Shown in pieces: positions 1 through 64,000 of a stretch of DNA of 64,000 nt (position 1 is its first letter; each line of letters opens with the position of its first letter). A program made the translations under genes and the position numbers. Under the pieces are notes generated by a model, which saw nothing but the letters and a program-made list of their open reading frames with translations, ran no database searches and was not told where the DNA came from. Origin of the DNA: Pseudomonas promysalinigenes (GTDB lineage: Bacteria; Pseudomonadota; Gammaproteobacteria; Pseudomonadales; Pseudomonadaceae); assembly GCF_014269025.2 (NCBI RefSeq), contig NZ_CP077094.1, forward strand, positions 1 through 64,000. Direction: 5' to 3'.

Positions 1-1539
1 GTGTCAGTGGAACTTTGGCAGCAGTGCGTGGAGCTTCTGCGCGACGAACTGCCTGCCCAGCAATTCAACACCTGGATCCGTCCGCTACAGGTCGAAGCCG
101 AAGGCGACGAGTTGCGCGTGTATGCGCCCAACCGTTTCGTGCTCGATTGGGTGAATGAAAAGTACCTTGGCCGTTTGCTCGAGCTGTTGGGTGAAAACGG
201 TAGCGGCATGGCGCCTTCCCTCTCCTTATTAATAGGCAGCCGCCGCAGTTCTGCTCCTCGTGCTGCACCCAATGCACCGGTCAGCGCTGCTGTGGCGGCA
301 TCTCTGGCCAACACCCAGGCGCAACAGGCTGCAGCACCCACAGTGGTTGCGCTTGCCGAACCTGTAGAGGCTTCGGTGGGTGAGCAGGTGCAAGTCAATG
401 AGGTGAATGACTCGCCTTCGCGTGATAGCTTCGACGGCATGGCTGACAGTGGCTCAGCGCCTGCTCCCGGCAGCCGCACTGAGCAACGCACGGTTCAGGT
501 GGAAGGTGCGCTCAAGCACACCAGTTATCTGAACCGTACCTTCACCTTCGAAACCTTCGTCGAAGGTAAGTCGAACCAGTTGGCCCGTGCTGCTGCCTGG
601 CAGGTAGCCGACAACCCCAAGCATGGCTATAACCCACTGTTCCTCTACGGTGGGGTGGGCCTGGGTAAAACTCACCTGATGCATGCCGTGGGTAACCATC
701 TGCTGAAGAAAAACCCGAATGCCAAGGTTGTTTACCTGCATTCGGAGCGCTTCGTCGCGGATATGGTCAAGGCTCTGCAGCTCAACGCGATCAATGAGTT
801 CAAACGTTTCTATCGTTCGGTGGATGCGCTACTGATCGACGACATTCAGTTCTTCGCCCGCAAAGAGCGTTCTCAAGAAGAGTTTTTCCATACCTTCAAC
901 GCCTTGCTCGAGGGTGGTCAGCAGGTGATCCTCACCAGCGACCGCTACCCCAAGGAGATCGAAGGCCTGGAAGAACGTCTGAAGTCGCGCTTCGGCTGGG
1001 GCCTGACGGTGGCCGTAGAACCACCGGAGCTGGAAACCCGCGTGGCGATCTTGATGAAGAAGGCCGACCAGGCCAAGGTTGAGCTGCCTCACGATGCTGC
1101 CTTCTTCATTGCCCAACGCATCCGCTCCAACGTACGTGAACTCGAAGGTGCCTTGAAGCGCGTGATCGCTCACTCGCATTTCATGGGCCGGGATATCACC
1201 ATCGAGCTGATTCGCGAGTCGCTCAAAGACTTGCTGGCACTGCAAGATAAACTCGTGAGTGTGGATAACATCCAGCGCACGGTGGCCGAGTACTACAAGA
1301 TCAAGATCGCCGATCTGTTGTCCAAACGCCGCTCGCGCTCGGTTGCACGCCCCCGTCAGGTAGCCATGGCTCTGTCGAAGGAACTGACCAACCACAGCTT
1401 GCCTGAGATAGGTGACATGTTTGGCGGTCGCGACCACACCACAGTGCTGCACGCGTGCCGCAAGATCAACGAATTGAAGGAATCCGACGCGGACATCCGC
1501 GAGGACTACAAGAACCTGCTGCGTACGCTGACAACGTGA
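1..1539 (+). CDS. dnaA: Chromosomal replication initiator DnaA
   Basis: DnaA binds TTATCCACA boxes, melts oriC and loads the DnaB helicase; it acts in the cytoplasm. The 512-residue protein has the normal four-domain layout: N-terminal DnaB-interaction domain (about 1-85), a long Ala/Pro/Val-rich linker (about 86-175), the AAA+ domain with Walker A GGVGLGKT (about 217-224) and Walker B aspartates D280/D281, and a C-terminal helix-turn-helix with the signature [13 protein letters not shown] near 475-489. Start is GTG at base 1, so its promoter and oriC lie outside the window. dnaN follows after 40 bases, the usual dnaA-dnaN-recF-gyrB order. A perfect DnaA box lies inside the gene at 1260-1268. 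Identification is certain. Confidence 0.98.
1260..1268 (-). other. Perfect DnaA box (inside dnaA)
   Basis: Reads TGTGGATAA on the plus strand, so TTATCCACA on the minus strand. It is the only perfect box found in the first 13 kb. Confidence 0.7.
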
Positions 1540-1579
1540 TGCATTCCAGCGCAGCTAATTGAAGGCAAGGGACTAGACC

Positions 1580-2683
1580 ATGCATTTCACCATTCAACGC
1601 GAAGCCCTGTTGAAACCCCTGCAACTGGTCGCCGGTGTCGTCGAGCGCCGCCAGACCTTGCCGGTGCTGTCCAATGTGCTGCTGGTCGTGCAAGGCCAGC
1701 AGCTGTCGTTGACCGGTACCGACCTGGAAGTCGAATTGGTTGGCCGTGTGCAACTCGAAGAGCCTGCTGAGCCTGGCGAAATCACAGTCCCGGCACGTAA
1801 GCTGATGGACATCTGCAAAAGCCTGCCAAACGATGTGCTGATCGATATCAAGGTCGATGAGCAGAAGCTGTTGGTCAAAGCTGGCCGCAGTCGCTTTACC
1901 CTGTCGACCCTGCCGGCCAATGACTTCCCTACCGTTGAAGAAGGCCCGGGCTCGCTGACCTGCAACCTCGAGCAGAGCAAACTCCGCCGCTTGATCGAGC
2001 GCACCAGTTTCGCCATGGCTCAGCAAGACGTGCGCTACTACCTCAACGGCATGTTGCTGGAAGTTTCGCGCAATACCTTGCGCGCCGTATCCACCGATGG
2101 TCATCGTTTGGCACTGTGCTCGATGAGCGCGCCGATCGAGCAGGATGATCGTCACCAAGTCATCGTTCCACGAAAAGGTATCCTCGAATTGGCTCGCCTG
2201 CTGACCGACCCGGAAGGCATGGTCAGCATCGTCCTGGGCCAGCACCATATCCGTGCCACCACCGGTGAGTTCACCTTCACCTCCAAGCTGGTCGATGGCA
2301 AGTTCCCGGACTACGAGCGTGTGCTGCCTAAAGGCGGTGACAAAGTAGTAGTCGGCGATCGTCAGGCGCTGCGCGAAGCTTTCAGCCGTACCGCAATTCT
2401 CTCCAACGAGAAATACCGGGGTATCCGTTTGCAGCTGGCGGCCGGCCAATTGAAAATCCAGGCCAACAACCCTGAGCAGGAAGAAGCGGAAGAAGAAATC
2501 AGCGTGGACTACGAAGGTAGTTCGCTGGAAATCGGCTTCAACGTGAGTTACCTGTTGGATGTGTTGGGCGTCATGACCACTGAGCAAGTTCGTCTGATCC
2601 TGTCTGACTCCAACAGCAGTGCCCTGCTGCAGGAAGCGGGCAATGACGACTCTTCCTATGTTGTCATGCCGATGCGTCTGTAA
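1580..2683 (+). CDS. dnaN: DNA polymerase III beta sliding clamp
   Basis: Forms the ring-shaped homodimer that tethers DNA polymerase III and other clamp-binding proteins to DNA. The 367 residues match the usual length (about 366) and the three-fold clamp repeat. Recognisable family segments include the N-terminal MHFTIQREALLKPLQ and the C-terminal YVVMPMRL, which forms part of the hydrophobic protein-binding pocket. It sits 40 bases after dnaA and 15 bases before recF, so co-transcription with both is likely. Nothing unusual was seen. Confidence 0.98.
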   Translation: MHFTIQREALLKPLQLVAGVVERRQTLPVLSNVLLVVQGQQLSLTGTDLEVELVGRVQLEEPAEPGEITVPARKLMDICKSLPNDVLIDIKVDEQKLLVKAGRSRFTLSTLPANDFPTVEEGPGSLTCNLEQSKLRRLIERTSFAMAQQDVRYYLNGMLLEVSRNTLRAVSTDGHRLALCSMSAPIEQDDRHQVIVPRKGILELARLLTDPEGMVSIVLGQHHIRATTGEFTFTSKLVDGKFPDYERVLPKGGDKVVVGDRQALREAFSRTAILSNEKYRGIRLQLAAGQLKIQANNPEQEEAEEEISVDYEGSSLEIGFNVSYLLDVLGVMTTEQVRLILSDSNSSALLQEAGNDDSSYVVMPMRL

Positions 2684-2698
2684 TACGAAGCAGGCGAA

Positions 2699-6227
<3,529 letters not shown>

Positions 6228-6245
6228 TCCACTTTGCGCCCAATA

Positions 6246-6276
6246 AAAACGCCCGCTTCTGCGGGCGTTTTTTTTG
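6246..6276 (+). terminator. Rho-independent terminator after gyrB
   Basis: A GC-rich hairpin (acgcccgc, loop ttct, gcgggcgt) is followed by a run of eight T. It lies 20 bases after the gyrB stop and before the convergent RcnB-like gene. The A-run on its left side could let it work in both directions. Confidence 0.93.
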
Positions 6277-6284
6277 GTTGAGCC

Positions 6285-6695
6285 TCAGTAACCAGCGAGC
6301 ACGCTGACTACTACCCCCGTGGCAATGGCGACCAACACGTAATCACCATTCACATACAACCAACGGTGATCGCGTGGCGGTGCGTCGAGGTGGCGGGCAC
6401 GCCAGTCGGTTACCCAATAGCGGTCGGCGCGGTAGCGTGGTTCTACCACATAGCCACGGTGCCATTGCTGATGGGGCATCGGCATGCCAGCTTCAGGTCG
6501 GAAATTAGGATTGTGATAGGGCGCATGACGACCATTGTCATGACGGTCGTGCCGTTCCGGTGGCCCAGGGGGGCGGTGATCCTGATGGCCTGGGCCGGGA
6601 CCGCCTTCGTGACGGTCAGGGCCTGGTTGCGCGAAACTCGCCAACGGGGTGCTGAGCACAAGTGCGGCGCAGAGCACGGTCATAGTCTTTTTCAT
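6285..6695 (-). CDS. RcnB-like periplasmic protein
   Basis: A 136-residue exported protein. The start MKKTMTVL at 6695 begins a clear signal peptide with a likely cleavage after LASFA (about residue 22); the frame extends 24 codons upstream but without a signal-like N-terminus. The mature part is rich in His, Pro, Arg and Gly (about 25-75), followed by a conserved tail (YRADRYWVTDWRARHL, then HRWLYVNGDYVLVAIATGVV) typical of the RcnB family. Escherichia coli RcnB helps nickel/cobalt homeostasis together with the RcnA exporter. No rcnA is nearby, so a metal role here is inference. Convergent with gyrB. Confidence 0.75.
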   Translation of the reverse strand: MKKTMTVLCAALVLSTPLASFAQPGPDRHEGGPGPGHQDHRPPGPPERHDRHDNGRHAPYHNPNFRPEAGMPMPHQQWHRGYVVEPRYRADRYWVTDWRARHLDAPPRDHRWLYVNGDYVLVAIATGVVVSVLAGY

Positions 6696-6825
6696 GGGTA
6701 ATCCTCTGCATGTTGAACACTGGGCGAGTGTCAATTCATGGCTGGCGCGGTTAACCCATAAGACCACAGCATTTGTCGTTCAATGTCAGGGCACAGGTAA
6801 AGGTCAGGTAAAGACGCTCATACCG

Positions 6826-8121
6826 TTATTTGAGGCCTAGGGATTTCAAGCGGCGATACAAGGTTCGTTCACTCAAGCCAAGATGGCGTGCCAGCTCGCT
6901 ACGTGAACCCTGGAACTGTTCGAGTGCTCGAGCCAGATCGCCTAGATCGTGCCGCTTACCTCCGGTTTGGGCGGACACCCGTGGCGACCCAATGTCCTCA
7001 GGCAGATGCTCTGGGCGAATCAGCCCGTCATCGGCAAATAGGCTCGCCCTCTCGAGGATGTTACGCAGCTCCCGAATGTTGCCCGCAAACCCATGCAGCT
7101 TGAGATGCTGAAGAGCGGCTTCTGTCAGACGAGGTGTGGTTTTACCACCCGTGCGTTGCAACAAGGTTTCTGCCAGCAGCTCTAGATCCTCCAAGCGCTC
7201 GCGCAATGCTGGCAAGCGAATGGGAAAGCCGCTGATGCGGTAGTACAGGTCTTCCCGGAACGTGCCTTCGGCAACCATCTGCTTCAGCGGTTTATGGGTT
7301 GCTGATACCAGACGAAAATCGGAATGGACGATACGCAAGCTGCCCACTGGGCGGAAGCTGCCGGACTCGATCAGACGCAGCAATTTAACTTGCATGGCCA
7401 GCGGCACCTCGCCGATCTCGTCGAGAAACAAAGTACCGCCATGGGCAGCTTCGGCCAGCCCGATCTTGCGTTGATTGGCACCAGTGAAAGCCCCCTTCTC
7501 ATAGCCGAACAATTCGCTCTCGAACAGCGACTCGGTAAGGCCCGTGCAGTCGACAACCACAAGCGGGCCATTGGCCCGTGGGCTACCCATGTGAATAGCG
7601 CGGGCAAACAGCTCTTTGCCGGTGCCCGACTCGCCCTGAAGCAACACGGGGATCTGTGCCGGGGCAGCGCGCTGCAAACTGGCCAGTGCTGCCTTGAAGG
7701 CGGGGGCGCGGCCGACCAATCCCTGCTGTTGCGGCTGTGCTGAAGCTAACGTGATGCTGGTGAGCCGCTCGACGAAGGCCACCACCCTACCCTGCTCATC
7801 GAGGATTGGTCGTAACTCCACATCCACATGCTCGGGGCCGCGTGGCGTGTGATGAATATGCAGCACACGTTCAGGGGTTTTGCTTTCCCACGCTTTGCGC
7901 ATCGGGCAGTGCTCACCGGCCTGGTCACATGGCACGGCGTAGTGATGCGATACCCGATGACATTTCTCACCTAGCGGGGCCTGCTCGTCCTGGCCGAACT
8001 GTCGGCGATAGGCTGCATTGGCCGCGAGGATGTTGTAGTCGGTATCCAGCACGATGGTGGGCAGTGCATCGTGCTCAAGGAAAGACACCAAAGCTAGGAT
8101 GTGTGGATGAAATTCAGGCAT
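6826..8121 (-). CDS. fisR: FisR-type sigma54-dependent sulfide-responsive activator
   Basis: Enhancer-binding transcription activator of 431 residues. The ATG at 8121 (MPEFHPH) is chosen because upstream codons do not look like protein. An N-terminal PAS-like sensor (about 10-135) carries Cys54, Cys65 and Cys72; as I recall, FisR of Cupriavidus has its sulfane-sulfur-sensing cysteines at 53, 64 and 71, the same spacing. The central AAA+ domain has Walker A GESGTGKE, the sigma54-contact motif [15 protein letters not shown] and [11 protein letters not shown]. The C-terminus is a Fis-type helix-turn-helix ([17 protein letters not shown]). It is divergent from pdo-sqr-tauE, consistent with activating those genes when sulfide accumulates. 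The symbol is by analogy. Confidence 0.85.
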
Positions 8122-8160
8122 CACAGCACCATTGGATTGATCGGCGCAGGGTAGCAAGGA

Positions 8161-8209
8161 CTGCCAAACACTGCCATTGGCTGACAGTCTACTGCCAAAG
8201 CGGCTGCCA
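8161..8209. promoter_or_regulatory. Candidate upstream activator sites for the FisR-like protein
   Basis: Four copies of CTGCCA begin at 8161, 8171, 8192 and 8204, plus an inverted half-site (TGACAG) at 8182. They lie between the regulator gene and the divergent sulfide-oxidation operon, about 60-110 bases before a sigma54-like promoter. That is where a sigma54 enhancer-binding protein would be expected to bind. The repeats are seen; their function is inferred. Confidence 0.55.
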
Positions 8210-8269
8210 TCCTTCGATGCATCCCTGCTAAGCCGCCCGTATTCACTGGCTTGCTCATCGGCGAACGTC

Positions 8270-8285
8270 TGGCATGTATCTTGAT
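8270..8285 (+). promoter_or_regulatory. Candidate sigma54 (-24/-12) promoter of pdo-sqr-tauE
   Basis: The bases TGGCATGTATCTTGAT match the RpoN consensus TGGCAYR-N4-TTGCW except that the -12 GC reads GA. It lies about 60 bases before the pdo start, and the divergent gene encodes a sigma54-dependent activator. The context makes the assignment plausible despite the mismatch. Confidence 0.5.
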
Positions 8286-8343
8286 AAACCTCCTTCAACT
8301 GTTTTGGCGTGTACAGCGCCTGACAGACTACCTGGAGAGCGTG

Positions 8344-9228
8344 ATGATCATCGGCAACAACCTTCACGTGGACGCCTTCTACGACGAGGCGACTTCGACT
8401 ATCAGTTACTTGGTCATGGACCGGGCAACCCAGCAATGCGCACTGATCGACAGTGTGCTGGACTACGACCCCAAGTCAGGGCGCACCAGCACTGCTTCGG
8501 CGGATCGTCTGATCGAACGTGTGCAACAGCTCAATGCTAAGGTGCAGTGGGTTTTGGACACCCATGTGCATGCCGATCACCTCTCGGCAGCGGCTTATCT
8601 CAAGGGCAAGCTGGGAGGGCATACGGCCATCGGTGCACACATTACTCAGGTTCAGAAAGTCTTCGGCACGCTGTTCAATGCAGAGCCAGGCTTTGCCCGA
8701 GATGGCAGCCAGTTCGATGTGCTGTTCGAAGACGAAGAAGGGTTCTGCATCGGTAATCTGCAGGCCCGTGCGCTGCACACACCGGGGCATACCCCGGCCT
8801 GCATGAGCTTCATGGTGGCGGACGCTGGCGAGTGTGCGTTGTTCGTTGGCGATACGCTCTTCATGCCTGACTATGGCACCGCCCGCTGCGACTTCCCCGG
8901 CGCCGACGCCCGTACCTTGTACCGCTCGATCCGCCGCTTGCTGGCTTTTCCTGATCAGACGCGCTTGTTCATGTGCCATGACTACCTGCCGGGCGGGCGT
9001 GCGATGCAGTACGTCACCACCGTGGCCGAACAACGCGCCAGCAACATCCACGTTCACCAGGGTATCGATGAGGACAGCTTCGTCGTCATGCGTGAGGCGC
9101 GCGACAAAACCCTTGAGATGCCGGTACTGATCCTGCCATCGGTGCAGGTGAACATGCGCGCAGGTCAGCTCCCCGAACCTGAACCAAACGGCGTGAGCTA
9201 TCTGAAGATCCCGCTGAATACGCTGTGA
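8344..9228 (+). CDS. pdo: Persulfide dioxygenase (ETHE1-like metallo-beta-lactamase fold)
   Basis: Non-heme iron enzyme that oxidises glutathione persulfide to glutathione and sulfite. The 294-residue protein carries the metallo-hydrolase signature THVHADH (H74, H76, D78, H79), HTPGHTP (H145, H149), GDTLF (D170) and CHDY (H212). The segment PDYGTARCDFPGADA is typical of persulfide dioxygenases rather than glyoxalase II. I start at ATG 8344 after a GGAGAG site; GTG 8341 is an alternative. It is followed 40 bases later by sqr, so the operon converts sulfide to persulfide and then to sulfite. No rhodanese domain is fused. Confidence 0.85.
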   Translation: MIIGNNLHVDAFYDEATSTISYLVMDRATQQCALIDSVLDYDPKSGRTSTASADRLIERVQQLNAKVQWVLDTHVHADHLSAAAYLKGKLGGHTAIGAHITQVQKVFGTLFNAEPGFARDGSQFDVLFEDEEGFCIGNLQARALHTPGHTPACMSFMVADAGECALFVGDTLFMPDYGTARCDFPGADARTLYRSIRRLLAFPDQTRLFMCHDYLPGGRAMQYVTTVAEQRASNIHVHQGIDEDSFVVMREARDKTLEMPVLILPSVQVNMRAGQLPEPEPNGVSYLKIPLNTL

Positions 9229-9268
9229 CCGCCCTGCCCCATACCAAGAATTCTCAGGATTGACTGCC

Positions 9269-10525
9269 ATGCCTGCCAATACAGACCACCATAAAGTGGT
9301 CATCGTCGGTGCCGGTGCCGCCGGTATCGCTACCGCCTCAAGCTTGATCGCCCGTGACCCGTCACTGGACATCGCCCTGATCGACCCTGCCGATGTGCAT
9401 TACTACCAGCCGGGCTGGACCATGGTTGGCGCTGGTGTATTCACCGCGCCGAGCACTGCCCGGACCATGGCTTCAGCCATCCCGAGCGGCGTGCGCTGGA
9501 TCAAGGCGCGGGTTCAGGGCTTTGACCCCAAGCGCCAGCTGGTCAGCCTTGAAACGGGTCGTGCCATCAGTTATGAACAACTGGTGGTCTGCCCAGGCCT
9601 GAAACTGGACTGGGACGCCATTGAGGGGCTCAGCGAAACCCTTGGCCGCAACGGCGTCACTTCCAACTACCGCTACGACCTCGCTCCCTATACGTGGGAG
9701 CTGGTGCAAACGCTCAAGCAAGGGCGCGCTCTGTTCACCCAACCACCGATGCCAATCAAGTGTGCAGGGGCACCGCAAAAAGCGCTGTATCTGTCCTGTG
9801 ACCACTGGCTGCGCAACGGACGGCTCGGCCATGTTAAGGCGAGCTTTTTCAATGCTGGAGGCGTGCTGTTCGGCGTGCCGGACTATGTCCCGGCCTTGAT
9901 GGCCTATATCGACAAGTATGGCGTTGACCTCAATTACAGCCATCGCCTGGTAGCCGTGGATGGCTCCAACCGGCGTGCCACCTTCATGCGTACGCTTGCC
10001 GACGGCACCAGCGAAACCCGTAGCGAAACCTTCGACATGCTACACGTGGTTCCTCCACAAGTTGCCCCAGACTTCATTCGCCAAAGCCCCCTGGCCGACG
10101 CTGCCGGCTGGGTCGATGTCGACCCCCATACTCTGCGCCATCGCCAGTTCGGCAATATCCACGCTTTGGGTGACGTGGCCAGCACCAGCAATGCTAAAAC
10201 CGCCGCGGCCGCCCGTAAGCAGGCACCCGTAGTGGCCAACAACGTGCTGGTGGCCCTCGGCCGGTTGCCTGCCCTGGCCCAGTACGACGGCTACGGCTCC
10301 TGCCCGTTGACCGTAGAACGCGGCAAGATCGTGCTGGCTGAATTCACGTATGGTGGCAAGCTTGCGCCGAGTTTCCCCCGCTGGTTGCTCGATGGACGCC
10401 AGCCATCACGCTTGGCCTGGCTACTCAAGGCGCGGGTCTTGCCGCCCTTGTACTGGCAGGCGATGCTCAGAGGCCGTGAGTGGTTGGCCCGCCCGCAACC
10501 GTTGAAAGCCGAGGCTGAGCAGTGA
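9269..10525 (+). CDS. sqr: Sulfide:quinone oxidoreductase
   Basis: Membrane-associated FAD enzyme that oxidises H2S to sulfane sulfur (usually passed to glutathione) and reduces quinone. The 418-residue protein has the N-terminal FAD motif VVIVGAGAAGIA, a YYQPGW segment, and C165 and C345, placed like the two redox-active cysteines of this family. A second FAD-binding motif is FGNIHALGDVA. The C-terminal helices with many aromatics probably anchor it to the membrane. The ATG at 9269 follows AGGA by 9 bases. Its stop overlaps the GTG of the TauE gene by 4 bases, which indicates coupling. Confidence 0.85.
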   Translation: MPANTDHHKVVIVGAGAAGIATASSLIARDPSLDIALIDPADVHYYQPGWTMVGAGVFTAPSTARTMASAIPSGVRWIKARVQGFDPKRQLVSLETGRAISYEQLVVCPGLKLDWDAIEGLSETLGRNGVTSNYRYDLAPYTWELVQTLKQGRALFTQPPMPIKCAGAPQKALYLSCDHWLRNGRLGHVKASFFNAGGVLFGVPDYVPALMAYIDKYGVDLNYSHRLVAVDGSNRRATFMRTLADGTSETRSETFDMLHVVPPQVAPDFIRQSPLADAAGWVDVDPHTLRHRQFGNIHALGDVASTSNAKTAAAARKQAPVVANNVLVALGRLPALAQYDGYGSCPLTVERGKIVLAEFTYGGKLAPSFPRWLLDGRQPSRLAWLLKARVLPPLYWQAMLRGREWLARPQPLKAEAEQ

Positions 10526-11340
10526 TCGAACAGCAACTGCTGGGCGCAGGCCTGGGCGCGATCATTGGTGCCGTGCTGGCGCTTACCGGTGCTGGGGGTG
10601 GCATCCTGGCAGTGCCGCTGCTGGTTTTCGGCCTGGGCTTGTCGATGGTGGAGGCCGCCCCCATCGGCCTTCTGGCCGTCGGATTGGCGGCAACAGTGGG
10701 GGCGCTTCTGGGTTTACGCGAGGGGTTGGTGCGTTATCGCGCGGCGCTGTTCATCGCCGTGATCGGTATTGCGGCAGCGCCATTGGGCCTGATGCTGGCC
10801 CACCGTTTGCCCAATACACCCTTGGCGTTGGTGTTCGCCGCCGTATTGGTCTATGCCTGCCTACGCATATGGCGCAAGGCGGCCGACGCCCTGCGCGGCC
10901 AGGGCAATGAAGCCCATCGCTACATCGAGCCTTGCGTGCTGAACCCATTGCAGGGTCGCCTGCGCTGGACGCTACCCTGCGCGCGCGCCCTGGCATTGAC
11001 CGGGGCGACGTCCGGCTTGCTTTCTGGCCTGCTGGGGGTGGGTGGAGGCTTCGTGATCATTCCGGCATTGAACCGCTATACCAACTTGCGCATGAAAAGC
11101 ATCGTCTCGACATCCCTTGCCGTTATCGCACTGGTATCGATCGGCGGCGTGGTCAGCGCCAGCCTGGCCGGGGTCATGCACTGGGGGATCGGCGCACCTT
11201 TCGCTGTCGGTGCCGTGGTCGGGCTGCTGCTGGCCAGGCCCTTGGCCACTCGCATTGCTGGGCCGCGCCTGCAACAAATGTTCGCCGTTGCCGGCTGGCT
11301 GGCCGCCCTGCTGTTGGCCGTCAAGGCGCTATGGGGCTAG
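10522..11340 (+). CDS. TauE/SafE family membrane protein, probable sulfite exporter
   Basis: A 272-residue inner-membrane protein with about eight hydrophobic segments and the glycine-rich repeats of the TauE/SafE (DUF81) family: LTGAGGGILAVPLL near the N-terminus and LLSGLLGVGGGFVIIP in the second half. TauE-like proteins export sulfite or related sulfur anions. Sulfite is the product of the upstream persulfide dioxygenase, so export of that product is a reasonable inference. The GTG start overlaps the sqr stop by 4 bases. The 3' end overlaps the convergent LysR gene by 12 bases. Confidence 0.75.
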   Translation: MIEQQLLGAGLGAIIGAVLALTGAGGGILAVPLLVFGLGLSMVEAAPIGLLAVGLAATVGALLGLREGLVRYRAALFIAVIGIAAAPLGLMLAHRLPNTPLALVFAAVLVYACLRIWRKAADALRGQGNEAHRYIEPCVLNPLQGRLRWTLPCARALALTGATSGLLSGLLGVGGGFVIIPALNRYTNLRMKSIVSTSLAVIALVSIGGVVSASLAGVMHWGIGAPFAVGAVVGLLLARPLATRIAGPRLQQMFAVAGWLAALLLAVKALWG

Positions 11341-12216
11341 CAGTTCATGCTGTTGCGCCGCACACAGTGCCAACAGGTAGTCCCAAACCACGCGCAGGCG
11401 CACCGACTTGTGCAACTCTCGGCGGGTACAGATCCAATAGCTGCGCTGGATGGTTTCGCTGGGCAGAACGCGCACCAGCGTTGGGTCTTGGCGCGCCATG
11501 TAGTTGGGTAGCACGGCGATGCCCAGCCCTGCGCGGGCAGCGCTTTGCTGGGCTATTACGCTGGTGCTGCGAAATACCACGTGCGGTGAGCGACAGAAGC
11601 TGTTGAGAAACAGCAGTTCCTGGCTGAACAGCAGGTCGTCGACGTAGCCGATCCAGCTATGCCGGGCCAGGTCCTCGCGGTTACGCAGGGGTGGCGCCCG
11701 GTCCAGGTAGGCTTGGCTTGCATACAGCGCCAGGCGGTAGTCGGTGAGCTTGCGGGTGATCAGCAAGTCGGCGTTGGGCCGCTCCAGGTGAATGCTGATT
11801 TCGGCCTCGCGGTTGAGGATGCTGACGAAACGCGGTACTGCCACCAACTCCACTTCCAACCCTGGGTAACGGGCGAATAGTTCGTTCATGCGCGGGGTGA
11901 AGAACATGATGCCGATGCCTTCGGTCACCCCCAGACGAATCTTGCCCAGGGGCGCGATGGCCTGGGTGATTTCTTCCTGCGCCAGCAGAGCAACGTTCTC
12001 CATGGCCTCGGCATGCTTGAGCAGCGCTTGCCCCGCCGGGGTCAGCTCGTAGCCTTGCGCGTGCTGCACGAACAGGGGTGTGCCCAGGCTCCTCTCGATG
12101 CTCTCGATATGCCGCGCAACAGTGCTGTGAGTGGTGTTGAGACGCTTGGCTGCGGTAAGCAGGCGGCCGCTGCGCTGCAACTCGAGGAAAAACCGCAGAT
12201 CGTTCCAGTCGAACAT
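11329..12216 (-). CDS. LysR-family transcriptional regulator
   Basis: A 295-residue LysR regulator. The N-terminal winged helix-turn-helix (MFDWNDLRFFLELQRSGRL through ARHIESIERSLG, residues 1-60) is followed by an effector-binding domain (about 90-290). The ATG at 12216 is the only start that keeps the canonical N-terminus. It is divergent from the GMC oxidoreductase, which it probably regulates. Its 3' end overlaps the TauE gene by 12 bases. The effector cannot be read from sequence. Confidence 0.85.
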   Translation of the reverse strand: MFDWNDLRFFLELQRSGRLLTAAKRLNTTHSTVARHIESIERSLGTPLFVQHAQGYELTPAGQALLKHAEAMENVALLAQEEITQAIAPLGKIRLGVTEGIGIMFFTPRMNELFARYPGLEVELVAVPRFVSILNREAEISIHLERPNADLLITRKLTDYRLALYASQAYLDRAPPLRNREDLARHSWIGYVDDLLFSQELLFLNSFCRSPHVVFRSTSVIAQQSAARAGLGIAVLPNYMARQDPTLVRVLPSETIQRSYWICTRRELHKSVRLRVVWDYLLALCAAQQHELLAP

Positions 12217-12335
12217 GCTGATCCTTATGGCTGTGCTAAAACGCACAACGGCTGCGCGAAATCTCGTGTTCCCAAGACGAAATTACTCACTAAGATGATT
12301 CGGAACAAGAATAAAAATCAGGCGCGAGGTTACAG
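12217..12335. promoter_or_regulatory. Divergent promoter region between LysR and GMC oxidoreductase genes
   Basis: This 119-base divergent spacer is AT-richer than its surroundings. An imperfect dyad (tcgt-gttcccaag-acga, about 12264-12280) could be a LysR operator. No confident -35/-10 pair was assigned. Confidence 0.3.
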
Positions 12336-13982
12336 ATGCCATCAGCCGATTCTGTCTTCGACTACGTGGTTGTAGGTGCTGGTCCTGCCGGCTGCCTGCT
12401 GGCCAACCGATTGTCTGCCGACCCTTCCTGCCGCGTGCTGCTGCTCGAAGCGGGTGGGCGCGATAACTATCCATGGATTCACATCCCCGTCGGATACCTC
12501 TACTGCATTGGTAACCCACGCACCGATTGGTGCTTCAAGACCGAAGCACAAGCTGGTCTGGGCGGCCGTGCCCTGGGCTACCCACGGGGCAAAGTGCTCG
12601 GCGGCTGCTCTTCGATCAACGGCATGATCTACATGCGTGGCCAGGCCGCCGACTACGATCATTGGGCCGAGCAAGGCAACGATGGCTGGGCGTGGAACGA
12701 TGTGCTGCCGTTGTTCAAAGCCTTTGAAAACCATCATGCCGGCGCCAGCGAGCACCATGGTGCAGAGGGTGAGTGGCGGGTCGAGCGTCAGCGCTACAGC
12801 TGGCCCATCCTGGACGCGTTTCGCGATGCGGCCGAGCAAAGCGGCATCGGCAAGATCGACGATTTCAACACCGGCGACAACCAAGGCTGTGGATACTTTC
12901 AGGTCAACCAGCGTAGCGGTGTGCGCTGGAACGCCGCCAAAGCGTTTCTGCGGCCCATCAAAGATCGCCCGAACGTTACGGTGCTCACTGGGGTGCAGGT
13001 AGACCAAGTGTTGTTGGGCAATACCCGCGCACGTGCGGTCAAGGCATTCTGGCAAGGCGCCTGGCATGAATTTGCTGCGCGTCGCGAGATCATTCTTTGT
13101 GCAGGTGCTGTGGGCTCACCCGGCATTCTTCAGCGCTCCGGTATCGGCCCGCGTAAATTGCTCGAGCAGTTGGGCATCGCTGTGCGCCACGATATGCCTG
13201 GCGTAGGGGGCAATCTGCAGGATCATCTGCAACTGCGCTTGATCTACCAGATCCGCAACACGCGTACCCTGAATCAGATGGCCAATAGCCTGTGGGGCAA
13301 GTTGGGCATGGGTCTACGCTACCTCTATGACCGCAGTGGCCCGCTGGCCATGGCACCGAGCCAGTTGGGCGCATTCGTGCGCTCCAGCCAGGAGCAGGCC
13401 ACGCCGAACCTGCAGTATCACGTGCAGCCGCTGTCGCTGGAGCGTTTCGGCGAGCCGCTGCATGCGTTCCCGGCGTTTACCGCCTCGGTGTGCAACCTGC
13501 GCCCAGTCAGCCGCGGGCGCATCGATATCGGCGGTGCAGATATGAACAGCGCGCCTGTGATCAACCCTAACTACTTGAGTGCGCCCGAGGATCTGCGGGT
13601 TGCTGCCGACGCTATCCGCCTGACTCGGCGCATCGTCCAGGCCCCTGCCCTGGCCATGTTCGACCCCAAGGAATATTTGCCCGGGCCAGACCTGCAAAGC
13701 GATGAAGCGCTGTTCGAAGCGGCTGGCAAAATCGGTACTACCATCTTCCATCCGGTGGGCACCTGCCGAATGGGCAGCGGCGCACTGGATGTTGTGGATA
13801 ACCAACTGCGGGTGCACGGCATTCCGGGGTTGCGTGTAGCCGATGCTTCGATCATGCCGTACATCACGTCGGGCAATACCTGTTCCCCCACCTTGATGAT
13901 CGCTGAAAAGGCGGCACAACTGATCCTTAAAGGAGCGGCCACCCAAACCAACCTGAACCAAGACGCAGTACCGACCCCTTGA
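12336..13982 (+). CDS. GMC-family FAD-dependent alcohol/choline-type dehydrogenase
   Basis: A 548-residue glucose-methanol-choline oxidoreductase. The N-terminal ADP-binding motif is VVGAGPAGCLLANRL, with LLLEAGG after it. GMC signature 1 is GGCSSINGMIYMRG, signature 2 is GAVGSPGILQRSGIG, and the C-terminal region has HPVGTCRMG and a TSGNTCSPTLMIAE tail, which place the catalytic His and the second active-site residue. Such enzymes (AlkJ, BetA, polyethylene glycol dehydrogenases) oxidise alcohols to aldehydes at the membrane. The substrate is unknown; no betaine aldehyde dehydrogenase is adjacent, so true BetA is less likely. An MFS transporter follows 97 bases later and may import the substrate. 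A perfect DnaA box lies inside (13793-13801). Confidence 0.8.
   Translation: MPSADSVFDYVVVGAGPAGCLLANRLSADPSCRVLLLEAGGRDNYPWIHIPVGYLYCIGNPRTDWCFKTEAQAGLGGRALGYPRGKVLGGCSSINGMIYMRGQAADYDHWAEQGNDGWAWNDVLPLFKAFENHHAGASEHHGAEGEWRVERQRYSWPILDAFRDAAEQSGIGKIDDFNTGDNQGCGYFQVNQRSGVRWNAAKAFLRPIKDRPNVTVLTGVQVDQVLLGNTRARAVKAFWQGAWHEFAARREIILCAGAVGSPGILQRSGIGPRKLLEQLGIAVRHDMPGVGGNLQDHLQLRLIYQIRNTRTLNQMANSLWGKLGMGLRYLYDRSGPLAMAPSQLGAFVRSSQEQATPNLQYHVQPLSLERFGEPLHAFPAFTASVCNLRPVSRGRIDIGGADMNSAPVINPNYLSAPEDLRVAADAIRLTRRIVQAPALAMFDPKEYLPGPDLQSDEALFEAAGKIGTTIFHPVGTCRMGSGALDVVDNQLRVHGIPGLRVADASIMPYITSGNTCSPTLMIAEKAAQLILKGAATQTNLNQDAVPTP
13793..13801 (-). other. Perfect DnaA box (in GMC oxidoreductase gene)
   Basis: TTATCCACA on the minus strand. 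Left edge of the dense box belt. Confidence 0.7.
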
Positions 13983-14079
13983 CCCAGGAGGGTGCAACAG
14001 CGGCAGCTCGCGGTCACAAGCTGCCGGCAGTGGAACAACAAGAATAATCACTGTGGCCTGCGGGCCGAGGACAGCAACG

Positions 14080-15699
14080 ATGTCGGATTACATCCAAGAG
14101 CAGGGTACAGCGGCAGCTCCTACCAGCCGCCGGGAAGAACGCAAGATCATATTCGCGTCATCCCTCGGGACGGTTTTCGAGTGGTATGACTTTTTTCTCT
14201 ATGGGGCGTTGGCTGCCGTCATCAGCAAGCAGTTCTTTGCAGGGGTGAACGACACCACGGCCTTCATTTTTGCGCTCATGGCATTCGCCGCCGGGTTTTT
14301 GGTGCGGCCATTTGGTGCGCTGGTGTTTGGCCGGTTGGGCGACATGATCGGGCGCAAGTACACCTTTCTGGTAACCATCGTACTGATGGGGCTGTCCACC
14401 TTCGCCGTTGGCCTGCTGCCCACTTACGCCAGCATCGGCATCGCGGCACCGATCATTCTGGTGTTGTTGCGCATGCTGCAAGGGCTGGCGCTGGGCGGTG
14501 AATACGGTGGTGCTGCCACTTATGTGGCTGAGCATGCGCCACCCGGTAAGCGTGGGTTCCACACAGGCTTCATCCAGTCCACGGCTACGCTGGGTCTGTT
14601 GCTATCACTACTGGTCGTGCTGGGCAGCCGCTATATCAGCGGTGACCAGTTCGAAACTTGGGGCTGGCGCCTGCCGTTCCTGCTATCGATCATCTTGCTG
14701 GCGATTTCCACCTGGATCCGCATGAGCATGCATGAGTCGCCGGCGTTCGTGAAAATGAAGGCCCAGGGCAAGGTCAGCAAGTCGCCGATCCGCGAGTCGT
14801 TCACCTCCTGGCCCAACCTCAAAGTCGTACTCACAGCGTTATTCAGTATCAACGCTGGGCAGGCCGTAACGTTCTATACCGCTCAGTTCTACGTGCTGTT
14901 CTTCATGACCCAGATGCTCAAGATGGACCCGGCTCAGGCCAACACCTTGTTGATCATCAGCGTGGTGATCGGCGCGCCGTTCTTCGTGTTCTTTGGTTGG
15001 CTGTCCGACCGAATCGGGCGCAAACCGATCCTCATGCTCGGCCTGCTGCTGGCCACGGTGCTGTACTTCCCTATGTTCAAGGCGCTGAGCCATTACGCAA
15101 ACCCGCAGATCGATGCGGCCAGCCGCCAGGCACCCATTGTGGTAACGGCTGACCCACAAGGCTGCACCTTCCAATTCGACCCGGTCGGTAAGGCCCGCTT
15201 CGACAGCCCCTGTGACAAGGTCAAGACCTTCCTGGTCAAACAGGGGCTGCCTTACAGCTCGGTAAGCGTAGCTGGCAGCGATGTTGTGGTGAACATCGGC
15301 GACAAGACCATCAATGGCTTCGATGAAACAGCCATGCGCGCCGCGATCGAGCAGGCAGGCTACCCGGCCAAGGCAGACCCAGCACAGGTCAACCAAGTGA
15401 TGGTGGTGGTGCTGATCGTCGCCATGATCCTGATCGCGACCATGACTTATGGGCCTTTGGCGGCGGTGATGGTGGAGTTGTTTCCAACGCGGATCAGATA
15501 CACCTCGATGTCGCTGCCCTACCATATCGGCAACGGTTGGTTCGGTGGCTTCCTGCCCACCGTTTCGTTCGCGTTGGTGGTGTATACCGGGGATATCTTC
15601 TATGGGCTCTGGTACCCGGTGCTGGTGACCGGTATCAGCTTGGTGGTGGGAATATTCTGTCTCAAGGAAACCAAGGACGTGGATATCGACAAGGTTTGA
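14080..15699 (+). CDS. MFS transporter of the metabolite:H+ symporter (MHS) type with an extracytoplasmic insertion
   Basis: A 539-residue inner-membrane transporter. The N-terminus (LGTVFEWYDFFLYG) and the RLGDMIGRKY and SDRIGRKP loops are typical of the MHS family (ProP, ShiA, KgtP, PcaT). Usual length is about 430-450; the extra residues form a soluble segment of about 100 residues (about 345-445) between predicted TM9 and TM10, on the periplasmic side. It contains two cysteines (C362, C378) and an alpha/beta pattern. ATG 14080 is chosen because upstream codons are not protein-like. It probably works with the preceding GMC dehydrogenase; the substrate is unknown. Confidence 0.8.
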   Translation: MSDYIQEQGTAAAPTSRREERKIIFASSLGTVFEWYDFFLYGALAAVISKQFFAGVNDTTAFIFALMAFAAGFLVRPFGALVFGRLGDMIGRKYTFLVTIVLMGLSTFAVGLLPTYASIGIAAPIILVLLRMLQGLALGGEYGGAATYVAEHAPPGKRGFHTGFIQSTATLGLLLSLLVVLGSRYISGDQFETWGWRLPFLLSIILLAISTWIRMSMHESPAFVKMKAQGKVSKSPIRESFTSWPNLKVVLTALFSINAGQAVTFYTAQFYVLFFMTQMLKMDPAQANTLLIISVVIGAPFFVFFGWLSDRIGRKPILMLGLLLATVLYFPMFKALSHYANPQIDAASRQAPIVVTADPQGCTFQFDPVGKARFDSPCDKVKTFLVKQGLPYSSVSVAGSDVVVNIGDKTINGFDETAMRAAIEQAGYPAKADPAQVNQVMVVVLIVAMILIATMTYGPLAAVMVELFPTRIRYTSMSLPYHIGNGWFGGFLPTVSFALVVYTGDIFYGLWYPVLVTGISLVVGIFCLKETKDVDIDKV

Positions 15700-15707
15700 T
15701 GAGGGAT

Positions 15708-15738
15708 AAAAAAACCGGCTTTAAAAGCCGGTTTTTTC
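15708..15738 (+). terminator. Rho-independent terminator after the MFS gene
   Basis: The hairpin aaaccggct-ttaa-agccggttt is followed by a T run, with an A run on the other arm, so it may be bidirectional. It lies about 10 bases after the MFS stop. The rest of the spacer, up to plsC at 15867, is AT-rich and holds one perfect DnaA box at 15853. Confidence 0.9.
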
Positions 15739-15852
15739 ATGCCTTAAAAAACTTATGCACGTTCGAACTGAAATCGTTAGCTCTGGAAATAAATAGTTAA
15801 TTCAATCACTTAGCGTATAAAACAAGCATTTCACGAACAAACTGTACACAAG

Positions 15853-15861
15853 TTATCCACA
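15853..15861 (+). other. Perfect DnaA box (MFS-plsC spacer)
   Basis: TTATCCACA on the plus strand, one of only two intergenic boxes in the belt. Confidence 0.7.
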
Positions 15862-15866
15862 GAAGG

Positions 15867-16637
15867 TCAGGCCATCTGTTGCTGCGGTTTTTCCTCAGCT
15901 GGCGGCAGGGAGCCCATGGCTCGCTGGGTGGCTTCGTTCCAAGCGGCAGCGCGGTCATTGAGCTCAGCGATGGCCCGTGGCCCTGTGCCTTCAGCGTACA
16001 TCGGCTCGCCGATCACCACCTCAATGGTGCCAGAGCGCTTGCCCCAGCCTGTCTTGGGCCAGAACTTCCCAGCGTTGTGGGCAATTGGCAATACGGGTAG
16101 CCCAGCATTCACCGCCAGGGCGGTACCACCCCGGGAAAATTTGCCCACGGTGCCGAATGGCACTCGGGTCCCTTCCGGGAAGATCAGCACCCAGGTTTTC
16201 TGCTTGAGCAACTCGTCACCCTTGCTGGCAACATGGCGCAGGGCTTCTTTGGGGTTATCTCGGTCGATCGCGATGGGCCTTAGCATGGCCATGGCCCAAC
16301 CAAAGAACGGCACATACAGCAGCTCGCGTTTGAGCACTTGGCTCAGCGGCGAAAAATACTGGGAGAGAAAGAAGGTTTCCCAGGTGCTCTGGTGGTTGGA
16401 CAGGATCACGCAGGGCTCATCCGGCACGTTCTCGGCACCGCTGACCTTGTAGTTGATACCGAGGATGGTGCGCGCCAGGAACAGTGCGCAGCGGCACCAG
16501 TACACGTTGATGAACTTGTAGCGCTTGGGGAACGACAGAAACGGCGCGACGAAAAAGCTCAGGGTGCACCACAGCAGCGAACTGGTGCCCAGCAGCAGGT
16601 AAAAAAGAAAGATTCTGATCGCCTGCAGGATCGACAT
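15867..16637 (-). CDS. plsC: 1-acyl-sn-glycerol-3-phosphate acyltransferase
   Basis: Inner-membrane enzyme that acylates lysophosphatidic acid to phosphatidic acid in phospholipid synthesis. In its 256 residues the acyltransferase motifs are clear: NHQSTWE (HX4E/D block, about 82-88), a middle block near RPIAIDRDN, and FPEGTR (about 153-158), plus a hydrophobic N-terminus of about 30 residues. It lies 63 bases after gmhB on the same strand and is probably the last gene of the glyQ-glyS-gmhB-plsC transcript. The C-terminus ends in a Glu/Gln-rich tail. Confidence 0.9.
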   Translation of the reverse strand: MSILQAIRIFLFYLLLGTSSLLWCTLSFFVAPFLSFPKRYKFINVYWCRCALFLARTILGINYKVSGAENVPDEPCVILSNHQSTWETFFLSQYFSPLSQVLKRELLYVPFFGWAMAMLRPIAIDRDNPKEALRHVASKGDELLKQKTWVLIFPEGTRVPFGTVGKFSRGGTALAVNAGLPVLPIAHNAGKFWPKTGWGKRSGTIEVVIGEPMYAEGTGPRAIAELNDRAAAWNEATQRAMGSLPPAEEKPQQQMA

Positions 16638-16700
16638 AGTGGCAAGTACCGTTGCGGGTCATGCCCGCCTGGGAAAATACGCCCAAAGGCGCATCATTGT

Positions 16701-17228
16701 TTAAATAAGTGCTCTGGCGATAGCTGCCAGATCGTCGAAAATCAGTGTGTTTTGCGGGACACCTTTTTCCAGAGTCCGCTCACCCTTGCCGGTTTTGACC
16801 AGCACAGGTTGGGCACCGACAGCGAGGGCAGCCTGAAGGTCACCGCTGCTGTCGCCAACGAACCAGACGCCCTCAAGGTTCACCTGGTAATACTCAGCGA
16901 TCGCCCGCAGCATGCCAGGCTTGGGCTTGCGGCAGTCGCAGCCCTCGTCTGGCCCATGCGGGCAATACACGATATGGCCCACTACACCGCCCTGCTCGGC
17001 CACCAGCTCGCGCAGTCGCGCGTGCATGGCTTCGAGCGTGGTCAGCGGGTAATAACCACGGGCGATGCCAGACTGGTTGGTGGCCACGGCCACCGTCCAG
17101 CCCGCCTTGCTCAACTGCGCGATGGCCTCGACCGAGCCAGGGATCGGAACCCACTCTTCCAGCGTCTTGATGTAGGCGTCGGAGTCGTAGTTGATCACCC
17201 CGTCACGGTCGAGAATCAGCAGTTTCAA
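16701..17228 (-). CDS. gmhB: D-glycero-beta-D-manno-heptose-1,7-bisphosphate 7-phosphatase
   Basis: HAD-family phosphatase that removes the C7 phosphate in ADP-heptose synthesis for LPS inner core. Its 175 residues match the family length. The catalytic aspartates are in LILDRDGVINYDSD (D7, D9). The zinc-binding loop is seen as CPHGPDEGCDCRKPKPGML, and a late FVGDSSGD motif binds metal. It starts 3 bases after the glyS stop, in the same operon. Confidence 0.92.
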   Translation of the reverse strand: MKLLILDRDGVINYDSDAYIKTLEEWVPIPGSVEAIAQLSKAGWTVAVATNQSGIARGYYPLTTLEAMHARLRELVAEQGGVVGHIVYCPHGPDEGCDCRKPKPGMLRAIAEYYQVNLEGVWFVGDSSGDLQAALAVGAQPVLVKTGKGERTLEKGVPQNTLIFDDLAAIARALI

Positions 17229-17231
17229 GGC

Positions 17232-19283
17232 TTACCCCAGCAGCGAAATGTCGGCCACACCCAGGAACAGGCCGCGCAGGCGGCTGAGCAGGGCGTAACG
17301 GTTGGCACGTACCTTGGCGTCTTCTGCGTTGACCATCACCGCCTCGAAGAAGGCGTCAACCGGGTCGCGCAGAGCCGCCAAGCGGGCGAGCGATTCACTG
17401 TACTGGCGGGCCGCTGCCATCGGCTGCACGGCCTGGTCGGCTTGCTGAATGGCCGAGTACAGCGAGAACTCGTTGGCGTTGTCGAAATACTTGGGCTCGA
17501 CCTGCTCGGCAATGGAGCCTTCGGCCTTGCTCAGTAGGTTCGACACCCGCTTGTTCACGGCAGCCAGTGCGTCGGCTTCAGGCAGCTTACGGAAGGCCTG
17601 TACGGCTTGTACACGCTGGTCGAAGTCCAGGGCCGAAGCCGGCTTCAAAGCACGCACCGACAGGTAAGTTGCAACGTCGATGCCTTCGTCTTCGTAGCGT
17701 GCGCGCAGGCGGTCGAAGATGAACTCCAGCACTTGCTCGGCAAGGCCTGCAGCCTTGACCTTGGCACCGAACTGCTTGACCGCGAATTCCACTGCGGCGC
17801 TCAGGTTCAGGTCCAGCTGCTTCTCGATCAGGATGCGCAGTACGCCCAGTGCGGCGCGGCGCAGGGCATACGGGTCTTTGCTGCCGGTGGGCAGCATACC
17901 GATGCCGAAAATGCCGACCAGGGTGTCGAGCTTATCGGCGATGGCAACCGCTGCACCGGTGAGGGTCTGCGGCAGCTCGGCGCCAGCACCGCGAGGCATG
18001 TACTGCTCGTTCAGGGCCAGGGCAACGTCTTCGGGCTCACCGTCGTTGAGCGCGTAGTAATAGCCGGCAACGCCCTGCATTTCAGGGAACTCGCCGACCA
18101 TCTCGGTGGCCAGGTCACACTTGGACAACAGGCCGGCACGGCCAGCGCGCTGAGCGTCGCCGCCAATCAGCGGGGCGATGAACGCTGCCAGTTTGGACAC
18201 TCGCTCGGCCTTGTCATAGACAGTGCCCAGTTGCGCCTGGAACACCACATTCTTCAGGCGCTCGTTGAAGCTTTCCAGCGGCTGCTTCTTGTCCTGCTTG
18301 AAGAAGAACTCTGCGTCGGTCAGGCGCGGGCGCACGACCTTCTCGTTCCCTTGCACGATCTGCTTGGGGTCACGGCTCTCGACGTTGGCCACGGTGATGA
18401 AGCGCGGCAGCAGCTTGCCTTCGCTGTCCAGCAGGCAGAAGTACTTCTGGTTGTCCTGCATGGTGGTGATCAGGGCTTCCTGCGGCACCTCAAGGAAACG
18501 CTCCTCGAACGAGCACACCAGCGGCACTGGCCACTCAACCAGGGCGGTCACTTCGTCCAGCAGCGCCGGCGGCACGATTGCGCTGCCTTCCTGCTGCATG
18601 GCCAGCTCAGCGGTGCGCTTGCTGATCAGCTCGCGGCGCTCGGCGAAGTCGGCCAGCACGTAGGCTTTGCGCAGGTCTTCAACGTAGTTGGCCGGGGCGC
18701 TGATGACCACATTCTGCGGGTGGTGGAAGCGGTGGCCACGGGATTCGCGGCCGGCCTTCTGCGACAGGATGGTGCAATCGACAACCTGGTCGCCGAACAG
18801 CATCACCAGCCATTGAGTGGGACGCACGAACTCTTCACGGCTGGCAGCCCAGCGCATGCGCTTGGGAATCGGCAGGTCGTTCAGCGAGTCCTCGACGATG
18901 GTCGGCAACAGGCTGGCGGTGGCCTTGCCCGGGATATGCTGAGAGAAGCGCAGTTTGGCACCGCTCTGGTCGATTTCGGCCAGCTCGACCCCACACTTCT
19001 TGGCAAAGCCCAAGGCAGCCTGAGTAGGCTCGCCGTCTTTGAATGCCGCCTGCATGGGTGGGCCGTCGATGTTGATGCTGCGGTCAGGCTGCTGCACGTC
19101 GAGCTGGCGGATCAATACGGCCAGGCGGCGCGGTGCGGCATAAACCAGCTTGCCGGTGTAGTTCAGGCCAGCAGCCTGCAGGCCTTTCTCGATGCCTGCC
19201 AGGAAGGCATCGCCCAGGCTTGCCAGGGCTTTGGGTGGCAGCTCTTCGGTGCCCAGTTCTACCAGGAAATCTTGAGCACTCAT
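17232..19283 (-). CDS. glyS: Glycyl-tRNA synthetase beta subunit
   Basis: Beta subunit of the heterotetrameric class II glycyl-tRNA synthetase, which binds tRNA. The 683 residues match the usual length (about 684-689). The N-terminus [16 protein letters not shown] is the family signature, and the C-terminal portion forms the tRNA-binding helical domain. Its ATG overlaps the glyQ stop by 4 bases, which favours balanced synthesis of the two subunits. gmhB follows after 3 bases. Nothing atypical was seen. Confidence 0.96.
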
Positions 19284-20227
19284 TGTGCAGCCTCCAGCTT
19301 CGCCAACACTTCGTCACGCAGTTCAGGGGTAGCCATCGGGAAGCCCAGGCGTGCACGGGCTTGCAGATAGCTTTGCGCCACGTCCCGGGCCAGGGTACGA
19401 ACACGCAGAATGTAACGCTGACGCTCGGTTACCGAGATGGCGCGGCGAGCGTCCAGCAAGTTGAAGGTGTGCGAGGCCTTCAGGACCATTTCATAGGTCG
19501 GCAGCGGCAGGTCCAGCTTGATCAGGCGGTTGGCTTCGCTTTCATAGAAATCGAACAGCTCGAACAGCTTCTCGACGTTGGCGTGCTCGAAGTTGTAGGT
19601 CGACTGCTCCACTTCGTTCTGGTGGAACACGTCGCCATAGGTGACCTTGCCGAACGGGCCATCGGCCCAAACCAGGTCGTAGACCGAATCGACGCCTTGG
19701 ATGTACATGGCCAGGCGCTCGAGGCCGTAGGTGATTTCACCGGTGACCGGGTAGCACTCGATGCCACCGACTTGCTGGAAGTAGGTGAACTGAGTGACTT
19801 CCATGCCGTTCAGCCAGATTTCCCAGCCCAGGCCCCAGGCGCCCAGTGTCGGCGATTCCCAGTTGTCTTCGACGAAGCGAATGTCGTGGACCAGCGGGTC
19901 CAGGCCGATGGCTTTCAGGGAGCCGAGGTACAGCTCCTGGAAGTTGGCAGGGTTGGGCTTGAGTACCACCTGGAACTGGTAATAGTGCTGCAGGCGGTTG
20001 GGGTTTTCGCCATACCGCCCGTCGCCAGGGCGACGGCTTGGCTGCACGTAGGCGGCGTTCCAGGTTTCTGGACCCACGGCGCGCAGGAAGGTAGCGGTGT
20101 GGAAAGTGCCGGCGCCTACTTCCATATCGTAGGGCTGAAGCACCACACAACCTTGCTCGGCCCAGTAGTTTTGCAGGGCGAGGATCAGGTCTTGGAAGGT
20201 ACGCACGGCTGGCGTAGGCTGGCTCAC
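19280..20227 (-). CDS. glyQ: Glycyl-tRNA synthetase alpha subunit
   Basis: Catalytic alpha subunit of the alpha2beta2 glycyl-tRNA synthetase. I start at the GTG at 20227 ([12 protein letters not shown]), 315 residues, because AGGTG lies 6 bases before it; an in-frame GTG at 20236 would add three residues. The sequence has the expected [18 protein letters not shown] opening and the class II core segments ([19 protein letters not shown] motif, [19 protein letters not shown]). First gene of the glyQ-glyS-gmhB-plsC run, divergent from tag. Confidence 0.95.
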
Positions 20228-20310
20228 GAAATTCACCTGTATCTGGGGATGCGGATGTAAAGAGCGGGAGTATAACCTGATTCGCTTCGCCCTCTACTCA
20301 TTGGAGCCTT

Positions 20311-20862
20311 ATGCCACGCTGCTTTTGGTGTACCGACGATCCGTTGTACCAGGCCTACCACGACCAGGAGTGGGGGACGCCCCAGCGTGACCCGGCGTTG
20401 CTGTTCGAGATGCTTTTGCTCGAAGGGTTCCAGGCAGGGCTTTCATGGATCACCGTTCTGCGCAAACGCGAGCGTTATCGCCAGGTGATGTACGGCTTCG
20501 ATCCGGTGAAACTGGCCGCCATGAGCGATGAACGCATCGAGGAGCTGATGCTGGATGCGGGCATCATCCGCAACCGCCTCAAGCTCAAAGCTGCCCGGCG
20601 CAACGCCCAGGCCTGGCTGGCTGTGGATAACCCTGCGCAGTGGCTCTGGTCGTTTGTCGGTGGCGAGCCGAAGATCAACCACTTTCAGGCCCGTAGTGAT
20701 GTGCCGGCCGTTACCGACCAAGCCAAGGCCATGAGCAAGGCGTTGCAGAAAGCTGGCTTCACCTTCGTTGGCCCGACCATCTGCTATGCCTTCATGCAGG
20801 CCACCGGCATGGTCATGGACCACACCACCGATTGCGATCGCTACGCCGCCTTGGTGCGCTGA
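20311..20862 (+). CDS. tag: DNA-3-methyladenine glycosylase I
   Basis: Base-excision repair enzyme that removes 3-methyladenine from alkylated DNA. The 183 residues match the family. Zinc-ligand positions are conserved: C4 and H17 at the N-terminus (MPRCFWC, YHDQEW) and H171 and C175 at the C-terminus (HTTDC), the same spacing as I recall for E. coli Tag (C4, H17, H175, C179). The catalytic Glu lies in the LLLEGFQAGLSW segment. Divergent from glyQ. A perfect DnaA box lies inside the gene at 20632-20640. Confidence 0.94.
   Translation: MPRCFWCTDDPLYQAYHDQEWGTPQRDPALLFEMLLLEGFQAGLSWITVLRKRERYRQVMYGFDPVKLAAMSDERIEELMLDAGIIRNRLKLKAARRNAQAWLAVDNPAQWLWSFVGGEPKINHFQARSDVPAVTDQAKAMSKALQKAGFTFVGPTICYAFMQATGMVMDHTTDCDRYAALVR
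20632..20640 (-). other. Perfect DnaA box (in tag)
   Basis: TTATCCACA on the minus strand, within coding sequence. Confidence 0.7.
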
Positions 20863-20902
20863 GGGGTTACAATGCGCGCCTTGCTGAAATAAGGAATTGC
20901 CT

Positions 20903-21790
20903 GTGGAAAAGTTCAAGGGCGCCCTGATGGTCGGGGTGCTGCGTCTGTTTGCCAAGCTGCCCTGGGGCGCTGTGCAGCGTGTGGGCGCCGGCATCGGCTG
21001 GCTGATGTGGAAAGTTCCCAACGGTTCGCGCAACGTCGTGCGCATCAACCTGGCCAAGTGCTTTCCGGAAATGGAACCGGCGCAACGCGAACAGCTGGTT
21101 GGCCGGGCGCTGAAGGACATCGGCAAGTCTTTCGTCGAGAGTGCCTGTGCCTGGATCTGGCCGCCGCAGCGTTCGCTGGCACTGGTCAAGGAAGTGCATG
21201 GCCTGGAGGTGCTGGAGCAGGCCCTGGCCTCGGGCAAGGGTGTGGTCGGCATTACCAGCCACCTGGGCAACTGGGAAGTGCTCAACCACTTCTACTGCAA
21301 CCAGTGCAAACCGATCATCTTCTACCGCCCGCCCAAGCTCAAGGCAGTGGATGACCTGTTGCGTGAACAGCGGGTGCAGATGGGCAACCGCGTGGCACCG
21401 TCGACCAAGGAAGGCATCCTGAGCGTGATCAAGGAAGTTCGGCGCGGCGGGCAGGTCGGTATCCCTGCCGACCCAGAGCCGGCGGAATCAGCCGGAGTGT
21501 TCGTGCCGTTCCTGGGCACTCAGGCGCTGACCAGCAAGTTCGTGCCGAACATGCTGGCCGGTGGTAAGGCGGTGGGGGTATTCCTGCACGCGCTGCGCCT
21601 GCCGGACGGCTCAGGTTTCAAGGTGTTCCTCGAAGCGGCACCGCCTGAGATGTACAGCACCGACGTCAACGTATCGGCGGCAGCCATGAGCAAAGTCGTC
21701 GAGCGTTACGTGCGCGAGTATCCCAGCCAGTACATGTGGAGCATGAAGCGCTTCAAGAAGCGCCCGGCAGGCGAGCCGCGCTGGTATTAA
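20903..21790 (+). CDS. lpxL: Lipid A biosynthesis lauroyl acyltransferase (LpxL/HtrB family)
   Basis: Inner-membrane acyltransferase that adds a secondary acyl chain to lipid A. The start is GTG at 20903 (MEKFKGALMVG), 7 bases after AAGGA, giving 295 residues. The catalytic HX4E motif is seen in SHLGNWEVLNH (about residue 117), with YRPPKLKAVDDL after it. An N-terminal hydrophobic segment is present. Pseudomonads have several paralogues (LpxL/HtrB, LpxM-like), so the exact chain specificity is uncertain. It stands alone downstream of tag with 40 bases between. Confidence 0.82.
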   Translation: MEKFKGALMVGVLRLFAKLPWGAVQRVGAGIGWLMWKVPNGSRNVVRINLAKCFPEMEPAQREQLVGRALKDIGKSFVESACAWIWPPQRSLALVKEVHGLEVLEQALASGKGVVGITSHLGNWEVLNHFYCNQCKPIIFYRPPKLKAVDDLLREQRVQMGNRVAPSTKEGILSVIKEVRRGGQVGIPADPEPAESAGVFVPFLGTQALTSKFVPNMLAGGKAVGVFLHALRLPDGSGFKVFLEAAPPEMYSTDVNVSAAAMSKVVERYVREYPSQYMWSMKRFKKRPAGEPRWY

Positions 21791-21794
21791 GCGT

Positions 21795-21870
21795 TTGTGC
21801 AAGCGGATTTACCTGCGAATGCGATGTTGGCTTTACCGACGCATCGCGGGTGAACCCGCTGCTACCGACG
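21795..21870. repeat. Inverted pair of degenerate REP-like units
   Basis: AGCGGATTTACCTGCGA (21802-21818) is the near-complement of TCGCGGGTGAACCCGCT (21844-21860). Both resemble the core of the P. putida REP palindrome (cgcgggtaaacccgctccc). They lie between the convergent lpxL and TPR genes and could stabilise both transcript ends. Confidence 0.6.
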
Positions 21871-21874
21871 CGCT

Positions 21875-22189
21875 TCAACCAGACGTTTTGTTGAGCTTCT
21901 TCAGGAACACAGCCATCTCTTTCTCGGCCTGCTTATCGCCATGGGCCTGGGCCGCGAGGATGCCGTCCTCCCAGGCTTTGCGCGCAGCAGGCAGGTCCCC
22001 TTGCAACTGGTGGGCTTTGCCTAGCAGCTTCCAAGCAGCCGAGTACTTCGGGTCCTGCGCCACGCAGCATGCCAAGTGCAGCGCCGCCTGGGCGCCATTG
22101 CCCTCATCCAGCCAGGCTTTACCCAGGCCGAATCGCAGCAGCGGGTTATCCACACCCTTGGTCAGCATCTTCTCCAGCGATTCGCGCAT
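21875..22189 (-). CDS. Small tetratricopeptide-repeat protein
   Basis: A 104-residue cytoplasmic protein with no signal peptide. It carries about two TPR-type helical hairpins: LLRFGLGKAWLDEGNGAQAALHL and SAAWKLLGKAHQLQGDLPAARKAW, followed by a Lys-rich tail. TPR proteins mediate protein contacts; no partner is evident. It starts 10 bases after the trkA stop on the same strand, so it is probably the last gene of the fmt-rsmB-trkA transcript. A DnaA box (22146-22154) lies in its 5' part. Confidence 0.75.
   Translation of the reverse strand: MRESLEKMLTKGVDNPLLRFGLGKAWLDEGNGAQAALHLACCVAQDPKYSAAWKLLGKAHQLQGDLPAARKAWEDGILAAQAHGDKQAEKEMAVFLKKLNKTSG
22146..22154 (+). other. Perfect DnaA box (in TPR gene)
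   Basis: TTATCCACA on the plus strand, 108 bases from the next box. Confidence 0.7.
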
Positions 22190-22198
22190 GCTTGCCCC

Positions 22199-23572
22199 CT
22201 AGAAGAAACTCAAGCCAACGTGGAACAGCTTTTCCACATCCCGAATATGCTTTTTATCCACAACGAACAGAATCACATGGTCGCCTGACTCGATAACGGT
22301 ATCGTCGTGGGCGATCAACACGTGCTCGTCGCGGATGATCGCGCCGATGGTGGTGCCCGGTGGCAAGGTAATGTGTTCGATGGCTTTACCAACCACTTTG
22401 CTCGACTTGGCGTCACCATGGGCCACCGCCTCGATAGCCTCGGCCGCACCGCGGCGTAGCGAGTGCACACTGACGATATCGCCGCGCCGCACGTGGGCAA
22501 GCAATGTACCAATGGTGGCCAGCTGCGGGCTGATGGCGATGTCGATCTCACCGCCCTGCACGAGGTCGACATAGGCCGGGTTGTTGATGATGGTCATCAC
22601 CTTGCGTGCGCCCAGGCGCTTGGCCAGCAGCGAGGACATGATGTTGGCCTCGTCGTCGTTGGTCAGGGCCAGAAATATATCGGCGTCGGCGATGTTCTCT
22701 TCGAGCATCAGGTCCTTGTCCGAAGCACTGCCCTGCAACACCACGGTGCTTTCCAAGGTGTCGGAAAGATAACGGCAACGAGCTTGGCTCATTTCGATGA
22801 TCTTCACTTGGTAGCGGCTTTCGATGGCCTCGGCCAAGCGCTCGCCGATTTGCCCTCCGCCGGCGATGACCACGCGTTTGTTGGTTTCATCGAGGCGGCG
22901 CAGTTCGCCCATTACGGCGCGGATGTCCTTCTTTGCGGCGATGAAGAACACTTCGTCATCGGCTTCGATCACCGTATCGCCGCGTGGTGTAATTGGGCGG
23001 TCGCGGCGGAAGATGGCCGCAACGCGCGTATCCACATTGGGCATGTGGGCGCGGATCTGACGCAGTTGCTGGCCCACCAATGGGCCGCCGTAATAGGCCT
23101 TCACTGCCATCAGTTGCGCTTTGCCACCGGCAAAGTCGATCACCTGCAGGGCGCCTGGGTGCTCGATCAGGCGCTTGATATAGTTGGTCACTACCTGCTC
23201 AGGGCTGATCAGCACGTCGACCGGAATATGGTCATTGTCGAACAGCTCCTCACGGGTGAGGTAGGCTGACTCGCGCACTCGGGCGATCTTGGTCGGGGTG
23301 TGGAACAGCGTATAGGCCACCTGGCAGGCGACCATGTTGGTTTCGTCGCTGTTGGTCACCGCAATTAGCATGTCGGCATCGTCGGCACCGGCCTGGCGCA
23401 GCACCGTGGGCAGCGAACCGCGGCCCTGTACGGTACGGATGTCCAGGCGGTCGCCGAGGTCGCGCAGGCGGTCGCCATCGGTATCGACCACGGTGATATC
23501 GTTGGCTTCGCTGGCCAGGTGTTCGGCCAGCGTACCGCCTACCTGCCCTGCACCGAGGATGATGATCTTCAT
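22199..23572 (-). CDS. trkA: Trk potassium-uptake regulatory protein TrkA
   Basis: Peripheral NAD-binding subunit that gates the TrkH/TrkG K+ channel at the inner membrane. The 457 residues show the duplicated architecture: RCK-N 1 ([17 protein letters not shown], with the nucleotide-binding acidic end TVVDTD), RCK-C 1, RCK-N 2 ([17 protein letters not shown], about 233-250) and RCK-C 2. It follows rsmB by 23 bases and precedes the TPR gene by 10, in an operon. A perfect DnaA box lies at its 3' end (22254-22262). Confidence 0.94.
22254..22262 (+). other. Perfect DnaA box (3' end of trkA)
   Basis: TTATCCACA on the plus strand, same orientation as its neighbour in the TPR gene. Confidence 0.7.
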
Positions 23573-23595
23573 CCGCTACTCCCTACCCTGTGTGC

Positions 23596-24906
23596 TTAAC
23601 CGCGCGAGGCGGCGATCTTGATCAGCTTGGCATAATAGAACCCGTCATGGCCGCCTTCCTGGGCCAGCAACTGGCGGCCATGGGGCTGGCGCAGGCCGGC
23701 CGCGGTGGCCAGGTCCAGCTCGCGGGCGCCCGGGGTGCGGGCAAGGAAGGCTTCGATCACCTCGGTGTTCTCGGTCGGCAGGCTCGAGCAGGTCGCGTAC
23801 AGCAGCATGCCGCCCACCTCCAGGGTCGGCCACAACGCATCGAGCAGTTCGCCTTGCAGCGTGGCCAACGCCGGGATGTCCTCGGCCTGGCGCGTCAGCT
23901 TGATGTCCGGGTGGCGGCGGATCACCCCGGTGGCCGAGCATGGCGCATCGAGCAGAATCCGCTGGAACGGCTTGCCGTCCCACCAGCTGGCGGTTTCGCG
24001 GGCATCGCAGGCAATCAGCTCGGCATCGAGCTGTAGGCGGTCAAGGTTCTCACGCACGCGGGCCAGGCGTTTGGCCTCAAGGTCGATGGCCACCACCTGG
24101 CCCAGGCCAGCTTCGGCTTCCAGCAGGTGGCAGGTTTTGCCGCCGGGGGCGCAGCAGGCATCCAGCACACGCTGCCCAGGTGCCAGTTCGAGCAAGTCAG
24201 CTGCCAGTTGCGCGGCTTCATCCTGGACACTCACCCAGCCCTCGGCGAAACCAGGCAGGCTGCGCACGTCGCAGGCTTGGGCCAGTACGATACCGTCACG
24301 GCTGTACTGGCAGGCGCTGGCGCCAATGCCTGCTGCCGTCAGTAACGCCAGGTAAGCTTCGCGGCTATGGTGGCGGCGGTTGACTCGCAGGATCATTGGC
24401 GGGTGAGCATTGTTGGCGGCGCAGATGGCTTCCCATTGCTCTGGCCAGAACGCCTTGAGCGATTTTTGCAACCAGCGTGGGTGAGCGGTGCGCACCACTG
24501 GGTCGCGTTCCATGCTGGCAAGCAGTGCTTGGCCTTCGCGCTGGGCGCGGCGCAATACCGCATTGAGCAGGCCCTTGGCCCAAGGTTTCTTGAGCTTGTC
24601 GGCGCAGCCGACGGTCTCGCCAATCGCTGCATGGGCTGGGATGCGGGAATAGAACAACTGGTACAGGCCGACCAACAGCAGCGCCTGCACGTCGGCATCG
24701 GCGGCTTTGAACGGCTTCTGCAGCAATTGTGCTGCCAGCAGGTCCAGGCGTGGCTGCCAGCGGGCGGTGCCGAACGCCAAGTCTTGGGTCAGGCCACGGT
24801 CGCGCTCGTCGACCTTCTCCAGTTGCCCGGGCAGCGAACTGTTGAGCGAAGCCTTGCCGCTAAGTACAGCTGCGAGGGCACGGGCGGCAGCCAAGCGCGG
24901 GTTCAT
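23596..24906 (-). CDS. rsmB: 16S rRNA (cytosine-967-C5)-methyltransferase
   Basis: Methylates C967 of 16S rRNA with SAM. The 436-residue protein has an N-terminal NusB-like RNA-binding domain (about 1-145) and a C-terminal Rossmann methyltransferase with [16 protein letters not shown] (SAM motif I), [17 protein letters not shown] (motif IV with one catalytic Cys) and [13 protein letters not shown] (motif VI with the nucleophilic Cys). Its start overlaps the fmt stop by 4 bases, and trkA follows. Conserved fmt-rsmB-trkA operon. Confidence 0.95.
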
Positions 24907-25835
24907 TGGCCAAGTACCTTGCCGGCGGCGAACTTCTCGCGACGGCTGTTGAACAGGTCACTGAAGTTCAGCGCCTTGCCACCTGGCAGTTGCAGCCGGG
25001 TCAGGCTCAACGCCTGATCACCACAGGCGACTACCAGGCCATCCTTGCTGGCGGAGATGATTTCACCCGGCGCACCCATACCGGTGCACAAGCTGGCGGC
25101 TAGAACTTTGACGCTCTCGCCGTCGAGCGTGCTGTGGCACACCGGCCAAGGGTTGAAAGCGCGGATCAGGCGCTCAAGCTCGACGGCCGGGCGGCTCCAG
25201 TCGATGCGTGCTTCGTCCTTGTTCAACTTGTGTGCATAGGTGGCCATGGCATCGTCCTGAGCTTCACCTTGCAATGAACCATCTGCCAGCCCGGCGACGG
25301 CCTGGATCACAGCCGCCGGGCCCATCTGAGCCAGACGATCGTGCAAGCTGCCGCCGGTATCGTCAGCGCTGATCGGGGTGGTCACTTTTAGCAGCATTGG
25401 CCCGGTGTCCAGGCCGGCCTCCATGCGCATCACCGTCACGCCGCTCTGAGCATCGCCCGCTTCCACGGCGCGCTGGATCGGTGCCGCGCCGCGCCAACGT
25501 GGCAGCAGCGAGGCGTGGCTGTTGATGCAACCCAGGCGCGGGATGTCGAGCACTGCCTGCGGCAGAATCAAGCCGTAGGCAACTACCACCATCAGGTCGG
25601 GCTCGAGCGCGGCGAGCTCGGCCTGGGCCTCGGGGTTGCGCAGGGTCTGCGGCTGCAACACTGGGATGTCATGGGCCAAAGCCAAAGCTTTGACCGCACT
25701 CGGCATGAGCTTCTGGCCGCGGCCGGCAGGGCGGTCGGGCTGGGTATAAACAGCCACGATCTGGTAGGGGCTGTCGAGCAGGGCCTTGAGGTGTTCGGCG
25801 GCAAACTCTGGAGTGCCTGCAAAGACGATGCGCAT
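24903..25835 (-). CDS. fmt: Methionyl-tRNA formyltransferase
   Basis: Formylates initiator Met-tRNA using 10-formyl-tetrahydrofolate. In its 310 residues the N-terminal formyltransferase domain shows FAGTPEFA and the catalytic [18 protein letters not shown] segment (Asn, His). A C-terminal OB-like domain follows from about residue 205. It lies 60 bases after def, but a hairpin with a T run separates the two. It overlaps rsmB by 4 bases. Confidence 0.96.
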
Positions 25836-25850
25836 GGAGTTCTCGCTTGC

Positions 25851-25883
25851 AAAAAGAAGAAGGCTTGCCGGAGCAAGCCTTCT
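25851..25883 (-). terminator. Rho-independent terminator between def and fmt
   Basis: An 11-base perfect inverted repeat (agaaggcttgc, loop of four, gcaagccttct) is followed on the minus strand by a T-rich run (tctttttg). It lies about 12 bases after the def stop and before the fmt start. It should cap def transcripts, at least partly, inside an otherwise operon-like run. Confidence 0.8.
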
Positions 25884-25895
25884 GGAAGGTCGGGA

Positions 25896-26402
25896 TCAGG
25901 CTTGCTGACGGTGCTGTTTTTCCAGCTTTTTCTTGATCCGGTCGCGCTTGAGCTGTGACAGGTAGTCGACGAACAGCTTGCCATTGAGGTGATCGAACTC
26001 ATGCTGCACGCACACTGCCAGCAAGCCTTCGCATTCCAGCTCGTATGGCTTGCCGTCGCGATCCTGGGCCTTGACCCGTACCCGCAGCGGGCGGTCGACG
26101 TTTTCGTAGAAGCCCGGTACCGAAAGGCAGCCTTCCTGATACTGGCCCATATCGTGGGTGAGCTCTTCGACCGTTGGGTTGATGAAGACACGCGGTTCAC
26201 TGCGGTCTTCGCTCAGGTCCATGACCACGACTTGCTGGTGCACGTTGACCTGGGTCGCGGCCAAGCCGATGCCAGGGGCTTCGTACATGGTTTCAAACAT
26301 GTCGTCGATCAGCTGACGCAGAGCGTCGTCGAACACCGTTACCGGTTTGGCAATGGTGCGCAGGCGCGGGTCGGGGAATTCGAGAATGTTCAAGATGGCC
26401 AT
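25896..26402 (-). CDS. def: Peptide deformylase
   Basis: Fe2+/Zn2+ hydrolase that removes the formyl group from nascent proteins. The 168 residues match the family. The three family motifs are intact: GIGLAATQV (motif I), EGCLSVPG (motif II, metal-binding Cys) and QHEFDHLNG (motif III, HEXXH). It is followed by fmt on the same strand, the usual functional pairing, though with an intervening terminator. It is divergent from dprA. Confidence 0.96.
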
Positions 26403-26608
26403 AAGGTCAGGCAGTCACTGTCTGTCGGTTGAAAACTGAACACACATAATAAAGGCAAACGCTGATTTCAGCACCTGCGAAAGCTCGTCTACGGTCTCTA
26501 TAGGCCTGATAGCCGGCAAATCATGGACAGCTTTTCAAACAGTTACTCACACACTTATCCACAGGTTGTGCCACGTAGATGGCCCTGTATCGATCAAGGA
26601 TGATCAGT
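26403..26608. other. Divergent def/dprA intergenic region
   Basis: About 200 bases without a gene. It is AT-richer than its surroundings, contains one perfect DnaA box (26555-26563), and should carry the def and dprA promoters. No regulatory site could be assigned with confidence. Confidence 0.6.
26555..26563 (+). other. Perfect DnaA box (def/dprA spacer)
   Basis: TTATCCACA on the plus strand in the divergent promoter region, so DnaA could also affect def or dprA transcription. Confidence 0.7.
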
Positions 26609-27706
26609 ATGTTGAACGACCATTCGTCGTCTTGTGCGCCTGCAGAACTGGAAGCCCGACTACGCTTGCATCGCTTGCCTGAGACGGGGTTGCGACGCTT
26701 TCGAACCCTTATCCAGGCCTTTGGCAGCGCATCATCCGCACTCAGTGCGCCGGGCTCTGCCTGGCGCGCGCTGGGTGTTGGTCAAGCCACCATCGATGCG
26801 CGGCGCAGCCCAGAAGTGCGCGATGGCGCGCTGGCTGCCATGGCCTGGCTAGAGCGGCCTGGCCAGCATTTACTGATGTGGGACGGCCCTGGCTACCCTG
26901 CTTTACTGAATGAAATCGACGATGCGCCGCCCTTGTTGTTCGTGGCGGGCGACCCTGCACTGCTCGACCGGCCGCAGGTCGCAATCGTGGGCAGCAGGCG
27001 CGCAACCCCACCGGCACTGGACACCGCCAGGGCGTTCTCGCGCTACCTGGCGCAAGCAGGTTTCACCATTACCAGCGGCCTTGCCCTGGGTATAGATGGT
27101 GCCGCTCATCGGGCGGCACTGGAGGTCGGTGGAGGCACCATTGGTGTGCTAGGCACCGGCTTGCAAAAATTTTATCCACAGCGCCATCGCGACCTTGCGC
27201 GGATGATGATCGATAGCGGCAACACGCTGGTTTCCGAGTACCCACTCGATGCCGGGCCGCTGCCTGGCAACTTCCCGCGGCGCAATAGAATCATCAGTGG
27301 TTTGTCGCTTGGTGTGCTGGTGGTCGAGGCGAGCCTGGCCAGTGGCTCGTTGATTACCGCTCGTCTGGCCGCCGAGCAGGGCCGTGAGGTTTACGCAGTA
27401 CCAGGTTCCATCCACCACCCTGCGGCCAAGGGCTGCCATCAGTTGATTCGCGACGGCGCATTGCTGGTGGAGAGCGTAGACCAGATCCTTGAAAGCCTGC
27501 GCGGCTGGCAGAACCTGCCCCCCGCTGTGGTGCAAAAGCCACTTCACCCGCTGCTTGCCCTGCTCCATGCTGCGCCACAGACTAGCGAGAACCTGGCCCA
27601 CTTCACTGAACAGTCGCTGGCCGAGGTGCTGGCGCAGTTGACCGAGCTGGAACTTGAAGGCCGGGTCAGCAATGTCGGCGGGCGTTGGTTTGCCCGCGCC
27701 GGCTAA
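26609..27706 (+). CDS. dprA: DNA processing protein DprA (Smf)
   Basis: Rossmann-fold protein that binds incoming single-stranded DNA and loads RecA during transformation. I chose ATG 26609 (MLNDHSSSC), which follows AAGGA by 8 bases, giving 365 residues; ATGs at 26579 and 26600 are in frame but lack spacing. The core has [18 protein letters not shown] and [17 protein letters not shown] (nucleotide/DNA-binding loop), then [13 protein letters not shown] winged-helix-like C-terminal domain follows. tsaC is 44 bases downstream. A DnaA box lies inside at 27172. Confidence 0.93.
27172..27180 (+). other. Perfect DnaA box (in dprA)
   Basis: TTATCCACA on the plus strand, preceded by an A/T-rich run (aaaaattt). 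Confidence 0.7.
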
Positions 27707-27750
27707 GTACACTGCGCGCAGGCAAGGTCAACAAGGCGGAGAAACGCAAA

Positions 27751-28308
27751 ATGGTGAGCAGTTTTCGTGTGCAACAAGCCGCACGTGAGATCAGGGCGGG
27801 CGCAGTCATCGCCTACCCTACGGAAGCGGTCTGGGGCCTGGGCTGCGACCCGTGGAACGAGGACGCGGTATATCGTCTGCTGGCGCTTAAATCCCGACCT
27901 GTGGATAAAGGCCTGATCCTGATCGCCGACAACATCCGCCAGTTCGACTTTCTGTTCGAGGACTTCCCCGAGGACTGGATCGACCGCATGAGCAGCACCT
28001 GGCCCGGCCCGAACACCTGGCTGGTACCGCACCAGGATCTCTTGCCTGAGTGGGTGACCGGGCAGCACGATACTGTGGCGCTGCGGGTGAGCGATCATCC
28101 TCAGGTGCGCGAGCTGTGTGCGCTGGTGGGGCCGCTGATTTCCACTTCATGCAACCCGGGCGGGCGCCCGGCGGCGAAGAGCCGGTTGCGGGTGGAGCAG
28201 TACTTCCATGGCCAGCTCGACCTGGTACTGGGTGGGGCGCTGGGTGGGCGCAAGAATCCCAGTGTGATTCGAGATTTGGTGACGGGTGAGGTCGTTCGGC
28301 CGGGCTGA
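27751..28308 (+). CDS. tsaC: Threonylcarbamoyl-AMP synthase (YrdC/TsaC)
   Basis: Makes threonylcarbamoyl-AMP from Thr, bicarbonate and ATP for the t6A37 modification of ANN-decoding tRNAs. I start at ATG 27751 (MVSSFRVQQ), giving 185 residues, the usual length. Family features are the N-terminal [15 protein letters not shown] and the [13 protein letters not shown] segment for nucleotide binding, with [12 protein letters not shown] near the end. It probably shares a transcript with dprA. A DnaA box lies inside (27900-27908). Confidence 0.94.
27900..27908 (-). other. Perfect DnaA box (in tsaC)
   Basis: TTATCCACA on the minus strand, within coding sequence. Confidence 0.7.
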
Positions 28309-28360
28309 GACTGTGGCGGTTAGACTGCACGCGGCCGCAGAGGCTGAAAAGTAAGATCAG

Positions 28361-28406
28361 AGGGCTGACAGGTGCCTGCCTTTGGGTTTTAGCGCCTGAC
28401 AGCCCT
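28361..28406. repeat. 15-base imperfect inverted repeat
   Basis: AGGGCTGACAGGTGC (28361-28375) and GCGCCTGACAGCCCT (28392-28406) form a stem with two mismatches around a 16-base loop containing a TTTT stretch. It lies between the convergent tsaC and qor genes. It could be a bidirectional terminator, although no T tract follows either arm. Confidence 0.5.
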
Positions 28407-28423
28407 ACCTCAGTCTCACCCTC

Positions 28424-29401
28424 TCAAGGCAACAAAACCGTAGACCCCACCGTCCTACGGGCCGACAGCGCCTCCTGCGCCTTGGCCGCCTCGCTCAGCG
28501 CATACCGCTGCTGAATATCCACAACCAGCTTGCCACTGCCGATCATCGCAAACAGGTCATCGGCCATCGCCTGGGTGTTCTCGGCATTGTTTGCATAGGT
28601 CGCCAGGGTCGGCCGGGTGACATACAGCGAGCCTTTCTGCGACAGGATGCCCAGGTTCACGCCGCTCACCGCGCCTGAAGCATTGCCGAAGCTCACCATC
28701 AGCCCGCGAGGTTGCAGGCAGTCCAGCGAGGTCAGCCAGGTGTCGGCGCCGACGCCGTCGTAAACCACCGGGCACTTTTTGCCATTGGTCAGCTCCAGCA
28801 CGCGTTTGGCCACGTCTTCACGGCTGTAATCGATGGTTTCCCATGCCCCCAGCGCCTTGGCCCGCTCGGCCTTCTCGGCAGAGCTCACGGTACCGATCAG
28901 CTTGGCGCCCAGGGCCTTGGCCCACTGGCACGCCAGGGAACCCACACCGCCTGCTGCGGCGTGGAACAGGATCACGTCACCCGGTTTGACCTCATAGGTC
29001 TGTTTCAGCAGGTACTGCACGGTCAGCCCCTTGAGCATCACCGCTGCCGCCTGCTCGAAGCTGATATCGTCGGGCAGCTTGACCAGGTTGGCTTCCGGCA
29101 AGGTATGTACCTCGCTGTAAGCGCCAAGGGGGCCAGTGCCATAGGCCACCCGGTCACCAACATTCAGCCGGGTCACGCCCTCGCCCACGGCCTCGACGAC
29201 ACCAGCGGCCTCGGTGCCCACGCCGCTGGGAAGGGACGGCGGGGAGTACAGCCCGCTGCGAAAATACGTGTCGATGAAGTTCAGGCCGATCGCATGGTTA
29301 CGCACGCGTACCTGCTGGGGCCCCGGTGCAGCAGGTTCGAACTCCACAAGCTGCAACACCTCTGGGCCGCCATGCTGGCTGAACTGAATACGCTTGGCCA
29401 T
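28424..29401 (-). CDS. qor: NADPH:quinone reductase, zinc-independent
   Basis: Medium-chain dehydrogenase/reductase family enzyme that reduces quinones with NADPH. The 325 residues match E. coli QorA in length. It has the N-terminal GroES-like domain, then the Rossmann motif HAAAGGVGSLACQWAKALGA (about 147-166) and the basic segment SSAEKAERAKALGA for NADPH binding. The zinc-ligand cysteines of alcohol dehydrogenases are absent. It is divergent from hemF. Confidence 0.9.
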   Translation of the reverse strand: MAKRIQFSQHGGPEVLQLVEFEPAAPGPQQVRVRNHAIGLNFIDTYFRSGLYSPPSLPSGVGTEAAGVVEAVGEGVTRLNVGDRVAYGTGPLGAYSEVHTLPEANLVKLPDDISFEQAAAVMLKGLTVQYLLKQTYEVKPGDVILFHAAAGGVGSLACQWAKALGAKLIGTVSSAEKAERAKALGAWETIDYSREDVAKRVLELTNGKKCPVVYDGVGADTWLTSLDCLQPRGLMVSFGNASGAVSGVNLGILSQKGSLYVTRPTLATYANNAENTQAMADDLFAMIGSGKLVVDIQQRYALSEAAKAQEALSARRTVGSTVLLP

Positions 29402-29454
29402 CTCGCACTCCTGTTGTCGGGAACGGGGAAAGGCCTTCTATCGGACGCCTTTGC

Positions 29455-30448
<994 letters not shown>

Positions 30449-30473
30449 GCCTGTAGATAAACAAGGAATCGAA

Positions 30474-31298
30474 ATGGACCAGTATGTTGTCTTCGGTAAC
30501 CCCATCGGTCATAGCAAGTCGCCGTTGATTCACCGCCTGTTCGCCGAACAGACCGGGCAGGACCTGGAATACGCCACGCTGCTGGCGCCACTGGACGAAT
30601 TCAGCGATTGCGCACGTGGCTTCTTCAAGCAAGGCAGTGGCGCCAATGTGACCGTGCCGTTCAAGGAAGAAGCCTACCGCCTGTGCGACAGCCTCACCCC
30701 TCGTGCCCAGCGCGCAGGTGCCGTGAACACACTGAGCAAGCTGCCTGATGGCACGCTGCAAGGCGACAATACCGACGGTGCTGGGCTGGTGCGCGATCTG
30801 ACGGTGAACGCAGGGGTGGAGTTGGCCGGCAAGCGTATCCTCATTCTGGGTGCTGGCGGCGCCGTACGCGGCGTACTCGAACCTATCCTGGCCCATCAGC
30901 CGCAGTCGTTGGTGATTGCCAACCGTACGGTCGAGAAGGCCGAGCAGCTGGCGCGGGAGTTCGATGAACTGGGCCCGGTGGCGGCCAGCGGATTTGCCTG
31001 GTTGCAGGAGCCGGTGGATGTGATCATCAATGCCACCTCGGCTAGCCTGGCTGGTGAATTGCCGCCGATCGCCGACAGCCTCGTCGAGGCGGGCCGCACG
31101 GTGTGCTACGACATGATGTATGGCAAAGAGCCGACCCCCTTCTGCCAATGGGCCGCGACGTTGGGGGCCGCCAAGGTTCTGGATGGTTTGGGCATGCTGG
31201 CCGAGCAGGCGGCTGAAGCGTTCTTTATCTGGCGTGGCGTGCGACCGGATACGGCGCCGGTCCTTGCAGAGCTCCGCCGGCAACTCGCTCGCGGCTGA
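30474..31298 (+). CDS. aroE: Shikimate dehydrogenase
   Basis: NADPH-dependent enzyme of the shikimate pathway that reduces 3-dehydroshikimate. The ATG 30474 ([20 protein letters not shown]) gives 274 residues. Shikimate-binding residues lie in NPIGHSKSP and [11 protein letters not shown] (catalytic Lys). The NADP-binding loop is [10 protein letters not shown] with [10 protein letters not shown] after it. The C-terminus has [13 protein letters not shown]. It follows hemF by 25 bases. Confidence 0.95.
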
Positions 31299-31369
31299 CA
31301 GTTCCGGGCTTTACATAATCCATGAGGGGCAGATTCCCCGACGCTGTGTCCAGCGCGGTAATTAGCACC

Positions 31370-31412
31370 GTTTGCGCCGGTGTTCGCGGGTAAACCCGCC
31401 CCCACGAAGGGA
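31370..31412. repeat. Single REP-like palindrome
   Basis: The bases ttcgcgggtaaacccgccccca (about 31383-31404) match the P. putida REP core closely. It lies between the convergent aroE and the binding-protein gene. The rest of the 127-base gap shows nothing else. Confidence 0.75.
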
Positions 31413-31425
31413 TACCTGGGGTGGG

Positions 31426-32349
31426 TCACAGCTTGGCTTTTACAGCCTCCAGGGCATTGCCATCGGCTTTGGTGGTCACCCCCGATAACCACCCTTGCAA
31501 CCGTTCGGGGTGCTGCTTCACCCAAGCCTTGGCCGCTTCATCGAAGCTGATTTTCTTGTCCACCACCTCGGCCATGATGGCGTTCTCCATGTCCAGGGTG
31601 AAGCTCAGATTCGCCAGCACTTTGGCCGCGTTCGGGCAGGCCTGTGAATAACCCTTGCGGGTCAGGGTAAACACCTCGCCCTTGCTGCCGAACCACTTCT
31701 CGCCGCCCGTCAGGTAATGCATCTTGAGCTTTACGTTCATCGGATGCGGGGTCCAGCCAAGGAAGGCGATGAACTTTTGTTTTTTCACAGCCCGGTCTAC
31801 TTGGGCCAGCATTGCCTGTTCGCTGGACTCCACCAGCTTCCATTGGCCCAGATCGAATTCGTTCTTGTCGATGATTTCCTTGAGTGACAGGTTCGCCGGC
31901 GCGCCAGAGCCGATGCCATAGAGCTTCTTGTCGAACTGGTCGGCGTGCTTTTGCAGATCGGCGAAATCTTTCACCCCGGCATTCCACACGTAGTCCGGCA
32001 CTGCCAGAGTGAACTCTGTGCCCTCCAGGTTGCGCGACAGTCGCTGCACATCACCATTGGCGATGAACTTGTCGTGAAAGCCCTGCTGTGCCGGCATCCA
32101 GTTGCCCAGGAAAGCGTCGACACGGCCATCCTTGAGGCCGCCATAGATGATCGGGACGGCCAGGCTGTCGATCTTCACCTGGTAACCCAGGCCTTCCAAC
32201 AGCAGGCGAGCCACGGCGTTGGTCGAAGCGATGTCGCTCCAGCCGGGGTCGGCCAGTTTGACCGCGCTGCATTGCGCGTCGGGGTCAGCGGCTTGGGCCG
32301 CTGTGGTGGTCAGGGCTAGTGCGAATACGGCGGTAGCGATCTTGTGCAT
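31426..32349 (-). CDS. Choline/betaine-type ABC transporter substrate-binding protein
   Basis: Periplasmic binding protein (OpuAC/ProX fold, ChoX-like) of 307 residues with a signal peptide cleaved near TAAQA (about residue 20). W37, W84 and W199 have exactly the spacing I recall for the Trp43/Trp90/Trp205 box of Sinorhizobium ChoX, which cages a quaternary ammonium group. F113 lies where the fourth aromatic, Tyr119, would fall. It starts 14 bases after the betC stop on the same strand, so it probably captures choline, choline-O-sulfate or betaine. No permease or ATPase gene is adjacent, so it must share a transporter encoded elsewhere. Confidence 0.8.
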   Translation of the reverse strand: MHKIATAVFALALTTTAAQAADPDAQCSAVKLADPGWSDIASTNAVARLLLEGLGYQVKIDSLAVPIIYGGLKDGRVDAFLGNWMPAQQGFHDKFIANGDVQRLSRNLEGTEFTLAVPDYVWNAGVKDFADLQKHADQFDKKLYGIGSGAPANLSLKEIIDKNEFDLGQWKLVESSEQAMLAQVDRAVKKQKFIAFLGWTPHPMNVKLKMHYLTGGEKWFGSKGEVFTLTRKGYSQACPNAAKVLANLSFTLDMENAIMAEVVDKKISFDEAAKAWVKQHPERLQGWLSGVTTKADGNALEAVKAKL

Positions 32350-32363
32350 GGCGGCCTCTGTGT

Positions 32364-33881
32364 TCAATCCATGGGGGCGGGCTGTGGATAACGTGCCTTG
32401 CGCTCGAGGTCATCGAGATCGATATGGTTGCGCATGTACTGTTGGCTGGCGTCCACCCAGGGTTGATGGTCCCAACTGTTCAGCTTGCCGATGGCCAGCG
32501 CCTCGGCCACCAGGCGGCGGCGGCGTTGGCTGGCCAGCACTTGTTGGCGCAGGGTAGCGATATCCCAGCGTTGGCGTGCTTCATCGACGAATGCCTGCAG
32601 CAGTGCCTGGTGGTCAGGGCTACCGGTGAGGTTCTCCCGTTCGTGCGGGTCGCGGCTCAGGTCATAGAGTAGGCAGGGGTCGTCTTCGCTGTACACGAAT
32701 TTATGGGGCCCCCGGCGGATCATCATCAGCGGGCCGACGGTACCTTCGGCCATGTATTCACCGATCACCTCGTCGTGGCCGCCGTGCCCTTGAAGATGAC
32801 CAAGCAATGAGCGGCCGTCCAAGTGCAGTTGGTTATCCACAGCGCCACCCGCCAGTTCGACCAAGGTTGGCAGCAGGTCGCAGGTCGAAACCGAGGCGCT
32901 GACGCGGCGGGCGGCAAAGCGTTTCGGCGCGTGTACCAGTAGCGGAACGCGGGCCGACATCTCGAACCAGTGCATCTTGTACCAGAGCCCACGCTCGCCA
33001 AGCATATCGCCATGGTCACCCGAGAAGACGATCAGGGTGTCCTCGGCAAGGTCGCACTCTTCCAGCGTTTGCAGCAGTTGGCCGATATTGTCATCGATGT
33101 AGCTGCAAGCGCCGAAGTAGGCACGCCGAGCATCGCGAATCTTTTCCACAGGCAGTGGTTTGTTCCAGAGGTCATAGACCTTGAGCAGGCGCTGAGAATG
33201 AGGGTCAAGTGCCTCCTGATTGAACTCCGCGCGGGGCATGGGGATATCCACATCTGCGTAGCGATCCCAATAGCGCTTGGGGATGGTGTATGGATCATGT
33301 GGATGGGTCATCGATACCGTCAGGCAGAACGGACGGCCATCATTCTCGCGCACATGGTCATACAGATACTGGCGGGCCTTGAACAGCACTTCCTCGTCGA
33401 AATCCAGCTGATTGGTGCGCACGCACGGCCCGGCCTGGAGCACCGAAGACATGTTGTGGTACCAAGTTGGGCGCACATCAGGCTCATCCCAGTTCACCGC
33501 CCAGCCATAGTCGGCTGGATAGATATCGCTGGTCAGACGTTCCTCGTAACCATGCAACTGGTCCGGCCCGCAGAAGTGCATCTTGCCCGACAGGGCTGTG
33601 CGATAGCCTAAGCGGCGCAGGTAGTGCGCATAGGTCGGCACGTCGGCGGGGAAGTCGGCCGCGTTGTCGTAGGCACCAATGCGGCTGGGCAGCTGGCCGC
33701 TGACCAGCGTGAAGCGCGATGGCGCGCACAACGGGCTGTTGCAATACGCCGAATCGAACACCACCGCATCTTGGGCCAGGCGGGTCAGGTGCGGCATCTG
33801 GATGGCTGAAGGGCCATAGATCGGCAGTAACGGGGCGGCCATCTGGTCGGCCATGATGAACAGGATATTCGGGCGTGTCAT
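32364..33881 (-). CDS. betC: Choline sulfatase
   Basis: Type I sulfatase that hydrolyses choline-O-sulfate to choline and sulfate. The ATG 33881 (MTRPNILFIMADQM), 6 bases after GGAG, gives 505 residues, near the usual length. The sulfatase signature LCAPSRFTLVSG carries C52, the residue converted to formylglycine. Metal-binding Asp lies in the N-terminal IMADQM, and FSGDHGDMLGERGLW is the second metal site. The C-terminal LERKARYPQPAPMD resembles other choline sulfatases. It is divergent from a LysR gene and precedes a choline-type binding protein. Two perfect DnaA boxes lie inside. Confidence 0.9.
   Translation of the reverse strand: MTRPNILFIMADQMAAPLLPIYGPSAIQMPHLTRLAQDAVVFDSAYCNSPLCAPSRFTLVSGQLPSRIGAYDNAADFPADVPTYAHYLRRLGYRTALSGKMHFCGPDQLHGYEERLTSDIYPADYGWAVNWDEPDVRPTWYHNMSSVLQAGPCVRTNQLDFDEEVLFKARQYLYDHVRENDGRPFCLTVSMTHPHDPYTIPKRYWDRYADVDIPMPRAEFNQEALDPHSQRLLKVYDLWNKPLPVEKIRDARRAYFGACSYIDDNIGQLLQTLEECDLAEDTLIVFSGDHGDMLGERGLWYKMHWFEMSARVPLLVHAPKRFAARRVSASVSTCDLLPTLVELAGGAVDNQLHLDGRSLLGHLQGHGGHDEVIGEYMAEGTVGPLMMIRRGPHKFVYSEDDPCLLYDLSRDPHERENLTGSPDHQALLQAFVDEARQRWDIATLRQQVLASQRRRRLVAEALAIGKLNSWDHQPWVDASQQYMRNHIDLDDLERKARYPQPAPMD
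32383..32391 (-). other. Perfect DnaA box (3' end of betC)
   Basis: TTATCCACA on the minus strand, within coding sequence. Confidence 0.7.
32833..32841 (+). other. Perfect DnaA box (in betC)
   Basis: TTATCCACA on the plus strand, 450 bases from the other box in the same gene. Confidence 0.7.
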
Positions 33882-33989
33882 GAAGGCTCCCATCGTAGAG
33901 AATTATGCGAAACGCTTGCCTATCACGATGCGACTGTGAGTAATTTGGGTAAAGCCCATGGCGGGCAATGACTGGGATTAGCCACACTT

Positions 33990-34889
33990 ATGTTTGAGCG
34001 CCTTGCTGAACTGTCGCTGGATTCCCTGCGGGTATTTGAGGCTGCCGCACGCTTGCGCAGTTTCACCGCCGCCGCCCTGGCCCTAGGCACTACCCAACCG
34101 GCTGTGAGCCAGCAGATAAAGCGGCTGGAAGAACAACTGGGCACGCGCCTGTTCGATCGCATTTACCGGGGTATCGAGCTGACCGAAGCCGGTCAGATGC
34201 TGTTCGAGCAGGTCCACCAAGGCTTACAGGCCATGGAGGATGGCATCGCCCAGGCCAGCGGTCGCGGGCAGCGCGAGGTGCTTCAGGTAGCCACTGACTT
34301 CGCTTTTGCGGCTTTCTGGCTGATGCCCCGGCTGCAGCGCTTTCACGAGGCTTATCCACAGGTGGACGTGAGCTTGGTGACCGGTGAGCGCAGCCAGGGG
34401 ATGCTGCGCCCGGATATCGATGTGGCGATACTGTTCGGCGATGGGCGCTTTCACCAAGGTGAGAGCCGCTGGCTGTTCGACGAAGAGGTATTCCCGGTTT
34501 GCAGCCCTCGGCTGATTCATGGCAAACCCTTGTCAGCCGCGGCTTTGCAACGGCTGCCGCTGCTGCATTTGAAAGGTGAACAGGCCAGCCGCTGGTTCGA
34601 CTGGGCCGGCGTCTTTCGTGGGCTGGGCGTCGAGGCGGCACCACCGCCCGGCCAATTGCGTTTCGATAACTACACGCTGCTGATCCAGGCGGCGATTGCG
34701 GGCCAAGGAGTAGCCATCGGTTGGCGGCACTTGGTCGATGGCTTGGTGGATCAGGGTTTGCTATGCCGGCCTATGGAGGGCAGCCTGAAGTCGCGGCGGG
34801 GCTATCATGTGGTATTGCCGCCGCGTAAACGGCGCGGGGTATTGATCGAGCGTTTCGTCGACTGGCTGGAGCATGAGCGCACTGGCTGA
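33990..34889 (+). CDS. LysR-family regulator, probable activator of betC
   Basis: A 299-residue LysR regulator. The N-terminal helix-turn-helix is seen in SLRVFEAAARLRSFTAAALALGTTQPAVSQQIKRLE (first 60 residues), followed by the effector domain. It is transcribed divergently from betC with 108 bases between, the typical layout for a LysR protein controlling its neighbour; the choline-sulfate utilisation regulators of other proteobacteria have this arrangement. A DnaA box lies inside at 34352. The effector is not deducible. Confidence 0.8.
   Translation: MFERLAELSLDSLRVFEAAARLRSFTAAALALGTTQPAVSQQIKRLEEQLGTRLFDRIYRGIELTEAGQMLFEQVHQGLQAMEDGIAQASGRGQREVLQVATDFAFAAFWLMPRLQRFHEAYPQVDVSLVTGERSQGMLRPDIDVAILFGDGRFHQGESRWLFDEEVFPVCSPRLIHGKPLSAAALQRLPLLHLKGEQASRWFDWAGVFRGLGVEAAPPPGQLRFDNYTLLIQAAIAGQGVAIGWRHLVDGLVDQGLLCRPMEGSLKSRRGYHVVLPPRKRRGVLIERFVDWLEHERTG
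34352..34360 (+). other. Perfect DnaA box (in betC-linked LysR gene)
   Basis: TTATCCACA on the plus strand, within coding sequence. Confidence 0.7.
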
Positions 34890-34912
34890 TTGCAGGGTTT
34901 TCAGGAGTCAAC

Positions 34913-35245
34913 GTGCAAAGAATCAAGGGCTATCACGCCCATATCTACTACGATGCGTCCACCTTCGAGCAGGCACGTGAGCTGTGCGAAGAGGCAGCGC
35001 GGCTGTTTCCCGTGAGCATGGGGCGCATGCATCAGAAACCGGTCGGGCCGCACCCGGACTGGAGCTGCCAGCTGGCTTTCGAGCCGGAATTCGTGGGCGT
35101 CGTGTTGCCCTGGCTGGCGCTGTATCGCAAGGGGCTTGTGGTATTTCTGCATCCGCTGACTGGCGATGAGCTGGCCGATCATCGCGATCATGCAATTTGG
35201 ATGGGGGCCGTGCGGCCTTTGAATCTCTCGATATTCGGGGGTTAG
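34913..35245 (+). CDS. DOPA 4,5-dioxygenase family protein
   Basis: A 110-residue cytoplasmic protein of the aromatic-ring-opening dioxygenase family (PF08883-like). The N-terminus GYHAHIYYD with its paired His, and the HQKPVGPHPDWSCQLAF segment with further His, are typical. Members cleave catechol-type rings such as L-DOPA in fungi; most bacterial ones lack a proven substrate. The start is GTG at 34913, 9 bases after GGAG. It follows the LysR gene by 23 bases on the same strand. Confidence 0.75.
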   Translation: MQRIKGYHAHIYYDASTFEQARELCEEAARLFPVSMGRMHQKPVGPHPDWSCQLAFEPEFVGVVLPWLALYRKGLVVFLHPLTGDELADHRDHAIWMGAVRPLNLSIFGG

Positions 35246-35279
35246 CTTGTGCAGAGTTGTTGGCGAGTTAACCTGCGTA

Positions 35280-35325
35280 ACCTCGCTGGCTGCTTCGCAG
35301 GTGAACCCGTGAAGCAGCCAGCGCG
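35280..35325. terminator. Perfect 12-base inverted repeat between convergent genes
   Basis: GCTGGCTGCTTC (35285-35296) and GAAGCAGCCAGC (35311-35322) enclose a REP-like loop (gcaggtgaacccgt). It lies between the DOPA-dioxygenase-like gene and trpA, which converge. No T tract follows, so it may act as a transcript stabiliser or REP variant rather than a true terminator. Confidence 0.55.
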
Positions 35326-35327
35326 AT

Positions 35328-36137
35328 TTAGCGGCGTGCGCCGCGCACGCCTTCGGCCAGTGCCGAGCAAAGGCTCAGTACATCACTCACTGCCTGATCG
35401 GCGTCTTTGGTCTGGGCAATCTTGTCGACCAGCGCCGAACCTACCACCACACCATCGGCCAGACGTGCGATTGCAGCAGCCTGCTCTGGCGTACGGATCC
35501 CGAAACCGACACTGATCGGCAGGTCGGTATGCCGACGCAGGCGGGCGATGGCCTCGGTCACGTGCTCAGTGGTGGCCGAGCCTGCACCCGTTACACCGGC
35601 CACCGAGACGTAGTAGACGAACCCGGAGCTGCGCTCCAGTACCCGCGGCAGACGCGCGTCATCGGTGGTCGGGGTGGTCAGGCGGATGAAATCGATGCCG
35701 GCAGCCTGGGCCGGCGTGGCCAATTCGGCGTCGTGCTCAGGTGGCAGGTCGACGATGATCAAGCCATCGACACCCGCTTCTCTGGCTTGGGCGACGAAGT
35801 TATCCACACCGAAGCGGTGAATGGGGTTGTAGTAACCCATCAGCACGATAGGTGTGGTGTGGTTATCCACACGGAATTCGCGAACCATCTGCAGGGTTTT
35901 GGCCAGGGTTTGGCCAGCTTCCAGAGCACGCAGGGTGGCAAGCTGGATGGCAACGCCGTCGGCCATGGGGTCGGTGAACGGCATGCCCAGTTCGATGACG
36001 TCGGCGCCGGCTGCCGGCAGGCCTTTGAGGATCTGCAGCGATGCCGCGTAGCCAGGGTCGCCAGCCGTGACGAAGGTGACCAGCGCGGAGCGGCCTTCGG
36101 CCTTCAGTTCGGCGAAGCGTTGTTCAAGACGGCTCAT
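35328..36137 (-). CDS. trpA: Tryptophan synthase alpha subunit
   Basis: Cleaves indole-3-glycerol phosphate to indole and glyceraldehyde-3-phosphate. The 269 residues match the family. Catalytic acids are in [15 protein letters not shown] (Glu) and [14 protein letters not shown] (Asp). The phosphate-binding loop is [12 protein letters not shown]. It overlaps trpB by 4 bases. Two perfect DnaA boxes lie 63 bases apart inside (35800, 35863). Confidence 0.96.
35800..35808 (+). other. Perfect DnaA box (in trpA, first)
   Basis: TTATCCACA on the plus strand, 63 bases (six helical turns) from a second same-orientation box. Confidence 0.7.
35863..35871 (+). other. Perfect DnaA box (in trpA, second)
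   Basis: TTATCCACA on the plus strand. Right edge of the belt; no perfect box was found after this point. Confidence 0.7.
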
Positions 36138-37351
36138 GCCTGTTTCTCCTGGGCTGCCATGTGGTTCATCACGGTTTGCATGTCTTTGTCGCCGCGGCCG
36201 GACAGGCAGATCACCATCAGGTGGTCCTTAGGCAGGCCGGGTGCCCGCTTGATGGCTTCGGCCAGGGCGTGGGCGCTTTCCAGCGCTGGAATGATGCCTT
36301 CCAGACGGCAGGTGGCGTGGAATGCATCCAGCGCTTCGTCGTCGGTGATGCTGACGTATTCCACGCGCTTTACTTCGTGCAGGTAGGCGTGCTCAGGGCC
36401 AATGCCTGGGTAGTCGAGGCCGGCGGAAATCGAGTGGGCGTCGGTGATCTGGCCGTCGTTGTCCTGCAACAGGTAGGTACGGTTGCCGTGCAATACGCCT
36501 GGGACGCCGCCGTTGAGGCTGGCTGCGTGTTTGTCGGTATCGACACCGTGGCCGCCAGCTTCCACGCCGATGATCTGCACGCTTGGCTCTTCAAGGAATT
36601 CATGGAACAGGCCCATGGCATTGGAGCCGCCGCCAACACAGGCGATCAGGCTATCTGGCAGGCGACCTTCCTTTTCTTGCAACTGGGCGCGGGTTTCCTT
36701 GCCGATGATCGACTGGAAGTCGCGGACCATGGCCGGATACGGGTGCGGGCCGGCTACGGTGCCGATCAGGTAGAAGGTGTCGTCGACATTGGTGACCCAG
36801 TCACGCAACGCCTCGTTCATGGCGTCCTTGAGAGTACCGGTGCCGGCGGTCACTGGCACGATTTCGGCACCCAGCAGCTTCATGCGGAACACGTTGGCCT
36901 GCTGGCGCTCGATGTCGGTGGCACCCATGTAAATCACACAAGGCAGGCCAAAACGCGCGGCCACGGTGGCCGTCGCCACGCCGTGCATGCCGGCGCCGGT
37001 TTCGGCGATCAGGCGCTTTTTGCCCATGCGTTTGGCCAACAGCACCTGGCCAATGCAATTGTTCACCTTGTGCGCGCCGGTGTGGTTGAGCTCTTCACGT
37101 TTGAAGAAAATCTTGGCGCCGCCGCAGTGCTCGGTCAGGCGCTCAGCGAAGTACAAAGGGTTCGGGCGGCCAATGTAGTCGCGCTGAAAGTACGCCAGGT
37201 CTTCGAGGAACTTAGGGTCGGCCTTGGCTGCTTCGTATTCGCGGGCCAAGTCCAGCACCAGTGGCATCAGGGTTTCAGCCACATAGCGGCCGCCGAACGA
37301 GCCGAACAGGCCGTTGGCGTCGGGGCCGGGACGGTATTGGGACTGGGTCAT
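36134..37351 (-). CDS. trpB: Tryptophan synthase beta subunit
   Basis: PLP enzyme that joins indole and serine to make tryptophan. The ATG 37351 ([14 protein letters not shown]) follows GGAGCG by a normal spacing and gives 405 residues. The PLP lysine is in the [12 protein letters not shown] segment. The phosphate-binding GGGSNAMG loop and the indole-tunnel region are intact. It is divergent from trpI, which in pseudomonads activates trpBA in response to indole-glycerol phosphate. Confidence 0.97.
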
Positions 37352-37461
37352 GGGGCGCTCCAAGGCGTGATGAATGAGTGATGGGCTTTACTCTAACCAC
37401 GCCAAGCCCGGTTGAAAACCGATAAGATTGCGCAAACTTGTCAGGAAAACTCACAGGTATC
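37352..37461. promoter_or_regulatory. trpB/trpI divergent control region
   Basis: In Pseudomonas the LysR protein TrpI binds two adjacent sites in this spacer and activates trpBA when indole-glycerol phosphate accumulates. The spacer here is 110 bases, consistent with that layout. I could not place the individual TrpI sites with confidence. Confidence 0.55.
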
Positions 37462-38358
37462 ATGGCCCACGACCTCCCTCCCCTCAACGCCCTCAGGGCT
37501 TTCGAAGCCACTGCCAGGCTCAACAGCGTCAGCCAGGCGGCCGAAGCGCTGCATGTTACTCATGGGGCCGTGAGCCGGCAGATCAAAGTGCTTGAAGAGC
37601 ATTTGGGCGTGGCCCTGTTCGTCAAGGACGGGCGGGGCATCAAACTCACAGATGCCGGGTTGCGTCTGCGAGACGCCAGCGCGGAGGCGTTCGACCGGCT
37701 GCGCAGTGTGTGTGCGCAGTTGAATCGCGATCTAAGCCAGGCACCGTTCGTTTTGGGTTGCTCCGGCAGCCTTCTGGCCCGCTGGTTCATACCCCGCTTG
37801 GGGCGGTTGAACGCTGAGTTGCCTGAATTACGCTTGCACCTTTCGGCGGGTGAAGGCGATCTGGATCCACGTCGGCCCGGTCTTGATGCGCTTTTGGTAT
37901 ATGCCGAACCGCCATGGCCGGCAGATATGCAAGTTCATGTGCTCGTTCAGGAGCGCATAGGCCCGGTACTGAGCCCGCACTTTACTGGTTTTGAGCGCCT
38001 GCGCGCTGCGCCTGCCGAGGCGCTGCTCAGTGAGGCCTTGCTGCATACCACCTCCAGACCACAGGCGTGGCCGACATGGGCAGCTGATCAGGGGCTGGGG
38101 GCTGAGGCTTTGAATTACGGCCAGGGGTTCGAGCATCTGTATTACTTGCTCGAAGCCGCGGTTGCCGGCTTGGGCGTGGCGATAGCGCCGCAGCCATTGG
38201 TCGCTGATGACCTGCAAGCGGGGCGCCTGAGCGCACCTTGGGGCTTTTCGCCAACCCCTGCCGCGCTGGCGTTGTGGGTGCCCAGGCGCGCCGCTGACGG
38301 GCGCGCCGAGCAATTGGCGCAGTGGCTACGTGCCGAGCTTGCCAGGCAGAACGCTTAG
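37462..38358 (+). CDS. trpI: LysR-family activator of tryptophan synthase genes
   Basis: A 298-residue LysR regulator. The ATG 37462 ([16 protein letters not shown]) is chosen over an in-frame upstream codon. The helix-turn-helix is seen in [24 protein letters not shown]. The identity as TrpI rests mainly on divergent placement next to trpBA, as in other pseudomonads. It overlaps the convergent ElaB/YqjD-like gene by 4 bases at its 3' end. Confidence 0.88.
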
Positions 38359-38678
38359 TTGCGCTTGCACAGCAGGTACGCCGCCAGCAGGCCCAGTGCG
38401 CCGATGGCTACGCCTGCGGTGGTGTATGGGTGCTCTTGGGCATAGTCGCGGGTTGCGATGCCGGTCTGGCGGGTACGCTCCTTGACCTCCTCATAAGCAT
38501 CGCTGATCAGGCTGCGCGAATGGCGCAGTGCACTTTCAGCGCTGCTGCGCATTGCCTTCACTGATTTTTGGGTTTCCTCAGAGGCGTCGTGCTTCAGGCT
38601 CTCCAGACTTTTCAGGAGGCTTTCGATCTCCGCTTCCATGCTCTCCAGGGATTTTTTACGCAGCGAGTTGCGGTGCAT
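38355..38678 (-). CDS. ElaB/YqjD (DUF883) family membrane-anchored protein
   Basis: A 107-residue protein. A long charged amphipathic helical region (about 1-80, with regular Lys/Glu/Ser spacing) is followed by one C-terminal membrane segment ([17 protein letters not shown]) and a short basic end. ElaB/YqjD proteins are tail-anchored inner-membrane proteins; E. coli YqjD binds ribosomes in stationary phase and is RpoS-controlled. That role is known for the family, not shown here. It converges on trpI with a 4-base overlap. Confidence 0.8.
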
Positions 38679-38827
38679 GTTGACTCTCCTTCGCAGTATG
38701 GGCTCTAAGAAATGCGACTACTGGGCTTGGGGAAAGTGCGATCGAACTTTAGCGAGCAGTCACCGCTCGCAGGTAAACCAGGCCTGCGCTGCTAGGCTGA
38801 ATTTCACCGTCCCCCAAGGAGAGTGCC

Positions 38828-39043
38828 ATGTCCGATCATCACACCTACAAAAAGACCGAGCTGGTAGGTTCGTCCCAGACCAGCATCGAAGACGCGATCA
38901 ACAATGCCCTGGCCGAAGCCGGCAAGAGCATCAAGCATATGGAGTGGTTCGAGGTCGTCGAAACCCGTGGCCATATCCGCGACAACAAGGTTGAGCATTT
39001 TCAGGTCACGCTGAAAGTCGGCTTCCGTATCGCCAATAGCTGA
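38828..39043 (+). CDS. Dodecin
   Basis: A 71-residue flavin-binding protein that assembles into a hollow dodecamer storing FMN/FAD-type ligands. The sequence has the dodecin pattern: a first strand (TYKKTELVGSS), a helix (SIEDAINNALAEAGKSIK), then HMEWFEVVETRGHI with the ligand-stacking Trp, and a final strand (FQVTLKVGFRI). The ATG follows AAGGAGAG. The upstream CTAGGCT motif (about 38792-38798) could be a sigmaS-type -10 element. Confidence 0.92.
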   Translation: MSDHHTYKKTELVGSSQTSIEDAINNALAEAGKSIKHMEWFEVVETRGHIRDNKVEHFQVTLKVGFRIANS

Positions 39044-39146
39044 AACATGACCGCTCTGGCACAGCCGGGCGTGATGGCGTTATAACTCTGGAGAGCGCCC
39101 AAGCGGCGTTCTTCAAGCTTTCTCATCTGTACAAGGAATGCAATCG

Positions 39147-39368
39147 ATGAAGAAACTGATGTTTGCGGTAGGCTTGATGGCAGTGGCGAGCGGTACGATG
39201 GCGGCTGGTAAACCCTGTGAAGAGCTCAAGGCTGAGATTGCCCAAAAGCTCGACGCCAAGGGTGTTCAAGGCTACACCCTGGAGGTCGTGCAGAAGGGTG
39301 AGGTCAATGGCAAAGTGATTGGCAGCTGCGAAGGCGGTAGTAAGGAAATTGTCTACCGCCGTAATTGA
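39147..39368 (+). CDS. DUF1161 periplasmic protein, copy 1
   Basis: A 73-residue exported protein. I chose MKKLMFAV (39147) because it begins a standard signal peptide cleaved after MAA or so (about residue 20). The mature part (GKPCEELKAEIAQKLDAKGVQGYTLEVV, then GKVIGSCEGGSKEIVYRR) is the DUF1161 domain with two conserved cysteines, probably disulfide-bonded. A paralogue lies at 41124. The function is unknown; relatives are often stress-induced. Confidence 0.8.
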   Translation: MKKLMFAVGLMAVASGTMAAGKPCEELKAEIAQKLDAKGVQGYTLEVVQKGEVNGKVIGSCEGGSKEIVYRRN

Positions 39369-39374
39369 TGCGGG

Positions 39375-39404
39375 CCTTCTTCGCGGGGCCACCCGCGAAG
39401 AGCG
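39375..39404. terminator. Bidirectional hairpin between DUF1161 and the luciferase-like gene
   Basis: CTTCGCGGG (39379-39387) and CCCGCGAAG (39392-39400) form a perfect 9-base stem with a 4-base loop between convergent genes. There is no clear T tract; the arms share the cgcggg core of REP elements. Confidence 0.6.
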
Positions 39405-40409
39405 TCACTGCGCCTTGAGCGCTTGCGCTAGCAGCTCATAGGACCGAACACGGTCTGCATGTTCGTACAGATCACAGGTGAAGATCAGCTCGTCCGCGCC
39501 CGTCTGCTCTAGCAGTACCTCTACCTTGGCTCTGACTTTCTGCGGGCTGCCGATCATCGCAAGGCCCAGGAAGCTCCCCACGGCATCGCGTTCATGGGGC
39601 AGCCACAGGCCATCCATGCTCGGCACAGGCGGCTTTTGCATCAGGCTCTGGCCACGGATCAACGCCAGGATGCGTTGGTACACCGAGGTAGCCAGGTGTT
39701 CTGCCTTCTCGTCAGTCTGCGCCACTACCATCGGAATGCCCAGCATCACATAGGGCTTGGCCAGCGTTGTCGATGGCTTGAAGTGGTCGCGATAAATGCG
39801 GATCGCCTCATGCATGTAGCGTGGCGCGAAGTGCGAGGCGAAGGCGTAGGGCATGCCGCGCATGCCGGCCAATTGTGCGCTGAACAGGCTGGAGCCTAGC
39901 AGCCACATGGGCACCTCGGTGTCATGCCCCGGTACAGCGATCACTTTCTGATCATCGGTACGCGGGCCCAGATAGCGTGACAGCTCTTCGACGTCATCGG
40001 GGAAGTCGTCGGCGCTTCCTGCGCGGTCACGGCGCAGGGCATAGGCGGTCATCTGATCGGAACCCGGCGCGCGGCCCAGGCCAAGGTCGATCCGCCCTGG
40101 ATACAGGCTGGCCAAGGTACCGAACTGCTCGGCGATTACAAGCGGCGCGTGGTTGGGCAGCATGATCCCGCCTGAACCGACGCGAATGGTCGATGTGCCG
40201 CCTGCCAAGTAGCCAAGCAAAACCGAAGTGGCCGAACTGGCGATGCCGTCCATGTTGTGATGTTCGGCTACCCAGAAACGGTTGTAGCCGAACTTTTCAA
40301 CATGGCGGGCAAGGTCCAGAGAATTGTGCAGTGCTTGCGCCGGGCCTTGGTCGGCGCGCACTGGCACCAGGTCGAGGGTTGAAATTTTCAGGTCACGCAA
40401 CTGCGTCAT
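39405..40409 (-). CDS. Luciferase-like flavin-dependent monooxygenase
   Basis: A 334-residue protein of the bacterial-luciferase-like (LLM) superfamily. The N-terminus ([16 protein letters not shown]) and the segments [58 protein letters not shown] are characteristic of the MsnO8-type subgroup found next to many Pseudomonas genes. Such enzymes use FMNH2 and O2 on various substrates; none can be assigned. It is divergent from osmC. Confidence 0.8.
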
Positions 40410-40563
40410 CGGAGCCTCCGCAATAGTGGTTGGCCCGAAGGCCCTAAGAACTCTGTATGGGCAGATTCGACAGAATCAATGCTCGCTGGGCAATTGCGCT
40501 GAACTTGCAGCCGGGCAGCACCCTCGTAGATGTAGGTACATAACCCTTGAAACCGGAGGCATC

Positions 40564-40989
40564 ATGAAAAAGACAGCATCGGCGATTTGGCAAGGTGGCC
40601 TGAAGGATGGCAAAGGCCTGCTTTCTACCGAAAGTGGGGCGCTCAAGCAGAACCCGTATGGATTCAACACCCGCTTCGAAGGGTCGCCCGGCACCAACCC
40701 GGAAGAGCTCATCGGCGCGGCCCATGCAGGCTGCTTCTCGATGGCGCTGTCGATGATGCTGGGTGAAGCGGGCTTTACTCCAGAGCGTATCGATACCATT
40801 GCCGAAGTCACCCTGGACAAGCAGTCAGACGGCTTTGCCATTACAGCCGTTCACCTGATTCTCAAGGCCAAGGTACCTGGGGCAAGTCAGGAGCAGTTCC
40901 TTGAAATTGCCAACAAGGCCAAAGCGGGTTGCCCGGTGTCCAAGGTGCTGAACGCCGACATCAGCCTGGATGCTTCATTGGTTGGATAA
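40564..40989 (+). CDS. osmC: OsmC-family peroxiredoxin
   Basis: Thiol peroxidase against organic hydroperoxides, usually osmotically and RpoS-induced. The ATG 40564 (MKKTASAIWQGG) follows GGAGG and gives 141 residues; the frame upstream to 40324 is not coding. The two redox cysteines are C57 (AAHAGCFSMALS) and C123 (KAGCPVSKVL), at the normal distance. The KDGKGLLSTESGAL start resembles E. coli OsmC more than Ohr. Confidence 0.9.
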   Translation: MKKTASAIWQGGLKDGKGLLSTESGALKQNPYGFNTRFEGSPGTNPEELIGAAHAGCFSMALSMMLGEAGFTPERIDTIAEVTLDKQSDGFAITAVHLILKAKVPGASQEQFLEIANKAKAGCPVSKVLNADISLDASLVG

Positions 40990-41123
40990 GGCCCGGGTGA
41001 TGCGTGCTACTCGATGACGCTGCACATCAGGCTGTTCACACTGGCATGAAGCGGCGAAACAGGGACGCTTTGCTGTAGTCTAAACAGCGTCGGCAGCGCA
41101 GCTGCCTTGCCAGGAGCTGTTCC

Positions 41124-41357
41124 ATGATTCGCGTAGCAATCGCCCTATTGGCTTCGCTTTTGGCCACTTCTGCATTGGCGGCGGTAAAACCGTGCGAAGA
41201 ACTCAAGAACGAAATCGAAGCCAAAATCCAGGCCCAGGGCGTGACGTCCTACACCCTGGAGATCGTACCCAACAGTGAGGTCAAGGATCCGAACATGATC
41301 GTTGGCACATGCCAGGGCGGTACGAAAAAGATCATTTACCAGAAAAATGATCGATAA
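41124..41357 (+). CDS. DUF1161 periplasmic protein, copy 2
   Basis: A 77-residue exported protein, paralogous to the one at 39147. Signal peptide MIRVAIALLASLLATSALA, cleaved about residue 19. The mature part (VKPCEELKNEIEAKIQAQGVTSYTLEIV, then MIVGTCQGGTKKIIYQKN) aligns residue by residue with copy 1, including both cysteines. The two copies flank the luciferase-like and osmC genes. A strong terminator follows. Function unknown. Confidence 0.8.
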   Translation: MIRVAIALLASLLATSALAAVKPCEELKNEIEAKIQAQGVTSYTLEIVPNSEVKDPNMIVGTCQGGTKKIIYQKNDR

Positions 41358-41360
41358 ATA

Positions 41361-41390
41361 GCTGGGGCCGCAACGCGGCCCCAGTTTTTA
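41361..41390 (+). terminator. Rho-independent terminator after DUF1161 copy 2
   Basis: A 10-base perfect stem (CTGGGGCCGC / GCGGCCCCAG) with an AAC loop is followed by TTTTTA. It separates this gene from the convergent lipoprotein gene. Confidence 0.92.
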
Positions 41391-41801
41391 TGGGATGCAG
41401 AATACGTCGCTCGGTTCGTCGACCAGTACCTTGCGGCTAGCATCGTACAGCAGCACCTGCGGCTCCATTACCGGTGCGCGGGCTTCGAGGCGATAACGCT
41501 GGCCGGCCTTGAAGTCGTCATAACGCACAGTCAGATAGCACGTCCGATCCCTGGGTTGGGTCATCGTGCCACCGGCATATATCTCGTAATCGAAGCGCAC
41601 AACCAGTTCGTGCTTGCCAGGCGACACCTGAAAGAAGCGGCCATCGTCAAGGCGTTGGCCGTCGAGGCGGTCGGCCATGATGACTCGGCCGGGTGTCATG
41701 GTATAGAGCTCGATCCAGGCCTGCTTGGGATCGGCCGGCGGCAAGGGGCTGGCGCAGGCTCCCAATGCAGTCAGGGCAATCAGCATCATGGGCTGGCGCA
41801 T
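41388..41801 (-). CDS. Outer-membrane lipoprotein, tandem paralogue A
   Basis: A 137-residue putative lipoprotein. The start MRQPMMLIALTALGAC (41801) gives a short signal peptide with lipobox LGAC, lipidated Cys16. The mature part has FFQVSPGKHELVVRFDY and FKAGQRYRLEARA blocks that also occur in the adjacent upstream gene, which has the same length. This suggests a local duplication. The family is unrecognised by name; the strand-rich pattern suggests a small beta-sandwich. Confidence 0.7.
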   Translation of the reverse strand: MRQPMMLIALTALGACASPLPPADPKQAWIELYTMTPGRVIMADRLDGQRLDDGRFFQVSPGKHELVVRFDYEIYAGGTMTQPRDRTCYLTVRYDDFKAGQRYRLEARAPVMEPQVLLYDASRKVLVDEPSDVFCIP

Positions 41802-41854
41802 GGCAACACTCCACTGGCAATACTCAGTTACAAGCATAGCGCCGTTCGTGCACT

Positions 41855-42268
41855 TCAGGTGCGTTGGCAACCGGCTGGCAGGCCTTGGCTCACCAGTTTC
41901 TGCTGGTGGTCATAGAGCTTGATCCAGGGGCGAAAGCCAATGCTGCCGGCTTGTAACTGGTAGCGCTGGCCTGCACTGAAATCCTTGAACGTCAGTTTGA
42001 CCTGGCAATCACGCCACAAAGGCTCCTCGACCGGGCCGATATTGCTCGGCGCTACTGGAAACTGGTAACGCACGGTCAGCTCGTGGCTGCCGGGTTGGAC
42101 CTCGAAGTAGCGGCTTTCGGGCCAGTCGCGCTGGTCAACCTGCGCTGCGTCGAGGGACGTTTCGCCGTATGGGGTAAGGTCGACCCAGGCGAGGTTAGGG
42201 TCCGGGTCCGGCAGTGTCGAGCAAGCGCTAATCAGCAGCAGTGGGGCGGTGAGCAATAGAGCACGCAT
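41855..42268 (-). CDS. Outer-membrane lipoprotein, tandem paralogue B
   Basis: A 137-residue putative lipoprotein, paralogous to the next gene on the strand. The start MRALLLTAPLLLISAC (42268) gives lipobox ISAC, lipidated Cys16. Shared blocks are YFEVQPGSHELTVRYQF and FSAGQRYQLQAG. Both proteins keep one Cys after the beta block (RDCQ here, RTCY in copy A) and a Cys near the C-terminus, so a disulfide is possible. Divergent from the aminopeptidase-like gene at 42336. Function unknown. Confidence 0.7.
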   Translation of the reverse strand: MRALLLTAPLLLISACSTLPDPDPNLAWVDLTPYGETSLDAAQVDQRDWPESRYFEVQPGSHELTVRYQFPVAPSNIGPVEEPLWRDCQVKLTFKDFSAGQRYQLQAGSIGFRPWIKLYDHQQKLVSQGLPAGCQRT

Positions 42269-42335
42269 GGCGAAACTCCCCCTTGGCGAGATAGTCTTGG
42301 AGCGCATTGGCCTTGAGCGAGTTGGATAACCTCAG

Positions 42336-43418
42336 ATGCATTTCTCTGTTCTTTTCAAGCGCTCAGGCCCCGGGCCACTCGACCGCTTTTTCAGCTATTT
42401 GGTTCCTTTGCTGGGGGCTTTTCTGCTAAGCGGTTGCTCCAGCTTGGGTTACTACAGTCAGCTCGCACAAGGCCAGTGGCAGTTACTGCGGGCGCGTCAG
42501 CCTGTGGACCAGGTGATAGTTGACCCGGCCAGCAGCCCTCGCTTGCGAGCACGTCTGGCTCATGCCGAACAGGCCCGGGCATTTGCCAGCGAGCGGTTGA
42601 AACTGCCAGATAACCGTAGCTATCGGCTTTATGCCGACCTACAGCGCCCTTACGTCGTATGGAACGTATTCGCCACCCCGGAACTGTCGCTGCAACCGGT
42701 GACGTATTGTTTTCCCATCGCCGGTTGCGTCGCTTACCGCGGTTATTACCGCCAAGGGGCCGCACGCGGACAGGCGGCGCTAATGCGCCAGCAGGGCCTG
42801 GACGTATACGTGAGCGGAGTTGAAGCCTATTCGACCCTGGGCTGGTTCGATGACCCGATTCTGTCGTCGATGGTCGCTTGGGGGGATGAACGGCTCGCTA
42901 CGCTGATCTTCCATGAACTGGCCCACCAGCGCTTTTATGTGCAGGACGACACGGCATTCAACGAGTCGTTTGCCACATTTGTGGAACGTGAGGGCTCGCG
43001 GCAATGGCGCGCAGCGCGCGGGTTGGCGCCGCTTGGCACGGCGCAGTCGCAGCAGCGTGAGCAGTTTACCCGGCTGGTGCTGGCCAGCCGCGAGCGGTTG
43101 CAGGCAATCTACGCAGCGCCCCTGGACGATGCGCACAAGCGTGTGGCCAAGCAGGCCGAGTTCGAGCGTTTACGGGCCCAGTACAAGCAGGTGCGCGACA
43201 GCCAGTGGGGCGGCGATAAGCGGTACGACGCATGGATCTATGGGCCGTTGAGCAATGCCAAGTTATTGCCGTTTGGACTTTATGATCAGTGGGTGCCCGC
43301 GTTCGAGCGGCTATTTCATGAGGTGGGGGGGGATTGGCCGCAATTTTATCGACGGGTCGAGGAGCTTGGGCATTTGCCCGCAGCAGACAGGAAGGCGGCG
43401 TTACAGCGTTTGATGTGA
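42336..43418 (+). CDS. Predicted aminopeptidase, HEXXH zinc lipoprotein
   Basis: A 360-residue protein of the COG4324-type predicted aminopeptidases. The N-terminus has a hydrophobic segment ending in LLSGCSS, a good lipobox with Cys34. The zinc motif is FHELAHQRFYVQDDTAFNESFATFVE: HELAH supplies two His, and a downstream Glu about 19 residues later is the likely third ligand. The substrate is unknown. It is divergent from the two lipoproteins and converges on the HAD phosphatase across a small hairpin. Confidence 0.75.
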   Translation: MHFSVLFKRSGPGPLDRFFSYLVPLLGAFLLSGCSSLGYYSQLAQGQWQLLRARQPVDQVIVDPASSPRLRARLAHAEQARAFASERLKLPDNRSYRLYADLQRPYVVWNVFATPELSLQPVTYCFPIAGCVAYRGYYRQGAARGQAALMRQQGLDVYVSGVEAYSTLGWFDDPILSSMVAWGDERLATLIFHELAHQRFYVQDDTAFNESFATFVEREGSRQWRAARGLAPLGTAQSQQREQFTRLVLASRERLQAIYAAPLDDAHKRVAKQAEFERLRAQYKQVRDSQWGGDKRYDAWIYGPLSNAKLLPFGLYDQWVPAFERLFHEVGGDWPQFYRRVEELGHLPAADRKAALQRLM

Positions 43419-43429
43419 ACCCAGGATTC

Positions 43430-43450
43430 TGGGGCTGCATCACAGCCCCA
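43430..43450. terminator. Short hairpin between convergent genes
   Basis: TGGGGCTG and CAGCCCCA form a perfect 8-base stem with a 5-base loop. It lies 12 bases after the aminopeptidase stop and just before the 3' end of the convergent HAD gene. No strong T tract, so termination may be weak. Confidence 0.5.
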
Positions 43451-43456
43451 CAGTCA

Positions 43457-44107
43457 TCAGGGCCGAGTCAAAGCCTGGTGCAGTTCGGCCAGTGTGGCGA
43501 AGTGGAAGGCTGGCGCCTCGGCGGCGAGTTCTGCCTGGCTGCCGAACCCATAGCCCACGGCCACCGCCTGGAGGCCGTTGCTGCGGGCACCGATCAGGTC
43601 ATGCTTGCGGTCCCCGATCATCAGCGTCTGGGTAGGGTCCAGCCGTTCTTCGTCCAGAATGTGGCGAATCAGCTCGACCTTGTTGGTGCGGGTGCCATCG
43701 AGCTCGCTGCCATAGATCATCTTGAAATGGTGGTCGAAGGCAAAGTGCCTGGCAATTTCCCGGGCGAACTTCCAGGGTTTTGAAGTCGCGATGTACAGCG
43801 TTCTGCCCTGCCCCGTCAGGTCTTCGAGCAGTGCTGGCACCCCTTCGAACACGAGGTTTTCGTAAAGGCCGGTGACACTGAAACGCTCGCGATAGAAATT
43901 CACCGCTTCCCAGGCCTTGGCTTCATCGAAGCCGTAGAACTGCATGAAGGCTTGTAGCAGTGGCGGGCCAATGAAGTGTTCCAGTCGCGTGAGGTCGGGT
44001 TCGTCGATGCCAAGTTTGGCCAAGGCATACTGAATCGAGCGGGTGATGCCCAGACGCGGGTCGGTCAACGTGCCGTCGAGGTCGAAAAGGATGTTCTGCT
44101 GGTGCAT
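43457..44107 (-). CDS. HAD-family hydrolase, phosphoglycolate-phosphatase-like
   Basis: A haloacid-dehalogenase phosphatase of 216 residues. The catalytic motif LFDLDGTLTD lies at the N-terminus, a cap domain follows (SIQYALAKLGI through FYGFDEAKAW), then motif II TSKPWKFA and motif IV IGDRKHDLIGA. ATG 44107 (MHQQNILFDLDG) puts the motif at the usual distance; an in-frame ATG at 44131 overlaps the upstream stop by 4 bases and would add 8 residues. It is close to the Gph/5'-nucleotidase (YrfG-like) subgroup; the substrate is open. Probably co-transcribed with the gamma carbonic anhydrase. Confidence 0.82.
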   Translation of the reverse strand: MHQQNILFDLDGTLTDPRLGITRSIQYALAKLGIDEPDLTRLEHFIGPPLLQAFMQFYGFDEAKAWEAVNFYRERFSVTGLYENLVFEGVPALLEDLTGQGRTLYIATSKPWKFAREIARHFAFDHHFKMIYGSELDGTRTNKVELIRHILDEERLDPTQTLMIGDRKHDLIGARSNGLQAVAVGYGFGSQAELAAEAPAFHFATLAELHQALTRP

Positions 44108-44127
44108 GTTCGTCTCGTGAGTCGGGT

Positions 44128-44676
44128 TCATTCCGGTTGGTCGTAACCTTCGGCCAGGTGCTGGTCCTTGAGCTTGACGTAGTTGCCGGCGCTGTAGAGG
44201 AAGAAGGCGCGCTCCTGATCGCTCAGCAGCCTGACCTGCTTGGCGGGGCTGCCCATGTACAGGTAGCCGCTGACCAGACGCTTGCCGGGCGGTACCAGGC
44301 TACCGGCGCCGATGATCACTTCGTCTTCGACGATGGCGCCATCCATGATGGTGCTGCCCATGCCGACCAGGATGCGGTTGCCCAACGTGCAGCCATGCAG
44401 CATGACCTTATGGCCGATGGTGACCTCGTCACCGATGATCAGCGGGAACCCGTCAGGGTTGAACGGCCCCGCATGGGTGATGTGCAGCACGCTGGCGTCC
44501 TGCACGCTGGTGCGCGCGCCAATGCGGATGCGGTGCATGTCGCCACGGATCACCGCCAGCGGCCAGACAGAGCTGTCCTCGCCGATTTCCACATCGCCCA
44601 GAACCACCGCCGAACGGTCGACGAATGCCCTGGGTCCCACTTTCGGAGTGTGTTGCTGGAAGCTGCGAATGGCCAT
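44128..44676 (-). CDS. Gamma carbonic anhydrase family protein
   Basis: A 182-residue left-handed beta-helix protein with hexapeptide repeats (GDVEIGEDSSVWPLAVIRGD, IGDEVTIGHKVMLHGC, IVEDEVIIGAGSLV). The metal-ligand His pattern of the YrdA/PaaY/CaiE group is seen in the VLHITH and IGHKVMLHGC segments. Many members show carbonic anhydrase folds, but activity varies. ATG 44676 (MAIRSFQQHTP) is chosen because GAGACG precedes it. The frame extends far upstream to 45327, but that part lies antisense to prlC and is not coding. Confidence 0.88.
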   Translation of the reverse strand: MAIRSFQQHTPKVGPRAFVDRSAVVLGDVEIGEDSSVWPLAVIRGDMHRIRIGARTSVQDASVLHITHAGPFNPDGFPLIIGDEVTIGHKVMLHGCTLGNRILVGMGSTIMDGAIVEDEVIIGAGSLVPPGKRLVSGYLYMGSPAKQVRLLSDQERAFFLYSAGNYVKLKDQHLAEGYDQPE

Positions 44677-44778
44677 GATAGCGTCTCTCATCTGTGCCGA
44701 TAGACAGGCTGCTTGCTGCGGCCGGCGTCGATTGTAATTAAGATGGGGTAGTGTTTCTTCTGCCAAGGTATCCGAACC

Positions 44779-46830
44779 GTGAGTGCGAACAACCCACTTC
44801 TGCAGTCCTACGATCTGCCGCCCTTCTCGCAAATCCGTGCCGAACACGTGTTGCCGGCGATCGAAGCGATCCTGGCCGACAACCGAAAAGCCATTGCCCA
44901 GATCCTCGAACAGCAGGGCAATAACCCTAGCTGGGCTGGCCTGGTACTGGCCATGGACGAACTGAACGACCGCCTGGGCGCTGCCTGGAGCCCGGTCAGC
45001 CACCTCAATGCGGTGTGCAACAGCGCCCAATTGCGCGAGGCTTACGAGTCCTGTCTGCCAGCGCTGAGCGCCTACTCTACCGAACTGGGCCAGAACCGCG
45101 CGCTGTTCGACGCCTATCAGGCGTTGGCCAACAGCCCTGAAGCAGCTAATTTCGACGTGGCGCAGAAGACCATCCTCGACCACGCCCTGCGAGACTTCCG
45201 CCTGTCGGGCATCGACTTGCCGGCCGACAAGCAGCAGCGCTATGCCCAGGTGCAGAGCAAGCTCAGCGAGCTGGGCAGCCGTTTTTCCAACCAACTGCTC
45301 GATGCGACCCAGGCCTGGACCAAGCACATTACCGACGAGGCCGCGCTGGCCGGGCTGACCGACTCGGCCAAGGCGCAGATGGCCGCTGCGGCGCAGGCCA
45401 AGGGGCTAGACGGCTGGCTGATTACCTTGGAATTCCCCAGCTACTACGCGGTGATGACCTACGCCAGCGACCGCGCCCTGCGTGAAGAACTGTACGCTGC
45501 GTACTGCACCCGTGCGTCTGATCAGGGGCCTAATGCTGGGCAGTTCGACAATGGCCCGGTAATGCAGCAGATCCTCGACTTGCGCCAGGAACTGGCCGAG
45601 CTGCTGGGCTACCAAAACTACGCCGAGCTTAGCCTGGCGACCAAGATGGCCGAGTCCAGCGATCAGGTGCTGAGCTTCCTGCGGGACCTGGCCAAGCGTT
45701 CCAAGCCGTTCGCCGCTCAGGACCTGGAGCAGCTCAAGGCCTACGCCGCCGAGCAGGGTTGCCCGGAGCTGGCCAGTTGGGATGCCGGGTACTTTGGCGA
45801 AAAGCTTCGTGAGCAGCGTTACAGTGTGTCCCAGGAAGCTCTGCGTGCCTACTTCCCGATCGACAAGGTACTCAGCGGCCTCTTCAGCATCGTCCAGCGC
45901 CTGTACGGCATCGAAATCACCGAGCTCAAAGGCTTCGACACCTGGCACCCAGATGTGCGCCTGTTCGAAATCAAAGAAAACGGCCAGCACGTTGGCCGCT
46001 TCTTCTTCGACCTCTACGCCCGCGCCAACAAACGCGGGGGGGCGTGGATGGACGGTGCCCGTGACCGTCGCCGCACGGCGGCTGGCGCGCTGCAAAGCCC
46101 GGTGGCTAACCTTGTGTGCAACTTCACCCCGGCCAGCCCTGGCAAGCCTGCATTGCTGACCCATGATGAGGTCACCACCCTGTTCCACGAGTTCGGCCAT
46201 GGCCTGCATCATATGCTGACCCGTATCGAACATGCTGGGGTGTCCGGCATCAACGGCGTGGCCTGGGATGCGGTAGAGTTGCCGAGCCAGTTCATGGAAA
46301 ACTGGTGCTGGGAGCCAGAAGGGCTGGCGCTGATTTCCGGCCACTATGAAACCGGTGCACCCCTGCCCCAGGACCTGCTCGACAAGATGCTGGCGGCGAA
46401 GAACTTCCAATCCGGCATGATGATGGTGCGGCAGCTGGAGTTCTCGCTGTTCGACTTCGAACTGCACGCCAGCCATGGCGACGGCCGTAGTGTGCTGCAG
46501 GTGCTCGAAGGGGTCCGTGATGAGGTCTCGGTGATGCGCCCGCCAGCGTACAATCGGTTCCCCAACAGTTTCGCGCATATCTTCGCCGGGGGTTACGCGG
46601 CGGGCTACTACAGCTACAAGTGGGCTGAAGTGCTGTCGGCCGATGCGTTTTCGCGCTTCGAGGAAGAGGGTGTGCTCAATGCCGATACCGGCCGAGCGTT
46701 CCGCGAAGCGATCCTGGCTCGCGGCGGCTCGCGCGCACCCATGGAGCTGTTCGTCGACTTCCGGGGCCGTGAGCCTTCCATCGATGCGTTACTGCGCCAC
46801 AGTGGCTTGACCGAAGCCGCTGCGGCATGA
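44779..46830 (+). CDS. prlC: Oligopeptidase A
   Basis: Cytoplasmic M3-family zinc metallopeptidase that degrades signal peptides and other oligopeptides. The 683 residues match the family. The zinc motif is LFHEFGHGLHHML (HEXXH) with the downstream Glu ligand in the LPSQFMENWCWE segment. The start is GTG at 44779. It overlaps the zinc-ribbon gene by 4 bases. Confidence 0.95.
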   Translation: MSANNPLLQSYDLPPFSQIRAEHVLPAIEAILADNRKAIAQILEQQGNNPSWAGLVLAMDELNDRLGAAWSPVSHLNAVCNSAQLREAYESCLPALSAYSTELGQNRALFDAYQALANSPEAANFDVAQKTILDHALRDFRLSGIDLPADKQQRYAQVQSKLSELGSRFSNQLLDATQAWTKHITDEAALAGLTDSAKAQMAAAAQAKGLDGWLITLEFPSYYAVMTYASDRALREELYAAYCTRASDQGPNAGQFDNGPVMQQILDLRQELAELLGYQNYAELSLATKMAESSDQVLSFLRDLAKRSKPFAAQDLEQLKAYAAEQGCPELASWDAGYFGEKLREQRYSVSQEALRAYFPIDKVLSGLFSIVQRLYGIEITELKGFDTWHPDVRLFEIKENGQHVGRFFFDLYARANKRGGAWMDGARDRRRTAAGALQSPVANLVCNFTPASPGKPALLTHDEVTTLFHEFGHGLHHMLTRIEHAGVSGINGVAWDAVELPSQFMENWCWEPEGLALISGHYETGAPLPQDLLDKMLAAKNFQSGMMMVRQLEFSLFDFELHASHGDGRSVLQVLEGVRDEVSVMRPPAYNRFPNSFAHIFAGGYAAGYYSYKWAEVLSADAFSRFEEEGVLNADTGRAFREAILARGGSRAPMELFVDFRGREPSIDALLRHSGLTEAAAA

Positions 46831-47108
46831 GTGAGGTGGTTGTGAACAAGACCAAGAAGCGCTTCATCGCCGGGGCGGTGTGCCCGGCGTGCAGCGAGCC
46901 CGACAAGCTGATGATGTGGAACGAAGACGACGTACCGCACCGTGAGTGCGTGGCCTGTGGCTTCACCGATACCCTTAATGAGCAGGGCCTTTCAATTCCC
47001 AAGGAGCTGGGCACGCGGGTCAATCACCTGGCACCAAAAGCTGCACCGGCCAAGGTCCAGACCGTGCAGTTCTTCCCTAATCCCAAGCTGAAGAAGCCTA
47101 CCGAATAG
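46827..47108 (+). CDS. YheV-family zinc-ribbon protein
   Basis: A 93-residue protein. Two CXXC knuckles (CPAC in AGAVCPACSEPDK, and CVACGF) make a small zinc ribbon, followed by a Lys/Pro-rich tail. It resembles the YheV family of unknown function that follows prlC in gammaproteobacteria. Its ATG overlaps the prlC stop by 4 bases, so it is translationally coupled. Confidence 0.82.
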   Translation: MSEVVVNKTKKRFIAGAVCPACSEPDKLMMWNEDDVPHRECVACGFTDTLNEQGLSIPKELGTRVNHLAPKAAPAKVQTVQFFPNPKLKKPTE

Positions 47109-47164
47109 GGTTGTACCGCAGCGCTCTGACCAGAGGTGCTGGAGCACTCACGCCAACTTCGATA

Positions 47165-47180
47165 CTGTGTATGCATACAG
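47165..47180 (+). promoter_or_regulatory. LexA (SOS) box upstream of the radical-SAM gene
   Basis: CTGTGTATGCATACAG matches the gammaproteobacterial LexA consensus CTG-N10-CAG with an AT-rich centre. It lies 15 bases before the ATG of the radical-SAM gene. The P. aeruginosa homologue PA0069 is, as I recall, among LexA-controlled genes. Confidence 0.75.
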
Positions 47181-47194
47181 TAAAGGATGAGGCG

Positions 47195-48253
47195 ATGAGT
47201 ACTCCAGCAGCGCAAAAGGGTCGTGGCACCTCGCACAACCCCGACAATCGCTTTGCCCCAAGCCGTAGCGTGGCCGAGGATGATGGCTGGTACCAGGAAG
47301 TGCCGCTGACCCAGGGTACGCAAGTCCGGGTCGAGCTCGCCAAATCGGTCATCAGCCGCAACACCTCCCCCGACTTGCCCTTCGACCGCTCCATCAACCC
47401 TTACCGCGGTTGCGAACACGGTTGTATCTATTGTTACGCCCGCCCCTCCCATGCCTATTGGGACCTGTCGCCCGGCCTGGATTTCGAGACCAAGCTGATC
47501 GCCAAGACCAATGCAGCTGAGGTGCTTGCGCAGCAATTGAGCAAGCCAGGGTATGTCTGCGCGCCCATCAACCTGGGCTCCAACACCGACCCCTACCAGC
47601 CGATCGAACGCGAGCAGCAGTTGACCCGGCGGCTGCTCGAAGTGCTGCTGCGTTTTCGTCATCCGGTGACCATCGTGACCAAAGGTTCGCTGGTGCTCCG
47701 CGACCTTGACCTGTTGGCTGAGTTGGCCAGCCAGCGCCTGGCCAGGGTGATGATCAGCCTGACCACACTGGATGACGACCTGAAACGTGTGCTGGAGCCG
47801 CGCGCGGCCTCACCAAAGGCCCGACTGCGAGCCATCCGCGTGCTGCGCGGTGCCGGGGTGCCGGTGGGGGTGCTGTGTTCACCGATGATACCGATGGTCA
47901 ACGACAGTGAACTGGAGCGCCTTCTTGAGGCGGCTAAGGAGGCCGGCGCACAAAGCGCGGCGTACATGATGCTGCGCTTGCCACTGGAGGTGGCACCCTT
48001 GTTCGAGCAGTGGCTGCAGGACCATTACCCGCAACGGGCCAACCATGTACTGAGCCTGATCCGTCAGAGCCGTGGCGGTGAACTGTACGACAGCAGGTTC
48101 GGTGCGCGGATGCGCGGTGAGGGCGTGTTTGCCGAGTTGCTCGCTCAGCGCTTTGCCAAAGCCATGAAGCGCTTGGACTTTGCGGGGCGGGAAACGCAAA
48201 CGCTGGATTGTTCGGCATTCTGTCCACCTGGTGGGCAGATGGCTCTGTTCTGA
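47195..48253 (+). CDS. PA0069-type radical SAM protein
   Basis: A 352-residue radical S-adenosylmethionine protein. The ATG 47195 (MSTPAAQKGRG) follows AGGATGAGG; the frame upstream is not coding. The iron-sulfur cluster motif is CEHGCIYC (C73, C77, C80), followed by GSNTDPYQPIE and a TIM-barrel-like series. It resembles the spore photoproduct lyase-like/Rv2578c family; the reaction is unknown. A LexA box 15 bases before the start suggests DNA-damage induction. Confidence 0.85.
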   Translation: MSTPAAQKGRGTSHNPDNRFAPSRSVAEDDGWYQEVPLTQGTQVRVELAKSVISRNTSPDLPFDRSINPYRGCEHGCIYCYARPSHAYWDLSPGLDFETKLIAKTNAAEVLAQQLSKPGYVCAPINLGSNTDPYQPIEREQQLTRRLLEVLLRFRHPVTIVTKGSLVLRDLDLLAELASQRLARVMISLTTLDDDLKRVLEPRAASPKARLRAIRVLRGAGVPVGVLCSPMIPMVNDSELERLLEAAKEAGAQSAAYMMLRLPLEVAPLFEQWLQDHYPQRANHVLSLIRQSRGGELYDSRFGARMRGEGVFAELLAQRFAKAMKRLDFAGRETQTLDCSAFCPPGGQMALF

Positions 48254-48547
48254 GCGGGTCAGCCGTAAGGTGCCACCCCCGAATGGGGCTCATGCAACCA
48301 AATAATCTGGGTAATCCCTCTTGGCAGTTGATGCTTTTTTGCTATTATTCAGTTCCCCCCTTTTCGATCTGGAACGCCCGTTCTAGAGCCCTCGAATTAA
48401 GTTTCAGTTAAGTTTTCCCCGCTAGCGTAGGAATCCAGCCAAAGCAGACTGTGATTTATCGCTCGTGCGTGTCATCTAAATCTGCGCATAGCCAGAATCT
48501 TTCACCGGTAAAATGGATTTACCTACACACCGCCAAGAGGATGAATC
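48254..48547. other. Intergenic region before the beta carbonic anhydrase gene
   Basis: Nearly 300 bases without a convincing gene. It is AT-richer than its surroundings, with a possible promoter at 48321 and several oligo-T runs. A short GC hairpin (ccccgaatgggg, about 48286-48297) sits near the 3' end of the radical-SAM gene. A small RNA or leader cannot be excluded. Confidence 0.5.
48321..48348 (+). promoter_or_regulatory. Candidate sigma70 promoter upstream of the beta carbonic anhydrase
   Basis: TTGGCA, 16 bases, TATTAT gives a reasonable -35/-10 pair. It lies about 200 bases before the gene start, so a long leader would result. Confidence 0.35.
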
Positions 48548-49267
48548 ATGCCCGTCAAGGACCCATCCAAGGTCGTTCCGCAAGCCCCCGCGGAGAGCGC
48601 CGATGCCGCTCTGAAGCACATCGTCGACGGCTTCCTGCGTTTTCACCATGACGTGTTCCCCGAACAGCAAGAGCTGTTCAAGAAGCTTGCCACCGCGCAA
48701 ACCCCACGCGCCATGTTCATCACTTGTGCCGACTCGCGCATCGTCCCCGAATTGATCACTCAAAGCTCGCCGGGCGATTTGTTCGTGACGCGTAACGTCG
48801 GTAACGTGGTACCGCCCTACGGGCAGATGAACGGCGGCGTTTCCAGCGCCATCGAGTACGCTGTGTCTGCGCTCAAAGTTCACCACATCATCATTTGCGG
48901 GCACTCGGACTGTGGTGCCATGCGCGCAGTGCTCAACCCGCAGTCGTTGGCCAAGATGCCAACCGTCTCCGCCTGGTTGCGCCACGCCGAAGTGGCCCGC
49001 ACCGTGGTGGAAAACAACTGCTCGTGCGGCAGTGAGCACGAAACCATGCAGGTGCTGACCAAGGAAAACGTGATCGCCCAGTTGCATCACCTGCGCACCC
49101 ACCCGTCGGTTGCCTCGCGCTTGGCAGCCGGTGAGCTGTACATCCACGGCTGGGTGTACGACATCGAGACCAGCAAGATCGAAGCCTACGACGCTGCCAG
49201 CGACAGCTTCATGCCGTTGACTGCCGGTGAATCGATCCCCTGCGCCACGCCGAGAGGCCGCTACTAA
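48548..49267 (+). CDS. Beta-class carbonic anhydrase
   Basis: Zinc enzyme that interconverts CO2 and bicarbonate. The 239-residue protein has the ligand set C60 and D62 (TCADSRIVPELI, with R64 of the Asp-Arg dyad), H119 and C122 (CGHSDCGAM). The ATG 48548 follows AAGAGG; the ATG at 48541 is out of frame. It is followed by a SulP transporter; SulP proteins with carbonic anhydrase neighbours or fusions often carry bicarbonate. Confidence 0.93.
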   Translation: MPVKDPSKVVPQAPAESADAALKHIVDGFLRFHHDVFPEQQELFKKLATAQTPRAMFITCADSRIVPELITQSSPGDLFVTRNVGNVVPPYGQMNGGVSSAIEYAVSALKVHHIIICGHSDCGAMRAVLNPQSLAKMPTVSAWLRHAEVARTVVENNCSCGSEHETMQVLTKENVIAQLHHLRTHPSVASRLAAGELYIHGWVYDIETSKIEAYDAASDSFMPLTAGESIPCATPRGRY

Positions 49268-49417
49268 GCGACCCATCCACAGCTGAACCTTGAATAGCCG
49301 GCTGCACCCGTCATGGGTGTGGCGCGGCCTTCGGCTGCCTTGCAAATGCCTTGACTGCTCTGCCGGCGATCACGCTGGCGGCCTGCGCCTGCGTGCGCGT
49401 CAGGGATCAACCGTGCC

Positions 49418-49439
49418 CACGGCCAGCGGGATGGCCGTG
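49418..49439 (+). promoter_or_regulatory. Leader hairpin before the SulP gene
   Basis: CACGGCCA and TGGCCGTG make a perfect 8-base stem with a 6-base loop. It ends 10 bases before the AAGGAG ribosome site of the SulP gene. It may affect transcript stability or translation; no T tract, so it is not a clear terminator. Confidence 0.4.
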
Positions 49440-49461
49440 CGACAGAGAAAGGAGAAACAGG

Positions 49462-50979
49462 GTGAACATTACACAGTTGAAAGCGGCCCTGCCGCGTGAG
49501 TTGTTGGCGTCGGTGGTGGTCTTTCTGGTCGCCCTGCCGTTGTGCATGGGTATTGCGATCGCCTCTGGCATGCCGCCGGCCAAGGGCCTGATCACCGGCA
49601 TCATCGGCGGTATCGTAGTGGGCTTTCTGGCAGGTTCGCCGCTTCAGGTCAGTGGCCCGGCAGCAGGCCTGGCGGTGCTGGTGTTCGAGTTGGTGCGCCA
49701 GCACGGTATGGCCATGCTCGGGCCGATACTATTGCTCGCCGGTGTATTGCAGTTGCTGGCGGGGCGTTTGCGTTTGGGGTGCTGGTTCCGGGTCACCGCT
49801 CCGGCAGTGGTTTACGGCATGCTGGCCGGCATCGGCGTACTGATCGTGCTCTCACAAGTGCATGTGATGTTCGACACAGCGCCTCAGCCTTCAGGTCTGC
49901 AAAACCTATTGGAATTTCCCGCCACGCTGAGCGCTGCATTGCCGCTTGAAGCTGCAGGTTCCGGGTGGATGGCCGGTGCCCTGGGGCTGAGTACCATCTT
50001 GATCATGTGGGCGTGGGAGCGGATGCGGCCTCAGAAGTTACGCTTCGTGCCTGGTGCTTTGCTGGGCGTGGCGACGATGACCGCCATCGCGATGTGGCTG
50101 GCGCTGCCGGTCAATCGTGTGCAAGTGCCGGCAGACCTGTCCGAAGCCATCGACTGGATCCGCCCTGATGACCTGATGAAACTGGCTGACCCGACCCTGC
50201 TGGTCGCAGCCTTCGCCCTGGCCTTCATCGCCAGTGCCGAAACGCTGCTGTCGGCAGCAGCCGTCGATCGCATGCACAGTGGTCAGCGTTCGGACTTCGA
50301 TCGCGAGCTCTCGGCGCAGGGGGTTGGCAATATGCTCTGCGGGCTGCTGGGTGCCTTGCCGATGACCGGCGTGATCGTGCGCAGTTCTGCCAATGTGCAG
50401 GCCGGTGCGCAAAGCCGCGCTTCGGCCATCCTGCATGGCGTGTGGCTGTTGGCATTCGTGGTGGTTCTGAGCAGTGTGCTGCAGCAAATCCCCGTGGCCA
50501 GTCTGGCTGGCGTATTGGTGTACACGGGTATCAAGCTGGTCGATTTCAAAGCTCTGCGAGGCCTGCGTCGCTACGGCCGAATGCCGATGTTCACCTATGT
50601 GGCCACAGCCATGGCAATCATCTTTACCGACCTGTTGACCGGGGTGCTGTTGGGCTTCGCGCTTACCCTGTTGAAGCTGGCATTCAAGGCGGCGCGCCTG
50701 AAGATCAGCCTCGTTCAGCTTAAGACACAGGGCCATATGGAGCTGCGCCTGAGCGGGGCGGCGACGTTCCTCAAGGTTCCTGCGCTGACCCAGGTGCTCG
50801 ATAGCGTACCGGCCGGGAGCACCTTGCATGTACCGCTGAGCAACCTCAACTACATCGACCACTCTTGCCTGGAGCTGCTGGAGGACTGGAGCAAGACCAG
50901 CGGCAGCACCCTGCGCATCGAGCAGCGAGGGCTCAAGCGCAGAGTGGAAGGCCGCTTGCGCAGTGTTGCCGGTACCTAA
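49462..50979 (+). CDS. SulP-family anion transporter
   Basis: A 505-residue inner-membrane transporter with about 10-12 hydrophobic segments (first one ELLASVVVFLVALPLCMGIAIASG) and a short C-terminal STAS-like domain (about 420-505, with LSNLNYIDHSCLELLEDW). SulP proteins move sulfate, bicarbonate or other anions. The start is GTG at 49462, after AAGGAG. Its position right after a beta carbonic anhydrase favours bicarbonate as substrate, by inference. Its stop is 2 bases from the stop of the convergent unknown gene, with no terminator between. Confidence 0.85.
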   Translation: MNITQLKAALPRELLASVVVFLVALPLCMGIAIASGMPPAKGLITGIIGGIVVGFLAGSPLQVSGPAAGLAVLVFELVRQHGMAMLGPILLLAGVLQLLAGRLRLGCWFRVTAPAVVYGMLAGIGVLIVLSQVHVMFDTAPQPSGLQNLLEFPATLSAALPLEAAGSGWMAGALGLSTILIMWAWERMRPQKLRFVPGALLGVATMTAIAMWLALPVNRVQVPADLSEAIDWIRPDDLMKLADPTLLVAAFALAFIASAETLLSAAAVDRMHSGQRSDFDRELSAQGVGNMLCGLLGALPMTGVIVRSSANVQAGAQSRASAILHGVWLLAFVVVLSSVLQQIPVASLAGVLVYTGIKLVDFKALRGLRRYGRMPMFTYVATAMAIIFTDLLTGVLLGFALTLLKLAFKAARLKISLVQLKTQGHMELRLSGAATFLKVPALTQVLDSVPAGSTLHVPLSNLNYIDHSCLELLEDWSKTSGSTLRIEQRGLKRRVEGRLRSVAGT

Positions 50980-50981
50980 GG

Positions 50982-52064
50982 TCAGTTGCTGACCTCGGTC
51001 ATGTCTGGGGCACTCGGCCAGGTTCCGGTGAGGTTCACGGTGCGGGTGCCACCCAGCCATTGGCTGGCGGGGGTGTTCCACTTGATCGACTTACGGGTGT
51101 TGGAGCCGATGTTGATGAACTCGGCGGTCAGCACCATTTCGGTGGCGGTCAGCGGAATCTCTCCAAAGCTTGCCGAGCTTCCGCCGATGACGGTTCTGGA
51201 GTCTTCCACCGGGCCGGTAGGCGTCTTGTACGACAGCGTGACTTTGGTTGTGTAAGTGGTGAAGGCCGACGCCTTGCTGTTGACCAGAAGGTTTAGCACA
51301 CCCACCTTGCCCACCCAGCTTGGGATCAACACCCGGCCGCCTGCATACGAAGAAAAGGTATAGGCAATGGGCAGTGGATTGGTTGCCACCTCACCACTTC
51401 TGGCCGGCAGTGTATGGGTCTCGACCTCGCTGGAGTTGCTGGTGAACACGTAGCTGGCCTTGCCTTTGCCGCTGATGCCTTGCTCACCCAGCAGGCGGTT
51501 CAGGCCGCTTGCGCTGCCGGCAACGGTGAAGCTCGCTTTGCTCTTCTTGGCTACAGCGTTCAGGCCGCTGCTTGCGTAGATGACCGAGGTCACCACGCCA
51601 AAACCCTCGGAGATGCCGGCGCTGGTGGCCATGTTCATCTTGCGCGCCTGCTCCAGCAGCCAGTCGTACTGATCATCGAGCACGGTCAGATTGCTGATGG
51701 CATGCTCACCGGCGATCGCGAACTCCGACGTCATGGAGTTCTCCTTGTCGAAGGTCCATTCCAGCGCCGCCTCGGGCTTGACCTCGGCTCCGGTGCTCGG
51801 ATCGAGGATAGTCCCGCCTACATTGGCGTTGATGCTTTTGCACGTCACCCCCGTGGATTTGAAATCCCACTTGCGGCTTTGTTGGTTCTTGCTGATTTCG
51901 ACCCCAGGCAGGCAGTCTGCGACCAGCTTGAAATCGCCAGAGTCGGAATCGATGATGCCGACCGCACCCGGCTTGATGGCGGGGTTCAGGCCCCAGTTGC
52001 CCCAAATCGTCCGGTAGGTGCCGCGCAGCAAGTCTGTGTACATCCGGTTTCTTCTGATCGTCAT
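50982..52064 (-). CDS. Unrecognised protein, possibly a gasdermin-like pore former
   Basis: A 360-residue protein with no signal peptide. ATG 52064 is chosen because GAGG lies 8 bases before it. Read by eye, the N-terminal part (about 1-250) alternates strands and helices: PGAVGIIDSD, a helical stretch DQYDWLLEQARKM, then a paired-strand region (GFGVVTSVIYASSG, KASFTVAGSASG) and GKGKASYVFTSNSSEVETHTLP. That order resembles the pore-forming domain of gasdermins, where TWQTLLHERHL, VYVVTEVLQTQKEVEV and the following strands have the same arrangement. The last 110 residues form a separate beta-rich domain. Cysteines are C51 and C75; no N-terminal Cys like the palmitoylated one of bacterial gasdermins. 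No protease neighbour. The gene stands between SulP and a conserved hypothetical. The family assignment is a hypothesis. Confidence 0.3.
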   Translation of the reverse strand: MTIRRNRMYTDLLRGTYRTIWGNWGLNPAIKPGAVGIIDSDSGDFKLVADCLPGVEISKNQQSRKWDFKSTGVTCKSINANVGGTILDPSTGAEVKPEAALEWTFDKENSMTSEFAIAGEHAISNLTVLDDQYDWLLEQARKMNMATSAGISEGFGVVTSVIYASSGLNAVAKKSKASFTVAGSASGLNRLLGEQGISGKGKASYVFTSNSSEVETHTLPARSGEVATNPLPIAYTFSSYAGGRVLIPSWVGKVGVLNLLVNSKASAFTTYTTKVTLSYKTPTGPVEDSRTVIGGSSASFGEIPLTATEMVLTAEFINIGSNTRKSIKWNTPASQWLGGTRTVNLTGTWPSAPDMTEVSN

Positions 52065-52087
52065 TGTCATCACCTCGGAATGAAATA

Positions 52088-52105
52088 GGCCGCCCTGAGG
52101 CGGCC
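52088..52105 (-). terminator. GC hairpin between two minus-strand genes
   Basis: GGCCGCC and GGCGGCC form a perfect 7-base stem with a 4-base loop, followed on the minus strand by TATTT. It lies about 65 bases after the stop of the conserved hypothetical and 24 bases before the start of the 360-residue protein, so it would separate their transcripts. Confidence 0.55.
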
Positions 52106-52170
52106 GGATGACAGTAAGGATCGAAGGCGGTAGTCAGCAGCAGGAGCGCTTTCCCTAATCGCCTGGCCGT

Positions 52171-52815
52171 TCAGGCACTGGCCTGGCCGAGTTCAACGTT
52201 CAGCTGACGCGACAGGCACGGCCAGCGCTTCCAGGCCTGGCCTGTCTGCGGGCTGCTTAGGGCTTCACGGTAGGCCTCTACCGACTCAGCGGCGAAGCTT
52301 TCGTCGTCGAGCATTTCGTCCACTGAATGATGCACCACTTCATCCAGCTGGTTGGCGAAGGTTTCACCGATCAATTGGTGGGCTATAAGGTTGGCGACCG
52401 TTGTATCGACAGGAATCAGCGGCTGCTGGAAGTGACGGATGTACAGGTCGTTGACCTCTTCGACCAGGCGGTGGGCCAAATAAGCTTCATCGAGCAGGCA
52501 ATCGAGCCCTACATGCCCCTGCATCAGGCAAGGGGGTTGCAGGAAGTATGCCTCTGCAATTTTCAGCACCGGCTTGATCTGCGATTCGATGCCGGCCTCG
52601 AGCGCCACAGTGTGGGCGGCTTCCAGTAGTTCAGGTACTTGATCGATGTATGCGCTGACGAAACGCGCCAAGGTACCCTGCGCGTCCTGCTCAGGTAGTT
52701 GGATCGAGGGGTGCAGGTGGGGCAGTTGCAGCTCGAGACGCGCTTTCAGCTGGCCGGTGCGGCCTTCATGATCGTGGGCTTGGCTTATTTGCTCGCGTAC
52801 AGCGGCGATGTTCAT
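52171..52815 (-). CDS. Conserved Pseudomonas hypothetical protein (PA0104-like)
   Basis: A 214-residue cytoplasmic protein with no signal peptide or membrane segment. The ATG 52815 (MNIAAVREQISQAHDH) follows GGAG by 5 bases. It looks wholly alpha-helical and acidic, with repeated His and Glu (LVEEVNDLYIRHF, LDEVVHHSVDEMLDD). The gene sits between the SulP and coxB genes, as PA0104 does in P. aeruginosa, so it is probably orthologous. The function is unknown. It is divergent from the cox operon. Confidence 0.7.
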   Translation of the reverse strand: MNIAAVREQISQAHDHEGRTGQLKARLELQLPHLHPSIQLPEQDAQGTLARFVSAYIDQVPELLEAAHTVALEAGIESQIKPVLKIAEAYFLQPPCLMQGHVGLDCLLDEAYLAHRLVEEVNDLYIRHFQQPLIPVDTTVANLIAHQLIGETFANQLDEVVHHSVDEMLDDESFAAESVEAYREALSSPQTGQAWKRWPCLSRQLNVELGQASA

Positions 52816-53183
52816 GACAACTCCAGGGACAAAACGTTTCATACGGAAGACAGTAAATTAGCTCGGTATACAGAATACCTAAGACGCATTTGTTATAAAA
52901 TTCGCAAACGTGTGCGCTCTCAGGCATATAGCACCCTTTCTATACTCCCATAGCCCCTCAAACTCGGGCTTTTGCGCGATTCATGGTGTTTGGTGAAGTT
53001 CATTTCATGGGCGCCGTTGCGGGGCGTTGCCTGCTGTCTATACTCCCGTTGAACGTGATTCGTTGATGAGGCCCGACTGCTTTTGCAGGGGCTCGGTCGT
53101 CGAAGTCAGGCAGTCTTGACCGCCGTTCCCTCTTGCCGCAGGCCACGCCTCCGGGACAACAAGAACGAGAAGGGGAACCCGCA
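52816..53183. promoter_or_regulatory. cox operon upstream region with two CTATACT -10 elements
   Basis: A 368-base gene-free region. TCTATACTCCC occurs twice on the plus strand, at 52939-52949 and 53037-53047, 98 bases apart. Each contains CTATACT, the preferred -10 sequence of sigmaS (RpoS). The left part is AT-rich (about 52845-52915). RpoS control of the aa3 oxidase genes is reported in P. aeruginosa. No transcription start is known here. Confidence 0.55.
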
Positions 53184-54311
53184 ATGATGCGACATCCACC
53201 TGTCTGGATGGGCCTGCTGTTGTGGTCGGTTCTAGGTCAGGCCAGTGCTGCCTGGACCGTGAACATGCACCCAGGGGCGACGGACGTTTCCAACGCCGTG
53301 TTCGACCTGCACATGACCATCTTCTGGATCTGCGTGATCATTGGCATCGTGGTGTTCGGTGCGATGTTCTGGTCCATGGTCGTGCATCGTCGTTCCACGG
53401 GTCAGCAGCCGGCGCATTTTCACGAGCACACTTGGGTAGAAATTCTCTGGACCGTGGTCCCTTTCCTGATTCTGGTCGCGATGGCTATTCCAGCGACCAA
53501 GACCCTGATCGACATCTACGACGCCAGTGAATCGGACATCGACATCCAGGTCACCGGCTACCAGTGGAAGTGGCATTACAAGTACCTGGGCCAGGATGTG
53601 GAGTTTTTCAGCAACCTGGCCACCCCCGCCGAACAGATTCATAACCAGGCCCCCAAGGACGAGCACTATCTGCTGGAAGTGGACCAGCCACTGGTGCTGC
53701 CGGTCGGCGCCAAGGTGCGCTTTCTTGTGACGGCAGCTGACGTTATTCATTCCTGGTGGGTGCCGGCCTTTGCGGTCAAACGCGATGCCATCCCAGGGTT
53801 CGTCAACGAAGCTTGGACCCGTATCGAAAAGCCCGGTATCTACCGCGGCCAGTGCACCGAACTGTGTGGCAAGGACCACGGCTTCATGCCTGTGGTGGTC
53901 GAGGTCAAGTCCCAGGCCGATTACGACACCTGGCTCGGCGAGCGCAAGGCCGAGGCCGCCAAGCTCAAGGAGCTGACCAGCAAGGAGTGGACGCTGGACG
54001 AGCTGGTCGAGCGCGGCGACAAGGTCTACCACACCACCTGCGTGGCTTGCCACCAGGCCGAAGGTCAGGGCCTGCCCCCGATGTTCCCGGCGCTCAAAGG
54101 CTCGAAAGTCGCGACCGGGCCCAAGGAAGAACACCTGAGCGTGGTATTCCACGGCCGTCCAGGCACGGCGATGGCCGCGTTCGGCAAGCAGTTGTCGGAA
54201 GTCGACATCGCCGCTGTGGTGACTTACGAACGCAACGCCTGGGGTAACAACAAGGGCGACATGGTCACGCCGAAGGACGTGCTCGCGCTCAAGCAGGCAG
54301 AAGCCAAGTGA
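53184..54311 (+). CDS. coxB: Cytochrome c oxidase subunit II with fused cytochrome c (caa3)
   Basis: Receives electrons from cytochrome c via CuA. The ATG 53184 (MMRHPPVWMG) follows AAGGGGAA and gives 375 residues, with a signal peptide and two membrane helices near the N-terminus. The CuA site is C224, C228, H232 and M235 (CTELCGKDHGFM). A C-terminal c-type heme domain has C286VAC289H290, so this is a caa3-type enzyme. First gene of the cox operon; coxA follows 43 bases later. Confidence 0.96.
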   Translation: MMRHPPVWMGLLLWSVLGQASAAWTVNMHPGATDVSNAVFDLHMTIFWICVIIGIVVFGAMFWSMVVHRRSTGQQPAHFHEHTWVEILWTVVPFLILVAMAIPATKTLIDIYDASESDIDIQVTGYQWKWHYKYLGQDVEFFSNLATPAEQIHNQAPKDEHYLLEVDQPLVLPVGAKVRFLVTAADVIHSWWVPAFAVKRDAIPGFVNEAWTRIEKPGIYRGQCTELCGKDHGFMPVVVEVKSQADYDTWLGERKAEAAKLKELTSKEWTLDELVERGDKVYHTTCVACHQAEGQGLPPMFPALKGSKVATGPKEEHLSVVFHGRPGTAMAAFGKQLSEVDIAAVVTYERNAWGNNKGDMVTPKDVLALKQAEAK

Positions 54312-54354
54312 ACCGGGTTTTGCGCGGCAATCAGCGGATTGCAGGAGACAGAAC

Positions 54355-55944
54355 ATGAGTGCAGTGATCGACGACCACGGCCACGGCCATGAACACGCCC
54401 ACGGCCCCGCCAAAGGGCTGATGCGCTGGGTGCTGACCACCAATCACAAGGACATCGGCACGATGTACCTGTGGTTCGCTTTCATGATGTTCCTGCTCGG
54501 CGGCTCGTTCGCCATGGTCATCCGTGCCGAGCTGTTCCAGCCTGGGCTGCAGATCGTGGAGCCGGCGTTCTTCAACCAGATGACCACCATGCACGGCCTG
54601 ATCATGGTGTTCGGCGCGGTGATGCCGGCCTTCGTCGGCCTGGCCAACTGGATGATTCCGCTGATGATCGGCGCACCCGACATGGCCCTGCCGAGGATGA
54701 ACAATTTCAGCTTCTGGTTACTGCCGGCGGCCTTTCTGTTGCTGGTGTCCACCCTGTTCACCCCAGGCGGCGGGCCCAATTTCGGCTGGACCTTTTATGC
54801 CCCGTTATCGACCACCTATGCGCCAGCCAGCGTCACCTTCTTCATCTTCGCCATCCACCTGATGGGCATCAGTTCGATCATGGGCGCGATCAACGTGATC
54901 GCCACCATCCTCAATTTGCGCGCGCCTGGCATGACCCTAATGAAGATGCCGCTGTTCGTCTGGACCTGGCTGATCACCGCATTCCTGCTGATTGCCGTGA
55001 TGCCGGTGCTGGCGGGCGTGGTGACCATGATGCTGATGGACATCCACTTCGGCACCAGCTTCTTCAGCGCCGCCGGTGGCGGTGATCCGGTGCTGTTCCA
55101 ACACGTGTTCTGGTTCTTCGGTCACCCCGAGGTCTACATCATGATCCTGCCGGCGTTCGGCGCGGTCAGTTCGATCATCCCGGCGTTTTCGCGCAAACCG
55201 CTGTTCGGCTACACCTCCATGGTGTATGCCACGGGCGCCATTGCCTTCCTGTCGTTCATCGTTTGGGCCCACCACATGTTCGTGGTCGGCATCCCGGTGG
55301 TCGGCGAGTTGTTCTTCATGTACGCCACCATGCTCATCGCCGTGCCAACCGGGGTGAAGGTATTCAACTGGGTCAGCACCATGTGGGAAGGCTCGCTGAC
55401 CTTCGAAACGCCGATGCTGTTCGCCATCGCCTTTGTCATCCTGTTCACCATCGGTGGTTTCTCCGGCTTGATGCTGGCCATCGCCCCGGCGGACTTCCAG
55501 TACCACGACACCTATTTCGTGGTGGCGCACTTCCATTATGTGCTGGTGCCCGGTGCAATCTTCGGCATCTTTGCCTCGGCCTACTACTGGCTGCCGAAAT
55601 GGACCGGCCATATGTACGATGAAACCCTTGGCAAGCTGCACTTCTGGTTGTCGTTCGTCGGTATGAACATGGCCTTTTTCCCCATGCACTTCGTGGGGCT
55701 GGCCGGTATGCCGCGGCGTATTCCCGATTACAACCTGCAATTCGCCGACTTCAACATGGTTTCGTCGATCGGTGCCTTCCTGTTTGGCACCACCCAAATC
55801 TTCTTCCTGTTCATCGTCATCAAGTGCATCCGCGGTGGAGCACCTGCCCCGGCCAAGCCTTGGGATGGCGCCGAGGGGCTTGAATGGTCGATCCCCTCGC
55901 CTGCGCCTTATCACACCTTCCAGACACCACCGCACGTGAAATAG
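54355..55944 (+). CDS. coxA: Cytochrome c oxidase subunit I
   Basis: Catalytic subunit with heme a, heme a3 and CuB in 12 membrane helices. The 529 residues include the N-terminal His-rich stretch (DDHGHGHEHAHGPAKG), the first heme a His in TTMHGLIMVFG, WFFGHPEVYIMILPAFG (CuB His and D-pathway Glu), IVWAHHMFVVG (CuB His pair) and AHFHYVLVPGA (heme His). Follows coxB. Confidence 0.97.
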   Translation: MSAVIDDHGHGHEHAHGPAKGLMRWVLTTNHKDIGTMYLWFAFMMFLLGGSFAMVIRAELFQPGLQIVEPAFFNQMTTMHGLIMVFGAVMPAFVGLANWMIPLMIGAPDMALPRMNNFSFWLLPAAFLLLVSTLFTPGGGPNFGWTFYAPLSTTYAPASVTFFIFAIHLMGISSIMGAINVIATILNLRAPGMTLMKMPLFVWTWLITAFLLIAVMPVLAGVVTMMLMDIHFGTSFFSAAGGGDPVLFQHVFWFFGHPEVYIMILPAFGAVSSIIPAFSRKPLFGYTSMVYATGAIAFLSFIVWAHHMFVVGIPVVGELFFMYATMLIAVPTGVKVFNWVSTMWEGSLTFETPMLFAIAFVILFTIGGFSGLMLAIAPADFQYHDTYFVVAHFHYVLVPGAIFGIFASAYYWLPKWTGHMYDETLGKLHFWLSFVGMNMAFFPMHFVGLAGMPRRIPDYNLQFADFNMVSSIGAFLFGTTQIFFLFIVIKCIRGGAPAPAKPWDGAEGLEWSIPSPAPYHTFQTPPHVK

Positions 55945-55954
55945 GAGCGCTGTG

Positions 55955-56521
55955 ATGAACAGCCCGTCGCTCAAACGCTTGGTCACGCGCCTGCTGATGC
56001 TGACGGTTGTGATGTTCGCCTTTGGTTTTGCCTTGGTGCCGATCTACGACGTGATGTGCAAGTCGTTCGGCATCAATGGCAAGACCGGCGGGCAGTACGA
56101 GGGCAGCCAGGTCAGCGACCCGACGCGTTCGGTGAGGGTGCAGTTCATGTCCACCAACGCCAGCGACATGGTCTGGGACTTCTACTCCACCGCCGACCAA
56201 CTCGAGGTCAACCCTGGCGCGGTGAACCAGATGATCTTCATTGCGCACAACCCGACCGACCGGCCCATGAGTGCGCAAGCGATACCCAGTATCACCCCAG
56301 CCGAGGCCGCGGCGTATTTCCACAAGACCGAGTGCTTCTGCTTCACCCAGCAGGTGCTGCAGCCGGGCGAGCGCATCGAGATGCCCGTGCGCTTCATCGT
56401 CGACCGCGACCTGCCGGCCAGCGTGAAGCACCTGACACTGGCCTACACCTTGTTCGACATCACTGCGCGTCACCCGCCGGTCGCCCATGCCGCGGTACAG
56501 GACGTTCAGGGCGCCCGCTGA
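55955..56521 (+). CDS. ctaG: Cytochrome c oxidase assembly protein CtaG/Cox11
   Basis: Membrane-anchored copper chaperone that delivers Cu to the CuB site of subunit I. The ATG 55955 (MNSPSLKRLVTRLL) follows GGAG by 7 bases and gives 188 residues; a GTG just before is in frame. One N-terminal membrane helix is followed by the periplasmic domain with the Cu-binding CFCFTQQ motif. It lies between coxA and coxC, as usual. Confidence 0.94.
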   Translation: MNSPSLKRLVTRLLMLTVVMFAFGFALVPIYDVMCKSFGINGKTGGQYEGSQVSDPTRSVRVQFMSTNASDMVWDFYSTADQLEVNPGAVNQMIFIAHNPTDRPMSAQAIPSITPAEAAAYFHKTECFCFTQQVLQPGERIEMPVRFIVDRDLPASVKHLTLAYTLFDITARHPPVAHAAVQDVQGAR

Positions 56522-56537
56522 GGGAAGGAGAACAGCA

Positions 56538-57425
56538 ATGGCAAGTCATGAGCATTACTACGTTCCGGCACAGAGCAAATGGCCGATCATCGCCACCATC
56601 GGTCTATTCATTACGGTGTTTGGCCTGGGCACCTGGTTCAACGACCTGAAGGCTGGCCACCCTTCTTCACACGGGCCGCTGATCTTCTTTATAGGTGGGC
56701 TGTTCTTGGCCTATATGCTGTTTGGCTGGTTCGGCGCCGTGGTGCGCGAAAGCCGCGCCGGGTTGTATAGCCCGCAACTGGATCGCTCGTTCCGTTGGGG
56801 CATGAGCTGGTTCATTTTCTCGGAAGTGATGTTCTTCATGGCCTTTTTCGGCGTGCTGTTCTATGTGCGCGTGCTGGCCGGGCCATGGCTGGGCGGCGAA
56901 GGGCACAAGGGCATTAGCCACATGCTCTGGCCAAGTTTCGAATTTGCCTGGCCCTTGCTGAACACACCGGACCCAAAGTTGTTTCCACCGCCTAAGGAAG
57001 TGATCAACCCGTGGCACTTGCCACTGATCAACACCATCTTGCTGGTCAGCTCCAGCGTGACCATCACCCTCGCCCACCATGCGCTGCGCCGATGCCACCG
57101 CGGTGCGCTGAAACTCTGGATGGCACTGACCATTGTGCTGGGGCTGTGCTTCATCGCGCTGCAGGCTTACGAGTATCACGAGGCCTACACCCAGCTGGGG
57201 CTGACGCTGGGTTCAGGGATTTATGGCGCGACCTTCTTCATGCTCACAGGCTTTCACGGTGCCCATGTGACCCTGGGCACGATCATCCTGATCGTGATGT
57301 TCGTGCGCATCCTGCGTGGCCACTTCAACCCTGACAAACATTTTGGTTTCGAGGCGGCGAGCTGGTACTGGCACTTCGTTGATGTGGTGTGGGTCGGGCT
57401 TTTCATCTTCGTCTACGTGCTTTGA
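56538..57425 (+). CDS. coxC: Cytochrome c oxidase subunit III
   Basis: Seven-helix membrane subunit that supports proton uptake and stability of subunit I. The ATG 56538 (MASHEHYYVPAQSKWP) follows GGAAGGAG and gives 295 residues. Family segments include FFMAFFGVLFYVRVLAGPW, TGFHGAHVTLGTI and SWYWHFVDVVWVGLFIFVYVL at the C-terminus. Its stop directly abuts the stop of the small convergent gene. Confidence 0.96.
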   Translation: MASHEHYYVPAQSKWPIIATIGLFITVFGLGTWFNDLKAGHPSSHGPLIFFIGGLFLAYMLFGWFGAVVRESRAGLYSPQLDRSFRWGMSWFIFSEVMFFMAFFGVLFYVRVLAGPWLGGEGHKGISHMLWPSFEFAWPLLNTPDPKLFPPPKEVINPWHLPLINTILLVSSSVTITLAHHALRRCHRGALKLWMALTIVLGLCFIALQAYEYHEAYTQLGLTLGSGIYGATFFMLTGFHGAHVTLGTIILIVMFVRILRGHFNPDKHFGFEAASWYWHFVDVVWVGLFIFVYVL

Positions 57426-57629
57426 TCAGAACGGTGCATGTGACACCAACTGGCCACTGATCAAGCCCCAAGCGACCAGGCCGATGGTCAGGGCCGCCAG
57501 GGTCACTCGCACGGTCAGGGCTTTGAGCAGGCGGGTCGAGTGGTCATCGTCCTTGACCAGAAACACCAGGCCACTGAACAGGCTGGCGATCGTGGCCAGC
57601 AGCAGCAGGACTATCGCGGCCTTGAGCAT
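57426..57629 (-). CDS. DUF2909 family twin-transmembrane protein
   Basis: A 67-residue protein on the strand opposite to the cox genes. The ATG 57629 (MLKAAIVLLLLATIASLF) gives two hydrophobic helices separated by a charged loop (VKDDDHSTRLLKALTVR), matching the DUF2909 proteins found in the cox clusters of pseudomonads (PA0109-like). Role unknown; probably oxidase-linked by context. Confidence 0.8.
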   Translation of the reverse strand: MLKAAIVLLLLATIASLFSGLVFLVKDDDHSTRLLKALTVRVTLAALTIGLVAWGLISGQLVSHAPF

Positions 57630-57678
57630 GGCGCTTCTCCGGGGGGTGCGGTATGTGGACAAGTATAGCGAGGCGTCG

Positions 57679-58416
57679 GTGAGGCCGTTTCGCCCAGGCT
57701 GGATCCCGACCCTGGTGGTGCTCGCGCTGCTGCCGGGGTTGGTCGGGCTTGGTTGCTGGCAGCTAAGCCGCGCCGAGCAAAAGCGTGAATTGCTGGCGAC
57801 CTACACCGCGCACGAGGTCGATGCCCCGCTGCCTAGTACTGAGCTACAGCAGACCCAGGACGCGGCGTTTCGACGGGTGCATCTTTATGGCCGCTTCGAT
57901 CCCGAGCACAGCCTGCTACTGGACAACCGCATGCGTGACGGCCAGGCCGGCGTCGAGTTATTGCAGCCCTTCCATGACCAGGCCAGCGGGCTGTGGGTGC
58001 TGGTCAATCGCGGCTGGCTGGCCTGGCCCGATCGCCGAGTCCCGGTGTTTTTCCAGACACCCGAACAGGCCTTGGCACTGAGCGCGTCGGTCTATGTGGC
58101 GCCAGGTAGTACCTTCCAGCTGCACCCGGACCCGGTAGGCGGGCAATGGCCGCATCTGCTCACCGCAGTCGACCCCATACAGCTCTGGCAACAGCTCGAG
58201 CGCGAAGGTTATGCCCATGAGTTACGCCTGGAACCAGGCCCCGCGGCTTATCGGCTGCAGTGGCCGGTGGTTGCCATGGGCCCTGAAAAACACCTCGGTT
58301 ACGCCGTTCAGTGGTTTGCTCTGGCCGCCGCGCTGGTGCTGCTCTACCTCTATTACGGCTGGCACAACAACAAGGAGAAACAGCATGGCCACCGCCACTC
58401 CACTGGGCCTGCCTGA
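57679..58416 (+). CDS. SURF1-family cytochrome oxidase assembly protein
   Basis: Inner-membrane protein that helps insert heme a into subunit I. Two membrane helices flank a periplasmic domain: PTLVVLALLPGLVGLGCWQL near the N-terminus and GYAVQWFALAAALVLLYLYYGW at the C-terminus. The SURF1 signatures GCWQLSRAEQKRELL, LLDNRMRDGQAGVELLQPF and VLVNRGWLAW are clear. I chose GTG 57679 (MRPFRPGW, 245 residues) after GAGG; GTG 57655 and ATG 57628 are alternatives. Confidence 0.88.
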   Translation: MRPFRPGWIPTLVVLALLPGLVGLGCWQLSRAEQKRELLATYTAHEVDAPLPSTELQQTQDAAFRRVHLYGRFDPEHSLLLDNRMRDGQAGVELLQPFHDQASGLWVLVNRGWLAWPDRRVPVFFQTPEQALALSASVYVAPGSTFQLHPDPVGGQWPHLLTAVDPIQLWQQLEREGYAHELRLEPGPAAYRLQWPVVAMGPEKHLGYAVQWFALAAALVLLYLYYGWHNNKEKQHGHRHSTGPA

Positions 58417-58966
58417 ACGTAGCAAGCCCAGAGCCCGCGGGCGTTTGCAGCTGATACTGATATTACTGGTGGTGCTCGGCCCGATGGTCCTGGCTACTTG
58501 CATGTACAAGCTCAAGTTCTGGGTGCCAGAGGGGCGCAGCTACCACGGCGCGATGATTGGCAACGGCCAGAGCCGCGCCGATATCGGTATTGCTGGTGAG
58601 GATCAGCGCTGGCAGCTGCTGGTCAGCGCCCCGGCAGCCTGCGCCGAGGATTGTCAGCGCTTGGTGTACCTGGTGCGGCAGATCCAGGTGGGCCTGGGCC
58701 GTGATGCCAGCCGCGCAAGCCATGCCCTGGCGGCCGCTCAGCCGTTGGCCAGTGACTACCAGGCGCTGCTGACCCGTGAGTATCCGCAACTGCAGCGCTA
58801 TTCACTGGATGCCCAGCGCTATCTGCAACAGGTTGGCGAAGCCGGCCCACAACTGTGGATAGTCGACCCACACGGCAATCTTGTGCTGCGTTACGACGCC
58901 AAGGTCAACGGCAAGCACGTGCTCGACGACCTACGTCATCTGCTCAAGCTGTCCAACATTGGCTAG
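58385..58966 (+). CDS. Conserved membrane protein of the cox cluster (PA0111-like)
   Basis: A 193-residue protein overlapping the end of the SURF1 gene by 32 bases. It has one N-terminal membrane helix (RLQLILILLVVLGPMVLATCMY) and a periplasmic domain with two cysteines (PAACAEDCQRL). It sits where oxidase clusters of pseudomonads carry a PA0111-like gene. The APAACAEDCQRLVYL segment recalls thioredoxin-like or SCO-like folds, but this is not certain. Start ATG 58385 after AAGGAG. Confidence 0.75.
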   Translation: MATATPLGLPERSKPRARGRLQLILILLVVLGPMVLATCMYKLKFWVPEGRSYHGAMIGNGQSRADIGIAGEDQRWQLLVSAPAACAEDCQRLVYLVRQIQVGLGRDASRASHALAAAQPLASDYQALLTREYPQLQRYSLDAQRYLQQVGEAGPQLWIVDPHGNLVLRYDAKVNGKHVLDDLRHLLKLSNIG

Positions 58967-58975
58967 GAGCCTGCC

Positions 58976-60055
58976 ATGGCCAGACCTGGATTCCGCCTCG
59001 CTGTTTTCGCCACCTTGCTGGCACTGCTGGTCGTTCTGCTCGGGGCCTACACGCGGTTGACCCACGCCGGGCTTGGCTGCCCCGACTGGCCCGGCTGTTA
59101 TGGCTTTATCAGCGTACCCAAAAGCCAAGCGCAGCTTGCCCATGCCGAACAGCACTTCCCTGATCATCCGGTGGAAGAGGCCAAAGGCTGGGCTGAGATG
59201 GTGCACCGCTATTTCGCCGGTACTCTGGCGGTGGTGATCGCTATCCTGGCGGTGCAGGCCGTGCGCCGGCATGCTCATGATGGCCAGCCTTACCGCCTAC
59301 CCGTGTTGCTGTTAGGGGTGGTGCTGGCGCAGGCTGCGTTTGGCATGTGGACCGTTACCCTGAAGTTATGGCCGCAGGTGGTCACGGCACACCTGCTTGG
59401 CGGCTTTACCACCCTTAGCCTGCTGTTCCTGCTGTCTCTGCGTCTATCCCGGGCCTTTGCGCCCTTGCCGAAGTTGCCGCTCAGCCTCAGGCGCATAGCG
59501 GCGCTGGGCTTGCTGGTGGTGATCGGCCAGATAGCCTTGGGGGGGTGGGTCAGCGCCAATTACGCAGCGGTTGCCTGCATTGACCTGCCCACCTGCCATG
59601 GGCAGTGGTGGCCTGCGGCAGACTTCAGCAATGGCTTTCACCTGACCCAGCACGTTGGCCCCAACTACCTGGGTGGGCAGCTGGACAGCGACGCGCGCAC
59701 CGCCATCCACATGAGCCACCGCCTGGGCGCCTTGCTGGTGACCTGTGTGCTGCTACTGCTGAGCTGGAAGCTGCAGCGTTGTGGCCTGCCGGGTTTGGCG
59801 CGGTTGGTCCTGCTGGCGCTGGCCGTGCAGATCGGCTTGGGGCTGAGCAACGTGCTGTTCCACTTGCCGCTGGCTGTGGCTGTGGCGCATAACGCCGGGG
59901 GTGCGCTGCTGCTATTGAGCATGGTGCTGGTGAACTACCGCATTCGTGTGGTCGACAAGGTGCGGGCTGGGGTTGGCCATGGCTGGCGGTTACGACCGGT
60001 GGCCGGGGTCGGTATCACCCATCACATGAGGAACGATTCGTGGCGACGCTTCTGA
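58976..60055 (+). CDS. ctaA: Heme A synthase (CtaA/COX15)
   Basis: Inner-membrane enzyme that oxidises the C8 methyl of heme O to make heme A. The 359 residues include eight predicted helices. Conserved His lie in TRLTHAGLGCPDWP, EMVHRYFAGTL, VVTAHLLGGFTT, IHMSHRLGALLV and VAHNAGGALLLL. Its 3' end overlaps the cyoE-type gene by 16 bases. Part of the cox assembly block. Confidence 0.93.
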   Translation: MARPGFRLAVFATLLALLVVLLGAYTRLTHAGLGCPDWPGCYGFISVPKSQAQLAHAEQHFPDHPVEEAKGWAEMVHRYFAGTLAVVIAILAVQAVRRHAHDGQPYRLPVLLLGVVLAQAAFGMWTVTLKLWPQVVTAHLLGGFTTLSLLFLLSLRLSRAFAPLPKLPLSLRRIAALGLLVVIGQIALGGWVSANYAAVACIDLPTCHGQWWPAADFSNGFHLTQHVGPNYLGGQLDSDARTAIHMSHRLGALLVTCVLLLLSWKLQRCGLPGLARLVLLALAVQIGLGLSNVLFHLPLAVAVAHNAGGALLLLSMVLVNYRIRVVDKVRAGVGHGWRLRPVAGVGITHHMRNDSWRRF

Positions 60056-60933
60056 GGACGAAGGGTGCGAGCTGGCGCGATTACCTGGAGCTGACCAAGC
60101 CGAAGGTGGTGGTGCTGATGTTGATCACTTCGCTGGCGGGCATGTTCCTGGCGACCCGTGCTGGGGTAAGCCTCAGCGTGCTGTTGTTCGGTAACCTGGG
60201 CATCGGCCTGTGTGCCAGCAGCGCAGCGGTGGTCAACCATGTGGTGGACCGGCGCATCGATGCGCTGATGGCACGTACCCACAAGCGGCCATTGGCCCAG
60301 GGCCGGGTTGGCCCGGTGTCGGCTTTGCTGTTTGCCCTGGCTCTGGCGCTGCTTGGCATGGGCTTGCTGCTGACATTCACCAACGCGCTGACGGCCTGGC
60401 TGACCCTGGCCTCCTTGCTGGGTTACGCGGTGCTTTACACCGGCTTTCTCAAGCGCGCCACACCGCAGAATATCGTCATCGGAGGCCTGGCTGGCGCCGC
60501 GCCGCCCTTGCTGGGCTGGGTTGCGGTAAGCGGCCATGTCAGTGCCGAGCCCCTGCTGCTGGTGCTGATCATTTTCGCCTGGACACCCCCGCACTTCTGG
60601 GCCCTGGCCATCCACCGCAAGCAGGAGTACGCCACGGCCGAAATTCCGATGCTGCCAGTGACCCATGGTGAGCGTTACACCAAGCTGCATATCCTGTTGT
60701 ACACGCTGATATTGCTGGCGGTGAGCCTGCTGCCCTACGCCATTCACATGAGCGGCCCGTTGTATCTGGCTTGTGCCCTGGCATTGGGCCTGCGCTTCCT
60801 GCATTGGGCCTGGGTGTTGTACCGTGGCAGCCGGCCGCACGCGGCGATCGCTACGTTCAAGTACTCCATCGGCTACCTGTTCGCGCTGTTCGTCGCGTTG
60901 CTCGTTGACCACTACCTATTGCTGAATCTATGA
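60040..60933 (+). CDS. ctaB: Protoheme IX farnesyltransferase (heme O synthase)
   Basis: UbiA-family inner-membrane prenyltransferase that converts heme B to heme O, the substrate of CtaA. The 297-residue protein starts at GTG 60040 inside the ctaA 3' end. Polyprenyl-diphosphate-binding motifs are NHVVDRRIDALMARTHKRPL (first) and the aspartate/arginine-containing loops after TPPHFWALAIHRKQEY. An orthologue elsewhere in the chromosome (cyoE) serves the bo3 oxidase. Confidence 0.92.
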   Translation: MATLLRTKGASWRDYLELTKPKVVVLMLITSLAGMFLATRAGVSLSVLLFGNLGIGLCASSAAVVNHVVDRRIDALMARTHKRPLAQGRVGPVSALLFALALALLGMGLLLTFTNALTAWLTLASLLGYAVLYTGFLKRATPQNIVIGGLAGAAPPLLGWVAVSGHVSAEPLLLVLIIFAWTPPHFWALAIHRKQEYATAEIPMLPVTHGERYTKLHILLYTLILLAVSLLPYAIHMSGPLYLACALALGLRFLHWAWVLYRGSRPHAAIATFKYSIGYLFALFVALLVDHYLLLNL

Positions 60934-61562
60934 CTCGAACCCAGAAAACCGTCTTCATCCTCGTTGCCTTGGTCGCGCTGATCATGGGCCTTACCGTCAA
61001 CAAGGTGCTCAGTGGGCGCGGCCAGGCCAACCCGGCCGAGCTGATCGACGCAGGCATCATCTTGCTGCCGCAAAGCCGCGCAGTGGCTGATGTAACCATG
61101 ACCAATCAGAATGGCCAGCCGGTGCAGATGGACGAGCTCAAAGGCAAATGGTCACTGCTGTTCTTCGGCTACACCTACTGCCCGGACATCTGCCCGACTA
61201 CCCTGGCCCAGCTGCGCCAGGTCAAGAGCGAGCTACCCAAGGAGGCCGTGGACCGGTTGCAGGTGGTGTTGGTAAGCGTGGATCCGAACCGCGACACGCC
61301 TAATCAGCTGAAACAGTATCTGGGCTATTTCGACAAGGATTTCGTCGGTGTGGCCGGGACCATAGACGATACCCAGAAGCTGGCCAATGCCCTGAGCATT
61401 CCATTCATCCCCGCAGACACCAGCAAGCCTGGGTACACGGTCGATCACAGCGGGAACCTGGCAATCGTCGGGCCGGATGGGCGTCAGCGTGGGTTCATTC
61501 GTGCGCCGTTCAACAACCAGAAGCTGGTGGCGCAGTTGCCTGGGCTGGTAAAGCGAGACTGA
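60930..61562 (+). CDS. SCO1/SenC copper chaperone
   Basis: Membrane-anchored thioredoxin-fold protein that delivers copper to CuA of subunit II. The 210 residues have an N-terminal helix (about 7-25), the Cu ligands C84 and C88 in YTYCPDICP and H173 in YTVDHSGN. It overlaps ctaB by 4 bases (ATGA). Last gene of the cox cluster. Confidence 0.93.
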   Translation: MTRTQKTVFILVALVALIMGLTVNKVLSGRGQANPAELIDAGIILLPQSRAVADVTMTNQNGQPVQMDELKGKWSLLFFGYTYCPDICPTTLAQLRQVKSELPKEAVDRLQVVLVSVDPNRDTPNQLKQYLGYFDKDFVGVAGTIDDTQKLANALSIPFIPADTSKPGYTVDHSGNLAIVGPDGRQRGFIRAPFNNQKLVAQLPGLVKRD

Positions 61563-61569
61563 GTGGTTT

Positions 61570-61712
61570 TCGAGCGTTTCGCGGGTAAATCCGCTCCCAA
61601 CGGGCTAGGGGCAAGCTTGGAGATAAGCCAACCTGTGGGAGCGGTTTGAGCCGCGAACACGGGCATAGCCCGTGCCGTACATTGCGTCGAACGCTTAGCG
61701 GGTAAACAAGCG
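61570..61712. repeat. REP cluster (inverted pair plus a degenerate third)
   Basis: TTTCGCGGGTAAATCCGCTC and following bases (61577-61604) and CCTGTGGGAGCGGTTTGAGC and following bases (61632-61663) are inverted copies of the P. putida REP, and tagcgggtaaacaagcg (near 61697) is a degenerate third. They fill the 158-base gap between the convergent SCO and metQ genes. Confidence 0.85.
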
Positions 61713-61720
61713 CGTTCGGT

Positions 61721-62491
61721 TTAGAACGCAGGCACTACTGCGCCTTTGTACTTCTCGTTGATGAACTGCTTGACCTCAGGCGAGTGCAACGCCGCTGCCA
61801 GCTTCTTCATGTCTTCGGAGTCCTTGTTGTCCGGGCGCGCAACCAGGATGTTCACGTACGGCGAGTCGCTGCCTTCGATGGCCAGCGCGTCCTTCTCCGG
61901 GTTCAGCTTGGCTTCCAGCGCATAGTTGGTGTTGATCAGGGCGGCATCTACCTGAGTCAGCACGCGCGGGATGGTGGCCGCTTCCAGCTCACGGAACTTG
62001 ATGCTTTTCGGGTTCTCGGCCACATCCTTCACAGTGGAGAGGATGTTCTTGTTGTCTTTGAGTTTGATCACCCCAGCTTTGTCCAACAGCAGCAGGGCAC
62101 GGCCACCGTTGGTGGCGTCGTTGGGAATGACTACGGTGGCCCCAGAAGGCAGCTCGTCCAGCTTCTTGAGCTTGGTGGAGTACACGCCCAGTGGTTCGAT
62201 GTGCACGCCCGTCACGCTGACCAGATCGGTGCCCTTGGCTTTGTTGAATTCATCCAGGTACGGCTGGTGCTGGAAGAAGTTGGCGTCCAGGCGTTTTTCG
62301 GCAACCTGCACGTTCGGCTGGATGTAGTCGGTGAACTCCTTCACCTTCAGGTCCACGCCCTCTTTGGCCAGCTGGGGTTTGACGAAATTGAGAATCTCGG
62401 CGTGCGGCACCGGGGTGGCGGCCACGGTCAGGGTATCGGCGTGGGCCGAAAAGGCCGCAACGGCGGCAGCAACAGCAAGCAGCTTCTTCAT
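61721..62491 (-). CDS. metQ: D-methionine ABC transporter substrate-binding protein
   Basis: Periplasmic methionine-binding protein of the NlpA family. The 256 residues have a signal peptide (MKKLLAVAAAVAAFSAHA, cleaved about 18) and no lipobox Cys, so it may be soluble rather than lipid-anchored, as in other pseudomonads. Family segments are VAATPVPHAEILNFVKPQL, LDANFFQHQPYLDEF and VIPNDATNGGRALLLL. Third gene of metN-metI-metQ, after a spacer with two hairpins. Confidence 0.92.
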   Translation of the reverse strand: MKKLLAVAAAVAAFSAHADTLTVAATPVPHAEILNFVKPQLAKEGVDLKVKEFTDYIQPNVQVAEKRLDANFFQHQPYLDEFNKAKGTDLVSVTGVHIEPLGVYSTKLKKLDELPSGATVVIPNDATNGGRALLLLDKAGVIKLKDNKNILSTVKDVAENPKSIKFRELEAATIPRVLTQVDAALINTNYALEAKLNPEKDALAIEGSDSPYVNILVARPDNKDSEDMKKLAAALHSPEVKQFINEKYKGAVVPAF

Positions 62492-62504
62492 TGATCACTC
62501 CTTG

Positions 62505-62550
62505 TGAGGGCCGCGACGGCCCCCGAACGGGTCGGCTTGGCCGACCCCAT
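62505..62550 (-). promoter_or_regulatory. Two hairpins in the metI-metQ spacer
   Basis: GGGCCG-cga-CGGCCC (62508-62522) and GGGTCGGC-ttg-GCCGACCC (62529-62547) are two perfect stems in the 64-base spacer. Such intercistronic structures often stabilise the downstream binding-protein message relative to the permease. No T tract, so full termination is unlikely. Confidence 0.5.
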
Positions 62551-62555
62551 TGGGG

Positions 62556-63230
62556 TTACTTACGGGAAAAATGCACGACCAGTTTGTCGCCCACGCTTTG
62601 CAGGACTTGAACCAGCACCAGCAACAGCACCACGGTGACTACCATTACATCGGTCTGGAAACGCTGATAGCCGAAGCGGATGGCCAAATCGCCAAGGCCA
62701 CCCGCACCCACCACACCGGCCATGGCGGTGTACGACACCAAGGTGATGGCGGTGACGGTAATCGCCGCGAAGATGCCCGGACGGGCCTCTGGCAACAGTG
62801 CGCTGGTGATGATCTGGCGGGTAGTGGCGCCCATCGACTGGGTCGCTTCGATGATGCCGCGGTCTACCTCACGCAGGGCAGTTTCGACCAAGCGCGCGAA
62901 AAATGGTGTGGCGCCCACTACCAGCGGCGGGATAGCGCCGGCCACTCCCAGGGAGGTGCCGGTGATCAATACGGTGATCGGGATCATCACGATCAGCAGA
63001 ATGATGAACGGCAGCGAGCGCAGGATGTTGACCACCAGCGACAGCAGTGCGTAAACACCCTTCTGTTCGAACATCTGCTTCGGGCCGCACAGGAACAGCA
63101 GCACGCCCAGCGGCAGGCCCAGCAGTACGGTGAAGAACAGCGAGCCGAACAGCATGATCAGGGTATCGACAGTGGCCAGCCAGATTTCGGCCCAGTCGAC
63201 ATTGGCGAAGAAATTCAGAGCGTCCATCAA
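62556..63230 (-). CDS. metI: D-methionine ABC transporter permease
   Basis: Inner-membrane permease of the methionine importer. The 224 residues have five or six helices and the EAA loop ([28 protein letters not shown], seen as [13 protein letters not shown] then [11 protein letters not shown]) that contacts the ATPase. Its start overlaps the metN stop by 4 bases. Confidence 0.94.
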
Positions 63231-64000
63231 CGCAGTACCTCCATATGTACGTCAGCTGCCGTGAAGCGGGCGAATGCCGCTTCCATGTCCCCACCAATCA
63301 AAGCGAGGGTCAGCTGGCCATAGGGGACATCCTTGATGCGGTCGATACGCCCGGCGAGGATGCTGTAGTCCACACCCGTTTCGCGGGCCACGGTCCCCAG
63401 CAGCGGCGCGTAGGTGGCGTCGCCCTGGAACGTCAGGCGCACGATACGCCCCGGCACGTGGGCGAAGTCATCACGTTGCTCGCCTTCATCGACCTGCTCG
63501 TCTTCCTGGACGAAACGCTTGGTGGTGGGATGTTGCGGGTGCAGGAACACCTCGGCCACCGAGCCTTGCTCGACGATCTGCCCAGCATCCATTACTGCCA
63601 CGCGGTCGCAGACCCGGCGGATCACGTCCATTTCGTGGGTGATCAGCACGATGGTCAGCTTCAACTCACGGTTGATTTCGGCCAGCAGTTGCAGCACCGA
63701 TGCAGTGGTTTGCGGGTCGAGTGCGCTGGTGGCTTCGTCGCACAGCAGAATCTTCGGGTTGGTGGACAAGGCGCGGGCAATGCCTACACGCTGCTTTTGC
63801 CCGCCCGAAAGCTGAGCCGGAAACTTTTTTGCATGATCCGACAGGCCCACGCGCGCCAGCAGCTCTGTGACACGTTTGTCTATCTGGCTGCGCGACAGCT
63901 CACCGGCCAGGGTCAGCGGCAGCGCGACGTTGTCGGCGACTGTCTTGGACGCTAGCAGGTTGAAGTGCTGGAAAATCATCCCGACCTGCTGGCGGAAGCC
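63227..64000 (-). CDS. metN: Methionine ABC transporter ATP-binding protein, 5' end missing
   Basis: ATPase of the methionine importer, entering from beyond the right edge. The visible 258 codons include the Q-loop ([11 protein letters not shown]), the ABC signature [15 protein letters not shown], Walker [13 protein letters not shown], and the H-loop region ([10 protein letters not shown]). The C-terminal part (about 100 residues) is the NIL domain that senses methionine and inhibits transport. The Walker A region and start lie outside the window. The stop overlaps metI by 4 bases. Confidence 0.93.

Follow-up and report, generated by a model that had tools for sequence, protein, structure and literature searches.

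Why should the DNA beside a replication origin carry so many copies of one short word, most of them inside ordinary genes? The window that we analysed comprises bases 1-64000 of a single-contig Pseudomonas genome of 5,046,521 bp, and its first base is that of the GTG of dnaA. A perfect DnaA box is defined here, by its sequence alone, as an exact match to TTATCCACA on either strand. The preliminary description of this DNA counted 14 such sites in the window, one in dnaA (1260) and 13 in a belt running from 13793 to 35871, with none past 36 kb, and our recount agrees at every coordinate (Table 1). It estimated that chance would give about 0.2 sites; 100 dinucleotide shuffles gave a mean of 0.20 and a largest count of 2, against the 14 observed.

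The surroundings of the boxes are as first described. Our ORF-based gene calls also place 11 of the 13 belt sites within genes, 15853 and 26555 being the two outside, and the spacings given for the paired sites are correct, with 108 bp for 22146/22254 and 63 bp for 35800/35863. All 14 sites match the consensus TTWTNCACA, and any 1 kb of the window holds two perfect boxes at most. The genes that host the belt boxes are ordinary ones, encoding a GMC oxidoreductase, a methyladenine glycosylase, a TPR-like ORF product, TrkA, DprA, Sua5/YrdC, a choline sulfatase, a LysR regulator and TrpA. The TrkA protein is 95-97% identical to those of the closest named loci, which belong to P. putida, P. vlassakiae, P. 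soli and another Pseudomonas. The window contains no match to an Rfam RNA element at the gathering threshold.

Distribution of the boxes around the origin

The chromosome as a whole carries TTATCCACA 88 times, 44 times on each strand, and the reversed-letter control 13 times. The 50 kb on either side of dnaA contain 32 of these sites: 14 downstream (28 per 100 kb) and 18 upstream (36 per 100 kb). Five of the upstream sites form a cluster at -339 to -76 from dnaA, which we presume to be oriC. The density is 0-4 sites per 100 kb between 50 and 200 kb from dnaA and 2.5-4.5 sites per 100 kb, frequently as small clusters, between 200 and 800 kb; the interval of 0.8-1.5 Mb has 5 sites downstream and 0 upstream, and past 1.5 Mb the 3 sites found in 2.05 Mb are close to the control background. 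An even density over the chromosome, which the preliminary description had itself set against its proposal, is ruled out by these counts, and the clustering of the 88 sites is centred on the origin (Rayleigh R 0.79). The origin-adjacent belt as first described is thus real and incomplete: it is the downstream arm of a two-armed belt centred on oriC, which has a comparable upstream arm, and it is accompanied by a weaker outer tier of sparser sites reaching about 0.8 Mb.

The boxes display no strand bias (right arm 25/22, left arm 16/20), which rejects a strand-oriented motif such as Chi; a genome-wide uptake sequence is rejected by the 0 copies found in 400 kb near the terminus. The flanks of 36 boxes have a mild preference for G, present in 21/36 at -1 and in 22/36 at +1. 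Solitary boxes prevail in the belt. A weaker neighbour lies within 15 bp of 10 of the 31 non-oriC sites found within 200 kb, against 19% of random positions, that is, about 6 expected, and the idea that the belt boxes are cooperative multi-box elements is unsupported by this difference.

Table 1. Perfect DnaA boxes of the window, with their conservation in aligned relatives; local 9-mers serve as the comparison.
Feature	Position	Strand	Conservation
Box inside dnaA	1260..1268	-	exact in 6/7 same-genus relatives
Box in GMC oxidoreductase gene	13793..13801	-	exact in 5/8 aligned named loci; local 9-mers 15%
Intergenic box, flanking genes convergent, 3' of acyltransferase gene	15853..15861	+	exact in 52/53 aligned named loci; 0/533 local 9-mers equal it
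Box in methyladenine glycosylase gene	20622..20630	-	exact in just 5/70 aligned loci; local 9-mers 57%
Box in 104-aa TPR-like ORF adjoining trkA	22146..22154	+	exact in 45/74; local 9-mers 3%
Box at trkA 3' end	22254..22262	+	exact in 41/80; local 9-mers 8%
Box between divergent deformylase and dprA genes	26555..26563	+	exact in 41/45; 0/664 local 9-mers equal it
Box inside dprA	27172..27180	+	exact in 52/75; 0.26% of local 9-mers as conserved
Box in Sua5/YrdC gene	27900..27908	-	exact in 11/75 named loci; local 9-mers 20%; exact in G003 and G018, not in G015, G017 and G012
Box in choline sulfatase gene	32383..32391	-	exact in G003; TTTTCCACA in G017; 1/1 named loci
Box in choline sulfatase gene	32833..32841	+	not kept in G003 or G017; 1/1 named loci
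Box in LysR-family gene	34352..34360	+	exact in G003, not in G017; 0/2 named loci
Box in trpA	35800..35808	+	not kept in G003, G015, G017; 0 named loci aligned
Box in trpA, 63 bp from the preceding box	35863..35871	+	not kept in G003, G015, G017; 0 named loci aligned

Enrichment and conservation of the boxes

To evaluate the enrichment, we set 400 kb surrounding oriC against 400 kb close to the terminus, two samples of practically equal GC content (0.603 and 0.601). TTATCCACA is the 9-mer most enriched at the origin, with 36 copies versus 0, and TATCCACA is the most enriched 8-mer, with 56 versus 5. Other 9-mers are origin-enriched as well, for example AGCTTCTCG (38 versus 2). Most one-mismatch variants of TTATCCACA rise little near the origin, and its letter permutations average 0.94 copies in the origin sample versus 0.98 in the terminus sample. 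A count of 36 was reached by 1 of 2000 letter permutations, and that one must be the box itself because identical permutations stayed in the set. The equal GC and the letter permutations reject an artefact of composition or of permuted motifs.

Codon usage, which the preliminary description had also raised as a possible source of the belt, is ruled out by codon-preserving shuffles: the belt genes hold 11 boxes, against a shuffle mean of 0.61 and a maximum of 4 in 2000 shuffles. The called genes of the upstream 200 kb hold 15 (mean 1.22, maximum 5 in 300 shuffles), and those of the terminus sample hold 0 against a mean of 0.93. The origin-proximal enrichment goes beyond uniform and permuted nulls and is independent of codon usage and of composition.

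The relatives tell where the word is present and where it is absent. All 24 same-genus genomes have boxes above the control, with a total of 2698 versus 367 and an excess of 8 to 149, and two genomes from other families of the order are box-rich (G030, 147 versus 34; G031, 136 versus 35), so that the genome-wide excess extends past the genus. The boxes cluster at dnaA in G003, G012 and G020, for which the site lists are complete (Rayleigh R 0.76, 0.58 and 0.67), and the matches listed for G015 (100 of 133 sites) include a belt that reaches 32.7 kb downstream. Among 16,270 9-mers of the same GC counted in 80 named Pseudomonadaceae loci around trkA, TTATCCACA takes first place with 428 copies, against a mean of 3.3 and a maximum of 71 for 300 permutations. 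These loci form two groups, 59 with 1-14 boxes and 21 with none, and presence of the belt is therefore specific to certain lineages and not essential to the family. Among the box-free loci are 8/8 Stutzerimonas, the two Halopseudomonas, P. oleovorans and a locus that bears the label P. viridiflava (L095). A Stutzerimonas chromosome titled complete has the syntenic belt stretch at a distance of about 8-30 kb from the box cluster on the dnaA side, and this stretch is free of boxes; the word is therefore not forced by the orthologous genes.

Conservation in place was scored as an exact box in the aligned loci, taken from the 80 named loci around trkA, and was compared with local 9-mers (Table 1). 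It is partial. A lack of conservation, which the preliminary description would have held against its proposal, is found in most loci for 20622 and 27900 and in all three aligned relatives for the pair 35800/35863, whereas five of the seven sites alignable in 45-80 named relatives are exact in more than half of them (41-52 loci). Only 15853, the best-conserved site of the window, 26555 and 27172 stand out from the local 9-mers below 1%. The fixation of these three exceeds what a model based purely on the number of sites would need, hinting at local roles for them.

Taking both arms and oriC together, the boxes kept among those alignable are 16/27 in G003 (5.4 expected from local 9-mers), 14/24 in G015 (4.3 expected) and 4/20 in G012 (2.3 expected); in the upstream arm alone, G003 keeps 3/8 against 1.8 expected. 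A stretch of 120 kb contains 32 boxes here, 30 in G003 and 29 in G015, and the positions partly turn over. Such a steady number with shifting positions would suit a function set by number and location, in which few sites are fixed.

A candidate sink for DnaA

The model we propose, and hold to be probable, is that the belt of perfect, mostly solitary boxes acts as a DnaA sink timed by its position, which would limit immediate re-initiation. The forks leaving oriC would copy both arms early, and this early copying would add about 27 non-oriC perfect sites per origin just after the firing of oriC. The new belt boxes would bind free DnaA and lower its level, and the lowered level would in turn help to block immediate re-initiation. 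Here we infer the binding of DnaA, the drop in its free form and the effect on the timing of initiation from established sites with an established origin-centred distribution. The titration or initiation control put forward in the preliminary description is well supported as a hypothesis on sequence grounds, because the density and codon tests, and in part the conservation test, came out for it.

A search that detected SeqA in E. coli gave no SeqA for any of 19 genomes from this order, and sequestration of the E. coli type is therefore unlikely. G029, which has no box excess (15 versus 24 for the control), also lacks SeqA, so that a link between SeqA and the belt is without contrast. Several observations count against the sink. 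The sites 15853, 26555 and 27172 are more fixed than a sink would need; the conservation of the belt arms is modest; 21/80 named loci have no box; the belt of G012 is nearly all upstream, with 17 sites (oriC included) versus 2 downstream; and G014, with 32 sites against a control of 24, has 0 between 0.6 and 134 kb downstream.

Could the boxes instead regulate the origin-proximal genes through a DnaA-dependent control of transcription? The two best-conserved sites of the window, 15853 and 26555, lie outside genes, and the second precedes the called start of dprA by 16 bp (a weaker box, TTACTCACA, sits 3 bp upstream of 26555). However, 11 of the 13 belt boxes are within called coding sequences, in either orientation, 15853 is between convergent genes, and the host genes are functionally unrelated, all of which makes this explanation unlikely. 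We also give little credence to an architectural role, in which belt-bound DnaA, or some other protein that recognises this word, would organise or tether the origin region. Boxes clustered on both sides of oriC and scarce toward the terminus would agree with such a role, but the word is the exact DnaA consensus, present in five copies in the presumed oriC also, and its flanks add little past the mild G on each side.

The comparison with E. coli datA made in the preliminary description stands for the general role and fails for compactness and for the two arms. The E. coli locus is compact, with five boxes and an IHF site (PMC4585315). By analogy with this non-oriC DnaA-binding locus that restrains initiation, the Pseudomonas belt is proposed to have a similar role; a compact datA within the belt is rejected by the maximum of two perfect boxes per 1 kb, most of the boxes being solitary (weaker boxes were sought within 15 bp of perfect ones). 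That the belt is a datA-like site of DnaA-ATP hydrolysis (DDAH) instead of a simple titration device is accordingly quite improbable in spite of the origin-proximal position of the perfect boxes. Hardly tenable is the notion that a neutral or mutational bias, or codon usage, makes the word near the origin: other 9-mers are indeed enriched there, but the codon shuffles, the letter permutations, the equal GC and the box-free Stutzerimonas stretch speak against it, and, already disfavoured, it would require a mutation process specific to one 9-mer.

The proposed DnaA sink has to be placed among the systems already described. In E. coli and Salmonella, DnaA boxes accumulate around oriC, and evidence of titration is also reported (Olivi et al. 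2025, PMC12371093). The peak of box density in E. coli exceeds uniform and permuted-motif nulls, and titration soon after initiation is proposed; the analysis uses 10-centisome windows and an average of 902 boxes per genome, most of them degenerate, with a further version for the consensus alone, and Pseudomonas is unmentioned in the main text (PMC12371093). The likeness is in the density peak around oriC beyond nulls, and the difference is one of numbers: within 50 kb of oriC there are 32 perfect boxes here versus 4 in E. coli MG1655, and 45 TTWTNCACA matches versus 17. The Pseudomonas belt is a stronger and cleaner case of a known origin-proximal box enrichment. In B. subtilis, the joint removal of six DnaA-box clusters outside oriC leads to early initiation (Okumura et al. 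2012, cited in PMC5295017), although another part of PMC5295017 denies the non-oriC clusters a significant role. In both organisms the boxes lie outside oriC, as six discrete clusters in B. subtilis and as a belt of mostly solitary boxes in Pseudomonas.

Literature searches, judged by titles and abstract starts, gave no title that concerned a belt of DnaA boxes near the origin, or DARS, in Pseudomonas. For decades it has been debated whether titration of DnaA by the chromosome times initiation. Tests of titration are difficult in E. coli because several of its controls overlap and because just those 4 perfect boxes are near oriC. A Pseudomonas in which no SeqA is detected and some 27 perfect boxes besides those of oriC lie within 50 kb would make the titration model directly testable. 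As called genes hold 27 of the 36 boxes found within 200 kb, many could be removed by synonymous changes, and the belt-less relatives provide natural controls.

DARS-like elements distant from the belt

A second arrangement of boxes is found outside the window. On one strand, the E. coli bioD-uvrB region carries a box, followed after 5 bp by an inverted box and after a further 3 bp by a second inverted one, and such a triple is present in the rppH-mutH region too; from their map positions, we take these regions to be DARS1 and DARS2, respectively. In this genome, G000:1281440-1281474 reads CTGTTCACA, 3 bp, TTATCCACA, 5 bp, TGTGGATAA, which is the DARS layout with two perfect boxes, and is flanked by genes for an FKBP-type isomerase and a DUF1232 protein. 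The pair TTATCCACA-N5-TGTGGATAA is present in 116/274 Gammaproteobacteria genomes, and its control in 0. Fourteen pairs were inspected (12 fetched loci from the Gammaproteobacteria search, the copy of this genome and one from Stutzerimonas) for a third box-like 9-mer, that is, one with at least 7/9 agreement with TTWTNCACA, on either side. It occurs at a gap of exactly 3 bp in 14/14 pairs, the other gaps from 0 to 8 giving 0 or 1.

A variant composite, TTATCCACA-N7-YMACAG-NNNWTGT, is present in 37/40 same-genus genomes (control 0/40). Among 33 copies from 11 genomes, 29 have a third inverted box TGTKNRYAA, with gaps of 3 and 5 bp; the TGT of this box was in the search pattern and its remaining letters were not. 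The 33 copies are homologues at a few loci and therefore not independent events. For the Fis site, which DARS2 has, a strict consensus begins exactly at -65 in 17/33 of these homologous copies and falls within -80..-1 in 19/33 of them, against a shuffle mean of 1.93 and a maximum of 7 in 500 shuffles. The IHF consensus, a feature of DARS2, was found in 1/33 copies, and a variable inverted repeat sought in the composite spacer is inconsistent among copies.

The likeness to E. coli DARS1 and DARS2, which resides in the 9-5-9-3-9 spacing of three boxes, concerns the distal boxes and not the belt. Unlike the E. coli elements, the Pseudomonas composite has a perfect outer box, other gene neighbours and the near-absence of the IHF consensus just mentioned. 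Kasho et al. 2014 (PMC4245941) report conservation of the DARS2 core among relatives of E. coli, and seven E. coli-proximal species are compared in a later paper (PMC8682772). DARS loci promote the release of ADP from DnaA; the Pseudomonas elements may be candidate counterparts for the reactivation of DnaA outside enterobacteria, and as putative DARS-like elements they deserve a study of their own.

Could the belt and the outer elements be parts of one system? We advance this joint reading tentatively, as a possibility on which we would not yet rely. In Pseudomonas of the putida, fluorescens and syringae types, initiation would be controlled by the geography of the chromosome: the two-sided belt of solitary boxes would be an immediate sink in place of SeqA sequestration, and a DARS-like family of three-box elements at about 0.3, 0.6-0.7 and 1.3 Mb, many of them accompanied by a Fis-consensus site at a constant distance, would reactivate DnaA later. 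The DARS core would be far wider in Gammaproteobacteria than the papers cited here describe, extending well past the relatives of E. coli. The composites of this genome are found near +329, +635 and -669 kb, either between ORFs or at the 3' edge of a gene.

Candidate DARS-like elements

The pattern of the variant three-box composite, whose arrangement resembles that of DARS, was detected in 37 of 40 same-genus genomes against 0 of 40 for the control pattern, and in many of the composites a Fis-consensus site lies 65 bp from the perfect box. In the chromosomal element with DARS-core geometry, the third box-like sequence lies 3 bp from the two-box pair, and the same pair recurs in other genomes. 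The same-genus genome G015 carries the composite in four tandem copies spanning about 500 bp (L157:3232-3721).

Candidate elements and recurring two-box pairs
Feature	Genome or locus	Position
Two perfect opposed DnaA boxes plus third box-like sequence, putative DARS core	whole chromosome, G000 (L144:3441-3475)	1281440-1281474
Same two-box pair	relative G003	2582661
Same two-box pair	relative G015	1455594
Same two-box pair	relative G020	3004359
Same two-box pair	Stutzerimonas G039	3018130 and 3680832
Putative variant three-box composite	L141	3353-3381
Putative variant three-box composite	L143	3866-3894
Two putative variant three-box composites	L145	2849-2877 and 3024-3052

The belt among relatives

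In the upstream arm of G000 (L010), a box pair stands at -7347 and -7173 from dnaA, 174 bp apart; its spacing is identical in G003 and the pair is also conserved in G015. The belt of the relative G012 (C1:126951-186950; L153-L155) is one-sided, with 17 boxes upstream (oriC included) versus 2 downstream within 50 kb of dnaA. A locus titled P. viridiflava isolate p13.H9 (L095) holds 0 boxes across 21 kb, and four other loci titled P. viridiflava hold 9, 4, 5 and 5; the former may be a mislabelled record or a case of belt loss.

Other families of the order

Counts of TTATCCACA, taken as whole-genome totals, are high in two genomes from other families: 147 versus 34 for the control in G030, and 136 versus 35 in G031.
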